DNA of 64,000 bases from Schizochytrium sp. TIO01 (lineage: Eukaryota > Sar > Bigyra > Thraustochytrida > Thraustochytriidae): assembly GCA_004764695.1 (NCBI GenBank), contig SMSO01000025.1, forward strand, positions 4,442,862 to 4,506,861, read 5' to 3'. The position numbers and the translations under genes were made by a program. Each line of letters begins with the position of its first letter. Positions within the stretch are counted from its first letter, which is position 1. This document shows, one piece after another, positions 1 through 64,000 of the stretch. A model generated the notes under the pieces. That model was not told where the DNA came from. It did no database searches and saw nothing but the letters and a program-made list of their open reading frames with translations.

Positions 1-370
1 TTCTCAAAAGCTTTTGGTGTTCGCGAAGACTCGAACAAAGGAGCCTCACCTCGAGCAAAAACTTTGGGGGACGACAAGATATTGAAGGCCAGGACTACAG
101 GGTCTCGTAGGTGGAACGTGCACGTTTTTGATATCTGGGAAGGTTCTGCAAGGACACTCATATCCATATCAGTTTTGATTTGATATAGGAAAGCGTGGTT
201 CTGGGATGCAGCATTTCGCAGAATTTGACGTGCTTTAGGTAAAGAAGGACCGAACATCGCAGAGACAGTAACGTCAGCCGCCTCATGTACATTGCTACTG
301 ACTTTGTTTTGAATTTGCAATTGAATACAAACCTTCTGAAGCCTTGTCTTTTCAAGCCGTTGCAGTGCAA
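1..370. other. Intergenic, no gene seen
   Basis: This stretch lies 3' of the AT-hook/zinc-finger gene, which ends at 371 on the minus strand. The short open frames here are unremarkable and no RNA gene or repeat was recognised. Confidence 0.5.
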
Positions 371-1387
371 CTACTTTTCCACTGTGTTTCCGTCTTGTGC
401 AGTGTCTTGCACAAGATTTGCAGATGCGGTATGTATAGATTGTTTCTTAGCAAGGTACTTTTCATGACCTAATGTGAGATCGACTATGCTACTTGAGATA
501 AAATCTGCAAAGTCAGCAACATTCTCAAGCCTTAATTGGGTCTTTTCACGATTGTTGGTATCTCTTAGGTTTTTCAATGACAAACGCACCGGGCAGCCTT
601 GAATAAAATCTTGAGTTAAACGTTCAAAAGATGAGTGAGCCGTTTGGTCGATGTGAGACCATTTCTGTGCAATCTCGTCTTCTTCCTCTTCATCAGCAAC
701 TTGAAGGGCTTTGGATATTTCAGCTTCGTCTTGGCTGGGATCATCCTTGATGTAGCTATCATTCGATCCTAATCTATCACAATAGCTTTGAAAACGTTTG
801 TCAGCAGCTTCCACTTTCGAAGGAAGAGTTTGATTTCCTTTGCGATTGGTATTGTTGCTAGTGGTCAGATCTGAGCCTGAAGATACACCACAATGCTGGC
901 CTGCATCATTCCTAGATGGCATTGATTTGCTAGATGGGATAGGCTTGCTAGTCTCCGGGAAGTCGCGAGGAAGAAGCCATTTATCCGAATTCGCAGGGGA
1001 ATTGACGAGCCAGACGTGGCTGGTCCGTACAACAAGCTCGCGAGAATCTTTACTCTCATTCCATAGTTCACCATACTTATTCGTATAGATATTTGGGCAA
1101 GGCACATCCTCTGTTGCATGAGCCAAAAGAAATCGGGGTTCAGGTGCCATGAAATGACATCCTTTACGTAGACATGCATATACTTCGCCATTGACTTCGC
1201 GAAGCTTTTTAGAGCGGCAATCCCAATGGGGAATCCATTCGTCGTTTACTACAATCTGCCCACACCACCTGCATTCACGTGGGCTTCGATCGGTTACAAA
1301 TCTAATCAGAGGAAGTCGTGGTCTCCCACGGCGGCGCTTCCGAGGCTGGTCGTTTGAAGAGCTACTTGAAGAGGGTGAAGAGAGCAT
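371..1387 (-). CDS. Putative AT-hook and zinc-finger nuclear protein
   Basis: This 338-residue protein starts at a genuine ATG. A serine run (residues 3-11) is followed by a basic patch with an AT-hook core, R-G-R-P at 20-23, of the kind that binds the minor groove of AT-rich DNA. Two Cys/His clusters follow. The first is C39-x2-C42-x11-H54-x2-C57, a C2HC-type arrangement. The second is C72-x4-C77-x12-H90-x6-C97. Both could bind zinc. The rest is low-complexity and polar, with an acidic run (EEEEDE) near residue 235 and no membrane segment. The AT-hook plus zinc clusters suggest a chromatin or transcription factor, which is inference. I do not recognise the family, and the second Cys/His cluster does not match a named finger. 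The nearest upstream gene, on the same strand, is 1.9 kb away. Confidence 0.72.
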   Translation of the reverse strand: MLSSPSSSSSSNDQPRKRRRGRPRLPLIRFVTDRSPRECRWCGQIVVNDEWIPHWDCRSKKLREVNGEVYACLRKGCHFMAPEPRFLLAHATEDVPCPNIYTNKYGELWNESKDSRELVVRTSHVWLVNSPANSDKWLLPRDFPETSKPIPSSKSMPSRNDAGQHCGVSSGSDLTTSNNTNRKGNQTLPSKVEAADKRFQSYCDRLGSNDSYIKDDPSQDEAEISKALQVADEEEEDEIAQKWSHIDQTAHSSFERLTQDFIQGCPVRLSLKNLRDTNNREKTQLRLENVADFADFISSSIVDLTLGHEKYLAKKQSIHTASANLVQDTAQDGNTVEK

Positions 1388-3273
1388 CGCCCCTAGCAGT
1401 AATTACGTGCGTTCTCGATCAACTTATTTTGGGTTTGATTGTCTCGAGCGGACTTCGAGTTCTTCGCTTTCCAGTCTAAGTGCTACGAAATCTAGCGCTC
1501 GTAATAGTGCAGATAGCTATTACTAATACTACTCGGTAGGACCCCAAGAATTGGTTGCGGTACCTTTTTATGCAGAACCCGCTGCAGAATAGAATTAGAA
1601 GGTTGGGCGGTGCAATTGTTGTTCATCATCACGGTTGAAGTTACCCAGCCAGCTTGGCACTTAGAGACCATCATGTTCAGTGCGATCGAGAGCAAGGACA
1701 GAACTCGCGCGGACCACTTGATTCATCAAACTGTGATTTGCTGCAAGTTTTATGAAAGGTCGAAGCGGCATCAGAATCGATAAGCTATATTGTTTCTAGG
1801 TTGCCAACCGACCAATTGAGTACAGGGAGTCATATTGATGGGAATAGTGAGAGTGGAAACTTGACGACGGTGAGGAGGTGACCGCCCCTCAGGCCAAGGA
1901 AGAATCAAATGGTTTGCAATCGTACGAGATGCAAGCATGATTTCGAAATCGTTACGATATTGGAAAGAAATCTGCTAATCCTATTGTCTCTAACAAATTA
2001 ATTTTGCATGCAATCATGCCAAAAGGTATGATCTTGCTACTTCAAACTCAAAGGAAGGTGGAATCTACCATAACTCCTCATCATCTGTATCTTCCTTTCT
2101 TCACTGATTTGCATACAAGATGCTTGTGCTTCGAACATAACATTTTCTTTCGAGGAGATACTTTTTGCAAAGCTTCACGAATAGTGTATGAAACACAGTA
2201 TCGCGCTTGCCAGATACTTCAATGCAAACACTGTACTGCAGCCAAAGATATCAACAAGGAGCACAGAGTATTGTATCAATGAAAAAAGAAAGAAGCAGAT
2301 TATCATTTCATGTAAACATTAGTCCAGGATTATCTAATGAACATAGAATCTTAGTCTAGGCATTGAGGTATTCGTTCTGTCGCAGCGTGGCGTGTTCGAA
2401 CAAAATCTTAGTATTTTTTCGAACCCGCAGACGTCTCTTCAGATCAAATGTGCGCACAGTGGTCTTTCTTCTTCAATTTTCTATATTTTGAAATGGATAT
2501 GTTATTCCAAAGACACTCTTGAAGTTAGAAAATAGACGAATGAAGGTTTTTCGATTGCAATCTCGTCACAAAATATACTGCAGATAAAAAAGGGTAGCGA
2601 GAGTGAATATATAGGCGAACTTTGAATGTTCAATTTCCATAAAATGAGAAAAGTGCAGAAGTAGGATTTTGCTTGCTCAGACTTGTGATTTACATCAACG
2701 AAGAAATCGGCACATGATATTTAGATTTGCCAGCGTGAAACAGCCGAATATGATGAAACATTCAATCCATTGTTTTTTTGAGCTGGATCACTGAAAAGGC
2801 AAAAGTCGAAATCTGCGTTGGTATTGAAAACAATAATACGCCATAGTTCATGCAGGTCCATTAATTGTGACTTGGCCCATCGCATATTTGCTTGATTGTA
2901 TTTGATGGAAGTAATTGAGCTGATTAAAGGCGATTCAAAGGATTCGTATATTAGCGAACAACAAAATTGTTGTTGTGTTCCCTAAGATTCAACCGAAAAT
3001 TCCTCCTAACTTGAATTTGAGATTTGTGACTTAAATGCGGGAAGTAGCCGTGGGAAGGGATACGAAGAAATGACTTATCACAATTACGCGTGAAGAGAAT
3101 ACATCTTTTAAAAGAAGGTACTGTCAAATTAACACAACGAGCACAGTCAGTTCTAGTAAGAAATTACTTGTGTATGATAATTTTAAAGATGGGTTGTTAT
3201 AAGATTTGCAAGAAGATCAGAGCATCAGGAACTCGCTCAAGTAAATGGTGTTCAACTTTTGGGTCTAGATCAT
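1388..3273. other. Intergenic, no gene seen
   Basis: These 1.9 kb lie upstream of the zinc-finger gene and downstream of the Cys-rich membrane protein gene. The DNA is AT-rich. Open frames are short, several begin with non-ATG codons, and none has recognisable motifs. The upstream promoter of the zinc-finger gene must lie in the left part. Confidence 0.5.
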
Positions 3274-4242
3274 TTAAATCTGACTCAAGTCAATGGATTC
3301 AACGACGACAGCAGTTGGGACGGGCGGAAGCGGGGCGGATCGACGAGGGGCATTAGAGTCGCTTCGTGTGCGAGCCACTCCATAGTCATCGTCTTCATCA
3401 CCCGAGTCTAACGGTGTTGAACACGAGCGAGCAAGGGGGCTGCACGGCGATCCGAGCGCAGGAATGATATTTGGTGGAGAGCAGGGCGCGGGCATAGTGG
3501 GGCTCATCGGAGAATGCATTTCTACAGGGGAACGCGGACACCCAGGTGACCGCAGACCTCCTGGAGACCGAATTCCTCCTGGAGAGCGCATACCCGAGGT
3601 TGTGCCACTGGGGTATGTTGGACTTGTTGGCGAGCGGCCAGAAAGAGATGCACAAGATCTAGCGGTAAGGTTTGCAATGTCAATCATGGACTCGCTCGGG
3701 GGCAGGACATTCTGATTCCGCGACGAGGACTCTGCAGCCGCGGTGGATTCAGCACTGGACTTGGTCCTAGCACGCTTGCGCTTCTGATTAAGACGCTTGT
3801 TGAAGATACATTTGCCAATGAAAATACCAGGAAGACCAAGCAACAGAGAAAGGGTGAAAAGATAAGTAACCGTGTCTGGTGTGGGATCAATCGGTTCGTT
3901 GTTGGTCAGCTGCCGAAGAATGAGACATGTGCAAATGATGCAAGCAATAATAACATTGATCACCCAAAGCATCAGTCCAAGGGTTACAGAAGTCCTCCAT
4001 GGCATTTCACACGAGCAAGACACGTCACCTTCATCTTCAGAAATCATGCATGCGCTCTGGAGGTAGTTTTCCTGTTCACAGACGTAGCCACAATACTCCT
4101 CGCAGCAGGAGTTCGAGACAGCCAGGCCGGTGTCTGGCTCACATACTTCCGAAGCATGCGAGACTCCTGTGCAGAGTGCAAGCACAAGCAAAATCAGAGC
4201 TAATGCTCTCCAAGACGAGGTGGGCACTGAGTTGTGGTTCAT
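3274..4242 (-). CDS. Secreted-domain two-pass membrane protein with Cys-rich ectodomain and SP-rich tail
   Basis: The protein has 322 residues from the ATG at 4242; the open frame extends ten codons further only through a TTG. A signal peptide is clear (hydrophobic core about 13-25, likely cleavage after A30). A short ectodomain contains eight cysteines (34, 46, 47, 51, 55, 65, 76, 78), an even number suited to disulfides. Hydrophobic segments at about 85-108 and 125-143 are separated by a short polar loop. After a basic stop-transfer cluster, the tail of about 180 residues is rich in Ser-Pro sites and contains a six-residue RSPGG-type repeat at about 218-239. Near the end, R301-x-x-P304-x-x-P307 fits a class I SH3 ligand. 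The layout suggests a cell-surface protein with a phosphorylated scaffold tail. No family was recognised and no ligand can be proposed. Confidence 0.75.
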   Translation of the reverse strand: MNHNSVPTSSWRALALILLVLALCTGVSHASEVCEPDTGLAVSNSCCEEYCGYVCEQENYLQSACMISEDEGDVSCSCEMPWRTSVTLGLMLWVINVIIACIICTCLILRQLTNNEPIDPTPDTVTYLFTLSLLLGLPGIFIGKCIFNKRLNQKRKRARTKSSAESTAAAESSSRNQNVLPPSESMIDIANLTARSCASLSGRSPTSPTYPSGTTSGMRSPGGIRSPGGLRSPGCPRSPVEMHSPMSPTMPAPCSPPNIIPALGSPCSPLARSCSTPLDSGDEDDDYGVARTRSDSNAPRRSAPLPPVPTAVVVESIDLSQI

Positions 4243-4781
4243 CGTCTCCAACAGATGCGGTTGCGTTATCAAGTCGCCAGCCTATCAGTCGAACGTTGGA
4301 GCAGTGCTGCAGCCAGAGGCTTGCAGGCTTAGGGTCTACAAGCCTTGTCAAGGCTCAAACTTAGTCAATCTAGTTAAGGATGGGAGACGTTGACTGGGGA
4401 GAGAGCTCAGTTTTAATGATCCTAGCACGCTGGTACCGTGCAGTCAGTCAATTCGCGCACGCGCCCAGGTACACACCTTATCAACGGACAGCAACCCAAG
4501 GTTACTATCGACCAAAAATGTGGATCTATCTATATATATATTTGGAAAATGGCACTTATTGGGCGATTCGGTGGGAAGTAGATGTTGTGGTGATAAAGAT
4601 AAGTTGTTTATGACTGTAACAACCAATGTTACTATGGCTTTGGTCCTATGCTCTTTAGGTTGTAAATAATGGTGGAAACAGAAGAGTAAATTTGGCGCCA
4701 GAGAAAAGATAGAAAAAAGGAAAGTGTAACAAGAGATTGCCCAGGAATCTCTACTAGTGGGAAATGCAGAGAGAATAGGTG

Positions 4782-4819
<38 letters not shown>

Positions 4820-5189
4820 AAGGTAGAGAGAGGTGATCAGAGACATCTTTAAAGAACTGGGATTGACTTGCCGAGACTCGTTCATAGCATTGAACAGATT
4901 AGTGCAGTAATATCAAATGAAAATAGAATCGAAATTTTAAAAATAAGCCCCAGGAAGCATGAAATGAATAGCTTGCTCTTGAATGAGTCAATTATAGAAT
5001 ATCTCCACCTTTAAAAAAAATCAAACTAGGTAATAACAAAAACAATAAAAGATACATGGCTGTCAAAGGCTAGTGTCTATGAATAGTACGAGAGCAAAGC
5101 GCATGGGGATGATGTGGTTTCTTTGTAAACCACGGCCTACCTGTCCTAGTGTCAGGTTTTGAGGATGGAAATAATTGATAATATTTCAT
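4243..5189. other. Intergenic with a GA microsatellite
   Basis: This lies between two minus-strand genes and contains the promoter side of the Cys-rich membrane protein gene. It is AT-rich apart from a (GA)n tract near 4785-4812. No gene was recognised. Confidence 0.5.
4785..4812. repeat. (GA)n microsatellite
   Basis: About 14 uninterrupted GA dinucleotides, followed by an imperfect GA-rich tail to about 4833. Confidence 0.9.
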
Positions 5190-5876
5190 TCAGTGTTTGC
5201 GCTTTGAGATTGTTGATGAGGACGGCGCATTTCGAGTCTGCAACGTACCTCGAACTTGAGCAAGTCGCTTCGCGAAGGCTTCATTTTCGCGATCGATATT
5301 TTTCTGAATGCGACGGTTATTAATTTGTGCAGACCCAGCACGTGAACTTGATTTTGGCTTCGCGGCTGTTGCAGACACATGCCGCATTGAAGCAGGCACA
5401 ATACCTTGACGTCGGTTATTAATTGAAGCAAGCTTTTTCACGAGTTGCATATTTTCGCGCTCAATTCTTTTTCGTTCAATAATGTCAAAGGTAAAGTCAT
5501 GGGTCTCAGCGCGCTTGTTGGCAGGTCGAGACGCGTGCATGTTTGCCGTGGTTGGTTTACGAGCAGTCCCACTGCCAGCAGCGCAATCGGCTGCGTTAGG
5601 CCTTTGCTTTACACTAAGCCTTGACTTTGAAGACTGGAGTCTTCCCTCTGTGTTTTCTCGCCCATAGCTGCTGCGACCCTCAGCAGTTGAATGGCGAGTG
5701 TTTTCCGATGCTACGGCATTCAATCTCACTTGTCGCATCATTGCCTCTGCAAGTTGCGTCGTTTCCCGATCCTCTTCGTCATCATCCTGTACTTCTCCTC
5801 TTTGGGCCATTGCTTTAGACGACCTGCCACGAATGCTTTCCTGCGGCGCACCTGAGCTCATCATCATTGAGGCCAT
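5190..5876 (-). CDS. CFAP97/hemingway-like flagellar protein
   Basis: The protein has 228 residues from the ATG at 5876; the frame continues upstream only to a TTG and the extra sequence looks non-coding. The N-terminal half is low-complexity and charged. The diagnostic part is a pair of related amphipathic segments: IERENMQLVKKLASI at about 139-153 and IDRENEAFAKRLAQV at about 193-207. The I-x-R-E-N-x-x-x-x-K-[KR]-L pattern resembles the CFAP97 (hemingway/KIAA1430) domain of axoneme-associated proteins. This would fit an organism with flagellate zoospores. The function comes from family resemblance. The duplicated segment could also mark a generic coiled coil, so the assignment is moderate. 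It is transcribed away from the oxygenase gene at 8034, across a 2.2-kb divergent spacer. Confidence 0.7.
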   Translation of the reverse strand: MASMMMSSGAPQESIRGRSSKAMAQRGEVQDDDEEDRETTQLAEAMMRQVRLNAVASENTRHSTAEGRSSYGRENTEGRLQSSKSRLSVKQRPNAADCAAGSGTARKPTTANMHASRPANKRAETHDFTFDIIERKRIERENMQLVKKLASINNRRQGIVPASMRHVSATAAKPKSSSRAGSAQINNRRIQKNIDRENEAFAKRLAQVRGTLQTRNAPSSSTISKRKH

Positions 5877-8033
5877 TCTTCTCGTCTTTCTCAGCCTCTT
5901 ACCTCTTTGGAGTTTGCCTGCTGCAACCGAGCTGGTGAGGAACACTTCAACTTGCACCTCTCTTACCAGCCAATCTAGAATTTGATCCTTCCCAGCACAA
6001 ACACGCGTTTTGTACAAAGTTCTCGCCGCCAGCTCTTAATCTTTTGCACAATTTTGTCTCGCCGTGGAAAATCGAACAACGTGAACGGTACTACATATAT
6101 TTTAAATTCGTGAATAAGGTGTGTACCTACTCTCGACTTTAAAAAAAGGGTAAAAAAACATACCTGACCATATTTGTGCATGATATATATGTTAACAAAA
6201 TAAAAAATGGCTCTGTGTAATATTCGCACGATACAACTCGATCGCAAATGATAATGATAGTAAGATAGAGTTGTCCTATTCTAAAAGGAAGGTGAAGGAA
6301 CTTTCAAAATTCGTGTTTTACTTTAAGTTGTCACATTTCCGGTGGGTTTTATAACTATCAAATTGCAACTGAAACCCGATTCTGAGTCCTTGGAAAAATC
6401 AAACCAAGTTTTCTGCGATCTGATCGTTACTGAAGTCATAGTTATCATTTGCTCTGAAGCACTAATTCACTTCCCTTTGAGAATAACAGAGAAGACAAGC
6501 AGAGGGGAAATTGATCCCAATAAAAGATTAAAGGATGTGGCTCAACTTACTAAATAAAAGCTTCAGCCCATAAGCGGAGCTTCTAATTTTGAATTCTGTT
6601 AGTGGTTGCAAGCTAAGGTATGGTGAATAACGAGGCCATACGCTGATATGTCGTTAGAAATGCACATTTTCTCGTTGGAATTGTTCTAGGGCATAGTCCA
6701 AACAATCCTGAACAGCATCAAGGGTGACCATATCATTATTTACCCTCGCTACCTTGAATTTCAGTATGAAGGCTTCACAAACAACACAAATCAACCTGAT
6801 ATTTCGATTGTAATAGCTAATCTTTATCCTCAAAAGTGGTGGGGAGATAGGTATGGGATGTTATTGTTAAGATTAAGGTATATAAGAGGCCGGAACTATT
6901 ACATTGCGGATAAGGTAATCGACAGTATACTGCAGGCCACTAATAGACTTCGCTACCAAGTGTGTGCTTCTAGCAAAGGTTGATCTATCTATACATTCGG
7001 CTTTTGTTTAATCAATTTGATTGAGGAGTCTGCACAAAGTTATGATTTAACAACTTCGTTGGGTCATGCCGACAGTGGGAGCATCAAGCTACTGTTCTCT
7101 TCACAAAAGATTGATAATCGATGGTGAATAGGAATGCAGCAAAACCTTCAATACTTCTTTATAAGTCCTTAAGGGTTTGGTTGCACAATTTAGAGAGTGT
7201 AATCATAAAAAAGGTAGTGTTTATCAAAGCTGGGGGAATAGTTGAGACATATCCATGAGAATCTAAGAAAGCCAATCAAAGTACTTTCTAGCCTAGAGAT
7301 TGACAACCTTCATGTAAACAAGATCTCTTGAGAAGCTTGTAAACCATTCCAGAGTCCTTCATTCTTCATGGACTAATTAGAAACACGACTCTCACTGAGA
7401 TTCGTTACATGATCAGCAGATCTCTATCTCAAAGGCCTATACTCTATTCATTATTAGGGTTTTGCTAGTACTTGATCGTCTAGACCCTTTTCATTTCAGG
7501 TCTCACAAGAGATGTTTTGTAACCTGCAATCTCGTTTACTTGGGTAGAAGCTACAGAAGGTAGAGCGACAGCTGTAGCCCCGTTTTCCCTAAGATAACCT
7601 CTTGCTCAACAAGTGCTGACTTTCATCACTAGCCGTATAAAAATTGCTAATTATAGCCCTCTGCTTCCTCAACGACCTCGGTCAGTGGCAACGAATACGT
7701 ACTTATACAGTGTAACAAATTTCTTTATTATTATCACTGGACTGGCACACCTGTTGAAAAGATGATGGGGTTCATTGGGACACCTTTATTCTGTCCCATC
7801 GAACTAGGTGGTCATTTATGACCTGCGAAAGACAGTTTGGGTGGAGACGCCGATTCGCTTGTGCAGAGCGGTTTTGCAAGCGGAGTTTTGCTTTGGGCCC
7901 GCCGCGGTTTTGAAGGTTGCACGCACGGCCTGGGTGCATATTAGTTTTTCTGTCACACCTGGTGAGGGAGCACCAAGGTCAAGGAGGTTTCTGGACGCGA
8001 CTTAGAGCTTCTGACCCGCGGGACGCCTCAAAG
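5877..8033. other. Divergent intergenic spacer
   Basis: This spacer separates the divergently transcribed CFAP97-like and oxygenase genes, so it should hold both promoters. It is mostly AT-rich with only short frames. Base composition becomes more GC-rich over the last 200 bases before the oxygenase ATG. No RNA gene or repeat was recognised. Confidence 0.45.
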
Positions 8034-8954
8034 ATGGGGGACCAGCAACAACAAAAACAGCAACTTCAAGAAATGGTGCAGGCTGGGAGCCCAAGCTCGA
8101 GACGGCGTGAGTTCCTGGCAAACCTGGATGCGCGGTCTAGTGTAAGGATTGTGGAGGGAATCATGTCCCAGGATGAGGCCTCACGCATTCTTGAGGCTGC
8201 ACGCCGCGCGGTAAAACGAAAGGGCGGCTGGTCGACGGAGAGGCATCGGGACTTTGCAACGACAGATTTACCTCTTTTTGAGCTATCTACAAGAGCTTTC
8301 GCCTTTGTCCGCAGAATTCTGCGCGATCGCCTTTTAGCGTGGTGTGCTAAGCAGTACAATCTTGATGTTGCCGATCTCTTCTTCAAGGACTTATTTATTG
8401 TCTCGTACAATGCGGATGAGCCAAATGGCCAGCGAGAGCTTGCAATGCACCACGATGGTTCATTGTTTTCATTTAACGTGAATTTGTCGCCTGAGGGTGC
8501 TTTTGAAGGTGGTGGAACCCACTTCCCACAGCTGGGCGCTGTGAAAATCAATCAAGGAGATGCAGTGGTACATGATGGCAAAGTACTGCATGCCGGTGCA
8601 CCGGTTACCAAGGGCGAGCGTGTGATTCTCGTGGCCTTCGTTGATACCGTACTCGACGAAACACCATCATTTGGAGATTCTGAACTTGCTCGTGAGCGCC
8701 GGGACGCTCAAGAGCTCCGCGCACTTCATGAGCGCGAGAGGAAATCTGCAGCGAAAGTTGATGACGCTGTGGAGGATGCCATGTTTTTACTTCATGCAAT
8801 CTCTGTAGACAGTGATGATGAGGATGCAGAAAACAAGAAAAATGACCTTTATGCAGCTGACGAACAAGGCTCTTTTGAAGACACCTGCAATCTTCCGAAA
8901 GATCTTCATGCTACCCACCTTTTGCGCGAAATTTACGCCTCAATTGATTCCTGA
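8034..8954 (+). CDS. 2-oxoglutarate/Fe(II)-dependent oxygenase (prolyl-4-hydroxylase-like fold)
   Basis: The protein has 306 residues from the ATG at 8034, which sits in a good eukaryotic start context (AAAGATGG). Upstream frame extension begins at TTG and is ignored. The double-stranded beta-helix core is recognisable: the iron ligands H139-x-D141 lie in the segment AMHHDGSLFSFNVNLS. A glycine-rich turn follows (FEGGGTHF), then GDAVVHDGKVLHAG with the distal iron ligand H186. R196, ten residues later in KGERVIL, is the expected 2-oxoglutarate salt-bridge residue. All catalytic positions are present, so the enzyme should be active. There is no signal peptide, so a cytosolic or nuclear location is likely. 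The last 90 residues are an acidic, charged helical tail outside the catalytic domain. The substrate (protein side chain or small molecule) cannot be read from the sequence. Confidence 0.88.
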   Translation: MGDQQQQKQQLQEMVQAGSPSSRRREFLANLDARSSVRIVEGIMSQDEASRILEAARRAVKRKGGWSTERHRDFATTDLPLFELSTRAFAFVRRILRDRLLAWCAKQYNLDVADLFFKDLFIVSYNADEPNGQRELAMHHDGSLFSFNVNLSPEGAFEGGGTHFPQLGAVKINQGDAVVHDGKVLHAGAPVTKGERVILVAFVDTVLDETPSFGDSELARERRDAQELRALHERERKSAAKVDDAVEDAMFLLHAISVDSDDEDAENKKNDLYAADEQGSFEDTCNLPKDLHATHLLREIYASIDS

Positions 8955-9965
8955 ATGATTAGATTAAAATTAAACCAAATATAGCGGTAGTTCGGGCCCA
9001 TCCCCAGACATTATGGGTCAGATCTACTGCGATTTTCTGTTCCAACTCTTGGTGCTACGAGACCAGGCTTGTAAGGAAGTGTACCAATGTGAGGACTTCA
9101 GTCTAGGCTGGTATAGCTTTACTTTCTCAAACCTGCCTTCATCTAGCAATACATTGTATATTGATTCCGCTCTTGCTATAGTTTATGGCGAGTTTAATCT
9201 TTCTGTAATTAGTATTTATCTCTACTTTGTACCTTCAGATTGAAAACACATGCAATTTAATCTCATGCGATGTGTTTGCATGTAGTCGCGCCGACATGTC
9301 ATTGTGGATCACTCATCGCAGAAAAGTTTTATTCCGAGCTAATTTATCTGAAAAGTGATTTGCCCGTCTTATTATACTTTTCAAAATCAATACTATTCGA
9401 AGAATCAAGATATTTCCAGTCTCGTGAGTTCCGTAGGTTCGCTCTGAATAGCCATGGGTATTACAAATAGTGAAATATCATCGCCAATCGCAGCTTGTGT
9501 TTACGTTGACTTTTCTCGCAGCGGCTCTTTTTTCATTTTCCCACTATAAAAAGTAGAGTTCAAGTGTTTATCTCTCGTGGAAAACTCTAAGCCCAAGCCC
9601 CGTGAGTTATCATGATATTTTGGTACTAACCATCTTTCTTCAAAGATATGATGGATCTTGCTATATGGTACTTGTATTAAAAGATAGTCTCAGAAATCTC
9701 GTGTACTCCTGTTATGTTTCGAGTTAGAAAAATGAAGACTAAAAATAAATAAGATATAAAAACTTCAGGTTGAAAATGAGTAACTTTCGTAGTAATCAAA
9801 GTTATATTATTTTCTTTCCCATGTGTTGGTAGAGACTTAAAAATAAATAAAAAATAGTAATCATTATTGTTAAAACTATTTTTTACCTTTTAGGCTACGT
9901 ATTTTCATTTAAACTTTTAGAATGCTTTTATTTTATTTTATTTACTACCTAAATGAATGAAATAT

Positions 9966-9992
9966 ATAATAATAATAATAATCATCATCATC
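9966..9992. repeat. (AAT)n/(CAT)n microsatellite
   Basis: A short run of AAT triplets passing directly into CAT triplets in AT-rich DNA. Confidence 0.8.
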
Positions 9993-10909
9993 TTAACAGT
10001 ACTTATATTATCTATACAAGTAAAAAGCAGTTGAACACAATGTAAAATGGAAAGCAAGTGGACCAAAATAAACAAAACCATCATCGTGAAATAAAGGGCG
10101 ATGAGGCGGGAAATACTTGGTTTAGGTTCTCAATCGCACTTCAAGAACCATCTCCAACTCCGAATAGCAAGTTCGGCCGAAGCCTTCTCCACATTTCCTT
10201 TCATAATGCGTGCTCCTTTGCTAACTATAATTTTTTGCCCTTTCCAATCATTGATGATGATCACACTTCTTTCCTTTTCCTCAAACTCTCAGTCTGCGAG
10301 TCCAGCACTCCTACCCTTTTCACTATTTACGCCCATACCATCCACAAAAAAGGTAACCCATTTCAAGCGATAAAGATCTCGCTGCCAAACACTACATCTT
10401 GTCACTACAAGTTTATATATTTTACAATATTACATAGTATTATACTATGGAGCGCACAAAGTACTGCGCTGTGCTGTGAAATCTAAAGTAAATAAGTCTC
10501 AAAATGTAATGCGCCCCTTCTAGCAGCGGTCTACTGTATACGCTAGGACTGTCGGAAGGAGCAGAACACAGTTTGCGGCGCACGGCGCGAACAATCAGAG
10601 CGGAGGGAGCGGTTTCTTCGCTCGTGGGCGGTGGGACTCCGCTCCTCAGGGGGGGCAAGGGCCTCCATGGAGCGGTTCTTGGCCTCTGGCTGATCAGCCG
10701 CTCCTCGATGCCGTCCGTATCCTCGCCGTCGTCGTCGTCTTTGCTGATTTTGCTGCTGATTTATATATATGTGATACAGATATCGATATATATATGTGTG
10801 ATACATATATGTATATAAACATACATAGATAAATATAGATAATAGTTGATATAGGTAGTAGATATAGGTGATAGGTATAGGTAATAGATACAGATAGTTG
10901 ATCTAGGTT

Positions 10910-10943
10910 ATAGATAGATAGATAGAGAGATAGATAGAGAGAT

Positions 10944-10984
<41 letters not shown>

Positions 10985-10990
10985 AAGATA
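10910..10990. repeat. GATA/GAGA compound microsatellite
   Basis: About 80 bases of interleaved GATA and GAGA tetramers. The order changes from mostly GATA to mostly GAGA from left to right, and the tract follows an AT-dinucleotide-rich stretch from about 10760. Confidence 0.9.
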
Positions 10991-11150
10991 ATTTGCGAAG
11001 AATGGTATCTTGGACTCCTTACTACGTATGGGTAATAAAGAGCTCGAGACATCGTAAGGAATACGTACCTGTAGTACTCATGGTAGGTTGAGGAAGCAAG
11101 CTGATGCACAATTTGTGTCAGCGCTTTGGATCTCCGTTGGTCAGCAGACA

Positions 11151-11203
11151 GTTTGTTTGTTTGTTTGTTTGTTTGTTTGTTTGTTTGTTTGTTTGTTTGT
11201 TGT
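11151..11203. repeat. (GTTT)n microsatellite
   Basis: About twelve uninterrupted GTTT tetramers. The reverse frame reads as a Lys-Gln-Thr-Asn repeat and is not a gene. Confidence 0.92.
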
Positions 11204-11863
11204 TGCCAAGTTTGATGAGGGAGTAGAAGGTAAGCAAGTACATAGCTAGGGAGCTAGCAAGTGGGGCTGCTTTTTGTGATTTGCAGATTCGTGATGGAAG
11301 GGCATTCATGCCGACCTACGCACGCAGGAATGCCCATTTCTTTCGTTCTTTCTTTCAAGGGGGATCGTGGTTTGCCTAGGCGATAGATAGTGCTTATGCT
11401 AACGCACCTGGTATGAATGAGGTATCTTTTGCCGCTGTTTGGCGTTGAACTTGGACTTGGACTCGATCGAAACATGACAGAGGCGGGACTGTTGTTGTTA
11501 AGTCTTGTGTGCTGCAAGACGAGGTTGGACAAAGTGAGACAAGGCTGTAGTACTACTGGGAGCGCGGTGAAATAATGGTGCGTTAAGGGAGATCCTTTCG
11601 GTAGAGAGGATTTTGGAGGAGAGAAACGACAAGACCGGGATGGAAGAGATAGAATAGAGAAACTAAGAGAGAAGAAGAAGATATGGTGGATATCGTCAGA
11701 GACAAAATGCATGCATGATGCGATTAAAGCGTGTATTATTTTTGGGTCGGGTATGCAGGTAGTATGTGTTATCTATAGGGAAACCATGGATCAATCAACA
11801 AAATCGTCTTGTTTGGGAGTAGACGGAAAAGAGGGTGTTTGGGTGATGTCTTGTTAAGTTGAT

Positions 11864-12859
11864 TTAGAGCTTCTCGATCATCTCCGGCACGGCCTTGAAG
11901 AGGTCAGCCTCGAGACCGATGTCACTGACCTGGAAGATGGGGGCCTCCGGGTCCTTGTTGATGCAGACAATGGTCTTGGCGTCCTTCATGCCGGCCAAGT
12001 GCTGGATGGCGCCAGAGATACCCACGGCGATGTACAGGTTGGGGGCCACGATCTTACCGGTCTGGCCAATCTGGAGCTCGTTGGGCACGTAGCCGGCATC
12101 GACGGCAGCGCGGGAGGCACCAACGGCGCCACCACCGAGCTTGTCGGCGAGGGTGTAGAGCATGTCGAAGTTCTCACCGCTCTTCATACCGCGGCCACCA
12201 GAGACGATCTTCTCAGCGGTGCCGAGCTCAGGGCGGTCAGACTTGGAGACCTCATCGGAGACCCAGGCGGTCTTGCCGGTGTTGCCCGGGCCGGAAACCT
12301 CCTCGACCTTGGCGGAGCCACCCTCGGCAGCAGCCTTGTCGAAGTTGGTGATGCGGACGGAGGCAAGCTTCACGCCGTCAGAGGACTTGACGGTGGCGAT
12401 GGCGTTACCGGCGTACATGGGGCGCTTGAAGGTGTCCTCACCGAGCACCTCGAGGATGTCGGAGATGGGCTGGACATCGAGCTTGGCGCCGAGGCGGGGC
12501 ATGATGTTCTTGCCGTCGTTGCTGGCAGAGAAGAGGATGTGGGAGAACTTCTTCTCGCCCTGGACCTGCTCGAGGAGAGCGCTGATGTTCTCAGCAACAC
12601 CGTGGTCGTAGGCGGCATCGGCGGCGGCGAGGACGGAGCTCACGCCCTCCACCTTGGAGGCCTCATCGGCGACAGTCTTGGCGTCAGCGCCGGCCACGAG
12701 GACGGTCACGTCGCCGCCGACAGCCTTGGCGGCCTGGATCACGGAGAGGGTGCCCTCCGCGAGCTTGCCCTCAGCGTGCTCGGCCACAACGAGGGTCGAA
12801 GCGAAGCGCTGGCTGGCGAAGTTGCGCCGGGCGGCGGTCTTGAGTGCGGTCGCGAACAT
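11864..12859 (-). CDS. ETFA: Electron transfer flavoprotein alpha subunit, mitochondrial
   Basis: This 331-residue protein is a full-length ETF alpha subunit. With ETF beta it accepts electrons from matrix acyl-CoA and related dehydrogenases and passes them through ETF:ubiquinone oxidoreductase to the respiratory chain. Residues 1-21 (basic, Ala/Ser/Phe-rich, no acids) form a good mitochondrial presequence. An N-terminal Rossmann-like domain begins at STLVVAEH. The C-terminal FAD-binding domain has the family signatures [13 protein letters not shown] and [13 protein letters not shown], followed by the [15 protein letters not shown] and [10 protein letters not shown] motifs. Length is normal for the family and the frame is intact. 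Codon third positions are almost all C or G, unlike the transporter genes, which suggests high expression. The beta subunit is not in the window. A long pyrimidine-rich tract lies about 100 bases upstream of the ATG. Confidence 0.97.
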
Positions 12860-12972
12860 CTTGGCTTTGGATACAACACCTAGTCAGCCTCAACTACTCT
12901 GCTGGAAATTGACGACTTCGTTTCGGGTTTGCTATTCTGCTCGAACTGTTTTCTTTGCACTGCTCTTCTGCG

Positions 12973-12986
12973 CTTTCTTTCTCTTT

Positions 12987-13027
<41 letters not shown>

Positions 13028-13030
13028 TTT
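12973..13030. repeat. (TTTC)n tract upstream of ETFA
   Basis: A run of TTTC tetramers beginning about 114 bases upstream of the ETFA start codon, with purines (GAAA) on the coding strand of ETFA. It might lie in the promoter or 5' UTR. Confidence 0.85.
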
Positions 13031-13204
13031 CTCCCCTTCTCCCTCTATCATGCCTCGACTACCTCCACCCCTACCATTTACCATAACCACACCCTACCAC
13101 TCTATCTTTTGCTTCTGATCTTGGCACCTACTCTGCTTACCTACAGTATAGTGTATCCTTTGATCGACCTCTTTCTTTCACCTGAAAATCTTTTTGAAGT
13201 TCAC

Positions 13205-13209
<5 letters not shown>

Positions 13210-13235
<26 letters not shown>
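13210..13235. repeat. Poly(T) run
   Basis: 26 consecutive thymines on the plus strand (poly(A) on the other). It has no flanking duplication or open frame that would mark a retroposed copy. Confidence 0.85.
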
Positions 13236-13241
<6 letters not shown>

Positions 13242-13363
13242 TTAAATTAATCTTGCCTCACCTTATCCCTAAGTATCCATCTCTTTCTTCGCCTTCACTC
13301 GCTTCGTTCCAACTGTCTTTAGCGTAATCACCATATAAACGTCCCATGCATCATAGACAGAGC

Positions 13364-13640
13364 GCGCCCTTCCTTTTCTTTTTTCTTCTCCTTTCTTCCC
13401 TTTCCTTTTCTTTTCTTCCCTTTCCTCTCCTTTTCTTTTCCCTCCTTTCTTTTTTCAATTTCTTCCCCTCCTCCTTCTCCTTCTGCTTCTTCTCCTTCTG
13501 CTTTCTGCCTTTTCCTTTCCTTTCCTTTCCTTTGCTTTCCTTGGTTTCCTTTCAGACCTCTCCGCTGTCTCTGCTGTATTTGGGGCTTCTCAGCTTTTGC
13601 CTTCTTCTCCTCCTCCTTCTTCTCCTTAATCTTTTGCAGA
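13364..13640. repeat. Polypyrimidine tract
   Basis: Nearly 280 bases with almost only C and T on the plus strand, made of TTTCC, TTCTCC and similar short units. It creates long spurious Lys/Glu-rich and Phe/Ser-rich frames. Confidence 0.8.
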
Positions 13641-13828
13641 CGCCGTGGTAGTCTCAAAGATTTTGATTTCCTGTAAATAAAGGCGCTCTTTCTTCCCTTC
13701 AGTCAGCATCACAAACAAAACTCATAAGAAGAATGGAGCTTTCAAGATTATCATTTCCACCTGCAGCCTAACCAGCGACAACAGCAAAAATACCTCCGCC
13801 ATGTGAACAATCCCTCAGCGATCTTGAG

Positions 13829-13860
<32 letters not shown>

Positions 13861-13862
13861 CA
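13829..13862. repeat. (ATC)n microsatellite
   Basis: About eleven ATC triplets with one ACC interruption. Confidence 0.85.
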
Positions 13863-13945
13863 GAATGTCTCGCGGCGGCCTTTCGTAGCGCGTACTGCGA
13901 TGAATTGTATTCTTCTTGCGCCACAGACAAAGGGCATAGAAAGGA

Positions 13946-13959
13946 GAAAGAAAGAAAAA

Positions 13960-13990
<31 letters not shown>
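13946..13990. repeat. (GAAA)n microsatellite
   Basis: About eleven GAAA tetramers, complementary in sequence class to the TTTC tract at 12973-13030 but in inverted orientation. Confidence 0.88.
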
Positions 13991-13991
<1 letters not shown>

Positions 13992-14473
13992 CCAGCAAAC
14001 AGACGGAGAGAGAGACAGTAACAATTGCAATGCAAACCAATTACCTGTCCATTATGGGCACATCCCTCACTCTCTTAGCCAATGCTGTAGTGCTCCTTTG
14101 TTTCCTCACACCCCTCCTTACTCATTGACCATCTTATCTCCTTTCAATTAGCACAGTCCATGATATTAATTCACCGCATTCATTGAATTGAGTCAAAGTT
14201 TTCAATTCAAAACTACGAAGTACACTGATTATTGCTGTACTCTCGCGCATAGTAATAGCCTGGGACACGCTGCGGGGGTCTTACGCCGCGGATATACAGG
14301 TGGTAGAGGCGATGGTATCGCCGTAATAAGCTTTCAGAAAGAAATCGATCGATGTAGTTTTCTTTCTTTTCAGCGGGTCTCCGCTCGCTAGGGGGTCTTA
14401 GTAAATGGGATAGGAGGGCGCCATGTAAATCTCTGACGAGACTTTCGGAGTGATACTACTGAGTACTTACTTC

Positions 14474-14493
14474 CCTACCTACCTACCTACCTA
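14474..14493. repeat. (CCTA)n short tandem repeat
   Basis: About five CCTA units. CCTA/TAGG-containing words recur upstream of several genes in the window. Confidence 0.75.
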
Positions 14494-15287
14494 TCGAGCT
14501 AAGAGTAGCGTAATGTAGTGCGATGCAGTGAGTGTAATGCGTGCGGTGCAATGTAATGTAATGGATTGTAATGCGGTGCCAAGTGGAGCGATCCTGCTTC
14601 AATCCCTCCGTTTCCTCGCGGCGACTCTCTCGTGCGCAGGTAAAATCCTTCGTTTAAGCCCGACTTCCTTCGGCGGGGCCCGCCGCGATCCCTTCTTGAG
14701 CGCAGACCCGATCGCCGCCGCACTTGCGAATGCAGACAGACTTGAAGTTGATTGGTATCTCTCGAAAGAAAGTTGAAATTGACGCAACCACCTTTTTTAC
14801 TTTCAATCTTCTAACTACATCACAACAAAGCAATCAGTCCACAAACCATGCAAAGCCTACCGCACTGCTACCATTTTGCCTATCTGTCTGCTCATTTTGT
14901 TTGTTTATCCCACAAAGTTTCTTTCTCTTTTTCTTTTTCAATAAATTTTAAAAATTATTTTTAATTAATAACAAAAGCAAATAGAACTACTGTAGAGGAA
15001 AACCTCAGATTGTTTCCTTTTCTTTTTCTCGCGGCGTCTCCCGGTTTTCAGATCCTTTGCTCGTGCTATCTCTCTCTGCCTTGACACAGGTGGATAGGTA
15101 GATAGATAGATACGTCTGCCTCTCTATCCATGCACTGTTGAGGCCTTTGTTTGTTTGCGCCTGTTGGACCCTTTTCGATGATTCAATTGGTCTTCCTCAA
15201 TCCTTGAAGACGAGTGCTCAAATGTAGAAAGGTACGTTTGCGAACGTGTCTGTCATATTATTCACTCCCTCTCTCACTCATTCATTG

Positions 15288-15293
<6 letters not shown>

Positions 15294-15322
<29 letters not shown>
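15294..15322. repeat. (TA)n microsatellite
   Basis: About fourteen TA dinucleotides without interruption. Confidence 0.9.
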
Positions 15323-15326
<4 letters not shown>

Positions 15327-16992
15327 ATAGATTACATGTTCATAGAAATGAATGAATCAATTGCAATCGAAACCAAGAAAAGAGAGAAAGAAAAGAAAAG
15401 AAGAAGAGCGCTGCGAGGCTAGCAGCCCCGCTAGCGCAAAGCCTAGCGCACCGTTGGCTGCGGAGGTGGTAGTGGTTCTTCTTAGTGTTCTCGCGCAGTC
15501 TGCGATTTCTAAATTTCATGAGATTGCAAATTTGGGTTTGATTGTGAGAACATTGAAAGATGATGCTGAGGAGCCGTGAAGGGAAAGAAGGACCATCGTG
15601 GGTCTGCGAAGAGCAGCGGAGCGAGGATGATCGTAAATCGTGGATCTCGAATTGCGAATATCTTGCGGAATTGAGTTGATCAAAGCGGCGAGTGCATTTG
15701 GTTTCCATTTCGAGTTGTTGTTGCCTCTTTCTGTTGGTCACCACATACATACATTGCAAGACACAACTCATTTTCAGAAAAGAAAACGTGGAGACCATAC
15801 ATACTATACATACATACTGTTTGGTGGTTCTTCATCCATCGATATCTATCTATTCATGAGCAGAGAGATGAGGAATTTATCTATCTATAAATGTGAATGA
15901 CTCATGAACAAGGGGATGAATGCATGAATGAATGCTGTATCTGCGTCGATGAAATTTAGATGGACCAAGGCAAGTCTGGTGTGCTTACTTCTTGCTTCTT
16001 TGAGCTGCCTATTTGCTGCTTTTACGTGCAGCTGATCAGCCGCTGAAAAGGCAAGTGATTCCTGCGTATTGCGCGACAAAGAGGCACCGCATATTCAGAT
16101 GTCGTCGCACAATAGGCAGACTCTATCTATCTTCTGATGATCCATATGGCATCAGCAAAGAAAGCTGTTAGCAAAGAAAGCTGTTGCTTCAATGTAACAA
16201 ACACATGAACTAAAGAAACATATGAAGAGGTAATTTGATCATGGTTAGTTAGCACGGCACCACATCTACCAAAAAGATAGAACGGATACTATGTTTAAAG
16301 GTAGGAGTAGATGTAAAGCCCGGAGCCCTTGCTTTATTAGTAATCCCAAGAATGCCATCAAACCATACTAACTAAGTAGGTATTGCGAGGCAATGCATTC
16401 ATGGAAAGAATGCTGATCAAAACTATCTTTGCTTTGGTATCGTTGCTGTTTTATTCAACCTCGAGTGTGTGTATATTCTGAAAGTTAAACGTTTGCGCAC
16501 CGGAATAGATACAGCGGGCACCGCCAAAACACAGATTACTGTAGATGTTGTTTTATTATTTCTTTATTTCTTTATTTCTCTTATGTGAAAAGCGCTTCTT
16601 CAATTTTGGATTATATGTGTGCAAGGTTTACGCACAATCTGTATCCCGCCTCGAAATAAATAGACAGTGCGCTCTGGTGAAACCAATGTATGCCATGCAA
16701 GGTCCTAGGGACCCAAAGCAGTGCGAAATGAAGTCAGCTGTTTTGATGATGTCATGATATCTTGAGATCAAATTTGCTCACTCTGGTATAAAAGTATGTG
16801 TTTATGTATGCGCGCTTTGCTTGTGGTACCTAGCTAGTTAGCAGCAACATTCCAATGGCTTTAATGTTCCAAAGTGTTGCTTGCTTTGGGAGTTTTTCAT
16901 CAATTCTCGATTCTCGATTCTCGATTCCATCGTCAATTTCATTCAAGCATGAGCCGCATTCGTTCGTTCATACATTCAATTCTTTAGTTTTT

Positions 16993-17019
16993 AATTCATT
17001 CATTCATTCATTCATTCAT
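16993..17019. repeat. (ATTC)n microsatellite
   Basis: About six ATTC tetramers, preceded by three copies of a short TTCTCGA word at about 16904-16925. Confidence 0.8.
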
Positions 17020-17499
17020 CTTGATCAGTTGATCAAGCAGCGAAGATGTCCTGGGTTTTTAGCAAAGGGACAAACAAACGCAATGAAGAAACACACGATG
17101 CTATTGCTGTGGTGATGCATCGATGACTCGCTTTTATATCTTTATTTCTTTATTTATGTATAAAATAAAGCTAGCAGTGCGGGACACCGATGTGTCCTGA
17201 GTGGTCAGACATTATCACTGCCCTTTTCAATATCCCAAGGCCCCTTTCCGAAGCTTTTGGTATTGAGGCGTCAGATAATTTCATAAAAACTAGTCTTGCT
17301 GTTGGAATCACAAAAGCAACTGACTTTCGTATTTACGATGATAAGCCGTCAAAATCTTCGCCAATCTAAGCGTGGACGTCATGATCATAGTTGCAATCAT
17401 CATCACCATCGGCGTCGCTGTCGTCGTCTTTTGGTGCCTCGTCTTTTCTGCCCGCATTGTCTTTTTTCGCTTTCTTTCTACCTGGTACAGACCTCACTT

Positions 17500-17776
17500 T
17501 TCTTTTTCTTCTTTTCTTTTCTTTTCTTTTCTTTTCTTTGCCTCTTTTCTTTTCTTTGCCTCTTTGCCTCTTTTCTTTTCTTTGCCTCTTTTCTTTTCTT
17601 TTCTTTGCCTCTTTTCTTTTCTTTGCCTCTTTGCCTCTTTTCTTTTCTTTGCCTCTTTGCCTCTTTTCTTTTCTTTGCCTTTTTTCTTTTCTTTTCTTTT
17701 CTTTGCCTTTTTTCTTTTCTTTTCTTTTCTTTGCCTCTTTTCTTTTCTTTTCTTTGACTCTTTTCTTTTCTTCCTT
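17500..17776. repeat. Hierarchical TTTTC / TTTGCCTC minisatellite
   Basis: About 275 bases built from two alternating words, TTTTC (5 bases) and TTTGCCTC (8 bases), in varying order and copy number. It reads in all three frames as Phe/Leu/Ser-rich sequence without stops, so the open frames across it are artefacts. Confidence 0.9.
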
Positions 17777-18326
17777 GAAAAGAGCAATTTCAGGCTCCTG
17801 GTCTTTTCGTCTCCACCTTAAATGCAGATTTCTTCTCTCTTGGCGGCCTCAATTCGATACTGTTTATATTAAGGCTACACTCATACATGACGTTTTTAAT
17901 ACCCCTCAAGCGCTGTGGGAGAAAGAAAAGGAGTATAGTAACGAGGTGATGGTCAGTGAAGCTATCTTTCATGTACCTTAAATGATAGGGGTATAGAGAG
18001 ATTGTAGAAACTAAGCTATCCGTTGATCATAGGTCGCACAGAACTAGTGTTGAGACAAAGGTTATGATGCGTGTCTGCTGGCACGAGTGTCGAGGAAGCA
18101 CCGATGTTATGGTTGAGGACGAGGAGGCTTTGGAGAAGTACAAATCCATGCATTGTGCCAGAAATAGCAGCTAGTCTGTAGAAATTTTGGACTGTCTCCT
18201 GGCACCTTCAGCGGTCCATCTCAACTCAATCTACTCTGCTACGAGAGTGAACTGGTAGCCTGCATGGACTCTCGCAGGTCAAAGCTAGCTTATTAAACTT
18301 TTCGAGTCTCATCGACCCTCGCACAG

Positions 18327-21300
18327 ATGATGGAGGGCGCCGAGAGTCTCAGTGATACGCCAGCAGGTTATCGCAGGCTCCAGGAGAGCGAGGAGTACTT
18401 TGGCCTGGCTGCATGGACGCATGAGGTCACTGGAGGCCTCGTGTACGAAGAGGACGTCTCCTCCGCACTCATTGCACCCGGAGTGCTGCGCCTTGTGGAT
18501 CCGGCCTCTGGTGCCTACTTTTACTTTGATGAGGTAGCCCACGTGTCCTCCTGGGCGCCTCTAGCAGCCGCAAACACAGCCAGAGAAAACGCACCAGCGC
18601 ACTCGGAAGCCGCCTCGCACGAGCAACTTCACCAGCTTGACGCTGCCAGAAGCTCCTCATTGCAGAGTGTGTACCATACATCCGTCACTACAGCTACCGC
18701 CATTCCCTTGGATCCTATTAAAGGCTTGCCTAGTGGTGGGGACCAGCTTGGAGGCCAATCACAGCGTTCTAAAGAACATCTCGATAACAACCAGCAAAGA
18801 GATTTCAAGAATTGGCATGATCTCACGGATCTAGACAAATCTGGAGATCGGCAGAATCAAGAACCTGAGATTTTTCAAGCAGCAACGCAAGACATCGATG
18901 CAGAGGAGTTGCTTGAAGTACTGCCTTGTCGAGAGGATTGCGTGGCTCCTAATAACAGTGACAACGTGCTGCTACATAACTGTGAGCCGGACGACCGACA
19001 ACTAGTCTGTGCAGACGCAGAGACAGTGCCAGCAGAGACAGCAACTGTCCATAGAGCTATAGCAGGGACTGAAGATTTGAACAGGAGGGCCTCTGGTACC
19101 AAAATGGCAGCCCAAGGAGCAAGCCCAAATGAAACGGAAAACATAGGCGGCGAGAGTGATGGAAGTGTCGTCAGGAGTAATTCTGAAGAAGATGGCTATC
19201 AGGTTGTAGGTGGTGATAAAGCTGAGGTTCCGAATGATTCTGGGACACTCATGCTACACTCCAAGAGGAGTTTTCACAGTACCAATAGTAGTATTAGCAG
19301 CAGTCATTTTTCAACGAGTAATAGTATACGAGTAGGTGGTAGTGAAGAAGAGGCAAAACACGAGGAAGATGGGAAAAGTGCGAAAGAGGGAGAAGAAGGG
19401 CGACGAGACTTTTCATCTCATAAAGGCGAACCACCCCAGCTCATTGAGCATGTTGACAGAGAGCAGCAGGATCAAGAGGCAAAATATCACTGTGAAGATC
19501 AATTTGAGATGCCACGGCAGCGCCTAGAAGATATTACAACGAGTCCCAATGACTCTCCCGAAATAGATCGAAACAACCTCAGACTGGGCGAGGAGGCAAA
19601 AGATGGTGACCCGGAAAGTGGAAGTAGTAGTGGTCGCAAAATAGCTGTCTTTACCACCACCACAGCAACTACCCAAGCAGAAGAAGCCATAGCAGTAAAT
19701 GCAGTGAAAAAAGTCAACCCAGATGACCCACATTCAGAATGGTTTGACCATCAAGATGAAAACACAGCCACTTCTTTATTTTGGCTTGACGAAGATGACG
19801 AGCTTGAAGAAGTAATAGAAAAAGATGAAGAGGATGAAGAAGATGGTGATGCTGATAATAATGATAATGATGATGATGATGATGAAGGAGGATGGACTGA
19901 TGCTGAGCAGGACAATAATGGCGTAGAAAATGAAAATAAGCGCGTTTCTGATGACTGCAAATCAGTAGGCACGCCAAAGTCGATTCATGGGAGCGAATCA
20001 TCAGTCAAAACAGGCTCAAAGAACGGTTATAACAATCACGATAGTGCTAAAATTAAAATTAATCCAGGAGTAAAGAGTCATGGCGGAGCTCTCTTGGACA
20101 ATCAAAACGAAGAGAAACCGCGATTTGAACGAGGAAATTCTAAAAAGGAGGGCGGGAGTTCAACCCATCACAGTTTGACACATCGAGAACAAAAAGCTCT
20201 TCATAAAGATCATTCACAACGACTTAAGCATCGACAGCTTCAAGAAGACAATCATAACCTGTTAAATTCAAGTCCCCATAATCATGATGTGAGCCCAATG
20301 TCTGGGCGAAGTGTACAATCTGGCTCCACCAATCTGCACTACCACACTGCTCCATCTGATTATCAATCGCGCCTGGACCGAAAATCATACTTTGCTCTCG
20401 AACGGATGCAGACGCAAATGAATCGTCGGAGACTACAGATTAAAGCAGCGGAAGATGTATATCTAAAACGAGAAGCGGAAGACTTCGATAGTCGCGGGGG
20501 GCGAACTCGTGCTATCAAATTGACTCCAGCACAGCTAGCTCGTAGGAAGCGGATCCTAGCGGAAGAAAGGCACCGTGTCGCTCAAGAGCGTGAGCTTGCC
20601 CTAATGAAAAAGCGCCGCGAGTACCTTTCAAGCTTTTATGATCGGCAACCAAAGTCAAAACATACAGATTCTGCTAGTAGGGATCTATGGGCTTCCAAAA
20701 TTCACCTACATCCAAATGCATCTCTCAATGAGTGCCCTCGTCATTGTGTACAAGGACACATTCATAGGTTTGATCTCAAAATTTTGCGAGAAGATTCTCA
20801 GGAGTCTCCAAAACGATCCTCATCACGAACGCCCAAACCTCATGGGATGCGAAAGGCAAGCATTTCATCACGCCCTCGTACCGCACCAGGCCGCGTCCGT
20901 GCTGCTTATACCAAAACCAAGTCACGGCCAAGTACTGCTCAGGGTTCACTCTCTCCGTCACCAATGCTTGATTTGTTACGTCAAGAGTTAAGCGATCGTC
21001 TACTTCAAGAAACCGGAGAATCAATGGATGATGTCCACACAGCAATGCTTTTAAGGCTTGAGAAGCCATCAAGTCGAAGGGATCGCCTTGCTAAACTTGC
21101 AGTCATTAAACCTCCTAAAATGCCAACAGTAGATATTGCCTACCTGGAAAGACGCAAAACCCAAATCGCGAAACAGAAGTCGTCGCGCAACGTTCAGACT
21201 GTTGATGCATCTGCTGTCACGGCCAGGAATAATTTTGATAACGGTATCCGTGATACACCCTATAATCAAGATGTCGCGAAGCCGCGACAACAACAAAAGA

Positions 21301-22106
21301 AAAGCTCGCGAACAGTGGTCTTCCACGATACTTCTGTCCAGCATGGCACTTCAAAGAGAGAGCTCCTAAGTAAAATAAGTGGTACAGAAGATAGTTTGCT
21401 TAGTGATGTTCAGGATAGCGAGCTAGATGACGAGCTGATGAGTATGCCAGGTGTTCATGATAGCTATGAAGGGAATTCATTCCAGTCAAGTTCAACACTA
21501 ACAGAGGCAAGGTTAGAACTTACCAAAACATCTCCAACCCGACACAGAGTGGCGCTTGTCTCAGATGATGTGTTAAGTCAGGTCTTTCGCGCGATTGACA
21601 CATCTGGAGACGGTTTCGTGGATCTAAAAGAGCTGCGATCTGCATTGCGGGAGAAGGATTTTGTGCGGGCCCTCGCTCAGAATGCACCTGGTTTAAATAT
21701 GCTTTTGCGCCCAGAGTTTTGCCAGGCGGTCTTCGAATGTATTGATGTTGATGAATCTGGTGATGTAAGCCTTGAAGAGTTTATTCGCGTATTTGGTCTC
21801 TTCCTAAATGAGTCTGAGGAGGAGCGTCAACGTCGTGTAGATTTTCGAAGGCTTTTTGATACCATGGACAGAGATGGAGATGGTAGCATTGATATGTTTG
21901 AATTGCGAAATGCTCTACGAAACGACAACAATATACGAGAAATGCTCAAGTGCAGTCCCGTTTTGCGTGTTCTTCTTCGTGGTTCTGCATACCATCGAAT
22001 CAGCTCTATTTATCTTCAATTTGACGAAGATAATTCAGGAACTCTTGAGTGGCCAGAGTTCCTCAAAGTCTGTCAAATGACATTTTACAACGACGCAGAT
22101 ACATGA
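18327..22106 (+). CDS. Large acidic protein with degenerate WW module and four C-terminal EF-hands
   Basis: The protein has 1259 residues from a tandem ATG. At about 54-78 a WW-like element keeps the aromatic core (AYFYF) and the second Trp (W76), but the first Trp is replaced by Leu. Residues about 90-680 are disordered, with an extreme Asp/Glu run at about 495-530. Residues about 690-790 are basic and likely helical or coiled. RPRTAP and RPSTAQ peptides occur near 850-875. The C-terminus has two EF-hand pairs with loops starting at D1091, D1140, D1181 and D1233. Each loop has Asp at position 1, Gly at 6 and Glu at 12, so calcium binding is likely. A calcium-responsive cytoskeletal or basal-body protein is plausible but inferred. 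The frame is uninterrupted. The 5' side is the repeat-rich spacer and the 3' side has tRNA-Asp. Confidence 0.92.
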   Translation: MMEGAESLSDTPAGYRRLQESEEYFGLAAWTHEVTGGLVYEEDVSSALIAPGVLRLVDPASGAYFYFDEVAHVSSWAPLAAANTARENAPAHSEAASHEQLHQLDAARSSSLQSVYHTSVTTATAIPLDPIKGLPSGGDQLGGQSQRSKEHLDNNQQRDFKNWHDLTDLDKSGDRQNQEPEIFQAATQDIDAEELLEVLPCREDCVAPNNSDNVLLHNCEPDDRQLVCADAETVPAETATVHRAIAGTEDLNRRASGTKMAAQGASPNETENIGGESDGSVVRSNSEEDGYQVVGGDKAEVPNDSGTLMLHSKRSFHSTNSSISSSHFSTSNSIRVGGSEEEAKHEEDGKSAKEGEEGRRDFSSHKGEPPQLIEHVDREQQDQEAKYHCEDQFEMPRQRLEDITTSPNDSPEIDRNNLRLGEEAKDGDPESGSSSGRKIAVFTTTTATTQAEEAIAVNAVKKVNPDDPHSEWFDHQDENTATSLFWLDEDDELEEVIEKDEEDEEDGDADNNDNDDDDDEGGWTDAEQDNNGVENENKRVSDDCKSVGTPKSIHGSESSVKTGSKNGYNNHDSAKIKINPGVKSHGGALLDNQNEEKPRFERGNSKKEGGSSTHHSLTHREQKALHKDHSQRLKHRQLQEDNHNLLNSSPHNHDVSPMSGRSVQSGSTNLHYHTAPSDYQSRLDRKSYFALERMQTQMNRRRLQIKAAEDVYLKREAEDFDSRGGRTRAIKLTPAQLARRKRILAEERHRVAQERELALMKKRREYLSSFYDRQPKSKHTDSASRDLWASKIHLHPNASLNECPRHCVQGHIHRFDLKILREDSQESPKRSSSRTPKPHGMRKASISSRPRTAPGRVRAAYTKTKSRPSTAQGSLSPSPMLDLLRQELSDRLLQETGESMDDVHTAMLLRLEKPSSRRDRLAKLAVIKPPKMPTVDIAYLERRKTQIAKQKSSRNVQTVDASAVTARNNFDNGIRDTPYNQDVAKPRQQQKKSSRTVVFHDTSVQHGTSKRELLSKISGTEDSLLSDVQDSELDDELMSMPGVHDSYEGNSFQSSSTLTEARLELTKTSPTRHRVALVSDDVLSQVFRAIDTSGDGFVDLKELRSALREKDFVRALAQNAPGLNMLLRPEFCQAVFECIDVDESGDVSLEEFIRVFGLFLNESEEERQRRVDFRRLFDTMDRDGDGSIDMFELRNALRNDNNIREMLKCSPVLRVLLRGSAYHRISSIYLQFDEDNSGTLEWPEFLKVCQMTFYNDADT

Positions 22107-22414
22107 ACTAAATGCAATTTTGGTCACGCGAACATGGGAAAAGTATTTCATTTAGGTTTTGCTCTGTTGTTGAATTAAATGTCATTAATGACCTAAGTGA
22201 GCGTCTTATCTTCTTTAAAACAATTAGACCTTTTGTAACACCTGAATGCTGCTCCTCCAACGAATCTGTAATAGATCAAATTGGAAATCGATACACATTT
22301 ATTCGTAATTTAATAATGATTTTTAATAAACTCACATATATATACTTAAGCTAGCCTCCCTGTTTCAACAGCGGTGATCACAACCGTTCATGGGAATTCA
22401 CATTGGATGACCAG
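22107..22414. other. Spacer between EF-hand gene and tRNA
   Basis: AT-rich 3' flank of the EF-hand gene. Short frames only, and nothing else recognised. Confidence 0.5.
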
Positions 22415-22486
22415 TTCCAGATAGTATAGTGGCTAGTATCCCCGCCTGTCACGCGGGAGACCCGGGTTCAATTCCCGGTCTGGAAA
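22415..22486 (+). tRNA. tRNA-Asp (anticodon GUC)
   Basis: A 72-base cloverleaf is complete. The acceptor stem TTCCAGA pairs with TCTGGAA over 7 bp. U8 and A9 are present. The D stem is GTAT/GTAT with a G10-U25 pair. The anticodon stem is CCCGC/GCGGG around loop CTGTCAC, giving anticodon GTC at 22448-22450. The T arm is CCGGG-TTCAATT-CCCGG. There is no intron. G10-U25 and the GUC anticodon are known aspartate identity elements in yeast. The discriminator base (22486) is A, whereas eukaryotic tRNA-Asp normally carries G73. The T arm supplies the Pol III B box, and a T run follows. Confidence 0.96.
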
Positions 22487-22493
22487 GCGATTA

Positions 22494-22502
22494 TTTTTTT
22501 TT
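22494..22502 (+). terminator. Pol III T-run terminator
   Basis: Nine consecutive thymines eight bases after the tRNA 3' end, as expected for RNA polymerase III termination. Confidence 0.85.
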
Positions 22503-23176
22503 ACCCTGAAATATATATATTTAATGTAAAAGAAAGTAAATAATTTTTTAAAGAAAGAATCTTCAAGGGAATGTTATTCGAAGAAATATGGTTTTTAGTT
22601 CTGTTGAGTGGAAACTTGCCATGATGACCACAGGGTACATCGGTGTTCAATGGTATACAATTTTTCACACTTGTTTGACTGTAAATGTAAAGAATCAGTC
22701 TAAATATTTTGAAAATAGTAGTAAATGGTTTGATTTTGAGATTATGTCTTGATATTATCTTTATAAACAGAAGAAAAAGAAAATAACATATTTGGGTTCA
22801 GTCAACTTGAGTGGGCATCATACCATGCAAGTTCTCAGTGGCAAAGAACTGCCATTATGACAGAGCTTATTCATTTGTGTATGTACCTTTCGAATTTTAT
22901 AGCAAAATTTGACAACAAGGCGTCTTTTATGTAAATTTCCTTAAATTCTTGATATTCTCATTTTTTGATGTGTTGACGCGGATTCAGCAGAGTTTCCAGC
23001 TTGTTTAGAGCCCTAGTGAACGTTGCATTTAACCCCCCTCTACAAATACTGGACCTTGTTTGAGCCGAAACCAAAAGTGATAAACGATAGGCGAGAAAAA
23101 AAAGAAGAAAAAGTTGCTATTAACTCAGAGAATAGAGATTTAGAGAATTATTTAGGCATTATCAAAGGAACATCAT
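22503..23176. other. Intergenic, no gene seen
   Basis: AT-rich spacer between the tRNA and the 3' end of the first transporter gene. No domain-bearing frame or repeat was recognised. Confidence 0.5.
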
Positions 23177-24940
23177 TTACATAACCTGCAGTTCAACGGC
23201 TGACGAAGGCACTCGGGTAGAAGAGTGGCGCGAAAGCTCCCGGGTGCGGTCATTCTCATCGCTGTGGGAAGACATGACCTTGTCTTCAGCAATGATTTCG
23301 CCAGAGTTAGATTTTTCAATCAGGGAAGGCTGAAACTTGAGTGCACGCAATGTCTCCTGCTCAAGTTTGAAAGCGCGCTTCAAGTAAATTCCAAGCGCAA
23401 CAGAACAGGCCGTACTAAAGAGCGTTGCACACAGGAAGTAAATATAAGTACCCTTGCTCTTGATCTCATCGACGTTAAAGTCCGTAAGAGAGGACTTCTC
23501 GTAGATGGCAGTCTCAATGAGGCCAAGCAAAAACGGGCCAGGGCTGGTCACAGTAAAAGCAATGGAAAGGTTCACACTGCCATCGGCAACGCCACCGGGG
23601 AAGTTTGCTGTGGAAATGACGGCCATACAACTGACAATTCCTCCGAAACCAAAACCTACAAAGCAGCATGCTAGGTAAGCACCAGGGAGAGTGGGCCAAG
23701 CGACATAAATGACGATACCTGCAAACAACAGGGCATTCCAAAGAGTGTTGACATGGGGCCAGTTGAAGTGGGCATAAATGATGGTTGAAACGAGACGCGA
23801 CAGAATAATGAGGGCCAGGAAGGTCATAGTCAGATCGAACGTGACAGCATCGGCCATGTCATCATCGACAAGATCGCCAGCAAGGTTTCCAAGAGAGTTC
23901 AAAAAGATTGAGCCAATACCATATGCAAAAAATGCAGACACGGAAGTCAGCCAAACAACCGGGCTAGTCCAGTACTCCTTGCGTGTGGGCCTGCGCTCCG
24001 TAGCATACGCAGGTGGTGGGGTGCTCGAGCGAGAGGGAATTTCGGGGGCGATGCTAGATCCAACACGAGCATGAGATTCCGATGAAAAATCTTCAAGGGT
24101 GCCACCGAGTGAGTTTTGGTGAAGATCGATCGATGTGCTTCCCGCGGCGCCAGCTTGAGTGTCGTGCAAAAGGTTGCTGCCCAAGTCCTCCTGGTACTGA
24201 TTCTGTTGTTGCGAAGTAGACTTGATGCCTTCGCTCGGGAGGACGATGGATCCAGGGACCATGGAAGGCACCGGGATGTCAGGCACCGGGAGTTCCAGAG
24301 ACGGAATTTCCTCGAATCGGTCGCGCACCATGTACTTGATACGAAAAGCAGCACATGCAATGTAGATTCCAAGAATAACAATGTAGTTGTTTGTAAGGGT
24401 GAGAGGAGTCATGCCATAGTAGAAGAGAACCACAAAAAGACAACTGCCAATACCAAGAGAGAAGGACTGAAAAGCCGTAGCCTTGCGGCGCTTGGCCTTA
24501 TCACTCGCGAAGAGGTAGTTGGTGATGGTCATACTCTGATAGAATGAGATACCCAAGCCGGCACTCCAAAGTAAGAAACCAATACACACGAGGGGCATCG
24601 ATACAGTTTCATCAGCGTTGTCAGCATGGACCACGGTACCAATCAAAAGTCCCAAACCAGCGCATACAATAATGGCACTGATAACACTCACAAGACGGTC
24701 CATCTCGCTCGGACTGAGGTTTCTGAAGTTGCTCATGTAGAACTTAGCAAAAGGATACGAGATCAGACCATAGCCAAGTTGAAGCATAACACCAGCAATC
24801 ACGACATCCGAGCTCTCGAGACCTGCAGCCTGGAGCTTAGGCGTGAGCATTGGAAACGCATAAACGATACCATTAAAGGTGCATGTGAGCGTGCATGCGA
24901 GGAAGCACGCCCATGACTCAAACCACCCCTTGCCTGTCAT
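23177..24940 (-). CDS. MFS transporter array member A1
   Basis: The protein has 587 residues from a genuine ATG and twelve predicted membrane segments (about 12-30, 46-66, 83-103, 114-136, 157-177, 183-202, 326-350, 367-390, 398-417, 421-443, 456-478, 498-520). A cytosolic loop of about 120 residues splits the two six-helix halves. The loop opens with RDRFEEIPSLELP, carries GSIVLPS at 230-236 and ends in ERRPTRKEY. A PPxY peptide (PPAY, 309-312) sits just before ERRPTR; such peptides bind WW domains of NEDD4-type ubiquitin ligases. TM7 reads SPVVWLTSVSAFFAYGIG. The TM10-TM11 signature is FPGGVADGSVNL. The tail ends SAVELQVM. The fold is MFS, with a nodulin-like/MCH1-like look; the substrate is unknown. 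It is the most 3' member of the array, and a (CTG)n tract lies just upstream of its ATG. Confidence 0.93.
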   Translation of the reverse strand: MTGKGWFESWACFLACTLTCTFNGIVYAFPMLTPKLQAAGLESSDVVIAGVMLQLGYGLISYPFAKFYMSNFRNLSPSEMDRLVSVISAIIVCAGLGLLIGTVVHADNADETVSMPLVCIGFLLWSAGLGISFYQSMTITNYLFASDKAKRRKATAFQSFSLGIGSCLFVVLFYYGMTPLTLTNNYIVILGIYIACAAFRIKYMVRDRFEEIPSLELPVPDIPVPSMVPGSIVLPSEGIKSTSQQQNQYQEDLGSNLLHDTQAGAAGSTSIDLHQNSLGGTLEDFSSESHARVGSSIAPEIPSRSSTPPPAYATERRPTRKEYWTSPVVWLTSVSAFFAYGIGSIFLNSLGNLAGDLVDDDMADAVTFDLTMTFLALIILSRLVSTIIYAHFNWPHVNTLWNALLFAGIVIYVAWPTLPGAYLACCFVGFGFGGIVSCMAVISTANFPGGVADGSVNLSIAFTVTSPGPFLLGLIETAIYEKSSLTDFNVDEIKSKGTYIYFLCATLFSTACSVALGIYLKRAFKLEQETLRALKFQPSLIEKSNSGEIIAEDKVMSSHSDENDRTRELSRHSSTRVPSSAVELQVM

Positions 24941-24951
24941 TTGGCGCCCAC

Positions 24952-24983
<32 letters not shown>
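24952..24983. repeat. (CAG)n/(CTG)n triplet repeat in the 5' leader of A1
   Basis: About ten uninterrupted triplets, reading CTG on the coding strand, located 12-43 bases upstream of the A1 start codon and so probably inside its 5' UTR. Confidence 0.9.
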
Positions 24984-24984
<1 letters not shown>

Positions 24985-25706
24985 TTTACGTTTGCACGCG
25001 AAGGGTTTCGTTCGGTTTAAAGATGCTGCGTTTGGCGGACGTGCTCAGCAGCGGCGTCTTTTACTTGCAAGCAAGTGCGGCCTCAAAGCGAAAAGCAGCC
25101 CGCTCGGGAGGAAGTGAGCCGATCTCGTGGACGGGCTTTCTTTTTTCTTGATCACCTCGCCAGGGCCTCCTTGCTTGCCCTCCTAGCCCAGAAGCAGCTC
25201 AACTTCTCAGCTCGTCACTGCCCGCTCTTATCCATGAATTGGTCGTTTGGTCGCCCAATCAGCGTGTTGATGTTGATTTGTCGCAGTTCTTCCTTTCCTT
25301 TCCTCGCAATTCTGGCACGCTCATCATTTACACGTTCCACCCCTTGTCTTGTATCATATCTCCCCCTCCATATTCCCTTTCCATTCTCGATCATATTCTC
25401 TTGTTTGTAGAAGTGCCTCACTTCGACCTTCTCCAATGAAGAAGCTCGTCTCCTAAGGCTCTGATTGGGTGTGCAAGTGATGCAGCCGTGAAAGAGTGCA
25501 GGCGGTCGCAGCTGTTCCGATCACCTCACCTGCCTGGTTACCTGCCTACCTGCCATCGCTATCGAAGGATGAACCGAGGGCAGAAGCACCGGCGGCTCCC
25601 TGTTGGCAGTCTCATCGATTCCTGCCCTCCGTTCGAGTCTTGTAATGTGCGCACGGGACAGAAAGTCTTTCTTTCTTCATTCATTCTTTCTTTCTTTCTT
25701 TTCAAT

Positions 25707-25780
25707 TCAATGCAACAATGCAACTCAATGCCATTCGATGCCATTCGATACAATCCGATGCCATTCGATGCAATTCAATC
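25707..25780. repeat. Degenerate 10-base tandem repeat
   Basis: Seven head-to-tail copies of a 10-base unit close to CGATGCCATT / CAATGCAATT, directly after a CTTT-rich stretch. Copies differ at one to three positions. Confidence 0.75.
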
Positions 25781-27068
25781 CTTCAAAGTCCTCAATGTGC
25801 TTCTCTGTGCCGCTCTGCTGTTGAATGAGCCGCGCTCTCCCCATTGGCCAAGGCCCGCGCGTGCGTTTGCCTGAGAGGCCTCTGCCTTTAAGACGTCGCA
25901 TGAGAAGTCGAGAGCCGCTGTTTCCACGAACAGCGCAAGCCCTCAGAGAGAGGGGGCATCGTGGGAGTCATGGCAGAGCTGGCGAATGGTTCTCGGCAAC
26001 TTGGGTCAGGAGTTACCGGAAGTTGCAGCGTTAGCAGTACCTATCGGTATTGTTAGGAGTGCCGGTGATGGTAAGTTTATCTCGAGTTATGGATCATGCC
26101 GGGCTAGCTTTCTTTCAGGTTCAAGGTCCAGGGCAAGCACAATTTAGAGCTCGCAGTCTGACATTGAAGGAATCTTGCTCGCTGGCTTAGTTGTGGCGTG
26201 CTGGGTAGGTTAGTTAGGCTGGGGTCGTGTGAGGATGGAAGAGCTTGGATTAGGTGGGAAGCTGTGAAGGTGCTAGAAACGTCAAGTCAGTGAACGGGAG
26301 TTGGAGAGAAGGATAGCCGGGTGTGCGGCTCTAGGGAATACACTACTGCTAGACACTGTTTCCATATCTTTAAGTACACTCTGTGACAGTGGTACGTAGT
26401 AGGTTAGTAACTATGTATAGGTGCAACTGCGCGAACAGGACGAGCAGAAATCTGGTCGCCACACTTAGTTCTTTTGGGGAATGGCCGCAATATCGTGGAA
26501 GCGGCTCCATGAAAAGTTGCAAGACGCCAGACATAATCACTGAAACCCTCTCTGTATTCAAGCGTGATGAGTCATCAAGCTGAAGATGATCTTGAGTGAA
26601 GTTGCAATTTTGGACACATACTGGAATCTCTGTATGGAGCTTCTGTGAAACACATAAGCACAACATATAATCAGTAGTCCTCTCAAAATGATAGGCAACC
26701 CGAACAGATTTGCAATATGCGGCTGCTGTGGCAGGCACATTGCAACTGCTGCTGCAGCTGAGCTATTGGGCGAAAGCAGTTTCTCGAAACGGTGCGCGCC
26801 GGATAAATACCTGCAACCTTCTAGTTCAAGTCATGGTGTCAGTAGGAGTAAACAAATCACACGGTGTGTGCGAGCATTCAGTTTATAATACCCTACGTCA
26901 ATTCCACCTGGTTCGGTGGGCAAAGAAATATCGAAAGTATTTGCAAGATAAAACGAATCTAAAACGCGATAAAATTTAAGATGTTGGAAATATATTTCTG
27001 ATTCACTGACCGGCACTGCAATGGAAAACTGAAGCGAGTACTTAAACTTTCAAGCTCCCGTGAATTGT

Positions 27069-28901
27069 TTACATAAATAAAAGCTCTAAAGCGGATGGCC
27101 CTGAGTCTGCAGAAGACCTACTCAATGCCCGCGATACGCGCGATGTTCCTTGGTGAGTTATGCGAGACAGTTCAATCTCCTGCTGGTCACGTGCACCATG
27201 GACAGCATGAGCTTCGTGACGAAAGTGGTCGCTCTGATGTTCTGCAAGCGCACGCAAAATATGACCTGGCTGGCTGTGTCGGCTAGAAGTCTCCCGTTCT
27301 AGTTTAAAAGATTTGTTCAGATAAACTCCAAGTGCTGCGGAGCAGGCGGTACTGAAAAAAGTGACACTTAGAAAATAAATGTAGGTGCTTATGCTTTTGA
27401 TCTCCGCCTCATTGAAATTCGTTAATGGAGATTTGGCATAGATTACCGTCATGAGAAGCAAAAGAACAAAGGGACCAAGGTTCATGAGTGAGAATGCGAC
27501 AGCCAGATTAATGGCGCTGTCCGCCACACCTCCAGGGAAACTGGTCGTAGAAATTACAGAGGTGCAGGTCATTATGCCACCGAAGCCAAAGCCGACCAAC
27601 CCTGTTGCTACATACGCCCCGGTGAGTGTTGGATAAGCAACGTATATGATGAGGCCTGCGAAGAGAAACACGTTCCAAATGGTGTTGATGTGTGCCCATT
27701 TAAAATGAGCGTAAATTATGAACACAAGAACGCGAGCAAATAGGACTAGCCCTAAAAAGGTCATAGTGAGAGAAAATGTAGTCTGGCTTACTGAGGACGC
27801 GTCTACTATTTCCTCAGCAAGGTTCCCCAGAGAGTAAAGGTAGATTGCCCCAATACCAAATGCAAAGAAACCTGACACGGTTGTTAGCCATACCACAGGA
27901 TCTTTCAAGTAGTCTAGTCGCGTTGGGCGTCGTGAAATCGTACGAATAAGCTGGTCGAGAGCCTGTGCTGTGCCACTCAATGACGTCTCATCCTCGTCAT
28001 CGTTGGTTTCACGCTCTAGCTCGATTGGTCTACTTTGCCGTGGTGAATAATCCAATGTGTTTCCTTCGAGGTCGTTGTTGACAATAACACCGCTACTTAC
28101 ATCTTCTGCATCATCAGTAAGCCGGCCCCTCTCTTCTAGTTCTGAATTATCCATAACCACAGCAGCCGAAGAAGAAGATGCAGAAGTTGCAAGTGCAAGT
28201 GAGTCACTCACAATGGATTCACCAGGAATATGTAAAGTAGGAATCTCGTCGAAACGATCTCGTACCATGTAACGAATGCGAACAGTTGAGATAAGAATAT
28301 ATATTGCAAAAAGCACCACATAAACATTGACCAAGGAAAAACTCGGAAGAGTGCAATAAAGCATCGCTGCAAAAAGACAGCTTGCAATTGCCTTCCCCAC
28401 TGACATAATTGAGACTGCCTTGCGCCGCAAACCCTTGTCCCTTGCAAAAAGAAAATTCACAATCGTTGTACTCTGAAAGAAAGAAACACCCATCCCAATA
28501 CTCCATAAAAAATGCCCCGTGCATGTGAGCGTCAGTGATAGTGGTACATGATGCTGATCGCTGTATATTAAACCCGAGATCAAGACACAAAATGCAATGC
28601 AAACTAGAAGAGTGCATGCCGCACTGACAAATCTATCGAGCGCAAAAGGGCTGAGATTTAGAACATTGCCATTGTAAAACTTTGCAAATGGATAAGAAAT
28701 CACCGCATACCCTAACTGCAGCATAACACCAACCATGACTATATCTGTGCCTTGTAATCCTGCTTCTTGAAGTTTGGGCGTGAAAATAGGAAATGCATAG
28801 ATAATGCCATTAAATGCACAAGTCAGGATACAAGCCAGATAACAGGCATGGGACTCAAATGCACCTCGCACGATGACTGAGGGATCCTCGGTGTCGAGCA
28901 T
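27069..28901 (-). CDS. MFS transporter array member A2
   Basis: The protein has 610 residues from the ATG at 28901. The frame runs 37 codons further to a GTG, but the family alignment (juxtamembrane FESHACYLAC) places the start here. It has twelve membrane segments. TM1 reads CAFNGIIYAFPIFTPKL, and TM10-TM11 carries FPGGVADSAINL, where Gly-Ser of the A consensus is replaced by Ser-Ala. The TM6-TM7 loop begins RDRFDEIPTLHIP, lacks the VLPS peptide, has an acidic stretch (NDDEDE) and ends SRRPTRLDY. Leu-Met replaces the usual pair before Gly-Pro in TM11 (SLMNLGPFV). The tail is longer than in A1, rich in His and Arg, and ends PSALELLFM, nearly identical to A3. The substrate is unknown. Confidence 0.92.
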   Translation of the reverse strand: MLDTEDPSVIVRGAFESHACYLACILTCAFNGIIYAFPIFTPKLQEAGLQGTDIVMVGVMLQLGYAVISYPFAKFYNGNVLNLSPFALDRFVSAACTLLVCIAFCVLISGLIYSDQHHVPLSLTLTCTGHFLWSIGMGVSFFQSTTIVNFLFARDKGLRRKAVSIMSVGKAIASCLFAAMLYCTLPSFSLVNVYVVLFAIYILISTVRIRYMVRDRFDEIPTLHIPGESIVSDSLALATSASSSSAAVVMDNSELEERGRLTDDAEDVSSGVIVNNDLEGNTLDYSPRQSRPIELERETNDDEDETSLSGTAQALDQLIRTISRRPTRLDYLKDPVVWLTTVSGFFAFGIGAIYLYSLGNLAEEIVDASSVSQTTFSLTMTFLGLVLFARVLVFIIYAHFKWAHINTIWNVFLFAGLIIYVAYPTLTGAYVATGLVGFGFGGIMTCTSVISTTSFPGGVADSAINLAVAFSLMNLGPFVLLLLMTVIYAKSPLTNFNEAEIKSISTYIYFLSVTFFSTACSAALGVYLNKSFKLERETSSRHSQPGHILRALAEHQSDHFRHEAHAVHGARDQQEIELSRITHQGTSRVSRALSRSSADSGPSALELLFM

Positions 28902-30542
28902 GTTGATAACTGCAAGCGCTTCTCTCCAAAAACCAACGCCAGCTGGTCGCGTTATCAACCTGTTGAGGTTCTGCCTGGGCGTCCCTTGACCTCGGTGCCT
29001 AGTAGGGTCCACTTCTTTGATCGCCTAACTTTTAGGTGTCTCTTATATCGAGTTCTTCAAAACATAATATTCTAAGTAGCTACCTAAGCAGTAGTAGCTA
29101 CCTTGTTAATCTCGAGAAACAGAGCAGAAAGTCTCGGGTTTCATGAGGGATTTGGCAGTCAGTCACGCCACTCTTGGAGCTCTTAGAGTGCCCATATGAA
29201 TTGAATTGAATACCTCTCGAGCCTCAAGCCGAAGTCAATTGTAGCTGAAAGGCATGCGCGCATACTACTTTTACTTCACATATACGCACATTCTTGGAAC
29301 GCTGCTTGCTACTACTTACTAGATTATAGGCCATTGTAACACCATTCTGCCCATGCATGTTTGAGTTTCGATTCTTATTTTCTTTCTATAAAAAGGAATA
29401 GGCAATACCCACCCAGGTCTGTGCTGGCACAATTGGGAAACGTGGCACACGAATATAAGGATAACCAATCACATCTCTCTCGTAAAAACCCAGGAAACAA
29501 CATATTTATTTACAGGAGGTGGTGAAAGGCGCTTCGCGGTTTTATTTCTTCTTCGAGAAAAATGAGCAAAGAAAAGTAAAAACATTTCTATGGGATTCTC
29601 ATATATAGTATCCATAGAGCATATCTAATTACCCTTACTACCTGGTTGGCGCATGGCGAAATTATTCTCATCGAAAATTGTTGTCCAAACTTATTGATAA
29701 AAGGAGTCGTACTTAAGAGTGCTCGAAGCTTGGGATTTCGTCATTTACGAGGGCTTGTTAACATTTAATCGCGCAATGTAAAGAAACCCATCGTTATTGA
29801 TTAGAACAATAAGAAAGTATGATAGGAAAGAGGTTGTACGAAAACACAGTGCGAGTTCTCTGGAACAGACACCCTGCTATTCTTGTAGTGCTGGTTTATA
29901 CATGATGATGTGTAGAACCTACTCCTACTTATAGTGAAGCCTACCCGTGCGAAAGACAATTTTGATCTCAGAATAGATGATAAATGGATTATAACCTGTT
30001 TTTTGCTCACAAGCTTTTTGCTTCCAAGGCGAGAGGGGAAGGGGGGTTACGAAAGTAGCGCATCATTACTTCTTCACTCCACTAGTCAGAGGTAATCAGC
30101 TTAAATCCTTCAACTTAGGTAAAAACCCAGGCCAAGGCCAAAACAATCACTGATTACTTCCCAAAATCCCAAGATCTTAGTACTCGAATCAAGGACTGCA
30201 TAACTTAAATTCTCTATGACTACAAGCCCCAATCAATATTTTTAAACAATGGAGGGAGAATAATTCTCAGAAGAAGGGGCCGACAACAGAAGAATGAAAT
30301 TACGAGCCAACTATTCCAGGGTTCAATTTAGATCAATTCAGATATTCAGGAAATGAAATTTCCGCAAAGTCGCTGCTGGGCATTACGCTAAGTTAAACCT
30401 CAAGAATCCCTCCAAAATTTCATGTTAAAAAATTTAGATCGAACTTTATCAGAGAGAGGAGGGTGGAGAGACACAGAGAAAACAACAACAAAATTTTAAC
30501 AAATAGTTCCAAGCGTCGAGCAAGCGCTTCTAAGAAGTCTAC
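28902..30542. other. Spacer upstream of transporter A2
   Basis: 1.6 kb, AT-rich in its right two thirds. Short frames only. A direct repeat of a GTAGCTACCT word lies about 175-200 bases upstream of the A2 ATG. Confidence 0.5.
29076..29103. promoter_or_regulatory. Direct repeat GTAGCTACCT, possible cis-element
   Basis: The decamer occurs twice, at 29076-29085 and 29094-29103, with starts 18 bases apart. Related CTAGGTA/GTACCTA words occur upstream of other array members. A regulatory role is inferred only from position and recurrence. Confidence 0.3.
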
Positions 30543-32264
30543 TTACATGAACAGAAGCTCGAGCTCGGATGGACCTGAATCAACAGATAAAGCACGCTGC
30601 GCTTGATTACGACGGGCAGACAGCTCCGCCTCTGCACGTTCAAGCTCGTCTGCTGAAAATTCCTCATCCGGAGGGGAAAGTATCAGGGATGATGTTGTGT
30701 TTCGAAGAACTCGCATGGTTTCTTGCTCGAGCTTGAACGCTTTCTTAAGATGGATGCCAAGCGCTACAGAGCTAGCAATACCTAAAAGAGTAACCCCGAA
30801 AAGGTAAATAAAAGTGCTACTGCGTGTAACATCCGAAATTCTCCAATCTGTGAGAGGGAACTTCTTGTACACGCTTGTCTGCACAAGAGCAAGAAGAAAA
30901 GGCGCCATACTGACCAATGTGAACGCAAAAGCCAGATTGATACTGCCGTCAGCAACACCCCCGGGAAAGTTGGCAGTTGATATTATTGCAGTGCAACTCA
31001 CAATGCCTCCAAAGCCGAAGCCTACGAGCGCACTGGCCCCATATGCCCCTGCTAGCGAAGGATAACACACGTAGAATATTAATCCTCCAAAAAGCATCAT
31101 GTTCCAGAGCGTGTTGATGTGCGGCCAATTATAGTGTGCATATATTACAATAACCGCAATGCGAGCGGTGATGATGAAAGCTAGGAAGGTTAAGACAAGA
31201 TAAAATGTTGTCTGATCTACTTGATCCGCTTCCACGAGCTCCTTCGCAAGGTCCCCAAGAGAATACAAAAACACGCCACCAGTGCCATAGGCAAAGAACA
31301 CGGAGACTGAAGTCAGCCATACCAATGGACTTGTAAGATAGTCCCGATGTGTAGGTCTTCTAGAAGTCATGTGGACTGGAGGTGGAGTGAATGCGCGTAA
31401 ATTCGTATTCGATGGATCTAGATCGAGAGACACGTTCGACGAAGTTTCGCTTTCTTGGTCTCTAACTAGTTCGGAGCTTGATAGCTGAGGCCAGCGTCCT
31501 GGGGTGCTCTCCTCTATGCTGGCGCCGACCTCAGCCGGTGCATCCGCACTAGACCTCCGAGGTGGTGAGATGGACGGAAGTACTGAGGACCCTGAGACAA
31601 CAAATTGTTGCGGAATTTGGAGCGTCGGAATTTCATCGAAACGGTCCCGAACCATGTAGCGAATACGAAATGTCGAGTTGAGGATTGAAATTGCAAAAAC
31701 CACAACGTAATCGTCTGCTAAAGTGAAGTATGGGAGGGTGTAGTAGAACAGGGCTGTGAAAAGACAGCTGCCGACGCCCAAACCGATTGACATAATAGAA
31801 ATGGCTTTGCGTCGCAACGCTTTGTCCTTTGCAAATAAGTAGCTCGCAATTGTTGTGCTCTGGTAGAACGAAACTCCCAATCCTAAACTAAACCAAAAAT
31901 ATCCTAGACATGTCAAAGGCAGTGAGAGGGATTCATTGTGATATTCTGCATAGCGAACGAGTCCCATAAGGAAACAAAGTGACAGGCTCACAACTAAAGT
32001 GCTCACAACGCTGACGAGGCGGTCGAGCGTAAAAGGACTGAGGTTCATGAAATTACCCATATAAAATCTCGCAAAGGGGTATGAAATGATGCCGTAACCT
32101 AGAAGCAACATAACACCGACCATAACAACCCCTGAGCTATCGAATCCTGCCTTGAGAAATTTGGGTGTGAGAATCGGAAATGCATACACAAATCCATTAA
32201 ACATACAAGTTAGAGTACATGCTAAATAGCATGCGTGTGACTCCCAGGACCCCTTGCCAATCAT
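30543..32264 (-). CDS. MFS transporter array member A3
   Basis: The protein has 573 residues from a genuine ATG only about ten residues before TM1 (GKGSWESHACYLACTLTC). It has twelve membrane segments. The cytosolic TM2-TM3 loop reads NFMNLSPFTLDRLVS, where other MFS families have motif A. The TM4-TM5 loop is FAKDKALRRKAIS. The TM6-TM7 loop starts RDRFDEIPTLQIP, has SSVLPSISP, a TPPPVH peptide where A1 has PPAY, and ends SRRPTHRDY. TM7 has a Gly-Gly variant (AYGTGGVFLYSLGDLA). The TM10 signature is FPGGVADGSINL. The tail is charged and ends PSELELLFM. A2 and A3 share the closest tail sequence, suggesting they are sister copies. Confidence 0.93.
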   Translation of the reverse strand: MIGKGSWESHACYLACTLTCMFNGFVYAFPILTPKFLKAGFDSSGVVMVGVMLLLGYGIISYPFARFYMGNFMNLSPFTLDRLVSVVSTLVVSLSLCFLMGLVRYAEYHNESLSLPLTCLGYFWFSLGLGVSFYQSTTIASYLFAKDKALRRKAISIMSIGLGVGSCLFTALFYYTLPYFTLADDYVVVFAISILNSTFRIRYMVRDRFDEIPTLQIPQQFVVSGSSVLPSISPPRRSSADAPAEVGASIEESTPGRWPQLSSSELVRDQESETSSNVSLDLDPSNTNLRAFTPPPVHMTSRRPTHRDYLTSPLVWLTSVSVFFAYGTGGVFLYSLGDLAKELVEADQVDQTTFYLVLTFLAFIITARIAVIVIYAHYNWPHINTLWNMMLFGGLIFYVCYPSLAGAYGASALVGFGFGGIVSCTAIISTANFPGGVADGSINLAFAFTLVSMAPFLLALVQTSVYKKFPLTDWRISDVTRSSTFIYLFGVTLLGIASSVALGIHLKKAFKLEQETMRVLRNTTSSLILSPPDEEFSADELERAEAELSARRNQAQRALSVDSGPSELELLFM

Positions 32265-33305
32265 TCTATAGTATCAAACAGTTCCTAGGTAGTGAGCAGG
32301 TATTGTGAAGTCAGAAAGCTTTCAGCCGATTCCCAGCCTTTATCAAATCAGCCGGTGTCACTCACGCACACAAGCCCCAACCAGCTGCGAAGCAAACCAG
32401 TCGGGGCTACCTGCGGCATACGAAGGCGTTCAAGAATAAGCCTCGCTAACTGCGTGGCAAGTGAGCTCAGGTCAAGTCTTTCGGCACGGTTCACGGAACG
32501 ATGTCTATATTGCTGGTTTGCCGAAAGTGGTCCAATGTTTTGCACAAGTTGATTCAAGCACCTTTCCAGGTTTTAAACATTATTAGGTTCAAGTTAAAAT
32601 CAAAATAGAAAATTGAATGAAAAAGACAGAAAAAGAAGTATTAACCTTATATAGCATCAATAAAATGAAAAGTTTTGTTGTGTCATTTTTAACTTACTAA
32701 AAACCTTGTCACGAAAGTAATACGCCTTTAATAAAGTTATGTATATATTACTTATTTAGGGCATAATAAGGTGGTGTTGGTAGGTTTCTAGTCGTGAGTG
32801 ACAGTAGGAAACTGCGCAAGATTGCGTGTTAGAATTGGATACAATGTTCATGATTTCAATACGGATAGCCTATTTCAGAAACGAGGCCTTGAAATCCACC
32901 AACACATGCCCGAATCTGAAAACTCAGGAACGCTGTCCTAATCAGTACGACAAACTAAAGGCTTCATCATAATGAAGTCTGGGTGTACTACTTAAAAAAT
33001 AAATAAAAAATCTTTCTTTTTCAAACATTATATAAAGTACATTAGCTAAGGTGCTACAAGGCAACCGGAGAGCTAAGTGGTAAGACAAGCTTAGTTCTTT
33101 GCAACTTCAGAGAATTCTTGGAATGTGCTAAAAGACAAATGCATCTGACTAGTCCTTGTGGGAATGTCAATGTCTTACCATAAGATCGAGTGGATTTCTT
33201 CAAAGAAACTTTATACATGAAATGTGTGCCACTTCATAAAGCGAAGTAGTAACAGAACTACTGGAAAACAGATAAAACAAAAGCTAACTATGAGATCGAT
33301 TTGTT
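32265..33305. other. Spacer upstream of transporter A3
   Basis: 1.0 kb. A CCTAGGTAG word lies at about 32284-32292, some 20 bases upstream of the A3 ATG. The rest is AT-rich with no recognised gene. Confidence 0.5.
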
Positions 33306-35090
33306 TTACATAAACATCTTTTCTAGCGCAGATGGCTCAAGATCCGTAGTCGGTGAATTCCTTTCTCGGGAGTAGTAAGTAGAATTCATTTCTATTATCT
33401 GTTCTTGACATGATGCATCAGAAGCGGGGACTAGCTCAGGGACTGCAGGCTCGCTACGAAGCATCGATAAGCTTTCAAGTTCTAGCTTGGCAAGATGCTT
33501 CAGTTGAATGCCCAACGCAATAGAGCAGATCGTACTAAACAATGTAGCACTTAGAAAGTAAATATACGTGCTGGTACTTTTGATCTCAACCACATCGAAA
33601 CTTGAGAGAGAGGATTTTTCATAAATAACTGTCTGTATAAGACCAAGTATGAATGGGCCTGGACTGGTCACAGTGTATGCAATGGCGAGATTCATGCTCC
33701 CATCAAGAACTCCTCCTGGAAAACTGACTGTCGAAATCACAGCCATACAACTCACTATGCCTCCAAATCCGAACCCAATAAATGCAGAAGAAAGGTACGC
33801 TCCTGCTAAGCTGGGATATGCTACATAAATAACAAGACCTCCGAATAACATAGCGTTCCACATGGTATTAACATGTGGCCAATTCCAGTGCGCGTAGATA
33901 ATGGTGCCGACCAAGCGAGCAAGGATGATCATGGCCAGGAATGTCATTGTCAAATTGAAGGTTAATTTGTCAGCTTCTTCATCAGCGTTCACCAGAGCTT
34001 GTGCAAGGTTTCCTAGTGAATTCAAAAAAATTGAACCAATACCAAATGCGAAGAAGGCAGAGATTGCCGTGAGCCACACAACTGGGCTTTCCAGATACTC
34101 CTTCCGGGTTGGCCTGTGCTCGACAAATACTGGAGATTGTTGATCGCTTGTCGCGGGAGCAATAATGCCTGAGCTAATTCGAAGATGTGAATCATCGTTG
34201 TGAACAAGTCTCAGCTGATTTCCCTCAGCATTTGGCATAGGGGAGTGGATATCTCTCAGAGCAAGTTCGTTGGTCCCGTCAGACCCCGGTATTTCGAGAT
34301 CCTGGTGCCTCGAAGTCGCAAGAGAAGAAGAAGATGCAGAGGGTTCTTCTGATTCTCGTAATGTTGTATCAAGAGATGGCAAAACCAATGACCCAGGGAT
34401 CATTGAAGGCCCTGGGATCCGCAATGTTGGGATCTCTTCAAATCGATCGCGAACCATATACTTGACTCTGAGAACAGAGAACAACAAAAAGATGCAAAGA
34501 ATTGTAACGTAGTTGTTGACCAAAGACAGCGGTGTCATAGCATAGTAGAATAGGATTACAAAGGAACAACTTCCGATCCCCACAGCAAATGTCATGAAAG
34601 CAACTGCCTTACGACGGAGTGCTTTATCGCTAGCAAACAGAAAGTTGACAATTGTCATGCTTTGGTAGAATGAAAAACCTAACCCTGCGCTCCATAGGAA
34701 AAAACCAACGCAAACTAATGGCAATGAAAGAGGTGTTTGCTTATTCTCTGCGTGTACGACTGCCGCAATGAGCAAACATAGAGCTCCGCATACAATAATT
34801 GTAGTTATAATACTCACCAAACGATCCATGCCGAAAGGACTTAGATTCATGAAGTTGCTCGTATAAAATTTCGCGAATGGGTATGAGATGCTACCAAATC
34901 CGAGTTGCAACATCACACCAGCAATCACAACATCCGAGCTGTCAAGACCAGCGTCTTGCAACTTTGGAGTGAGCATTGGAAAGGCATAAATAATTCCATT
35001 AAAGGCACATGTTAATGCGCATGCCCAGAAGCATGCTTGCGATTCGAACCAGCCCTTAGCAGCATGTTCCGTATTGCTCCTACTAAACAT
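33306..35090 (-). CDS. MFS transporter array member A4
   Basis: The protein has 594 residues from a genuine ATG, with juxtamembrane AKGWFESQACFWACALTC and twelve membrane segments. It is the closest relative of A1 through the core: LSLPLVCVGFFLWSAGLG in TM4, FYYAMTPLSLVNNY at TM5-TM6, SPVVWLTAISAFFAFGIG in TM7 and FPGGVLDGSMNLAIAYTV in TM10-TM11, where Leu replaces the usual Ala. The loop has RDRFEEIPTLRIP, then GSLVLPSLD, a Ser-rich stretch and EHRPTRKEY. The tail runs through LELESLSMLRSEP and ends PSALEKMFM, the same C-terminal peptide type as A2 and A3. No frameshift is visible. The substrate is unknown. Confidence 0.93.
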   Translation of the reverse strand: MFSRSNTEHAAKGWFESQACFWACALTCAFNGIIYAFPMLTPKLQDAGLDSSDVVIAGVMLQLGFGSISYPFAKFYTSNFMNLSPFGMDRLVSIITTIIVCGALCLLIAAVVHAENKQTPLSLPLVCVGFFLWSAGLGFSFYQSMTIVNFLFASDKALRRKAVAFMTFAVGIGSCSFVILFYYAMTPLSLVNNYVTILCIFLLFSVLRVKYMVRDRFEEIPTLRIPGPSMIPGSLVLPSLDTTLRESEEPSASSSSLATSRHQDLEIPGSDGTNELALRDIHSPMPNAEGNQLRLVHNDDSHLRISSGIIAPATSDQQSPVFVEHRPTRKEYLESPVVWLTAISAFFAFGIGSIFLNSLGNLAQALVNADEEADKLTFNLTMTFLAMIILARLVGTIIYAHWNWPHVNTMWNAMLFGGLVIYVAYPSLAGAYLSSAFIGFGFGGIVSCMAVISTVSFPGGVLDGSMNLAIAYTVTSPGPFILGLIQTVIYEKSSLSSFDVVEIKSTSTYIYFLSATLFSTICSIALGIQLKHLAKLELESLSMLRSEPAVPELVPASDASCQEQIIEMNSTYYSRERNSPTTDLEPSALEKMFM

Positions 35091-36704
35091 TGTCTCCCGT
35101 TCCCGAAACCAACTTGGGCCTCTGACTTTTCTGAAACCTCAGCTGGACGTGTGCCGACTCGGCAACAGTAGATATTTGGTATTTGCTGCCATTGCGAGCA
35201 CGATGATCTTACGCTGGGACCAGGTTAGACTATCCCATATAGAGCTCCTAGGAACTATCTAGCGAGTATCTCAAAAAGAAGCCCGGACTAGGTCAGATGC
35301 TTATTAATATTGTCGCAGGAAGGGAGTGATAGGCTCTCAAATAAACATCCCTCCAGCAGGGACCTGGACGGAATGTTACAGCACCAGTTCGCCTGAAGTT
35401 TTATCTTTTGAAGATCAGTGCTGAGAATTCGATTGCACCGCCCACCCTCTACGGACGCTCGTACCTCTATTTAGACTTCCCATTAGCTACCACAACAACT
35501 CATTATTGGCCCTCAAGCCCAATTCTGGCAAACGACTTGATTTCTTCAAGCTTTGTACCCAGGTAGGTACCCAATAGCAGCAGTCAATCCTAGCCTTCCT
35601 GCTCAACTGCTTTCACACAAGGTATATTCCCAGAACGCGGCCTCTCAAGTACTCGGCCAAACCACAAGTTTTGCTCGAGCTTCTTCTCAAACAGTTCAAC
35701 ACTTTCCAGCTTTCATAACCGAGGAGTTAAAAAGAGCCCTCAACGGTGACTTGTGCCAAGCTATATCTATACGCGCAGGGCTGTTCGCCTCATCTTCCTC
35801 CACAATGTCAACCATCACAAAGCACCCATCGCTTAAGGCTTGAGAGGGTTCTCATCAGAAGGGCCAAATAACGCGAAGAAAGGATGAAAATAGTTTGAAG
35901 CCAACTGCGATCTGCAATTGTGCGAAAGTCATGATTGACGGGGGCAGTGAAGAACTCCCCCATATTGACACTATTTGCTATCATAAATATAAAACATAAA
36001 AATAGTCATTCACGCTGACCAATGCGACCATTAGATACGTATTCAGGTTGTACCTAGGTAGGCAGTAAATATTCTGCCGTTTGCGAAAACTAATTTTAGT
36101 GACATTGTGGGACAATTTCGTGAATCCCAAACATTAATCCGAGCTATGCGAACTTCAATTTTGAGAAGTTTTATTTTAACTTTATCTACAGCAAGATGAG
36201 AAAGCGTTAATACCTGGCTAGCCCTCGATAAAGTCTTTCACTTTCGTAATTATTTATTTTGTGACAGCACTAATAAAATAAAAGCATCTTCAAGATTTGC
36301 CAAAGCAAGTTAGAGTTAAGATTCAAATTGCTAGTTCGATTTTGTTTGGTACCTTTACGTTTCGCAATAATTCAAACCGCTCTGTTCTTATGGGAATTTC
36401 CTTTTAAACCCAAGTTTACTATTTCATCTATCCTTAGTTACAGTTTAGCCTGTCAGGAGTATCTCGAATCCTGCTATTTAGTTGATGATTTCCGCAAAAA
36501 AAGCAATAGACCATCAATTTTTGCTCTGCGGTAACGATCCCTTTGAATAATGTGAATTGAGATAGAAGCATCACCTACGTTTATTTAGACCTACTTTCCT
36601 TAATTGCAAGAGTACAAGTGTTCTCTACTTCTCTGATAGTTTTTGAAAGAATGCGGCGCGCTTGGTGAAGATCTCAACATATCTAAAAGTCCCAGTAAAA
36701 TCAC
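35091..36704. other. Spacer upstream of transporter A4
   Basis: 1.6 kb with no recognised gene. GTAC/CTAGG words occur at 35555-35572 and 36050-36063; the second contains a perfect 10-base palindrome TACCTAGGTA. Confidence 0.5.
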
Positions 36705-38297
36705 TTATGGAAAAAGGTTTTGTAATTCTAGTCGATTGTGCTTTTTAAGTTGCAGTCCTAGTGCAACCGAGCATGCTAAACTAAAGAAAGTCACACTAAG
36801 AAAGAAAATGTATGTGCTAATGCTCTTGATTTCGGTGCTGTCAAAGTTGGTGAGAGGCGATTTCTCGTAGATTGCAGTCTGTATAAGACCTAACAAGAAA
36901 GGCCCGGGGCTAGTGACTGAATAAGCAATTGCAAGGTTGACACTATTGTCTGCAACACCTCCAGGAAAGCTTGCAGTGGCAATGACAGCCATGCAGCTGA
37001 CGATACCTCCAAAACCAAAGCCAACAAAAGCACTTGAGAGGTAAGCCCCGGCTAAAGTAGGGTAAGCTACGTAAATAATCAATCCAAAGAATAGCATCAC
37101 GTTCCAGATTGTATTGATATGCGGCCAATTAAAGTGAGCATAGAGTACAGTCACAACAATACGAGCCACAATTACCATAGTCAGGAAGGTCATAGTCAAA
37201 TTAAATGTGACTTTGTCTGCTGCTAGTTCGCTCTCTACCAAATCTGTTGCCAGATTTCCCAGGGAGTTGAGAAATATCGAACCAATTCCGTAGGCAAAGA
37301 ATGCAGACACAGTTGTGAGCCAAACAACAGGACTCTTTATGTAGTCCTGTCGTGTTGGGCGTCGTTCTGCAAGTACAGGGGCTTGCTGTACCTGGGATGG
37401 GGCCGTCGCATACTCGGTTTCTGAATCTACAGTTTCAAGGTCTTCGTGTGCAATCGTAGAATTTGCCTCTGCACCCCCCACAGGGTTGTCTACAAGAGCA
37501 AGGTCTCCAAGCTCGCTACTCGCTTGTCGTTGGCTCTTATAGTCGTCGACTAGGTCTGTGAGGTTCGCTTGAGCCGCCCCTGATCTTCCAGGTGAAGGTA
37601 ATACCACAGGTCCTGCTGTAACTGATGGCATGTTGATCTCAGGAAGTTCGAGAGTTGGTATATCATCATAGCGATCACGGCGCATGTACTTAATGCGAAG
37701 AACTGCAGTCGGTACATAGATTCCTAAGATGGCCACATAGTTGTTTAACAAGCTCAGTTTTGACAAACCGTAATAGAATATAATAACAAAGATGCCACTG
37801 CCGAGACCCGTCGCGAATGTCATAATGGCTACAGCTTTACGTCGAAGAGCCTTATCACTAGCAAACATGTAGTTCAAGATAGATAGGCATTGATAGTAAG
37901 TGACTGCCAACGAAGAACTCCAGATGAGATAGCAAATACAAATCACTGCAGTTGGAACCACTACACCTGTTTTCTCTGTGTAATTTGCAGCAAAAATCAG
38001 CATACCTAACGCAAGGATAACTGCAGCCGTAGTGATGATATTCACAAAACGATCTTTTGCAGAAGGTCTCATATTCCTGAAGTTACTCATGTAGAATCTT
38101 GCAAATGGATAGGAAATTATTCCATACCCAAGTTGCATCATAACACCAACAAAAACGACGTCTGAGCTCCCAAGGCCTGAGTCGTACAGCTTTGGGGTAA
38201 GCATAGGGAAAGCATATGTTACTCCATTAAAAGCACATGCGATCGCACTTGCTGTAAAGCATGCATATGCATCGAAAGAGCTCCTTGTTTGTGACAT
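36705..38297 (-). CDS. MFS transporter array member A5, tail-less
   Basis: The protein has 530 residues from a genuine ATG, with the complete twelve-helix core but almost no C-terminal tail: it stops at LELQNLFP right after TM12. Reading the other frames beyond the stop shows no lost tail motif, so a simple recent frameshift is not the cause. The juxtamembrane segment is diverged (RSSFDAYACFTASAIAC) and TM4-TM5 has a Cys (YQCLSILNYMFASDKALRRKAVA). The loop has RDRYDDIPTLELP, GPVVLPSPG and ERRPTRQDY. TM7 and TM10 are canonical for the A group (SPVVWLTTVSAFFAYGIG; FPGGVADNSVNL). Loss of the tail removes the conserved C-terminal peptide, so its targeting may differ. Confidence 0.92.
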   Translation of the reverse strand: MSQTRSSFDAYACFTASAIACAFNGVTYAFPMLTPKLYDSGLGSSDVVFVGVMMQLGYGIISYPFARFYMSNFRNMRPSAKDRFVNIITTAAVILALGMLIFAANYTEKTGVVVPTAVICICYLIWSSSLAVTYYQCLSILNYMFASDKALRRKAVAIMTFATGLGSGIFVIIFYYGLSKLSLLNNYVAILGIYVPTAVLRIKYMRRDRYDDIPTLELPEINMPSVTAGPVVLPSPGRSGAAQANLTDLVDDYKSQRQASSELGDLALVDNPVGGAEANSTIAHEDLETVDSETEYATAPSQVQQAPVLAERRPTRQDYIKSPVVWLTTVSAFFAYGIGSIFLNSLGNLATDLVESELAADKVTFNLTMTFLTMVIVARIVVTVLYAHFNWPHINTIWNVMLFFGLIIYVAYPTLAGAYLSSAFVGFGFGGIVSCMAVIATASFPGGVADNSVNLAIAYSVTSPGPFLLGLIQTAIYEKSPLTNFDSTEIKSISTYIFFLSVTFFSLACSVALGLQLKKHNRLELQNLFP

Positions 38298-39905
38298 GCT
38301 CTTTGGAATGCTATCAAGTCCTTCACAGTTAACAGCAAACCTTTGTAAAAGAATTGCAGGGCAGCCCTGGCCCCCTGAGACGTCTGCTCACGTTCGGATG
38401 CTATCAAACGATATTTTCAAAATGTACGACTCAAGTGTAGAAGCCCCTGACCTCGATCAGGTTTTGCGTGCAGTTTTTGACAAAATCATAGTACTATCAG
38501 CAACTAATAGGTAACAAATTTTCAAGCTCCCCAGTTCGGCTAATTACTATCCCCACTAAACCATTGAACTAAGAGAATATCTTAGAATACGTGGATATTT
38601 CTTTTAGCCTCTTCGTGCAAGTTGACGTCATTGCTTCTATGCAATCCCGAGGCTGCAGGAAAAGGTTCACTCAAAGATTGCAATTCAATTAAATCATCCT
38701 TCTAGACTACAGACTAGTTTCTACAAACACATTATGCGATTAAAGTGAGTTCCTACGATTCCACTCAGATACGAAAATTCTTTCTTGTGGCGATGAAAAC
38801 TCTTTTTAAAAAAAGGGGACAACAACTCCAATGCTGCAGGATACGGAATGCAAACTATTCTGGAAAACTGATTGTTGTCCACTGAGTGCTTGAAGCCAAA
38901 GACGATGAACTTCCTTCAATATGTCAACTCCAACCACAGCGAGTAATTGTTTTGGCTTGAGTTTTTACTCAAGCTGAGAGGTCTCTACTTGATACCTCAG
39001 ACGTGTGCAATAGTGGTAGTAGGCGCCCTACCTATCCATATTAGATACCGCTGGTCTTGTAATAAATAATCAGAACCAAAGTCGTTTGGCGAAGCTTCCA
39101 AATGATGGAGGTCAGAAACTAAGTTGTTGTACGCCCATATTGTATAGTAAACAACTAGAGGCACCTAGTACCCTGAAGGAATCTGAATGTTTGAGTAAAT
39201 CCTCTGCGCAAACATGAGTTTGTGCCCTTTATTAACTTAACAAACAATAACGACGCGGCTCTGATCAATGAGAGCGTCCTATTAAGCACCTATAGAGTTA
39301 GTTATTTCTCTGTTAGTGCTTAGCTAGAAAGTACCTACTACCAGTTAGAGGTCTCGAACATTGTCGTGGCGGCGGGAAAGAAGGTTTCCGAAATGTGCGG
39401 ATCTTGACTGTTCGCCTCGCGTGTGAAACTTCCAAAGGTATGAAACCGAAGATCTTACTCATTCCGGCAAGATTACGTGCTGCAGGGACTACACGCTGAC
39501 CTGACGCTAGATTAAAGCTTGGGCGAATCATTTGGATGTACCTAGTTGAACATTTCTTGACTTTCTTTTCCAAATCATAGCAAGGCCAGTTGTATTCAAG
39601 AATGACTCCAACAAAAAAATGACATCTTCCTTGTTTAAATGCGCTTTTGACCTGGTCCTGCAGAATGTTGCTGTTAAGCGATACAGAGAATGAGGGACTA
39701 CACCTCAGGCTTAAACAAGATAGTCGTTCAGGATCGCGCTCTGTACTCGATAGACAGTAGGTCTTCTGAAAATAATTGAAGTCAAATTAACAAAGGTTAA
39801 TAATTATGCAAGGGGAGGTTTTCATTTCGTTTTCTATGTTGCTGTGACGGTAAAATTGATAATAACTTAATCTTCAATATCTTCACCTTTCGATTTTTCT
39901 GTCTC
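38298..39905. other. Spacer upstream of transporter A5
   Basis: 1.6 kb, with short frames only. GTAG/CTAC words occur near 39020-39045 and 39325-39345. No recognised gene or RNA. Confidence 0.5.
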
Positions 39906-41423
39906 TCAATGAGTGGATCGTTTGAGAATGAATCCCAGAGCAACCGAGCACACAAACGCAAAAGCCACAAGACTAAGGAAGTATATGTATGTGCTTGGGC
40001 TCTTGATTTCAACGACATCTTCATCGTTAAGAGGCGAATGTTTATAAATTGCTATTGCAATGAGACTGAGCAGAATTGGCCCAAGACTAGAAACAGAAAA
40101 GCCAATCGCCAAGTTCATGCTACCATCAATCACGCCACCAGGAAAACTCGTTGTAGCTAAAACGGCCAAACAGCTAAGTACTCCACCGAAGCCAAGCCCA
40201 ATTAGGGCAGTACCTATAAAGGCGCCAGCGACAACAGGATAGGCAATGTAAATGATGAGACCAGTCAGTAGAATAAAATTCCACATGGAATTTAAATGTG
40301 ACCAATTCACGTAAGTGTAAATGACAGTAGTAGAAAATCGCGATAGGATAATTGCACACAACAGTGTAACTGTAAATTGAAAAGTTAATTTGTCGATTTG
40401 ATCCTCATCCTCTTCAAAGTAGCCTGCAAGAGTTCCCAGGGAATTGAGGAATATTGCCCCAACACCGTATGAAAGAAATGCACTGACTGAGAGGAGCCAA
40501 ACGATTGGGCTCGTAAAGTACTCGTAAAAAGTTACGCGCCTTTGTGTATTGCCCGAGTCTGTATCGGACGTGTCATCATCCCCAACTTCTCCATCAACTA
40601 CATTGCTATATCTGGGATCAGCTTCTTTGGCTTCAGCCTTGCTTTTAACAAGCTTCGGATCGGCATCTGCTTGGTCTTCATCATGCGTGGAAGAGCCAAT
40701 ATCATTATTCTCAAAGATTCTCTTGCCAACTTCGGTGTCTGGCAACGATGGTGCGACAACTTTAAGAGCTGGCTCGGGTGCGCGTCTTCGTACCGTATAT
40801 ATCATCCTATAAAAAGCACAAAATGCAAATATGCCCCAGATGACCCCAAAGTTGTCAAGTAAGGAAAGAGGGTTGATTGCATAGTAGAAAAGAACCACAA
40901 AAAATAAGCTTCCAAGGCCGACTGAGAACGATAGAAAAGCCACAGCTTGTCGCCTTGTCGCCGCTCTGTCGGCAAAGATCTCGTTGGCAATCGTAAGACT
41001 TTGATAAAAGGAAATACCTAGGCCTGAACTCCAAAGCAAGCAACCAATGCAAACTAGTGCAACAGAAATGGGTTCACCGTTCTTTTCTGCTTGAGCGGAT
41101 GCTCGAGTAAGCATACCAAGCCCAATGCATACAATTATAGTGCTTGCAACATTAACCAAGCGATCCATCGCGAGAGGTCCAAGGTTCATAAATCCACTCG
41201 TGTAGAATGCTGCAAACGGGTACGAGATTAGACCAAAGCCAAGTTGAATGAGAACGCCAGGTACAACAACATTGGAGTTTGACAGACCTAAATCTTGAAA
41301 CTTGGTTGTAAGCATGGGGAACGCATACGCAATGCCATTGTAGGTGCAAGTTATTACACATCCAAAGTATGTAGCACCCCGGTCAAAGCGTTTGCCATGA
41401 TTGCGAAGCGTTTTCAGGGGCAT
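39906..41423 (-). CDS. MFS transporter array member A6, tail-less
   Basis: The protein has 505 residues from the ATG at 41423. Another ATG 21 codons upstream (41486) would give 526, but the start at 41423 (MPLKTLRNHGKRF) aligns with the start of A7 (MPFEVKRKFDQ). It has twelve membrane segments. With A7 it forms a subgroup: TM1 ends in YAFPMLTTKFQ, the loop has no RF-E-x-P or VLP peptide, and TM7 reads SPIVWLLSVSAFLSYGVG followed by GTLAGYFEED. The loop is strongly acidic (DDDTSDTDSG) and ends QRRVTFYEY. The TM10 signature is FPGGVIDGSMNL. It stops right after TM12 (GFILKRSTH), so the tail is missing as in A5. Confidence 0.92.
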   Translation of the reverse strand: MPLKTLRNHGKRFDRGATYFGCVITCTYNGIAYAFPMLTTKFQDLGLSNSNVVVPGVLIQLGFGLISYPFAAFYTSGFMNLGPLAMDRLVNVASTIIVCIGLGMLTRASAQAEKNGEPISVALVCIGCLLWSSGLGISFYQSLTIANEIFADRAATRRQAVAFLSFSVGLGSLFFVVLFYYAINPLSLLDNFGVIWGIFAFCAFYRMIYTVRRRAPEPALKVVAPSLPDTEVGKRIFENNDIGSSTHDEDQADADPKLVKSKAEAKEADPRYSNVVDGEVGDDDTSDTDSGNTQRRVTFYEYFTSPIVWLLSVSAFLSYGVGAIFLNSLGTLAGYFEEDEDQIDKLTFQFTVTLLCAIILSRFSTTVIYTYVNWSHLNSMWNFILLTGLIIYIAYPVVAGAFIGTALIGLGFGGVLSCLAVLATTSFPGGVIDGSMNLAIGFSVSSLGPILLSLIAIAIYKHSPLNDEDVVEIKSPSTYIYFLSLVAFAFVCSVALGFILKRSTH

Positions 41424-42243
41424 GGTTGTTAAACCTTTGTACAAAGGAAAGTATATTGCAATTTTGGTATTGGTTCCCGTGAACATTGCTTTGAGGTATG
41501 CAGCGTCACTTCTAAGCTAGTTTGTCATTACGAAGTGAAGTTTTGTAGCAAGTGAGAATATATTCTGATACTAGTTCTTTTCTACCAGTATAAGTGTGTC
41601 TCAGTGGAGGATTGTCTTACGGAAAAGTAATAGTTAAAGCAAACAGATCCCCACTAGGCTAGATTTATTTAGCAAAGCCACTCGGAAACCGGGCTAGAAA
41701 ATGACCCGCTTGAGTTTTCAGCCACCCGCATTCACCAATTTACTTTTGTGTCAATCTCAAAACTCAATACTTCAAGTCAAGATCATAGTATATTTATCTG
41801 CAATGGGTAACGAGTCACAGCCACCACTTCAATACACCTTCTTCAAACCATCAAAGTGCGACTCTCTCTGTCTACATACAGCAAAGACGCACATCTCTTC
41901 CCACCTGAAGTGATGGTGCACCTACACTAGTAGTAGGTACGTAGGTACCTTGAAAATGGATGCAGAAGAAACCTCGACATATGTCTATGCTCTCGGGCTA
42001 ACCTTGAAGAGTCCCCAATGCAAGCGGATATTATTCTCCATACAGCCGAGAAAGGAATGGTCAGCTACCTATGAGCCAGAAAGTGTGGAATATTCTGATG
42101 TTCAAAGTTATGCCAACTTCAAAGAGGACTTTTGTCTCATACCATTAATAACTATCGTTAATGCTAGCACTGCTAGCACGGCAAGCTAACTCGAAAGGAC
42201 TTCCAAGTCTATTGATAGTCACATGGGTAAATACTACCTCAAT

Positions 42244-42911
42244 ATGGGGTTTAAGAAGCGAATAGCTGATTTAGTCCTGAGTGTTTTATTCTTTAGAAGG
42301 AGTGGTTGATTAAGCAATGTGTAGCAAAATGTTCACTGTGTAGTTTCAAAGGCAAATAATAAAGTAGCATTGATTAATACATTAATGTCTAGTGTAAACA
42401 GCTGAACAGCTCTGAATTATGTTATTTGTCTCCATGTTGGGAAACATTCCCTTACTTCTAGCTGTTATAGCGCCTCTCTTATTTAATTTGCTTTGATCGC
42501 CATATACATGTAAGGGCGGATATGCCGGTGTTCAATAAGTAAATAGCTGGTTCCTGAAGCTTTAAATAGCTGATAATTAGATCCAACTGGGGTTTACCCC
42601 ACAGTGTATTCCACAGCTGATGGATGGTTAACTTGCCATTAGTATGGAAACTTATCAGGTGACTTACCAGTTACCTTTTTGAAAGTAAATCTGGCAACTT
42701 ACCAGGGCACTCTATACCCGAGAGTGACAAAACCCTTCGGACATGTGCTAAAAGTCTCTAGTAAGTCTCTAGTGGTAAGTTGCTCTTGTATATCATATAA
42801 GGTTGAATTTACATAATATTATTTTTGGAAGAATCATGCGGCAATGTGTGCGATACTGTGGGATAAACCCCAGGTGAACTAATAATCAGCTATTTGCTTC
42901 TTAAACCCCAT
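42244..42911. repeat. Outer inverted-repeat pair (28-base arms)
   Basis: A 28-base arm at 42244-42271 is the reverse complement of 42884-42911 with one mismatch. Both contain the CTTAAACCCC word of the neighbouring tandem repeat. The arms enclose about 610 bases. Confidence 0.85.
42564..42895. mobile_element. Candidate MITE-like element with about 41-base terminal inverted repeats
   Basis: The left arm 42564-42604 and right arm 42856-42895 are imperfect reverse complements over about 41 bases, with about five differences including one gap. The arms share the ends AAATAGCTGAT / ATCAGCTATTT and the inner block TAAACCCCAG next to CTGTGGG. The 251-base interior has no coding capacity. Size and structure fit a non-autonomous inverted-repeat element, but no clear target-site duplication is seen. 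Confidence 0.55.
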
Positions 42912-42959
42912 TCAGAATTAATGACCAGCTAGTTTAAAGTCTTAAACCCCAGTGGGAAC

Positions 42960-43190
42960 TAATAATCAGCTATTTTAGACTCTTAAACCCCACACGGAAC
43001 CAATTATCAGCTAACCCATTCTTAAACCCCATTCAGAATTAAATAGCATTTTAGACTCTTAAACCCCACACGGAACCAATTATCAGCTAACCCATTCTTA
43101 AACCCCATTCAGAATTAAATAGCATTTTAAAGTCTTAAACCCTAGGGGAACTAATCCATTCTTAAACCCCAGTGGGAACCTTAGTCCCTG
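42960..43190. repeat. 76-base tandem repeat with 39+37-base half units
   Basis: The word TCTTAAACCCC recurs at 42981, 43020 and 43057 and again toward 43160. Two nearly identical 76-base units start at 42973 and 43049, and a diverged third starts at 43125. Each unit consists of two related half units, one continuing CACACGGAACC and one ATTCAGAATTAA. Part of the unit (AATCAGCTATTT) is also the end of the inverted-repeat element. Confidence 0.85.
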
Positions 43191-43213
43191 ACTTTAGCGA
43201 TATCACTTATTCT

Positions 43214-43579
43214 ATGATTGGATACCCAGAATCACCAGATAATACTATCAGTGATGATGACTATTGGGCTTATTTCGTGAATAAAAAAGCACTGTGGTCA
43301 AACTACACATATTCCATCAAAAATAACGGTGATTATGGGTTCAAGAGATATTCATTGGGCAAAAAGAGCTCATTCGGAGGCAAATGTATCTCAGTCCGCA
43401 AGAAACTACTCGCACTTGCGAAGAAGGATAGCACGAGTTTTGTATCTAACAAAAGCACTCAGCATTATTTTGCAGCAATTTGTTACATTGGTGCAGGCAA
43501 TGGAGCTGTTATTCAATTAGCCAATGCAAGTTTACCCAGTTATTTCAGATGTTGGTTGTGTGGTACCTTATATACATAG
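43214..43579 (+). CDS. Orphan small ORF next to the repeat cluster (uncertain)
   Basis: A 121-residue frame from the first ATG. The frame is open further upstream into the tandem repeat through a GTG. The product is soluble, rich in Tyr, Lys, Asn and Ser, with a basic centre (GKCISVRKKLLALAKK) and a C-terminal Cys pair. I recognise no domain. It is the only frame of any length on the plus strand in this gap. It may be the remains of a coding sequence carried by the adjacent repeat element, a new gene, or chance. Codon content is not decisive. Confidence 0.25.
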   Translation: MIGYPESPDNTISDDDYWAYFVNKKALWSNYTYSIKNNGDYGFKRYSLGKKSSFGGKCISVRKKLLALAKKDSTSFVSNKSTQHYFAAICYIGAGNGAVIQLANASLPSYFRCWLCGTLYT

Positions 43580-44101
43580 CTTGAAGGAGTGACCTTCTCG
43601 CCGAGTTATTAATATCTCTTTGAATTCAGCAGAACATCGCCGTGCTGTGGGGAGAATTAAAACTGTGTCGCATGCGTGGCCCTCCTGAATGCTGGTTTAC
43701 TCAATGTATCGAGCTCGGCCGTTGTGAGCAGAATCGTCGATTAGTAAGCAAACAGTGTTGAATGGATACTCTTATCCTCTGAGAACACTTCGCTTGCTTG
43801 AGTGCAAGAGTTGAAGCTGATCGGTTTGCGTTAGAACGGAGGAAATATTGATGTCTAAGATAGTAAACCTTTTCTAGACTTTAGCTACGTTACAATTTTA
43901 TTTTTTAAAAAATATTCATTTGATCTAACATACTCATTCGCGATTTCGTGGGAGAACTATTCATAAATCAATCCTTGGAGAGTAAATACCTCGACACCAA
44001 ATGACAATCGCAAAAGCTTGCGAGAAGTCTAAATAATCGAGTACTACTATCATGAATCCCAACATGACATAGATTGAAAAGAGGGGCCAGGTGCTAGGCA
44101 T

Positions 44102-45727
44102 CTAAACCTGCTGCAACGCAGACTTATCTTGGGAACTATCATCTTGCATGCTAGGCTCAGCATCGTAGCTTTGAGCAACATGAATGACTTGTTCGTCTCC
44201 TTGTGTAGCCTTCTCAGAGAGATTGTCAGCTTGAGTATCCTTAAGAACCTTTTCGTTCTCTAATATCGCTGTCTCCAGCTTCAAAGCACGATTTAAGTAA
44301 CACCCCAAAAGAACCGCACAGAACGTGCCAAAGGAAAGCACGCATAGGTAGTAAATATAGGTGCTTACACTTTTGATTTCTACAACACCTGCTTCATTCA
44401 AAGATGATGCATTGTAGATTGCGGTTCCAATCAATCCTAAGAGAATCGGCCCCGGGCTTGTTACTGAGAATGCAATTGCCAAGTTCATACTACCATCAGC
44501 CACGCCTCCTGGGAAACTAACGCTGGAAACAACAGCCATACAGCTAACAATGCCACCAAAACCAAATCCAATCAGGGCCGCTGCAAGAAATGCTCCGGCA
44601 AGGCTTTGAAAGGCTACATAAATAACCATGCCTGCCAAGACGGTGCAGTTCCACAGTGTGCTTACATGGGGCCAGTTCACGTATGAATAAATGAGAGTCG
44701 TCAAAAAGCGGGCAAGAATAATCATAGCGAGGAATGTCATGCTCAGCTGGAAAGTCAACTTGTCCATCATGTCTTCATCGTCTACAAAATAACCAGCCAA
44801 GTTTCCTAACGAATTAAGAAAGATGGATCCAATTCCATATGCAAGGACAGCACTTACAGACAAGAGCCAGACAATAGGGCTCGTGAAATAATCCTTGCGA
44901 GTTGCTCGGCGTTCTTCAGGAGGAATCTCTTGGGGCACTATAACTTCAGGTGCGATGCTGGATCCAGCACGAGCTTCAGTATCTGAAATATTAGTATTCT
45001 CCGGATCCTTTTTGTCTGATAAGCCCACCTTTGGAACAGATCCATGAACTGGTTCGGAGTCTTTAACGGCCTGGCTCGCTGGAATCGCTTGCGGTACCTC
45101 TTTTCGTACCATGAAAATTATACGAAAGACTGCACAACCGGCATAAATCGCCCAGATAACCACGACATTGTCCAACAAGGTCAGGGGGGTCATCGCATAA
45201 TAAAATAGCGCCACGAAGAAGCAACTCCCGATTCCAATTGAAAAGGAGAGAAATGCAACAGCTTTACGACGCAAAGCTTTGTTTTTGGCAAAAGTAATGT
45301 TCGCTATTGTCATGCCTTGATAGAATGAGATGCCCATACCCGAACTCCAGCAAAGACAACCAATACAGACCAAAGCCATAGATATCGGTTCATTTGTGGA
45401 TGCAGAAACAGACGCCGCACCTAACAGCATCGCAAGCCCGATGCAGACAATAATTGCGCTTACTATGCTTATCAAGCGATCAGTAGCCGCGAGACCCAGA
45501 TTAAAGAACCGCCTTGTGTAGAATTTTGCGAACGGATATGAGATCAAACCATAGCCTAACTGCAGCATCACGCCAGCAATCACAACATTGGAGCTTGATA
45601 AACCTGCACCTTGCAGCTTAGTAGTGAGCATCGGGAAAGCATAAACAATGCCATTATATGCGCAAGTCAACGCGCATGCAATATAAGACGCATGCTGATC
45701 GAACTTTCTCTTCACCTCAAACGGCAT
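44102..45727 (-). CDS. MFS transporter array member A7
   Basis: The protein has 541 residues from a genuine ATG and pairs with A6: similar N-terminus, YAFPMLTTKLQ after TM1, EERRATRKDYFTSPIVWLLSVSA entering TM7, and GNLAGYFVDDED after it. Twelve membrane segments are present. TM10-TM11 has FPGGVADGSMNLAIAFSV, the A-group signature. The TM6-TM7 loop lacks the VLP peptide but contains ARAGSSIAPEV, almost the same words as A1 (ARVGSSIAPEI), evidence that this loop segment is ancestral. Unlike A6 it keeps a tail of about 70 acidic residues ending KSALQQV, a possible weak version of the C-terminal peptide of A1-A4. The substrate is unknown. Confidence 0.93.
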   Translation of the reverse strand: MPFEVKRKFDQHASYIACALTCAYNGIVYAFPMLTTKLQGAGLSSSNVVIAGVMLQLGYGLISYPFAKFYTRRFFNLGLAATDRLISIVSAIIVCIGLAMLLGAASVSASTNEPISMALVCIGCLCWSSGMGISFYQGMTIANITFAKNKALRRKAVAFLSFSIGIGSCFFVALFYYAMTPLTLLDNVVVIWAIYAGCAVFRIIFMVRKEVPQAIPASQAVKDSEPVHGSVPKVGLSDKKDPENTNISDTEARAGSSIAPEVIVPQEIPPEERRATRKDYFTSPIVWLLSVSAVLAYGIGSIFLNSLGNLAGYFVDDEDMMDKLTFQLSMTFLAMIILARFLTTLIYSYVNWPHVSTLWNCTVLAGMVIYVAFQSLAGAFLAAALIGFGFGGIVSCMAVVSSVSFPGGVADGSMNLAIAFSVTSPGPILLGLIGTAIYNASSLNEAGVVEIKSVSTYIYYLCVLSFGTFCAVLLGCYLNRALKLETAILENEKVLKDTQADNLSEKATQGDEQVIHVAQSYDAEPSMQDDSSQDKSALQQV

Positions 45728-47448
45728 TTTCTCTCAACGCCCAGTCCTGGTCGGCCTATTAAGTATAAGAATCTCAACAACTCCGTCTTTACAACCTCTT
45801 CGACCTGGTGCAACCAACGACACCAACGGTGTCTCCCGTTGCTACAGACAGCCCGCCTCTTTCATAAACTGGTTTTGCTGGCTTTAGAACCAATCTCTGC
45901 TGCTGCCACAATCTACGACTGGGGACTCTTCCCAATCATATCACTCCCATCGGCTTATTACAGATAAGCTAACAACTAGTCGCTCGTCACTCAGCATGCA
46001 TCGTGGGTGCAGGTGCAGACTGCCTGGCTAGCCAGGTACTAGTTACCTAGACAGCATGCCATGACGAAAGGTCCAGTCGCAAAACGTAAAGCTGAGGTCC
46101 ACCAACCGAAGAGAGCGGTGAGCTCCAAGGCCACAAGCAGAAGACCCTGTCCAAGCAGGTACTGTCTCCTCCAAAGTGATGATTCTTACTTCTAACCCAC
46201 ACATACCCAGGTCTTACGCGCCCCAAAAGTGAGGAGGGGGGTATACTGCGAAGCGAGACCACACATTCTCGACACTCTGCGAACGGTTCAGGTGTCGTCG
46301 GCACCTCCAAGGAAAGCTGAAAAGCTCCCGTGCAAAGTTCAACTTCTACAGGTGCTGGTAAGAGCCTCCAGCTAGCTAGCTGGCCACAACAGTGAGTGAG
46401 CGTAGTTTGTTTGTGCTGTCCAGCGAACGGACCAATCGAAAGACGCCGCAACGCACCTACTTCAAGAGGCGGGCTGCTTGCTTTGGGGCCATTTGCAGGT
46501 AAAAGTAGTAAGTCAAGGCAACGAACATGGAGGAGGCTTGACTCTGGAGAGAAAGGGATGGTCGGTTCTCCGCGAGTTTGCAGTATTTGATGGAGACAAG
46601 AGTCGTCGGCTGAATTCCGTGAGCCTGTGCCTAGAACGGTCGCGTCAGCAAAGGGTTTCGTAACTGTTCGGGGAATGAAACAACGGCAACCATAATGCGG
46701 AAGAGGTGTGGCTGCCACAGATGCAATCTCGATCCAACCTGGACAGCGAGGCAGGAAAACTCAAGACGGCGCGTTTGATGTTAACTCTCCTTATGACCCG
46801 TTGAAACTCATGCTTATGCAGAATGTCTCTGTAATTATTTTGTGCTCCTGTGCTTTATTTACTATGATTATTCTATGCCAACAACAGAATCGAACTATCA
46901 GAAACCCTTTATTTGACCACGCAAGTTTTCTTTTCTAAAGTTGCTGGGATGCTAGAACAGTGCGCTCGAGAAACATGCGATTGGAGTCAAAATATCTTCT
47001 CATCCCTTGAGGCTATTTCCTAGAACGTAGCCTTTCGAAGTAGGTACTATAAGAAATACTTCTAAATTAAAATTAAATTATTTTGATTGAAAAATGGATT
47101 ACTATGAACCAGATTTGAGCAAAATTGCTGCTACGATTCGAAAAACATCTGAATGAGGTGTTCTCTGGCCGAATGCAAGGTGGCGTTGTCACGAAAACAG
47201 AGGACGGAATATCGAGAAACGCATAAAGATACGAAGGGTAACAAGTTGAAAGAAGTTTTGCAAGGTTTCTAATAGTCTATTCTAATAAATGTGCTTCAAG
47301 GGATCAGAGAATGCTCAGGTCAGATTTAGCCTTTTCCATAAAAGCTGGTTTAACGTAGAAGCGGTCTCGAAACAATCTTAGCAGAAATACTTAAATATAC
47401 CCATGTTTCTTTAGGCAGAACACTAGAACTCCTCGCGTCCAAAGGGTT
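45728..47448. other. Spacer between blocks A and B
   Basis: 1.7 kb separating the two subfamilies. It contains a perfect 14-base palindrome CCTGGCTAGCCAGG at 46023-46036, about 300 bases upstream of the A7 ATG. A long reverse frame at 46047-46718 begins at GTG, has no internal ATG of use and no domain, and is not called. Confidence 0.5.
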
Positions 47449-49011
47449 TTAAATATCAATAGATCGTGGACGTGCACTTTCCTTTTCGCAGTTTGTCTCT
47501 GAAATCATTTGTGGCAACTCAGCTTGAAGAGTTTGCAAAGAAGCTATTTCGAGCTTGTAATCCTTTCGAATCTGCAATCCTAGAAACACAGAAGCAGCTG
47601 TGCTAACAAAAGATGCACATAAAAAGTAGATAAAAGAAGCTAAATATTCAAAATCATCGTCATTGAAGCCTGCCAACGAAGATTTCTCGTATACAACAGT
47701 TTCAATGGAGCCAATCAAAGTTGGCCCAAAACTCATTACAGTCACTGCCACTGACAGGTTGATGCTGTAGTACGCGACGCTCCCCGGAAAGTTCGTCGAG
47801 GCGATTACCGAAGGAGCGCTACTAACTCCACCAAATCCAAGACCAACAAGTGCAGCTGAGCAGTAAGCACCAACTAAGGTCGGTGCGCTCAAATAAACAA
47901 TAATGCCTAAGAAAAGCGTAGCATTCCACAACGTCATCACGTGTGGCCAATTCAAGTAGGCGTAGATAATTGTGGTGGTCAATCGTGCAAGAATCACGAG
48001 ACACAAGAATGACAATGTCAGATTGTATGTCACGTCATCAATCGCATCTGCTCCATCTACCAGGGAAGTGGCAAGGTTGCCTAAGGAGCTCAGATACGCT
48101 GAGCCAACACCAAAGCCAAAAAACGTAGAAATAGACGTAAGCCAAACAACCTTACTCTTGAGATAATCCATGAGCTTCGGGGCGAGGGATGTTGCTGTAG
48201 GTGCAGTTACAGATGCTGGGGTAGAGCTGCTATCAGGAGAAGAAGTCACCGCAGGATCAGGGCTCTCTTCACGTGGAAGCACAACGGAGCCAGCTTGAAC
48301 TTCTGATTGAGAAGATGCGTTTGAAGGGGATGAAAGCATAGGCGCTTCTTTGTCGTCATCAGAAAGAGGATCAAAGCGACCCCTTTCCATGTACATTAGA
48401 CGAAGTGCAGTCAGAACTGCGTAAGCACCAATCAAAATCACAAAATTGTAAGTAAGTGACAACCGTGTGAACACATAGTGAAACAGCAATGTATATCCTA
48501 CGCTACCAACACCAATCGCGAAGGCCATCGAAGCAACAGCCATACGACGGCGGCTCTTGTTAGTAGCAAAGATATAGCTGACAAGACTCAAACTATGAAA
48601 GGATGAGATGCCGAGTCCAGCGCCCCAAAGGAAGAATGCAAAGCTGAGCGCACCTCCATTCACTGTAACATCCTCGTGTAGATCTGTAGGAGCCACCACG
48701 CCAATCATGATCGCAATTGACGTCAAGACGAGAAAACACGCGAATGCATTCACAACGCGGTCCATCCATGCAGGGCTCAAGTTGAGTGCCGTGCTCGAAT
48801 AAAACCGGCCAAATGGGTATGAGATGAGTCCATAGCCCAGCTGAATTAATACACCCGTAATAACAACTTGAGCGCTATTGAACCCTGCTAGTTGCAACTT
48901 TGGTGTGAGCATTGGGAAAGCATATTGAATACCGTTCATAAGGTTCGTCAGAGTGCAGACCACTAAGCATGCGGTTGCATCCCCCAACCATTTTGACGAG
49001 CTTGCTTGCAT
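47449..49011 (-). CDS. MFS transporter array member B1
   Basis: The protein has 520 residues from the ATG at 49011 (MQASSSKW); the frame goes 18 codons further to a TTG. It is the first member of subgroup B in map order. B hallmarks are SSFHSLSLVSYIFATNKSRRRMAVASM at TM4-TM5, YTLLFHYVFTRLSLTYNFV at TM5-TM6, and SSAPSVIASTNFPGSVAYYSINL at TM10-TM11 in place of the A-type FPGGVADGS-x-NL. The loop is the shortest kind (about 80 residues), rich in Ser, Asp and Pro, contains GSVVLPREE and ends APKLMDYLKSKVVWLTS. The tail is about 35 residues, ending RPRSIDI. All twelve membrane segments are intact. Confidence 0.92.
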   Translation of the reverse strand: MQASSSKWLGDATACLVVCTLTNLMNGIQYAFPMLTPKLQLAGFNSAQVVITGVLIQLGYGLISYPFGRFYSSTALNLSPAWMDRVVNAFACFLVLTSIAIMIGVVAPTDLHEDVTVNGGALSFAFFLWGAGLGISSFHSLSLVSYIFATNKSRRRMAVASMAFAIGVGSVGYTLLFHYVFTRLSLTYNFVILIGAYAVLTALRLMYMERGRFDPLSDDDKEAPMLSSPSNASSQSEVQAGSVVLPREESPDPAVTSSPDSSSTPASVTAPTATSLAPKLMDYLKSKVVWLTSISTFFGFGVGSAYLSSLGNLATSLVDGADAIDDVTYNLTLSFLCLVILARLTTTIIYAYLNWPHVMTLWNATLFLGIIVYLSAPTLVGAYCSAALVGLGFGGVSSAPSVIASTNFPGSVAYYSINLSVAVTVMSFGPTLIGSIETVVYEKSSLAGFNDDDFEYLASFIYFLCASFVSTAASVFLGLQIRKDYKLEIASLQTLQAELPQMISETNCEKESARPRSIDI

Positions 49012-50006
49012 TGTATTACCTCTGTCACGTTCGCTGCTCTTTGCACGTTCGCTGCCGTCTTTCAATTATGTTCTGCAATCTGCAGCGCCCACCTTTGCGA
49101 AGCAAGTTTCACCTTCGCTGGACCAAAAGAAGTTTACGATCGTGCTACCTTGCGCACACGCTGCTCCAAAAGTGGCGGTCCCAAGGGTGAGGACCGCGAG
49201 CGGGGGGTCACTTCTTTGTATGCAGGCAGACTTTCCAGTTCTAAGGTTTGCGCACTGCGGGCCCGATTCCCAGCTGTCAACGAAGGGACCGCTGTGCAGG
49301 CTGCGCCCGAGCAGTTCGCGGACTGCATCTCAGGCCACTTTTGTGGCACTACCTTGACGACTTCCCACCTTTGTTACCAACTGCTATTAATTGGAAAACA
49401 CGTGCTGCCAAAACGAGAAAACGAAGTTTATGATCTTTCTTTCTTCAATGAGGTGATCAAGGTATTATTACATTTATCCTCCGAGGTAGCAGAAGACCAG
49501 GTCTCACATGATGCTGAAGAAGAGTGCTCTCTTTAAATATTGAGACTTCGACTTGCTGCAGCTTGAACCTTGCATAATTTGACATCGAATTCTTAAACTT
49601 CTTATTATTTGATTCACTTTAAAATGAAAATGAAATTAAAAATTTACCATGGTTCTTTAATGTTGTTTGCGTTGCTTGCTACCTACGTGACATTGGTGAA
49701 ATCGAATTTTGCTGCGAATAGTTGGGGTTCTCTTTTTAAAGAGCTTCCTGAGCTTCTCAAGCAAATCTAGACACTCAAATTCCGTCTTGACTGGTTCGTC
49801 CACATCAGTCACAATATTATTTAGTTTGAAAATGAAGGGAAGATTGGAAAATGGATCCACAAGGCTAGATTTATTTATCTAAAACAACCATGACCGCGTC
49901 GCGAATGCTGAGAGCGCTGTGATCAATTTGAATGGAAGAAAATATGCAGCATTAAAAAATGATCATTTAGGATTAGAGAAACAAGCATCGTAACGTGTGG
50001 CAACAT
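49012..50006. other. Spacer upstream of transporter B1
   Basis: About 1.0 kb. A plus-strand frame runs through 49006-49536 but overlaps the B1 5' end, is rich in Cys without pattern and matches no domain. The right part is AT-rich. No gene called. Confidence 0.45.
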
Positions 50007-51806
50007 TCATCGAATTTGAAGCTCCAGCGAATGGGCATGGGTCACAGAGGCGGGGTGATCAGGAGAAGCAGTTAGTGGCGCATCTCGATCAGTTTTGTTA
50101 TCACTACTAGCACCATTGTCAGCAGAGTTAGGAGCACCGTGGCCATCTAGCATGATGGAAGTCTCGTCGGGCAGAATAACTTCTTGATGCAAAGTGGCCT
50201 GAGTCTGCATCTCAGCGGCTCGCATGGTGGACATTTCGAGTTTGTAGTCCTTGTGAATTTCATATCCCAGGAGAACTGAGCAAGCTGTGCTTACAAATGA
50301 TCCACAGAGAAAGTAAACAAAGGAACTCATATAATCAAAGTCCCGGTCGCGGAAACCTGCAAGAGATGATTTCTCGTGAATAATAGTTTCCATGTACCCA
50401 ATGAGGAATGGACCAATTGCCATGACTGACGCAGCAACAGACAGGTTTAAGCCGTAGTATGCGATGCTGCCGGGGAAATTAGTAGTCGCAATGACAGCAG
50501 GCACACTACTTACACCGCCAAAGCCAAAGCCCACAACAGCAGCTGAGAAGTACGCTCCAAGTAAGTTGGGCGTTGTCATGTAGACCAGAACTCCCACGAA
50601 GACCAAGAGGTTCCAGAGTGCCATGACGTATGGCCAATTCATATGAGCGTAGATAATTGTTGTGATGAGACGCGCCAAAATAACAAAGCACAAAAAGCAC
50701 AACGTAAGGTTGTAGGTCACAGTGTCTGCAGCTTCATCTGTACTGACCAAGGTTGCAGCAAGGTTTCCAAGAGAACTTAGATAGGTTGAGCCAACCCCAA
50801 AGCCAAAAAAGGTAGAAACGACGGTGTACCAGACGATGGGGCTGGTCACATAGTCCTTAAACTTTGGCGGCGTCGAGGAGATGTTGGCATTGGGAGGTGG
50901 CGTCGTTGGTAGAGGCTGGACGGGAGTCTGCATCGCAGTGGTCGTGACAGGCATAGCTACATCCATAATTGAGGATGATCTTCGCTCAGCTAACTCAATG
51001 GATGTGATGCCCCCCTCATTCTGGGTAAGCCGCTGCTCTTGTTCCTGCCGTTGCTGCTGCGGAGTCGTGGATACATCGTTCGGAAGAACGACCGCCCCTG
51101 AGCCGGTGGTTGGGATAACTGAGGATAGTTCAGGAAGCTCAACTGGCAGCTCTAAAACAGGCACAGACTCGAAGCGACCGCGCGCCATATACTTAAAGCG
51201 AAAGCCACCAAGAATTGCGTAGAGACCCAGAAGAATGACAAAGTTATATGTAAGGGTGGTAAGAGAGAACACGTAATGGTACATCAGTGTGTAAACAACA
51301 GCACCAATTCCGAGCGAGAAGGTCATCGAGGCAACACCCATGCGTCTCTGCCTTTTGTCTGCCGCAAAAATAAAATTAATCAAACTCAGGCTGTGAAAGG
51401 AAGAAAGGCCGAGTCCGCTTCCCCAGAGAAGGAATGCAAAGCACAATACCTTTCCGTTGATGTCCGTATTGTGCACTTCTGCTTCATGTGCCAGGCCGAC
51501 CATAAGTAGCGTGGAAATGATGACAAGGCTGAGTGCAAACGCATTACAAGCGCGATCCATGCCTAAAGGGCTTAAATTACATAAGTTACTCGGGTAGATC
51601 AGTCCGAATGGATAGCATACACTGTTGTAGCCGAGCTGGATCATAACACCCGCAAGGACAATCTGCGAGCTTGAAACGCCTTCTGCCAACAACTTGGGCG
51701 TCAACATAGGAAAGGCATACATAATTCCATTCACAAACATGGTCATGCCGCACACTGCAAAACATGCTCGTGATTCAAGCCATCCTGTCGTCGAAGCTTC
51801 CGTCAT
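50007..51806 (-). CDS. MFS transporter array member B2
   Basis: The protein has 599 residues from the ATG at 51806 (MTEASTTGWLESRACF); an upstream TTG is ignored. It has twelve membrane segments. The TM2-TM3 region is the most diverged of the array (GLIYPSNLCNLSPLGMDRACN). TM4-TM5 has SSFHSLSLINFIFAADKRQRRMGVASM, and TM10-TM11 has FPGSIAYYGLNL. The loop is long, with RFESVPVLELPVELPEL, GAVVLPNDV, a Gln-rich run (QQQRQEQEQ) and a Thr/Pro-rich end leading to PPKFKDYVTSPIVWYTVVS. The tail of about 65 residues is rich in Asp, Asn and Ser and ends HSLELQIR, almost the same peptide as B3. The substrate is unknown. Confidence 0.92.
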   Translation of the reverse strand: MTEASTTGWLESRACFAVCGMTMFVNGIMYAFPMLTPKLLAEGVSSSQIVLAGVMIQLGYNSVCYPFGLIYPSNLCNLSPLGMDRACNAFALSLVIISTLLMVGLAHEAEVHNTDINGKVLCFAFLLWGSGLGLSSFHSLSLINFIFAADKRQRRMGVASMTFSLGIGAVVYTLMYHYVFSLTTLTYNFVILLGLYAILGGFRFKYMARGRFESVPVLELPVELPELSSVIPTTGSGAVVLPNDVSTTPQQQRQEQEQRLTQNEGGITSIELAERRSSSIMDVAMPVTTTAMQTPVQPLPTTPPPNANISSTPPKFKDYVTSPIVWYTVVSTFFGFGVGSTYLSSLGNLAATLVSTDEAADTVTYNLTLCFLCFVILARLITTIIYAHMNWPYVMALWNLLVFVGVLVYMTTPNLLGAYFSAAVVGFGFGGVSSVPAVIATTNFPGSIAYYGLNLSVAASVMAIGPFLIGYMETIIHEKSSLAGFRDRDFDYMSSFVYFLCGSFVSTACSVLLGYEIHKDYKLEMSTMRAAEMQTQATLHQEVILPDETSIMLDGHGAPNSADNGASSDNKTDRDAPLTASPDHPASVTHAHSLELQIR

Positions 51807-52886
51807 GGGCTCAGAAGCCACCAAAGATGAAGCCAATTCGTCGAGTCTCTAGTCGGCTGGCGACTTTTCTTGCCTTCACCTTATATGCCTCTCGGCACAC
51901 GGCTTTTCTGCAATCGATAGTACCTCTCTTCTCCCTGCGTCCTCTTTGCTCGCCGGTGATATTGCCAACCGAGTCCACGTTACAGTTCTGCTGCTGCACT
52001 CCTTCACCAAGGTCTGCTCACCAACCTCAACTCCAAGAATGTACTTACAAGGGATAAGCAACCAAGGCAGGTTCTCACCTAAAAGCCCTAAGTGAGATAC
52101 TTCCCACCGTAGCTAGTTAGGTAATCATTCGTACAACCCGCGCACATAGCTGTAAAATCTACTCTCTGTAAACCTTGGGCTGCTGGGGCTCCTACGTACT
52201 TCCTGCCGCCCATTTTGTGGTCATGATTCCTCGCAATCTCAACGCCGCATTCCCTCCTCCTCAAGTCTTCGCTACTGGTTGGCCTCCTTCAAGTTGTCGA
52301 GGAGGGCATTGTGGACTCCCTCCGCCAAGTGGCGCTCACTTACATGACCACACGTGTGTCCTTGTAACTCCTCCTGGGTCCCATGTACCCGTTGAGTGAC
52401 CCCTCGTATTGCAAGACCAGGCTCACGCGCATTACACCGCGCTCGTAATTCTGCCCCCTCCCGGTCTCCAACCTTTGTGAGCTCGAGCACAGTCTTCTAC
52501 ATCGCCTGGGCACATTCGCAGAACCTTCCCGGGCGCCTCTCGGAGCGATTCTTGCCGACCCTTCTCGCATTTGCAGAGCGATCCTCAACCTCAATCTCGA
52601 CTTCGTTCTGAGCTCGACCTCCTTTTGTGATCGATCTTGCGCGTGTGCCTTTCTCTACCTACATATGCATGCAATCAGAGATCACTTGCATTCATAAAAA
52701 CATACATAAGAGCGCTCTGCAAAGGGGTCAATCGAGCCAACGCGAGGCCGCCTGCGTACACGGAGGCGATGATCGCCGGCCGTCATCAGTTCCCGTCGAC
52801 TCTCTGCAAGTGGAGTCATTCGAGGCGTGCAGCTAAGCGGGCCACGAGTGCGAATGTCTGTAAGTTGAAGCACCTGGTTTAGACCA

Positions 52887-53249
52887 ATGCGACGTCGAGC
52901 GGAAGCGCAAAGACTGCTAGACGCACTCTTAGCGCAGCTACGCCAAACAGCACTCGACGAGGACTTCGACTACTTCGAAGACATCTTCGTGGAGCGCCGA
53001 GCTTATTGCTCAGATAGATCAGGAGCAGACAAAGTCTCGGGCAGGGTCTGCGTACGCTGGAGAGGGAGGGGATCATCGAGAGGGTCGACGGAGATGGCGA
53101 CGGCGAGCGAGGCATTCATGTCATGCGGCCCGTTGTTGGTTCATCCCATTCCGGGCCATTCCAAGCCACATCGAAAACCTCACATCAGCGCCCGTGCAAT
53201 CAATCAACGGTCACGACCGACGGCGCTGGTCTGCAAAGGAGGAAGGTGA
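52887..53249 (+). CDS. Small ORF of unknown function (uncertain)
   Basis: A 120-residue ATG frame. The first 45 residues look protein-like: an amphipathic helix (RRRAEAQRLLDALLAQLRQTA) followed by an acidic aromatic stretch (DEDFDYFEDIFVERR). The remainder is basic and disordered, more like translated spacer. It may be the first exon or the remains of a gene. No domain was recognised. Confidence 0.2.
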   Translation: MRRRAEAQRLLDALLAQLRQTALDEDFDYFEDIFVERRAYCSDRSGADKVSGRVCVRWRGRGSSRGSTEMATASEAFMSCGPLLVHPIPGHSKPHRKPHISARAINQRSRPTALVCKGGR

Positions 53250-53357
53250 ACGCCGTCGTGCCGCGCCCCAACTCGCCTTCACGCCGAGAAGTTGAGAAGG
53301 CTTCGTTCGAGGGATTTTGTGGGTGGGTGCGGGCTTAGACTTTCTTGCCTAGCTCAA

Positions 53358-53419
53358 AACTTGAACTTGAACTTGAACTTGAACTTGAACTTGAACTTGA
53401 GCTTGAACTTGAGCTTGAA
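53358..53419. repeat. (CTTGAA)n hexanucleotide repeat
   Basis: About ten copies of a CTTGAA hexamer with two CTTGAG variants at the right end. Reads as alternating Leu-Asn in one frame, which explains a spurious open frame. Confidence 0.9.
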
Positions 53420-54230
53420 TCACGCTGACCTCCGCAGGATCTTTTGCGGGCCTGGGGGTTGGCTTCGAGGCAGCCAAACCTTCGATAAACCGGCCAATGG
53501 AAAGGATCTTTGCTGGGCTTTGGCCGCGAACATTTTGCGCTAAGGCTTGAAAGTTTTGGCCCACGAAATTCTTCTCATGGGTGCACACCCACACTCTGTA
53601 CGAGCAAGTGCGGGCAGCCGTGGTCACAAGAGACGGGGGCAGAGGATGAATTGCGTGCGATTGGCGATGGTACTCTTGGGCCAGTGTGTGGAATGTAGGG
53701 CCTGTGCAGGGCAGGCGAGCTTGCTGCGAGTCCTGTCAAGGTGAGAGCGAGGACCATGAACCCGCCTGTATGCCATGGTCAGGGATTGGAAGCTGTGAAC
53801 GATGCGCATCTGCGACTCGATACGGATGAAAACTTCAAGATTAGAGTCCTCATCTATCAAGTCCTGGCGGTAAGCGATGGTTGGGTCGAGAGAGGAGGCA
53901 GAACTGGAAGCGATGTCTTTGTATGAGTATTCTCACAGGTAACTAACTTTCTTTTTACCTACTCAGTGCTACAACGGCAAATGCGAGGAAGGTTGGAATG
54001 CAACATGTTTATCTGAAGAGATTAATTGTTACTTGGAATAATAAGTTATTTTTACTTCTTTCTTTTTCTTTTCGTTTTTAAAATAACATGAACGAAGGTG
54101 CTTCCTATTTGCGTTAATTGGGATAAACCTTTTCGTGGGACAAACAATGCTTTAATTTAAAATGTTTCAGATTGAAGCACACGCCCAGCCTGGGAAGTCT
54201 AAAACGCAATTGCCCAAAGGAGTGCGTTGC

Positions 54231-55964
54231 TTACCGGATCTGAATTTCAAGGCTGGAGCTGGGCTGCGTATTATTCTGTATTGTGCCCCGAAGTGAGCTC
54301 GTCGCATTTGCTGACGTGGAGATTGCAGTTAAAGGCGGTTGCTCATCTGCGGCAAGCAGTGCTGCTTGCTCGAGCTTATACTCCTTGTTGATTTCGCGGC
54401 CTAAAAAATAGGAGCTTATTGTGCTTACACAGGAAGCACACAAGAAGTAGATAAAGGAACCAAAGTTTTCTGCCCCATCTGCATGAAATCCAGCCAAAGA
54501 AGACTTTGCATAAATCACTGTTTCTGTGTATCCAATGAGAAACGGGCCAAGACTCATAACCATTGCAACCACAGAGAGGTTAATGCTGTAGTATGCACTT
54601 GCGCCAGGAAAATTGGTCGTGGCAATTACAGCTGGGACACTGCTGATGCCACCATACCCTAGACCCACCAAAGCAGAAGAGAGGTACGCCCCAAGTAATG
54701 TCGGTTTGCTCAGGTAGACCACAACGCCAGCAAAAAGGGTGATATTCCATAAAGTAAGTACATGTGGCCAATTCATGTGAGCATAGATGACCGTGGTGAT
54801 TAATCGAGACAGGATAATTAGGCACAGAAATGCTAGAGTCAAATAGTATGTTACTGTTTCCGCCTCCTCCTCGTTCAAGTCTGATGCTAGGTTCCCCAGT
54901 GAGCTCAAATACGCAGAACCTACACCATACCCAAAAAAGATTGAGACAGACGTAAGCCAAACAACACGGCTGTATAAGTAGTCATACAAAGTTGGAGCTT
55001 GAGACGCCACTGCTCGAGCCTCCCCTTGTCCCTGGGAAATAGTCGAAGCAGATGAACCCGATGGTACTGTAGCCTGTTCTTGAGCAGTCATAGCAGATGG
55101 GTGTGATGGAGGTGTGGCAGTTAAATCTAGCGCCTCCTTTGATTGAAACGAATCTTTTGTAGATACTCTCAACGGGTGCATCCTCGCACCGACCTCACCT
55201 TCTTCCCTGACGTGGGGCCGAACAACTGCGTTTGAGCTCATCGTGCGCATGAGGGTAGGCACTTCAGGCATTTCGATCATTGGAACAGCCTCGAAGCGAC
55301 CTCGAACCATGTATACAAGTCGAGTCGCCGTGAGGATTGCATAAGCTGCAAACAGGGCAACAAAATTGTACATAAGCGACAACTTTGTCAATAAGTAGTG
55401 GTAAAGCAGTGTGTACAAGACACTGCCTATACCAAGTGCAAAGGTCATGGATGCAACTCCCATACGCCTTTGGCTTTTATCTGCAGCAAAAATAAAGTTG
55501 ACAAGGCTTAGACTGTGGAATGTTGATAAACCGAGGCCACTACCCCATACAAGAAATGCAAAGCTCAGAACTGGCCCGTTCACCTTGCGTTCGCTAGACG
55601 CCTCCGTCGGCGCAACAGTGCCGATCATTATAATGAAGGAGACGAGTACAAGTGAGCATGCAAATGCACTGACCACTCGGTCCTTCGCCGCTGAGCTCAA
55701 TTGTAAGCGTGAGCTAGAATAGAAGCGGCCAAATGGATAAGACACCAAGCCATAACCAAGTTGAATGAGTACACCGGCGATGACGACTTGTGAGCTGTCA
55801 AACCCAGCGTCTTGCAGCTTTGAGGTGAGCATTGGGAACGCGTACATTATGCCGTTCATCATCATAGTTATAGCACAAGCCACATAACAAGCTCGCAGGT
55901 CTTGCCAGCCCTGTGCGACGCCCCCATCATCTTTGTTTGAAAATCTCTCTGTAGACGACGCCAT
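54231..55964 (-). CDS. MFS transporter array member B3
   Basis: The protein has 577 residues from the ATG at 55964 (MASSTERFSNK); 28 further upstream codons begin at a TTG. The juxtamembrane segment is AQGWQDLRACYVACAITMMMNG. It has twelve membrane segments with B signatures: STFHSLSLVNFIFAADKSQRRMGVASM, YTLLYHYLLTKLSLMYNFV and GISSVPAVIATTNFPGASAYYSINL. The loop begins RFEAVPMIEMPEVP, has a modified VLP peptide (NAVVRPHV), is rich in Ser, Thr and Gln, and ends APTLYDYLYSRVVWLTS. The tail ends SSLEIQIR, matching B2. The glycine-rich TM10 reads GLGYGGI where most have GFGFGGI. The substrate is unknown. Confidence 0.92.
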   Translation of the reverse strand: MASSTERFSNKDDGGVAQGWQDLRACYVACAITMMMNGIMYAFPMLTSKLQDAGFDSSQVVIAGVLIQLGYGLVSYPFGRFYSSSRLQLSSAAKDRVVSAFACSLVLVSFIIMIGTVAPTEASSERKVNGPVLSFAFLVWGSGLGLSTFHSLSLVNFIFAADKSQRRMGVASMTFALGIGSVLYTLLYHYLLTKLSLMYNFVALFAAYAILTATRLVYMVRGRFEAVPMIEMPEVPTLMRTMSSNAVVRPHVREEGEVGARMHPLRVSTKDSFQSKEALDLTATPPSHPSAMTAQEQATVPSGSSASTISQGQGEARAVASQAPTLYDYLYSRVVWLTSVSIFFGYGVGSAYLSSLGNLASDLNEEEAETVTYYLTLAFLCLIILSRLITTVIYAHMNWPHVLTLWNITLFAGVVVYLSKPTLLGAYLSSALVGLGYGGISSVPAVIATTNFPGASAYYSINLSVVAMVMSLGPFLIGYTETVIYAKSSLAGFHADGAENFGSFIYFLCASCVSTISSYFLGREINKEYKLEQAALLAADEQPPLTAISTSANATSSLRGTIQNNTQPSSSLEIQIR

Positions 55965-56772
55965 TGCTCTTCTGGTTAGCAAGCACTGCAAATCTCCAAC
56001 GAACGAATGCAGACTCGATTGCTGTGTTTCGTGTTTGCAGAACAGCAAACTGGTTTAGGTTTTGTACGCAGCAGATGTAGAACAACTGCTCTCCACTTAT
56101 ACCTGGCATTTCACTCCAACCCACCATGTGGTTAAAGGATATTAGCGTGTAAAATAACCTAAACTCCTCAGAAACATAGCCTATATAGGTTATCATAAGC
56201 TCGCTGCGGAAATGTATTGTGGCAGTCGGGGACGCACGGTGGTGCAGTATCTCCATCTTCGCATGAGTCATTTCATGTGTGCGCGCTGAAGTGCCAAAAG
56301 TGTAGTTTCACTTTGTGACCAATCTTCAATAGTAATCAGCTATGAAAAACTTAAAGACTAAAAAATTGATAATACATTCCACGTTGACTGTAAGTTATTT
56401 AATTTTAGGAGAGAGATAGTAACCGTAGGTGGGGTTCATAGCTATTGAACAAGGTGCTCGGAGCTGGGGATTTGGAAGAGGAGCTCAGTCTCTAGCAAAG
56501 CAAGCATGAGAACCTGGAATTGTAAATTTATACAAAACTGCAAGCAGAGGACCAAGCATGAGAGCAAGTTCAAGATGGAAGTAATCTCGAAAAGTCAGCC
56601 ACCACGCTGTTCTGCAACTATCAAATTTAGCGCAGCACTTGTATGTAGTAGGTAGGCAGGCGCCAGTAGTAATAGCAAAACCAAAACCCATACTATTTTC
56701 TGTAAATGCGAGCACAAGCAAACTAACTTCCCATTGGTTATTGCTGGGAAACAGATAAACTCTTTTCATATT
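55965..56772. other. Spacer upstream of transporter B3
   Basis: 0.8 kb, the shortest class of spacer in the array. A GTAGTAGGTAGGCAGGC patch lies near 56645-56661. No gene recognised. Confidence 0.5.
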
Positions 56773-58524
56773 TCATGCAACGTGCATAGGTAATGGGGTC
56801 GAACTATGTGGGATTTGCTGCAAAGAAGTTCGTGTCTGCTGCAGCTCGACCGTTTGGCGCTGCTGGAGCCTTTCCGAGGCAGTCTCTTTGGCAATTTCTC
56901 GACCAAGGAGCAAGGACGAAACCGTACTAATCATGGAACCACATGCAAAATAAAAGAATGAGCTCATGTCAGCATCGTTGAGCTCTGAAAGTACAGAGGT
57001 CTCGTAAATTATCGTCTCAAGGTATCCCACAAGAAATGGGCCAACACGCATCACTGTTGCAGTAAGTGCGAGATTCATACTGTATGAAGAAACGTGTCCA
57101 GGGAAATTACTCGTCACAAGAACTGTCGGACTACTGCAAAGTCCTCCATATCCGAAGCCAACGAGAGATGCTGAAAGATATGCATTTCCTAGAGATGGTT
57201 TGGCAACATACATGATTACCCCTGTAAAGAGGAAGACATTCCAAATTGCAATAACGTACGCCCAGTTCAGCTGAGCGTACACAAATGTTACAACTAGGCG
57301 AGAAAAGACTACCATACTTAGAAAAGCGAGCGTGCAGCGGAATATCACTGTGTCCACTTCAGCGTCATCTTTGTCCTCAACCAAAGTATAAGCAAGGGTC
57401 CCTATGGAATTTAAAAAGGTCACACCCACACCAAAACCAAACATTGTAGAAATGAAGGTCAGCCAAACAATACGATTGAAAATATAATCCTGAATCGTTG
57501 GACCAGGTGGATGGGTCGATATTCCAGAATATACCGACGTATCAAGGCCAGAGGCATCCTGCGATCCATTGAGGTGGTTCCGAGAAGACAAATCAGGGTT
57601 TGCACTCGATAAACTTGGCGCAGAATCTGGTCCTTGCTCCTCGGACACATCTGTGCTACTGTGAACCCCGTCACTACCCGTCGCCATGTCACGAAGGCGA
57701 CCATCGGTATCTGACATTTCAGGTGCAGCAATGGTAGGTGGTTCACTCTGGTCTAAATACTCTCCCTGCGGATACGTTGAGGACCTTGAGGAGTCTGATG
57801 GCAGGATAGATGGAAGGTCAAGAACTGGAACTGCTTCGAAGCGGCCCCGCACCATATATTTGAAGCGAAATGCTGCCAACACAATGTAAGCAGCAAGTAG
57901 CAAGCCGATGTTTGCTGTGAGCGAGAACTCGTCGAAGAAGTTATGATACAACAAGGTGTAGAAAACAGCTCCCAATGCAGCGGAAAACCCCATCGATGCT
58001 ACGCCCATCCGCCTTTGACTTCGGTCTGATGCAAAAATAAAGTTCACAATACTCAAGCTATGGTATTGCGAAAGACCCAGACCACTGCCCCAAACGGTGA
58101 AAGCAAATGTCAAGGCATCACCTCCACTGATGCCTGGACCGCTCCAATTCGATGATGAACCTGTCGATGTCGACCCAGATTCATCTTGCATGCTGGACAA
58201 TATCACAATCATGAGAAGCAGACCGCCCGCAATAATTGAAGATGAAAGCGCCGTTATTGCACGGTCCATGCCTACGGTACTTAAATTAAGAAACGAGCTA
58301 GAGTAGAAATGACCAAATGGAAAGGACACCAGTCCAAATCCCAGTTGAATGCAGACGCCAGCCAAAATGATCTGTGAGCGGTCGAAACCAGCATCTTGAA
58401 ACTTTGACGTGAACATGGGGAAGGCATACATGAGCCCTACCATTCCACTCGTTAGTGCGCACGCAAGGTAACACGCTCGAGACTCAAGCCAGCCCTGCGC
58501 TACAGCGCCATCCTCCCCGCTCAT
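56773..58524 (-). CDS. MFS transporter array member B4, most diverged B copy
   Basis: The protein has 583 residues from a genuine ATG, with AQGWLESRACYLACALTSGMVG at TM1 and twelve membrane segments. The TM3-TM4 loop, which should face outside, is enlarged and Ser/Gly-rich and carries an N-W-S glycosylation sequon. TM5-TM6 is unusual: AALGAVFYTLLYHNFFDEFSLTANIG lacks the YHYV and YNFV words of its sisters. TM10-TM11 reads SSPTVLVTSNFPGHVSSYSMNL, where His-Val-Ser-Ser replaces Ser-Ile-Ala-Tyr. The loop has RFEAVPVLDLPSILPSD and about 110 acidic, Ser-rich residues, ending GPTIQDYIFNRIVWLTF. The tail is short, Gln-rich and lacks the common C-terminal peptide (ends PLPMHVA). It may have a different specificity. 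Confidence 0.92.
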   Translation of the reverse strand: MSGEDGAVAQGWLESRACYLACALTSGMVGLMYAFPMFTSKFQDAGFDRSQIILAGVCIQLGFGLVSFPFGHFYSSSFLNLSTVGMDRAITALSSSIIAGGLLLMIVILSSMQDESGSTSTGSSSNWSGPGISGGDALTFAFTVWGSGLGLSQYHSLSIVNFIFASDRSQRRMGVASMGFSAALGAVFYTLLYHNFFDEFSLTANIGLLLAAYIVLAAFRFKYMVRGRFEAVPVLDLPSILPSDSSRSSTYPQGEYLDQSEPPTIAAPEMSDTDGRLRDMATGSDGVHSSTDVSEEQGPDSAPSLSSANPDLSSRNHLNGSQDASGLDTSVYSGISTHPPGPTIQDYIFNRIVWLTFISTMFGFGVGVTFLNSIGTLAYTLVEDKDDAEVDTVIFRCTLAFLSMVVFSRLVVTFVYAQLNWAYVIAIWNVFLFTGVIMYVAKPSLGNAYLSASLVGFGYGGLCSSPTVLVTSNFPGHVSSYSMNLALTATVMRVGPFLVGYLETIIYETSVLSELNDADMSSFFYFACGSMISTVSSLLLGREIAKETASERLQQRQTVELQQTRTSLQQIPHSSTPLPMHVA

Positions 58525-59219
58525 GGCAAGGCCGTGAGCTCTTGGCAGGTTTCGTCTGGGATTAAAAACTCTCTACACCCAAGTTCAGTTTAAGGTCTTG
58601 TGCAAGGTATCGAGCCCAGCGTCGTGTATCATTCTTGATTTGCGTCGATGGATTACTTGAGGCTTGGTTGTCTCGACTTGATAGTGACACACCCTGAATC
58701 CATCGCGATAGGAAAAAGCAAGGAACGTACGCATGGTACTCCTAAAGTAAACCGTAGACGAAAGGATAAGGACGAATGTACCAGGTCAAGTATCAATTGG
58801 CCATCGTGCATGATTAAACGTTTTCTGCCTGCATGAAACAAGCAAAAACGTAGATACATATTTGCAAAAATGAAATCTTAATAGGGGTGTCAGAAGTGTG
58901 TGAGAAGTTGGAGAAGTTATTCCCTAGTTTCACTTTCTGCTTGTTTTAATAAATCTCAGCAAAGTGTTCCAAAGACAGAGGATATTTTAGAGCAATTTGT
59001 TAAGGAAGCACAGCATATTTTAGCGAGTAATTAAAGACATACTATAGATACATAGAAACATAAACTAAAGATGTAGAAGTCTCGTAGTTGAAAAGGACTT
59101 ATGATACGAACGAAGCACCGAAAGATATTAATAATAAAAAGAAGAATAACGATAGCCTAGTACAATAAACACGGAACTGCTTGCTTAGATCACCTTCAAA
59201 AAGAAAAAAGCCCAGCTTC
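58525..59219. other. Spacer upstream of transporter B4
   Basis: 0.7 kb, AT-rich toward the right. Short frames only, nothing recognised. Confidence 0.5.
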
Positions 59220-61085
59220 TCAGGTAATTTGGAGGACTCGCCTAGGCAAGGATGGTGGAGACGAAGAGGAGCCGTGGGACCGACTTTCATCGTTTCGAGA
59301 AGCCTCTCCAAAGATACTATCTTCTGGTTGTGAGTGAGTATCACCCTCCGAAACTTCGACGAGATCAGTTAGGTGGTCTTTTTGGATCTCTCTCCCAAGT
59401 AAAAACGAGCATGCTGTGCTTACGAAAGATCCACATAGAAAATAGATAAATGTACTAAAGTTCTCAAAGTCCTCGTCATTAAAGCCTGCCAAAGATGACT
59501 TTTCGTAAATGACAGTTTCGAGATATCCAATAAGAAAAGGTCCAACACGCATGACAGTCGTTGTGACTGCAAGGTTCATTCCATAGTAGGCAATACTTCC
59601 AGGGAAGTTGCTTGTGCAAATAACAGCCGGACTGCTGCTAAGACCTCCAAAGCCAAGCCCAACTAGGGATGCTGACATATATGCACCGATCAAGGTCGGC
59701 TTAGCCGTATATACTAAAATTCCTACAAAGAGAAGCACATTCCATACTGTCATTACGTACGGCCAATTTAAGTGCGCATAGATGATTGTTGTAATGAGAC
59801 GCGAAAGAATAATGAAGCATAGAAAGGCCAAGGTTAAGTAGTATGTGACAAGCTCGACCTGGACTTCACCCTCTACCAATGTACCTGCAAGATTACCCAA
59901 TGAACTAAGGTAGGTGGAACCGACGCCGAAACCAAAAAAGGTAGATACGGATGTGAGCCATACAATGCGACTTGAAACATAGTCATGAAATGTTGGAGCC
60001 CTCTGTGCACTAGCAACAATCGGGCGGGAGCGTGTGGAGGAGTTGACATTATATCCTTCAGTGGTGTGCTCCTCGCGTCCACTTGAATCCCCTGAATTTG
60101 ACTCGTCATACGCAAAACTTGTTGAGCTACTTTCTGCTGGAGAATGCGCCGATGCGGTTGCCGCGGCTGCTGACACGGTATGGGCTTGGTGCGACTGATT
60201 CGCAAGGGAATCTCCTGGAAACACGCTGGAGAGTCGTGAGGTCGTACTGGATGCGCTTGAGGTGCTTCCTGAACGAAGAATAGAAGGTAATTGTGGGAGT
60301 TCAAGGGAGGGGGGCTCCTCAAAGCGGCCTCTTACCATATACTTAATTCTAAAGCCCGTAAGGACAAGATATCCACCAAGCAGAACAACAAAGTTATACA
60401 TGAGCGAGAGGTAAATAAGGGCATAGTGGTAGATGAGCGTGTAGATCACGGCACCAATTCCAAGAGCAAACGCCATAGAGGCAACTGCCATTCTTCGCTG
60501 AGCCTTGTCTGCAGCAAAGATGAAGTTGACGAGGCTAAGACTATGGAACTGCGAAAGCCCAAGCGCACAACCCATCATCATGAATGCAAAGCTGAGAAGT
60601 TGAGCGTTAACCGCATCACCTGTCTCTTCTGCACGTGCAGTTGCTGCAATCATAATCAGGAGACACACAATCATAAGTGAGCAAGCAAGAATATTCATTG
60701 CGCGGTCCATAGCGGCCGGCCCAAGGCTGAAAACTGAGTTTGAGTATACGTGTCCAAATGGAAATGCCACAAGTCCAAAACCGAGCTGGATCAAGACGCC
60801 TGCAATGACGACCTCTGAGCTGCTCAGGCCTGCGTTGAGCAACTTGGGCGTTAGCATGGGAAACGCATACATGATCCCATTTGTCGCACTCGTCGTCGCA
60901 CAAGTTACATAGCACGCTCTAGATTTGGCCCATCCCTGATTTTCTCGCCCTGCTGCCAAGCCTTCGACTTCCTCTGCCTCTCGGCCTTCTCCGAAGTCTC
61001 TTCTGTCATTATTGGCGCTCTCCAAGGTGGCATCTGCACTTGCATCTGCGGAAGCATTTCTCGCCATCCTCGCCATCCCCGCCAT
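59220..61085 (-). CDS. MFS transporter array member B5
   Basis: The protein has 621 residues from the ATG at 61085 (MAGMARMARNAS); in-frame ATGs also lie 3 and 6 codons downstream. It has the longest N-terminus of the family, about 55 cytosolic residues rich in Ala, Glu, Asp and Asn, before NQGWAKSRACYVTC. Twelve membrane segments. B signatures: LSQFHSLSLVNFIFAADKAQRRMAVASM, YTLIYHYALIYLSLMYNFV, and LSSSPAVICTSNFPGSIAYYGMNL. The Gln in SQFHS (QYHS in B4) and the phrase AVTTTVMRVGPFLIGYLETVIYE link B5 to B4. The loop is long and Ser/Thr-rich, begins RFEEPPSLELPQLPSIL and ends APTFHDYVSSRIVWLTS. The acidic tail ends RRVLQIT. It is the 5'-most array member, with no further copy in the 2.9 kb beyond. 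Confidence 0.92.
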   Translation of the reverse strand: MAGMARMARNASADASADATLESANNDRRDFGEGREAEEVEGLAAGRENQGWAKSRACYVTCATTSATNGIMYAFPMLTPKLLNAGLSSSEVVIAGVLIQLGFGLVAFPFGHVYSNSVFSLGPAAMDRAMNILACSLMIVCLLIMIAATARAEETGDAVNAQLLSFAFMMMGCALGLSQFHSLSLVNFIFAADKAQRRMAVASMAFALGIGAVIYTLIYHYALIYLSLMYNFVVLLGGYLVLTGFRIKYMVRGRFEEPPSLELPQLPSILRSGSTSSASSTTSRLSSVFPGDSLANQSHQAHTVSAAAATASAHSPAESSSTSFAYDESNSGDSSGREEHTTEGYNVNSSTRSRPIVASAQRAPTFHDYVSSRIVWLTSVSTFFGFGVGSTYLSSLGNLAGTLVEGEVQVELVTYYLTLAFLCFIILSRLITTIIYAHLNWPYVMTVWNVLLFVGILVYTAKPTLIGAYMSASLVGLGFGGLSSSPAVICTSNFPGSIAYYGMNLAVTTTVMRVGPFLIGYLETVIYEKSSLAGFNDEDFENFSTFIYFLCGSFVSTACSFLLGREIQKDHLTDLVEVSEGDTHSQPEDSIFGEASRNDESRSHGSSSSPPSLPRRVLQIT

Positions 61086-64000
61086 CGTGCAACGCGCCAA
61101 GCGCTGCGTGCGCTTCGTTACCGCTCGACAAAGAACCTCGCGCTACCCCTTGGATTTGCTATCCCTGGCGCCAAAAGCTCTGGTTCAGACCCAGCTCCCA
61201 ATTCTGATTCTGGTTTCACTCCAGTTCTGCTCATTCTACATTATTTTCTATTTTCAAGATGTCTCCTATGAGCCTGGTTAGCAGTATATAGTACTATGTA
61301 TACAGGCCTCTAGCTAGCTATAGTAGTTCCAGGGTTTTCGAAATCATAAGATAGTGGTATAATTAACGCAAGCAAGATAAGCAGATCCATCCTTCGGACC
61401 AGGACCGTCGAAGAACTCCTGCTTCCCATCCCGCCTCTGCGACTTTAGGTCCACTACACCTTCGCCTTTCCCGCCCTCGCGTCCTCTTCGTCCTCTTCCT
61501 TCACGCCGTCTCCTGCCTCGGTGTCTCTCGCCATGTCGTACTCATGCTTAGCAGGGCAGGCATCGTGATGCCATCAACATGAATGAGCCAAGCCATCCTC
61601 GCATCGCAGCGCATCACCCGCGTGGCCTCCGGCGCTCCAAGTGACCAACCGTGACCCGGTCCACGCGGGTCTGCCCTGCGCTGGCCTGCCTCGTCGAACT
61701 GCTTCCCGGCACCACGCGCCGCGGGCTCTTGGGCTCTGCTTTGCGCGTCTTTCGCAGCGGCACTTGCCTACGAGGTCCTAGCGGCGCACTGTTGGCGCAC
61801 CTGGGTCGCCCCGGTTTGCGCAGGTTTCTGTAAGGCCAGCAAGGACCATCGTGGCGTCTCCGCGCTGTTCTGCGGGACCACGCGCTCCAAAACGAAGTGC
61901 CAACGAACTGGGCGCTGCTCGCTGGCCCGCCCCGGTTTCGCAGGCCCCGCGCGGCGACCTGGGAGCGCCGCAGGGGGCCCTCGCAAGGCTGGTTCGCGAT
62001 TGACCTGCTCGTATGGGTTTGAGAGCGCTCTGCTTGGCGCAAATGAGGTGATGGGTGTGCACCCGCTGCTATGCTAGCTGGACCGTAGGAGGCGCTGCGA
62101 TGTAGCTGGGACTAGGGAGGAGCTAGGGGCGCGAAGGAGGCCGAGACGGCGCGCGAAGACATGGAGCTGTACTGTGCTGTACTGCGGAGTGAGTTGACGC
62201 GGCGATGACGATCGCCATGGACGCGTTGGGACGTCAAGGGTGTGCGCTCGAAGGGCGGGTACTTGAAGATGGGATCGCGACGATCAGCGAAATCAGCAGG
62301 CTACACTTAGACAAGTTACTGGAAAGCGTGTACGCCTGGTCGGCCCGCAAGCAAGCTTGCAGCGACGCGGCACTGGGCGCGTGAATTTTCATCGGTACGG
62401 TGCGCGTGGAGGTCGTGGTCGTCGCTAGTGCTCGGGTTCGGGAGTGAGGAGGAAGCGTGTAAGCGAGGGCACCGTTTAGTCGCGATCTCATTTCTTTGCA
62501 GGTGAGAAAACCACTGGTTTTCCAGTAATCCTTTAATCTAGAAGACTGCATTTCATTTCACTGCGACATCGCCGCGTTTCCGATGCGACTGCTTTCTTCA
62601 TATTCACTTCGCTTCGGCGGCGAGGTCTTTGATTCATTGTTACCCTTTCATCCGCCTCCACGTGGCAGCCCTCCCCATCAATTACTTCCCGAAGCCATCT
62701 TTCCCGAAGCATTCGCAGAGGTCCTTCAGTTGCCCAAGATCTTGAAATGTCAGGCCCTGCATTCCAAAATGTAATCAGAATGGCCCCCATATTGCATTGA
62801 TTCGTGCATAATAAGCTCCACTTCTCAAGACTCGTCACGATTGGCTTCTCCGGACCCTCGTATCCACACGATTTGTGCATTACATTATCTTCAATGTGGA
62901 CAATAGGGTGTTGTTTTCCGTTTGTGACTCTGAGGAAGGTACCTAGGTAGGCTACATCTTAAGCGTCGCCAAGCTTTTGCGTTTCCCGGAGTCAATGCCA
63001 AGGGGTTTGTTTGTGTGGACAGGGCGCTGGTTTTAGATTATCCGGAATGCTGGTGCTCTATGATGATTTGGTTCAACAAATGAGTGATTGTCCAAGGCCA
63101 ATGTAATTCGGAAAAGAGAATTTTTATTTTTTGAATTTAAAGAAAAAAAAAATCGCTGAGGAAGGTTTCTCAAAAGTGTCGAATCGGAAAACGATTGAGT
63201 GCCTACTTCTAACGTTATTATTATGTAGATACTACCGCGGTTTTCAAGCTAAAACAATTTTTAAAACGATCTTCTTTTGAAAAAAGAAAAGAAAGACAAA
63301 ACTTTCATTTTAGAAACAATAAATGAATTCGATGAGCCTAATACCCTATGGATGGCTATATGATTAGTAGAGGGGAAGTTTGAAAAAACTAAAATAAAAC
63401 TCTATGTAGGAAGAGAAAGAACTTTGAAGAGAGGGTTTTGGAAGGACAGAGAAAGGAAAGAGAGAAAAAGAGGAAAAAGATTTTGGGATCGTGATTATTT
63501 ACTCTTTCTCTTTTTCTTTTTTAAAATTAATTATGCAAAGGAACAGATAAGTACTTTAGAAATGACAATCAAAATCGATCCATTGATCATTTCACTCGAT
63601 CAAGCAATCAGTCAATCACTTAAAGGCACGACTCAAGATTAGCGGGCTTGGAAAGAACTTCGGCAACAAATCAGCAAATCGCTTACTCAAGTTTGCGGAG
63701 CCCTGCCTATATCAGGTGCAGAAGAGAGAGTTCGTTGTTCGACCTGATCGACGTGGCGGCAGACTCGGATCGACCTGAACGCTCGAAGTATATCTTCGCC
63801 GTGAAGGCTAGTAGTAACAGGAAGGAAATTCAGAAGGAAGCTTCGGCGACGAGAGAGAAGAGGAGCTGCAAAACACCTATCTCGAGGGAACAGACCGTTA
63901 ATAGATTGTCAAGCGATTGAGTGATCGCCTCCAGAGATTCATCTCGAGAGATTGAGATTCTAGCATAATTGCAACTACTGCAAAATCTATATTCTTGGCG
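61086..64000. other. Right flank of the array, no gene seen
   Basis: GC-rich from about 61.4 to 62.6 kb, then AT-rich. Frames in the GC-rich part occur on both strands with Arg/Ala/Pro-rich translations typical of base composition rather than coding. CTAGCTAGCTA lies near 61311-61322, about 230 bases upstream of the B5 ATG, and GTACCTAGGTAGGC at 62939-62952. No RNA gene recognised. Confidence 0.5.

Follow-up and report, generated by a model that had tools for sequence, protein, structure and literature searches.

A tandem array of twelve old, divergent MFS-type transporter genes in a thraustochytrid genome

We found that the window, the whole 64-kb stretch of DNA analysed here, contains twelve MFS-type open reading frames (ORFs) on the minus strand between positions 23177 and 61085, each with one terminal stop. 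The copies are old, and the array looks like a long-kept diversification, not extra dosage. Our leading reading, held tentatively, is that they form a divergent SLC16/OxlT/NFD4-like MFS family, which diversified in place and would move small carboxylates or amino-acid-like solutes, a substrate class that we infer. The features are as follows.

23177..24940, minus strand: g1, MFS-family protein, block A, 587 aa (open frame; MFS_1 39.7 bits, cut-off 33.4; structure model)
23795..23797, minus strand: codon of R382 (TM8) of g1 (model and 12-sequence comparison)
23975..24301, minus strand: variable TM6-TM7 loop of g1, spanning residues 214-322 and modelled with low confidence (pLDDT < 50 at 210-316)
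27069..28901, minus strand: g2, block A (open frame listed from GTG, 29012, with the first ATG 37 codons further in; MFS_1 25.5 bits, below cut-off)
30543..32264, minus strand: g3, block A, 573 aa (open frame, alignment, tree)
33306..35090, minus strand: g4, block A, 594 aa (open frame, alignment; query of the whole-genome search)
36705..38297, minus strand: g5, block A, 530 aa (open frame, alignment; MFS_1 39.4 bits, above cut-off)
39906..41486, minus strand: g6, block A, 526 aa (open frame, alignment; shortest C-terminal tail)
44102..45727, minus strand: g7, block A, 541 aa (open frame, alignment, tree)
47449..49011, minus strand: g8, clade B (open frame listed from TTG, 49065, with the first ATG 18 codons further in)
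50007..51806, minus strand: g9, clade B (tree; open frame listed from TTG, 51836, with the first ATG 10 codons further in)
54231..55964, minus strand: g10, clade B (NFD4_C 29.1 bits, cut-off 27; structure model; genome query; first ATG 28 codons inside the TTG frame, 56048)
56773..58524, minus strand: g11, clade B, 583 aa (open frame, alignment, tree; TM11 Arg)
59220..61085, minus strand: g12, clade B (open frame, tree; first ATG 5 codons inside the TTG frame, 61100; TM11 Arg)

Gene content and surroundings of the array

The listed ORFs are 526-647 aa long. Five of the twelve are listed from TTG (g8, g9, g10 and g12) or GTG (g2), with the first in-frame ATG 5-37 codons inside the listed frame; when this ATG is taken as the start of g12, its coordinate coincides exactly with the right-hand end of the array given in the first-pass annotation, 61085. 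The first-pass annotation had described twelve intact, full-length minus-strand coding regions with no other convincing gene among them, and both statements are borne out, since all ORFs are open at that place and the spacers yielded no gene. Twelve distinct spacer ORFs (10 between array genes and 2 to the right of g12) gave no Pfam match at limits of 0.001 or 0.01. Their codon scores reached 11.2 at best, compared with about 0.12-0.17 for each codon of a gene 500-650 codons long, on a table trained on the twelve array genes themselves. When the 12 proteins were searched against the 64-kb window with the array genes masked, no gene remnant was found at E≤1, and the 20 stretches returned lay only at E 1.2-8.1; in the unmasked window, every one of the 12 proteins returned all 12 loci and none outside them. 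The locus is a tandem gene array: its paralogues lie next to one another on the same strand, and no other gene was found between them.

We also searched the 64-Mb genome with g4 (block A) and g10 (clade B). These queries returned the same 12 loci and no further clear family member elsewhere; the sole additional match was a nodulin-like gene (query g4, 22%, E 0.027). The paralogue comparison comprised nine MFS loci, translated on both strands. A pattern search gave 88 stretches from viral contigs and 20 from prokaryotic ones, and none was confirmed as a relative. Two GC-rich spacers were considered as mobile elements and rejected. In a search that passes over simple repeats and words of very high frequency, 51900-54150 had no second match, and 24984-26984 matched 41 other stretches, all on query bases 675-728, where a TCTT repeat is located. 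No shared motif was seen in the 400 bases 5' of the twelve genes, where the commonest 6- to 10-mers stayed within the maxima seen in 100 Markov-simulated sets. Outside the window, a divergent A-T-R1-R2 reductase starts 3 kb past g12, with the domain order AMP-binding, carrier, thioester reductase, short-chain dehydrogenase.

Divergence and age of the copies

The twelve proteins align over a common core, in which 59 of 441 gap-free columns are invariant. Pairwise amino-acid identity is 34-72%, fourfold sites are near chance and dS is undefined in 58 of the 66 pairs, which argues against both a collapse artefact and dosage and for purifying selection, under which the array copies stand. A tandem run of twelve genes from one family, all on a single strand, would suit a dosage array of near-identical recent copies, or an artefact in which haplotypes were joined end to end. 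However, we consider this explanation extremely improbable: even the best pair is only 72% identical in protein, the longest exact run common to two array genes is 19 bp, and the spacers show no similarity to each other at E≤1e-3. In addition, the window contains no N and the locus is interior to a 5.8-Mb contig. Recent amplification is refuted by the divergence of the copies. It had been proposed that such an array reflects selection for dosage or for diversified uptake or export. The dosage part of that proposal does not survive the identity values, the fourfold sites and the lack of any sign of homogenisation among copies, whereas the diversified part fits the divergence better.

The copies fall into block A (g1-g7) and clade B (g8-g12), with seven fixed differences between them. 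In the tree, clade B is supported at 99/100, and g2 and g3 (100/99) and g11 and g12 (97/94) are sisters, while g6 groups with g7 (94/100). Monophyly of block A is not shown: it appears as a clade in 16% of 200 bootstrap trees, with very long outgroup branches. Over the whole array, distance increases with gene spacing (Mantel r 0.47, p 0.004); there is no such effect within block A (r 0.09, p 0.35) or within clade B (r 0.03, p 0.45), and the closest pair, g1 and g4, is non-adjacent. Therefore, growth of the array neighbour by neighbour is not shown.

Family relationships and fold

A Pfam search of each protein, as suggested by the first-pass annotation for MFS_1 and nodulin-like families, placed two of the twelve (g1 and g5) above the MFS_1 cut-off of 33.4 bits and six at E≤0.1. 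None matched Nodulin-like PF06813 at E≤0.1, and NFD4_C (PF23262) was found in g10 only, just above its cut-off. The proposed nodulin-like/MCH1-like look is supported in part: besides the one NFD4_C match, the closest gene that the searches found outside the array is Nodulin-like/NFD4, and the nearest folds are SfMCT and OxlT. The profile match to nodulin-like proteins and OxlT lies mainly over the C-terminal half, and the N-terminal half is not significant (probability 0.7%). The array profile matched no PDB transporter by sequence. Matches to ASF1 chains (E 0.51) and to a chain of a viral surface protein (74 residues, E 0.0088) were rejected as chance, as were those of single members to models of YiaA (E 0.0004), Grx4, YgaH and MgtS, and the weak, unrelated matches to DUF4271 (3 members) and DUF7269 (1 member).

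The TM2-TM3 motif had been said to differ from the classical MFS motif A, and indeed the pattern GxxxDxxG[RPK] occurs in none of the twelve TM2-TM3 loops. The same pattern is present in the nodulin-like gene at C24:831 kb and absent from the one at C35:565 kb; because one accepted nodulin-like gene does without it, its absence does not exclude membership of the Major facilitator superfamily. The TM2-TM3 signature of most ApiATs is presumably this motif A.

Structure models were built for g1 and g10, both from the same 12 sequences. Their helices are assigned to 12 TM in two six-helix bundles, joined by the low-confidence TM6-TM7 loop, which is 58-113 aa long in the twelve proteins, a long loop as in SLC16 (MCT) carriers. 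The picture of one MFS family with a 12-TM core and a long TM6-TM7 loop therefore holds, given these models, the loop lengths and the common core. Foldseek gave the bacterial SLC16-like carrier SfMCT and OxlT as the nearest folds for both models, with SfMCT in the first ranks. By VIA, OxlT ranked 2 for g1 and 1 for g10. SLC37A4, SotB, FLVCR, VMAT and LAT4 come close to OxlT, to within about 3 Z units for g1 and about 5 for g10, and SLC37A4 scores above OxlT for g1 (37.8). MFS folds are much alike, and judged from these models many MFS families nearly equal SfMCT and OxlT in score.

Cavity residues and putative substrates

R382 (g1 numbering), buried in TM8, is Arg in all twelve proteins and is the sole invariant charged residue that lies more than 5 residues inside a helix of the g1 model. 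In two hhalign runs it aligns with the nodulin/OxlT Arg, whereas hmmsearch and MAFFT offset it by four to five residues; if the latter register is right, the anchor argument for R382 fails. With the alignments in disagreement, R382 may be the carboxylate-binding arginine of SLC16/OxlT. In the MAFFT alignment, OxlT Tyr35 (TM1) is kept in 12/12 proteins, Tyr124 and Gln34 in 1/12 each, and Lys355 and Asn268 in 0/12. The Arg272 and Lys355 pair of OFA proteins such as OxlT is accordingly absent, the Lys355 column being Thr, Met, Val or Ser, and g11 and g12 have Arg one residue from this column. Residue 466 in TM11 (g1 numbering) is Arg in g11 and g12 and Ser in most copies. The OxlT-anchored TM4 Tyr column, which we infer to be SfMCT Tyr119, is Phe in six proteins of block A, Tyr in g5 and Ser, Thr or Gln in clade B.

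The array thus shares with SLC16/SfMCT the 12 TM, the long loop, a TM8 arginine and the first Foldseek ranks for both models, but it has no sequence-level match, the register of its TM8 Arg is uncertain and the TM4 Tyr is mostly replaced. With OxlT (oxalate:formate antiporter, OFA family) it shares the high VIA ranks and the TM1 Tyr, but, in the MAFFT alignment, neither Lys355 nor the Asp and Arg residues of the two A-like motifs. The Nodulin-like/NFD4 family provides the closest gene detected outside the array and the g10 match, but g4 is 15% and 17% identical to the two nodulin-like proteins, and PF06813 is not matched.

Under the preferred reading, this old tandem array encodes a divergent MFS subfamily, with the SLC16 (MCT), OxlT and NFD4-nodulin-like carriers probably its closest known relatives. 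Each protein would most likely work by alternating access of its two six-helix bundles, and R382 would be the likely anchor of a small carboxylate or amino-acid-like solute. Residues of the cavity-lining helices that differ between A and B may confer different preferences, so that copies could differ in substrate, and the direction would be uptake, not export. A bolder version, which we find doubtful, is an unnamed MFS family without motif A, confined to one locus, in which every one of the twelve old paralogues has its own small carboxylate or amino-acid-like solute; g11 and g12, with the extra TM11 arginine, would then be predicted for more acidic substrates.

We also considered that the family is SLC43/ApiAT-like, that is, neutral or aromatic amino-acid facilitators expanded over the amino-acid range as in apicomplexans. 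The LAT4 fold is very close to the models, and ApiAT is also a multi-copy protist family. However, this is unlikely: LAT4 falls below SfMCT and OxlT by E-value and has no sequence match with the array profile, and motif A is missing from all twelve proteins, whereas most ApiATs carry an MFS signature between TM2 and TM3 according to PMC6386423 (the motif A pattern also misses one accepted nodulin-like protein). Export of products or toxic organic compounds, as in drug or metabolite efflux, is suggested by the VIA matches to SotB (rank 4 for g1, rank 2 for g10), VMATs (both models) and MdfA (g1); it appears less probable still, given that no enzyme gene was found inside the array and that, beyond MFS_1 and NFD4_C, the Pfam matches are only weak and unrelated. 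Alternatively, the array might serve quaternary-amine or betaine metabolism together with the neighbouring reductase, as importers or exporters of glycine betaine, of choline or of the reductase substrate. That neighbour shares its domain order with ATRR, which is reported as a glycine betaine reductase in fungi (PMC11050029), and three of the ten best Foldseek rows for g1 are FLVCR1/2 chains with bound choline, with FLVCR2 at VIA rank 3. Yet none of the ten best rows for g10 is FLVCR, no upstream motif is common to the twelve, and the genomic link is to one neighbour gene, so that we regard the idea as improbable. The choline-site idea raised by the FLVCR matches was set aside, as the TM1 tyrosine is common to OxlT and both nodulin-like proteins.

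If the copies differ in substrate, they would form a natural set of variants from which to learn how sequence relates to specificity in an SLC16/OxlT-like fold, and would help to show what the host takes up. As the host is a thraustochytrid, the array would matter for lipid-producing strains too. No description of this array was found among the screened titles and abstract openings on the family, its relatives and thraustochytrid transporters, from a library with few subscription papers. Tandem transporter arrays of such size are already known in protists. According to PMC1810246 (Table 1), Trypanosoma brucei AAT7 has 11 transporter genes in one tandem locus, so that there, too, about a dozen genes of one transporter family share a single locus. 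The trypanosomatid AAT loci belong to another transporter family and are described as showing concerted evolution and transposed loci, whereas the array described here shows old divergence at one locus. Its old copies are still together, neither spread nor homogenised, which makes it a clean case of diversification in place.

Intactness and confinement of the array

The assembled genome comprises 64.06 Mb in 37 contigs, and the window (C24:4442862-4506861; C24 and C35 denote contigs) has a GC content of 45.1%; for comparison, 62.49 Mb and 45.01% GC are reported for a large thraustochytrid genome (PMC12258536). Between 23177 and 61085, twelve minus-strand ORFs (g1-g12, left to right) share one common core and are each open to a single terminal stop, confirming the first-pass annotation of twelve intact transporter genes on one strand. 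With frames taken from mechanical starts, they occupy 20,913 of the 37,924 bases, and the 11 spacers measure 695-2615 bases. The observation that no other convincing gene lies among them was likewise confirmed. The 12 distinct spacer ORFs, two of them to the right of g12, gave no Pfam matches and had low codon scores, and the masked window searched with the twelve proteins gave no match at E<=1 (a looser limit returned 20 chance-like stretches, with E up to 8.1). In the unmasked window, each protein found all 12 loci and nothing besides.

We also searched the whole genome with g4 and g10, scoring the best candidates only, so that a very distant member could escape. All 14 stretches found with g10 lay inside the twelve genes, as did 15 of the 16 found with g4 (E<=10); the sixteenth hit a nodulin-like gene (C24:832 kb; E 0.027, identity 22%). 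Two PF06813 (Nodulin-like) matches were found in the genome, at C24:831 kb and C35:565 kb, listed by locus:

L024:2259-3944, nodulin-like gene
L025:2173-3918, nodulin-like gene

When the array profile was compared with eleven MFS proteins (these two and nine MFS_1 loci scored among 112 candidates), the C24:831 kb gene was closest at 19.2 bits, and the runner-up reached 4.0. Loci with about a dozen transporter genes in tandem are already known from protists, the Trypanosoma brucei AAT7 locus, with 11 copies described in PMC1810246, being one. What distinguishes this array is its old divergence, its single location and a family scarcely reached by general profiles.

Age and history of the copies

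Amino-acid identity between copies is 0.34-0.72 over 441 gap-free columns. For the 26 pairs, out of 66, that exceed 0.5, fourfold-site identity is 0.21-0.38 (highest in g11-g12, 0.38), where composition alone predicts 0.24-0.27; dS (NG86) was not obtained in 58 of the 66 pairs. No two genes share an exact run longer than 19 bases, and no spacer resembled another at E<=1e-3. The copies are therefore old, under purifying selection and not homogenised. This counts against selection for dosage, which had been proposed for the array as an alternative to diversified uptake or export and was not borne out. It likewise disfavours an assembly artefact, given such identities, such short shared runs and such unlike spacers.

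The tree supports clade B (g8-g12) at 99/100 and pairs the neighbours g2+g3 (100/99), g11+g12 (97/94) and g6+g7 (94/100). It does not establish block A (g1-g7) as monophyletic, and both outgroups sit on very long branches. Protein distance grows with gene spacing across the whole array (r 0.47, p 0.004), a trend not seen within block A or within clade B. These observations fit tandem duplication followed by rearrangement or loss.

Residues possibly bearing on transport

None of the twelve proteins has MFS motif A, in agreement with the atypical TM2-TM3 motif noted earlier. This absence is not diagnostic, because the C35:565 kb nodulin-like protein also lacks the strict form. Both nodulin-like proteins carry a GR....D-type stretch in their second half, and the one at L024:2259-3944 has motif A.

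Eight charged positions are invariant (g1 numbering: K35, D81, R82, R151, R152, R200, R206 and R382), and in the g1 model R382, in TM8, is the only one of them separated from the nearest helix end by more than five residues. In the bacterial SLC16-like carrier SfMCT, TM8 R280 binds the lactate carboxylate and its loss abolishes transport, and a TM8 arginine is described as conserved across most SLC16 members (PMC6573034); in the oxalate:formate antiporter OxlT, TM8 R272 is described as binding oxalate (PMC10070484). OxlT aligns with the genome's nodulin-like protein across the TM8-arginine stretch. R382 was paired with the nodulin arginine in two hhalign runs (77%; 17%), and placed four to five residues from it by hmmsearch and MAFFT. 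The alignments thus disagree on its register, and R382 may be the counterpart of the SLC16/OxlT carboxylate-binding arginine.

Block A and clade B show fixed differences at seven positions (g1 numbering: 65, 99, 126, 135, 169, 174 and 520), whereas 500 random 7/5 splits gave 0.016 such positions on average and at most 7. In 61 columns, A and B have no residue in common. By our helix assignment on the g1 model, all seven would fall within helices, five in TM2, TM4 and TM5 and two in TM3 and TM12. The cavity-lining helices named in the SfMCT account (PMC6573034) include TM2, TM4 and TM5, with TM3 and TM12 unlisted there, a comparison made at the level of whole helices. In MAFFT alignments, the TM4 column matching OxlT Tyr124 holds Phe in block A (Tyr in g5) and Ser, Thr or Gln in clade B, and two residues further on block A has Gln and clade B His. 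TM11 residue 466, one residue off the column aligned to OxlT Lys355, is Arg in g11 and g12 and otherwise Ser (eight), Asn (one) or Ala (one).

Neighbours and spacer features

The following features flank the array (window numbering unless a locus is named):

L023:6577-8733, minus strand, ORF of 718 aa, outside the window on its immediate left, weakly matching Plavaka transposase (27.0 vs 26.3 bits)
18327-22106, protein of 1259 aa whose C-terminal part matches EF-hands, adjoining the array on its left
22415-22486, tRNA-Asp (GTC), flanked by the EF-hand gene and the array
L022:3460-7329 (64098-67967), plus strand, 1289-aa A-T-R1-R2 NRPS-like enzyme, right of and outside the window, divergent from g12

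The last has the same domain layout (AMP-binding, carrier, thioester reductase, short-chain dehydrogenase) as fungal ATRR, reported as a glycine betaine reductase (PMC11050029). Within the window, left of the EF-hand gene, a Hemingway/CFAP97 match lies at 5190-6017 and an electron transfer flavoprotein alpha subunit match at 11864-12859. The longest spacer contains, at 42876-43142, tandem repeats in units of 76 and 41 bases made up of TCTTAAACCCCATTCAG-like words.
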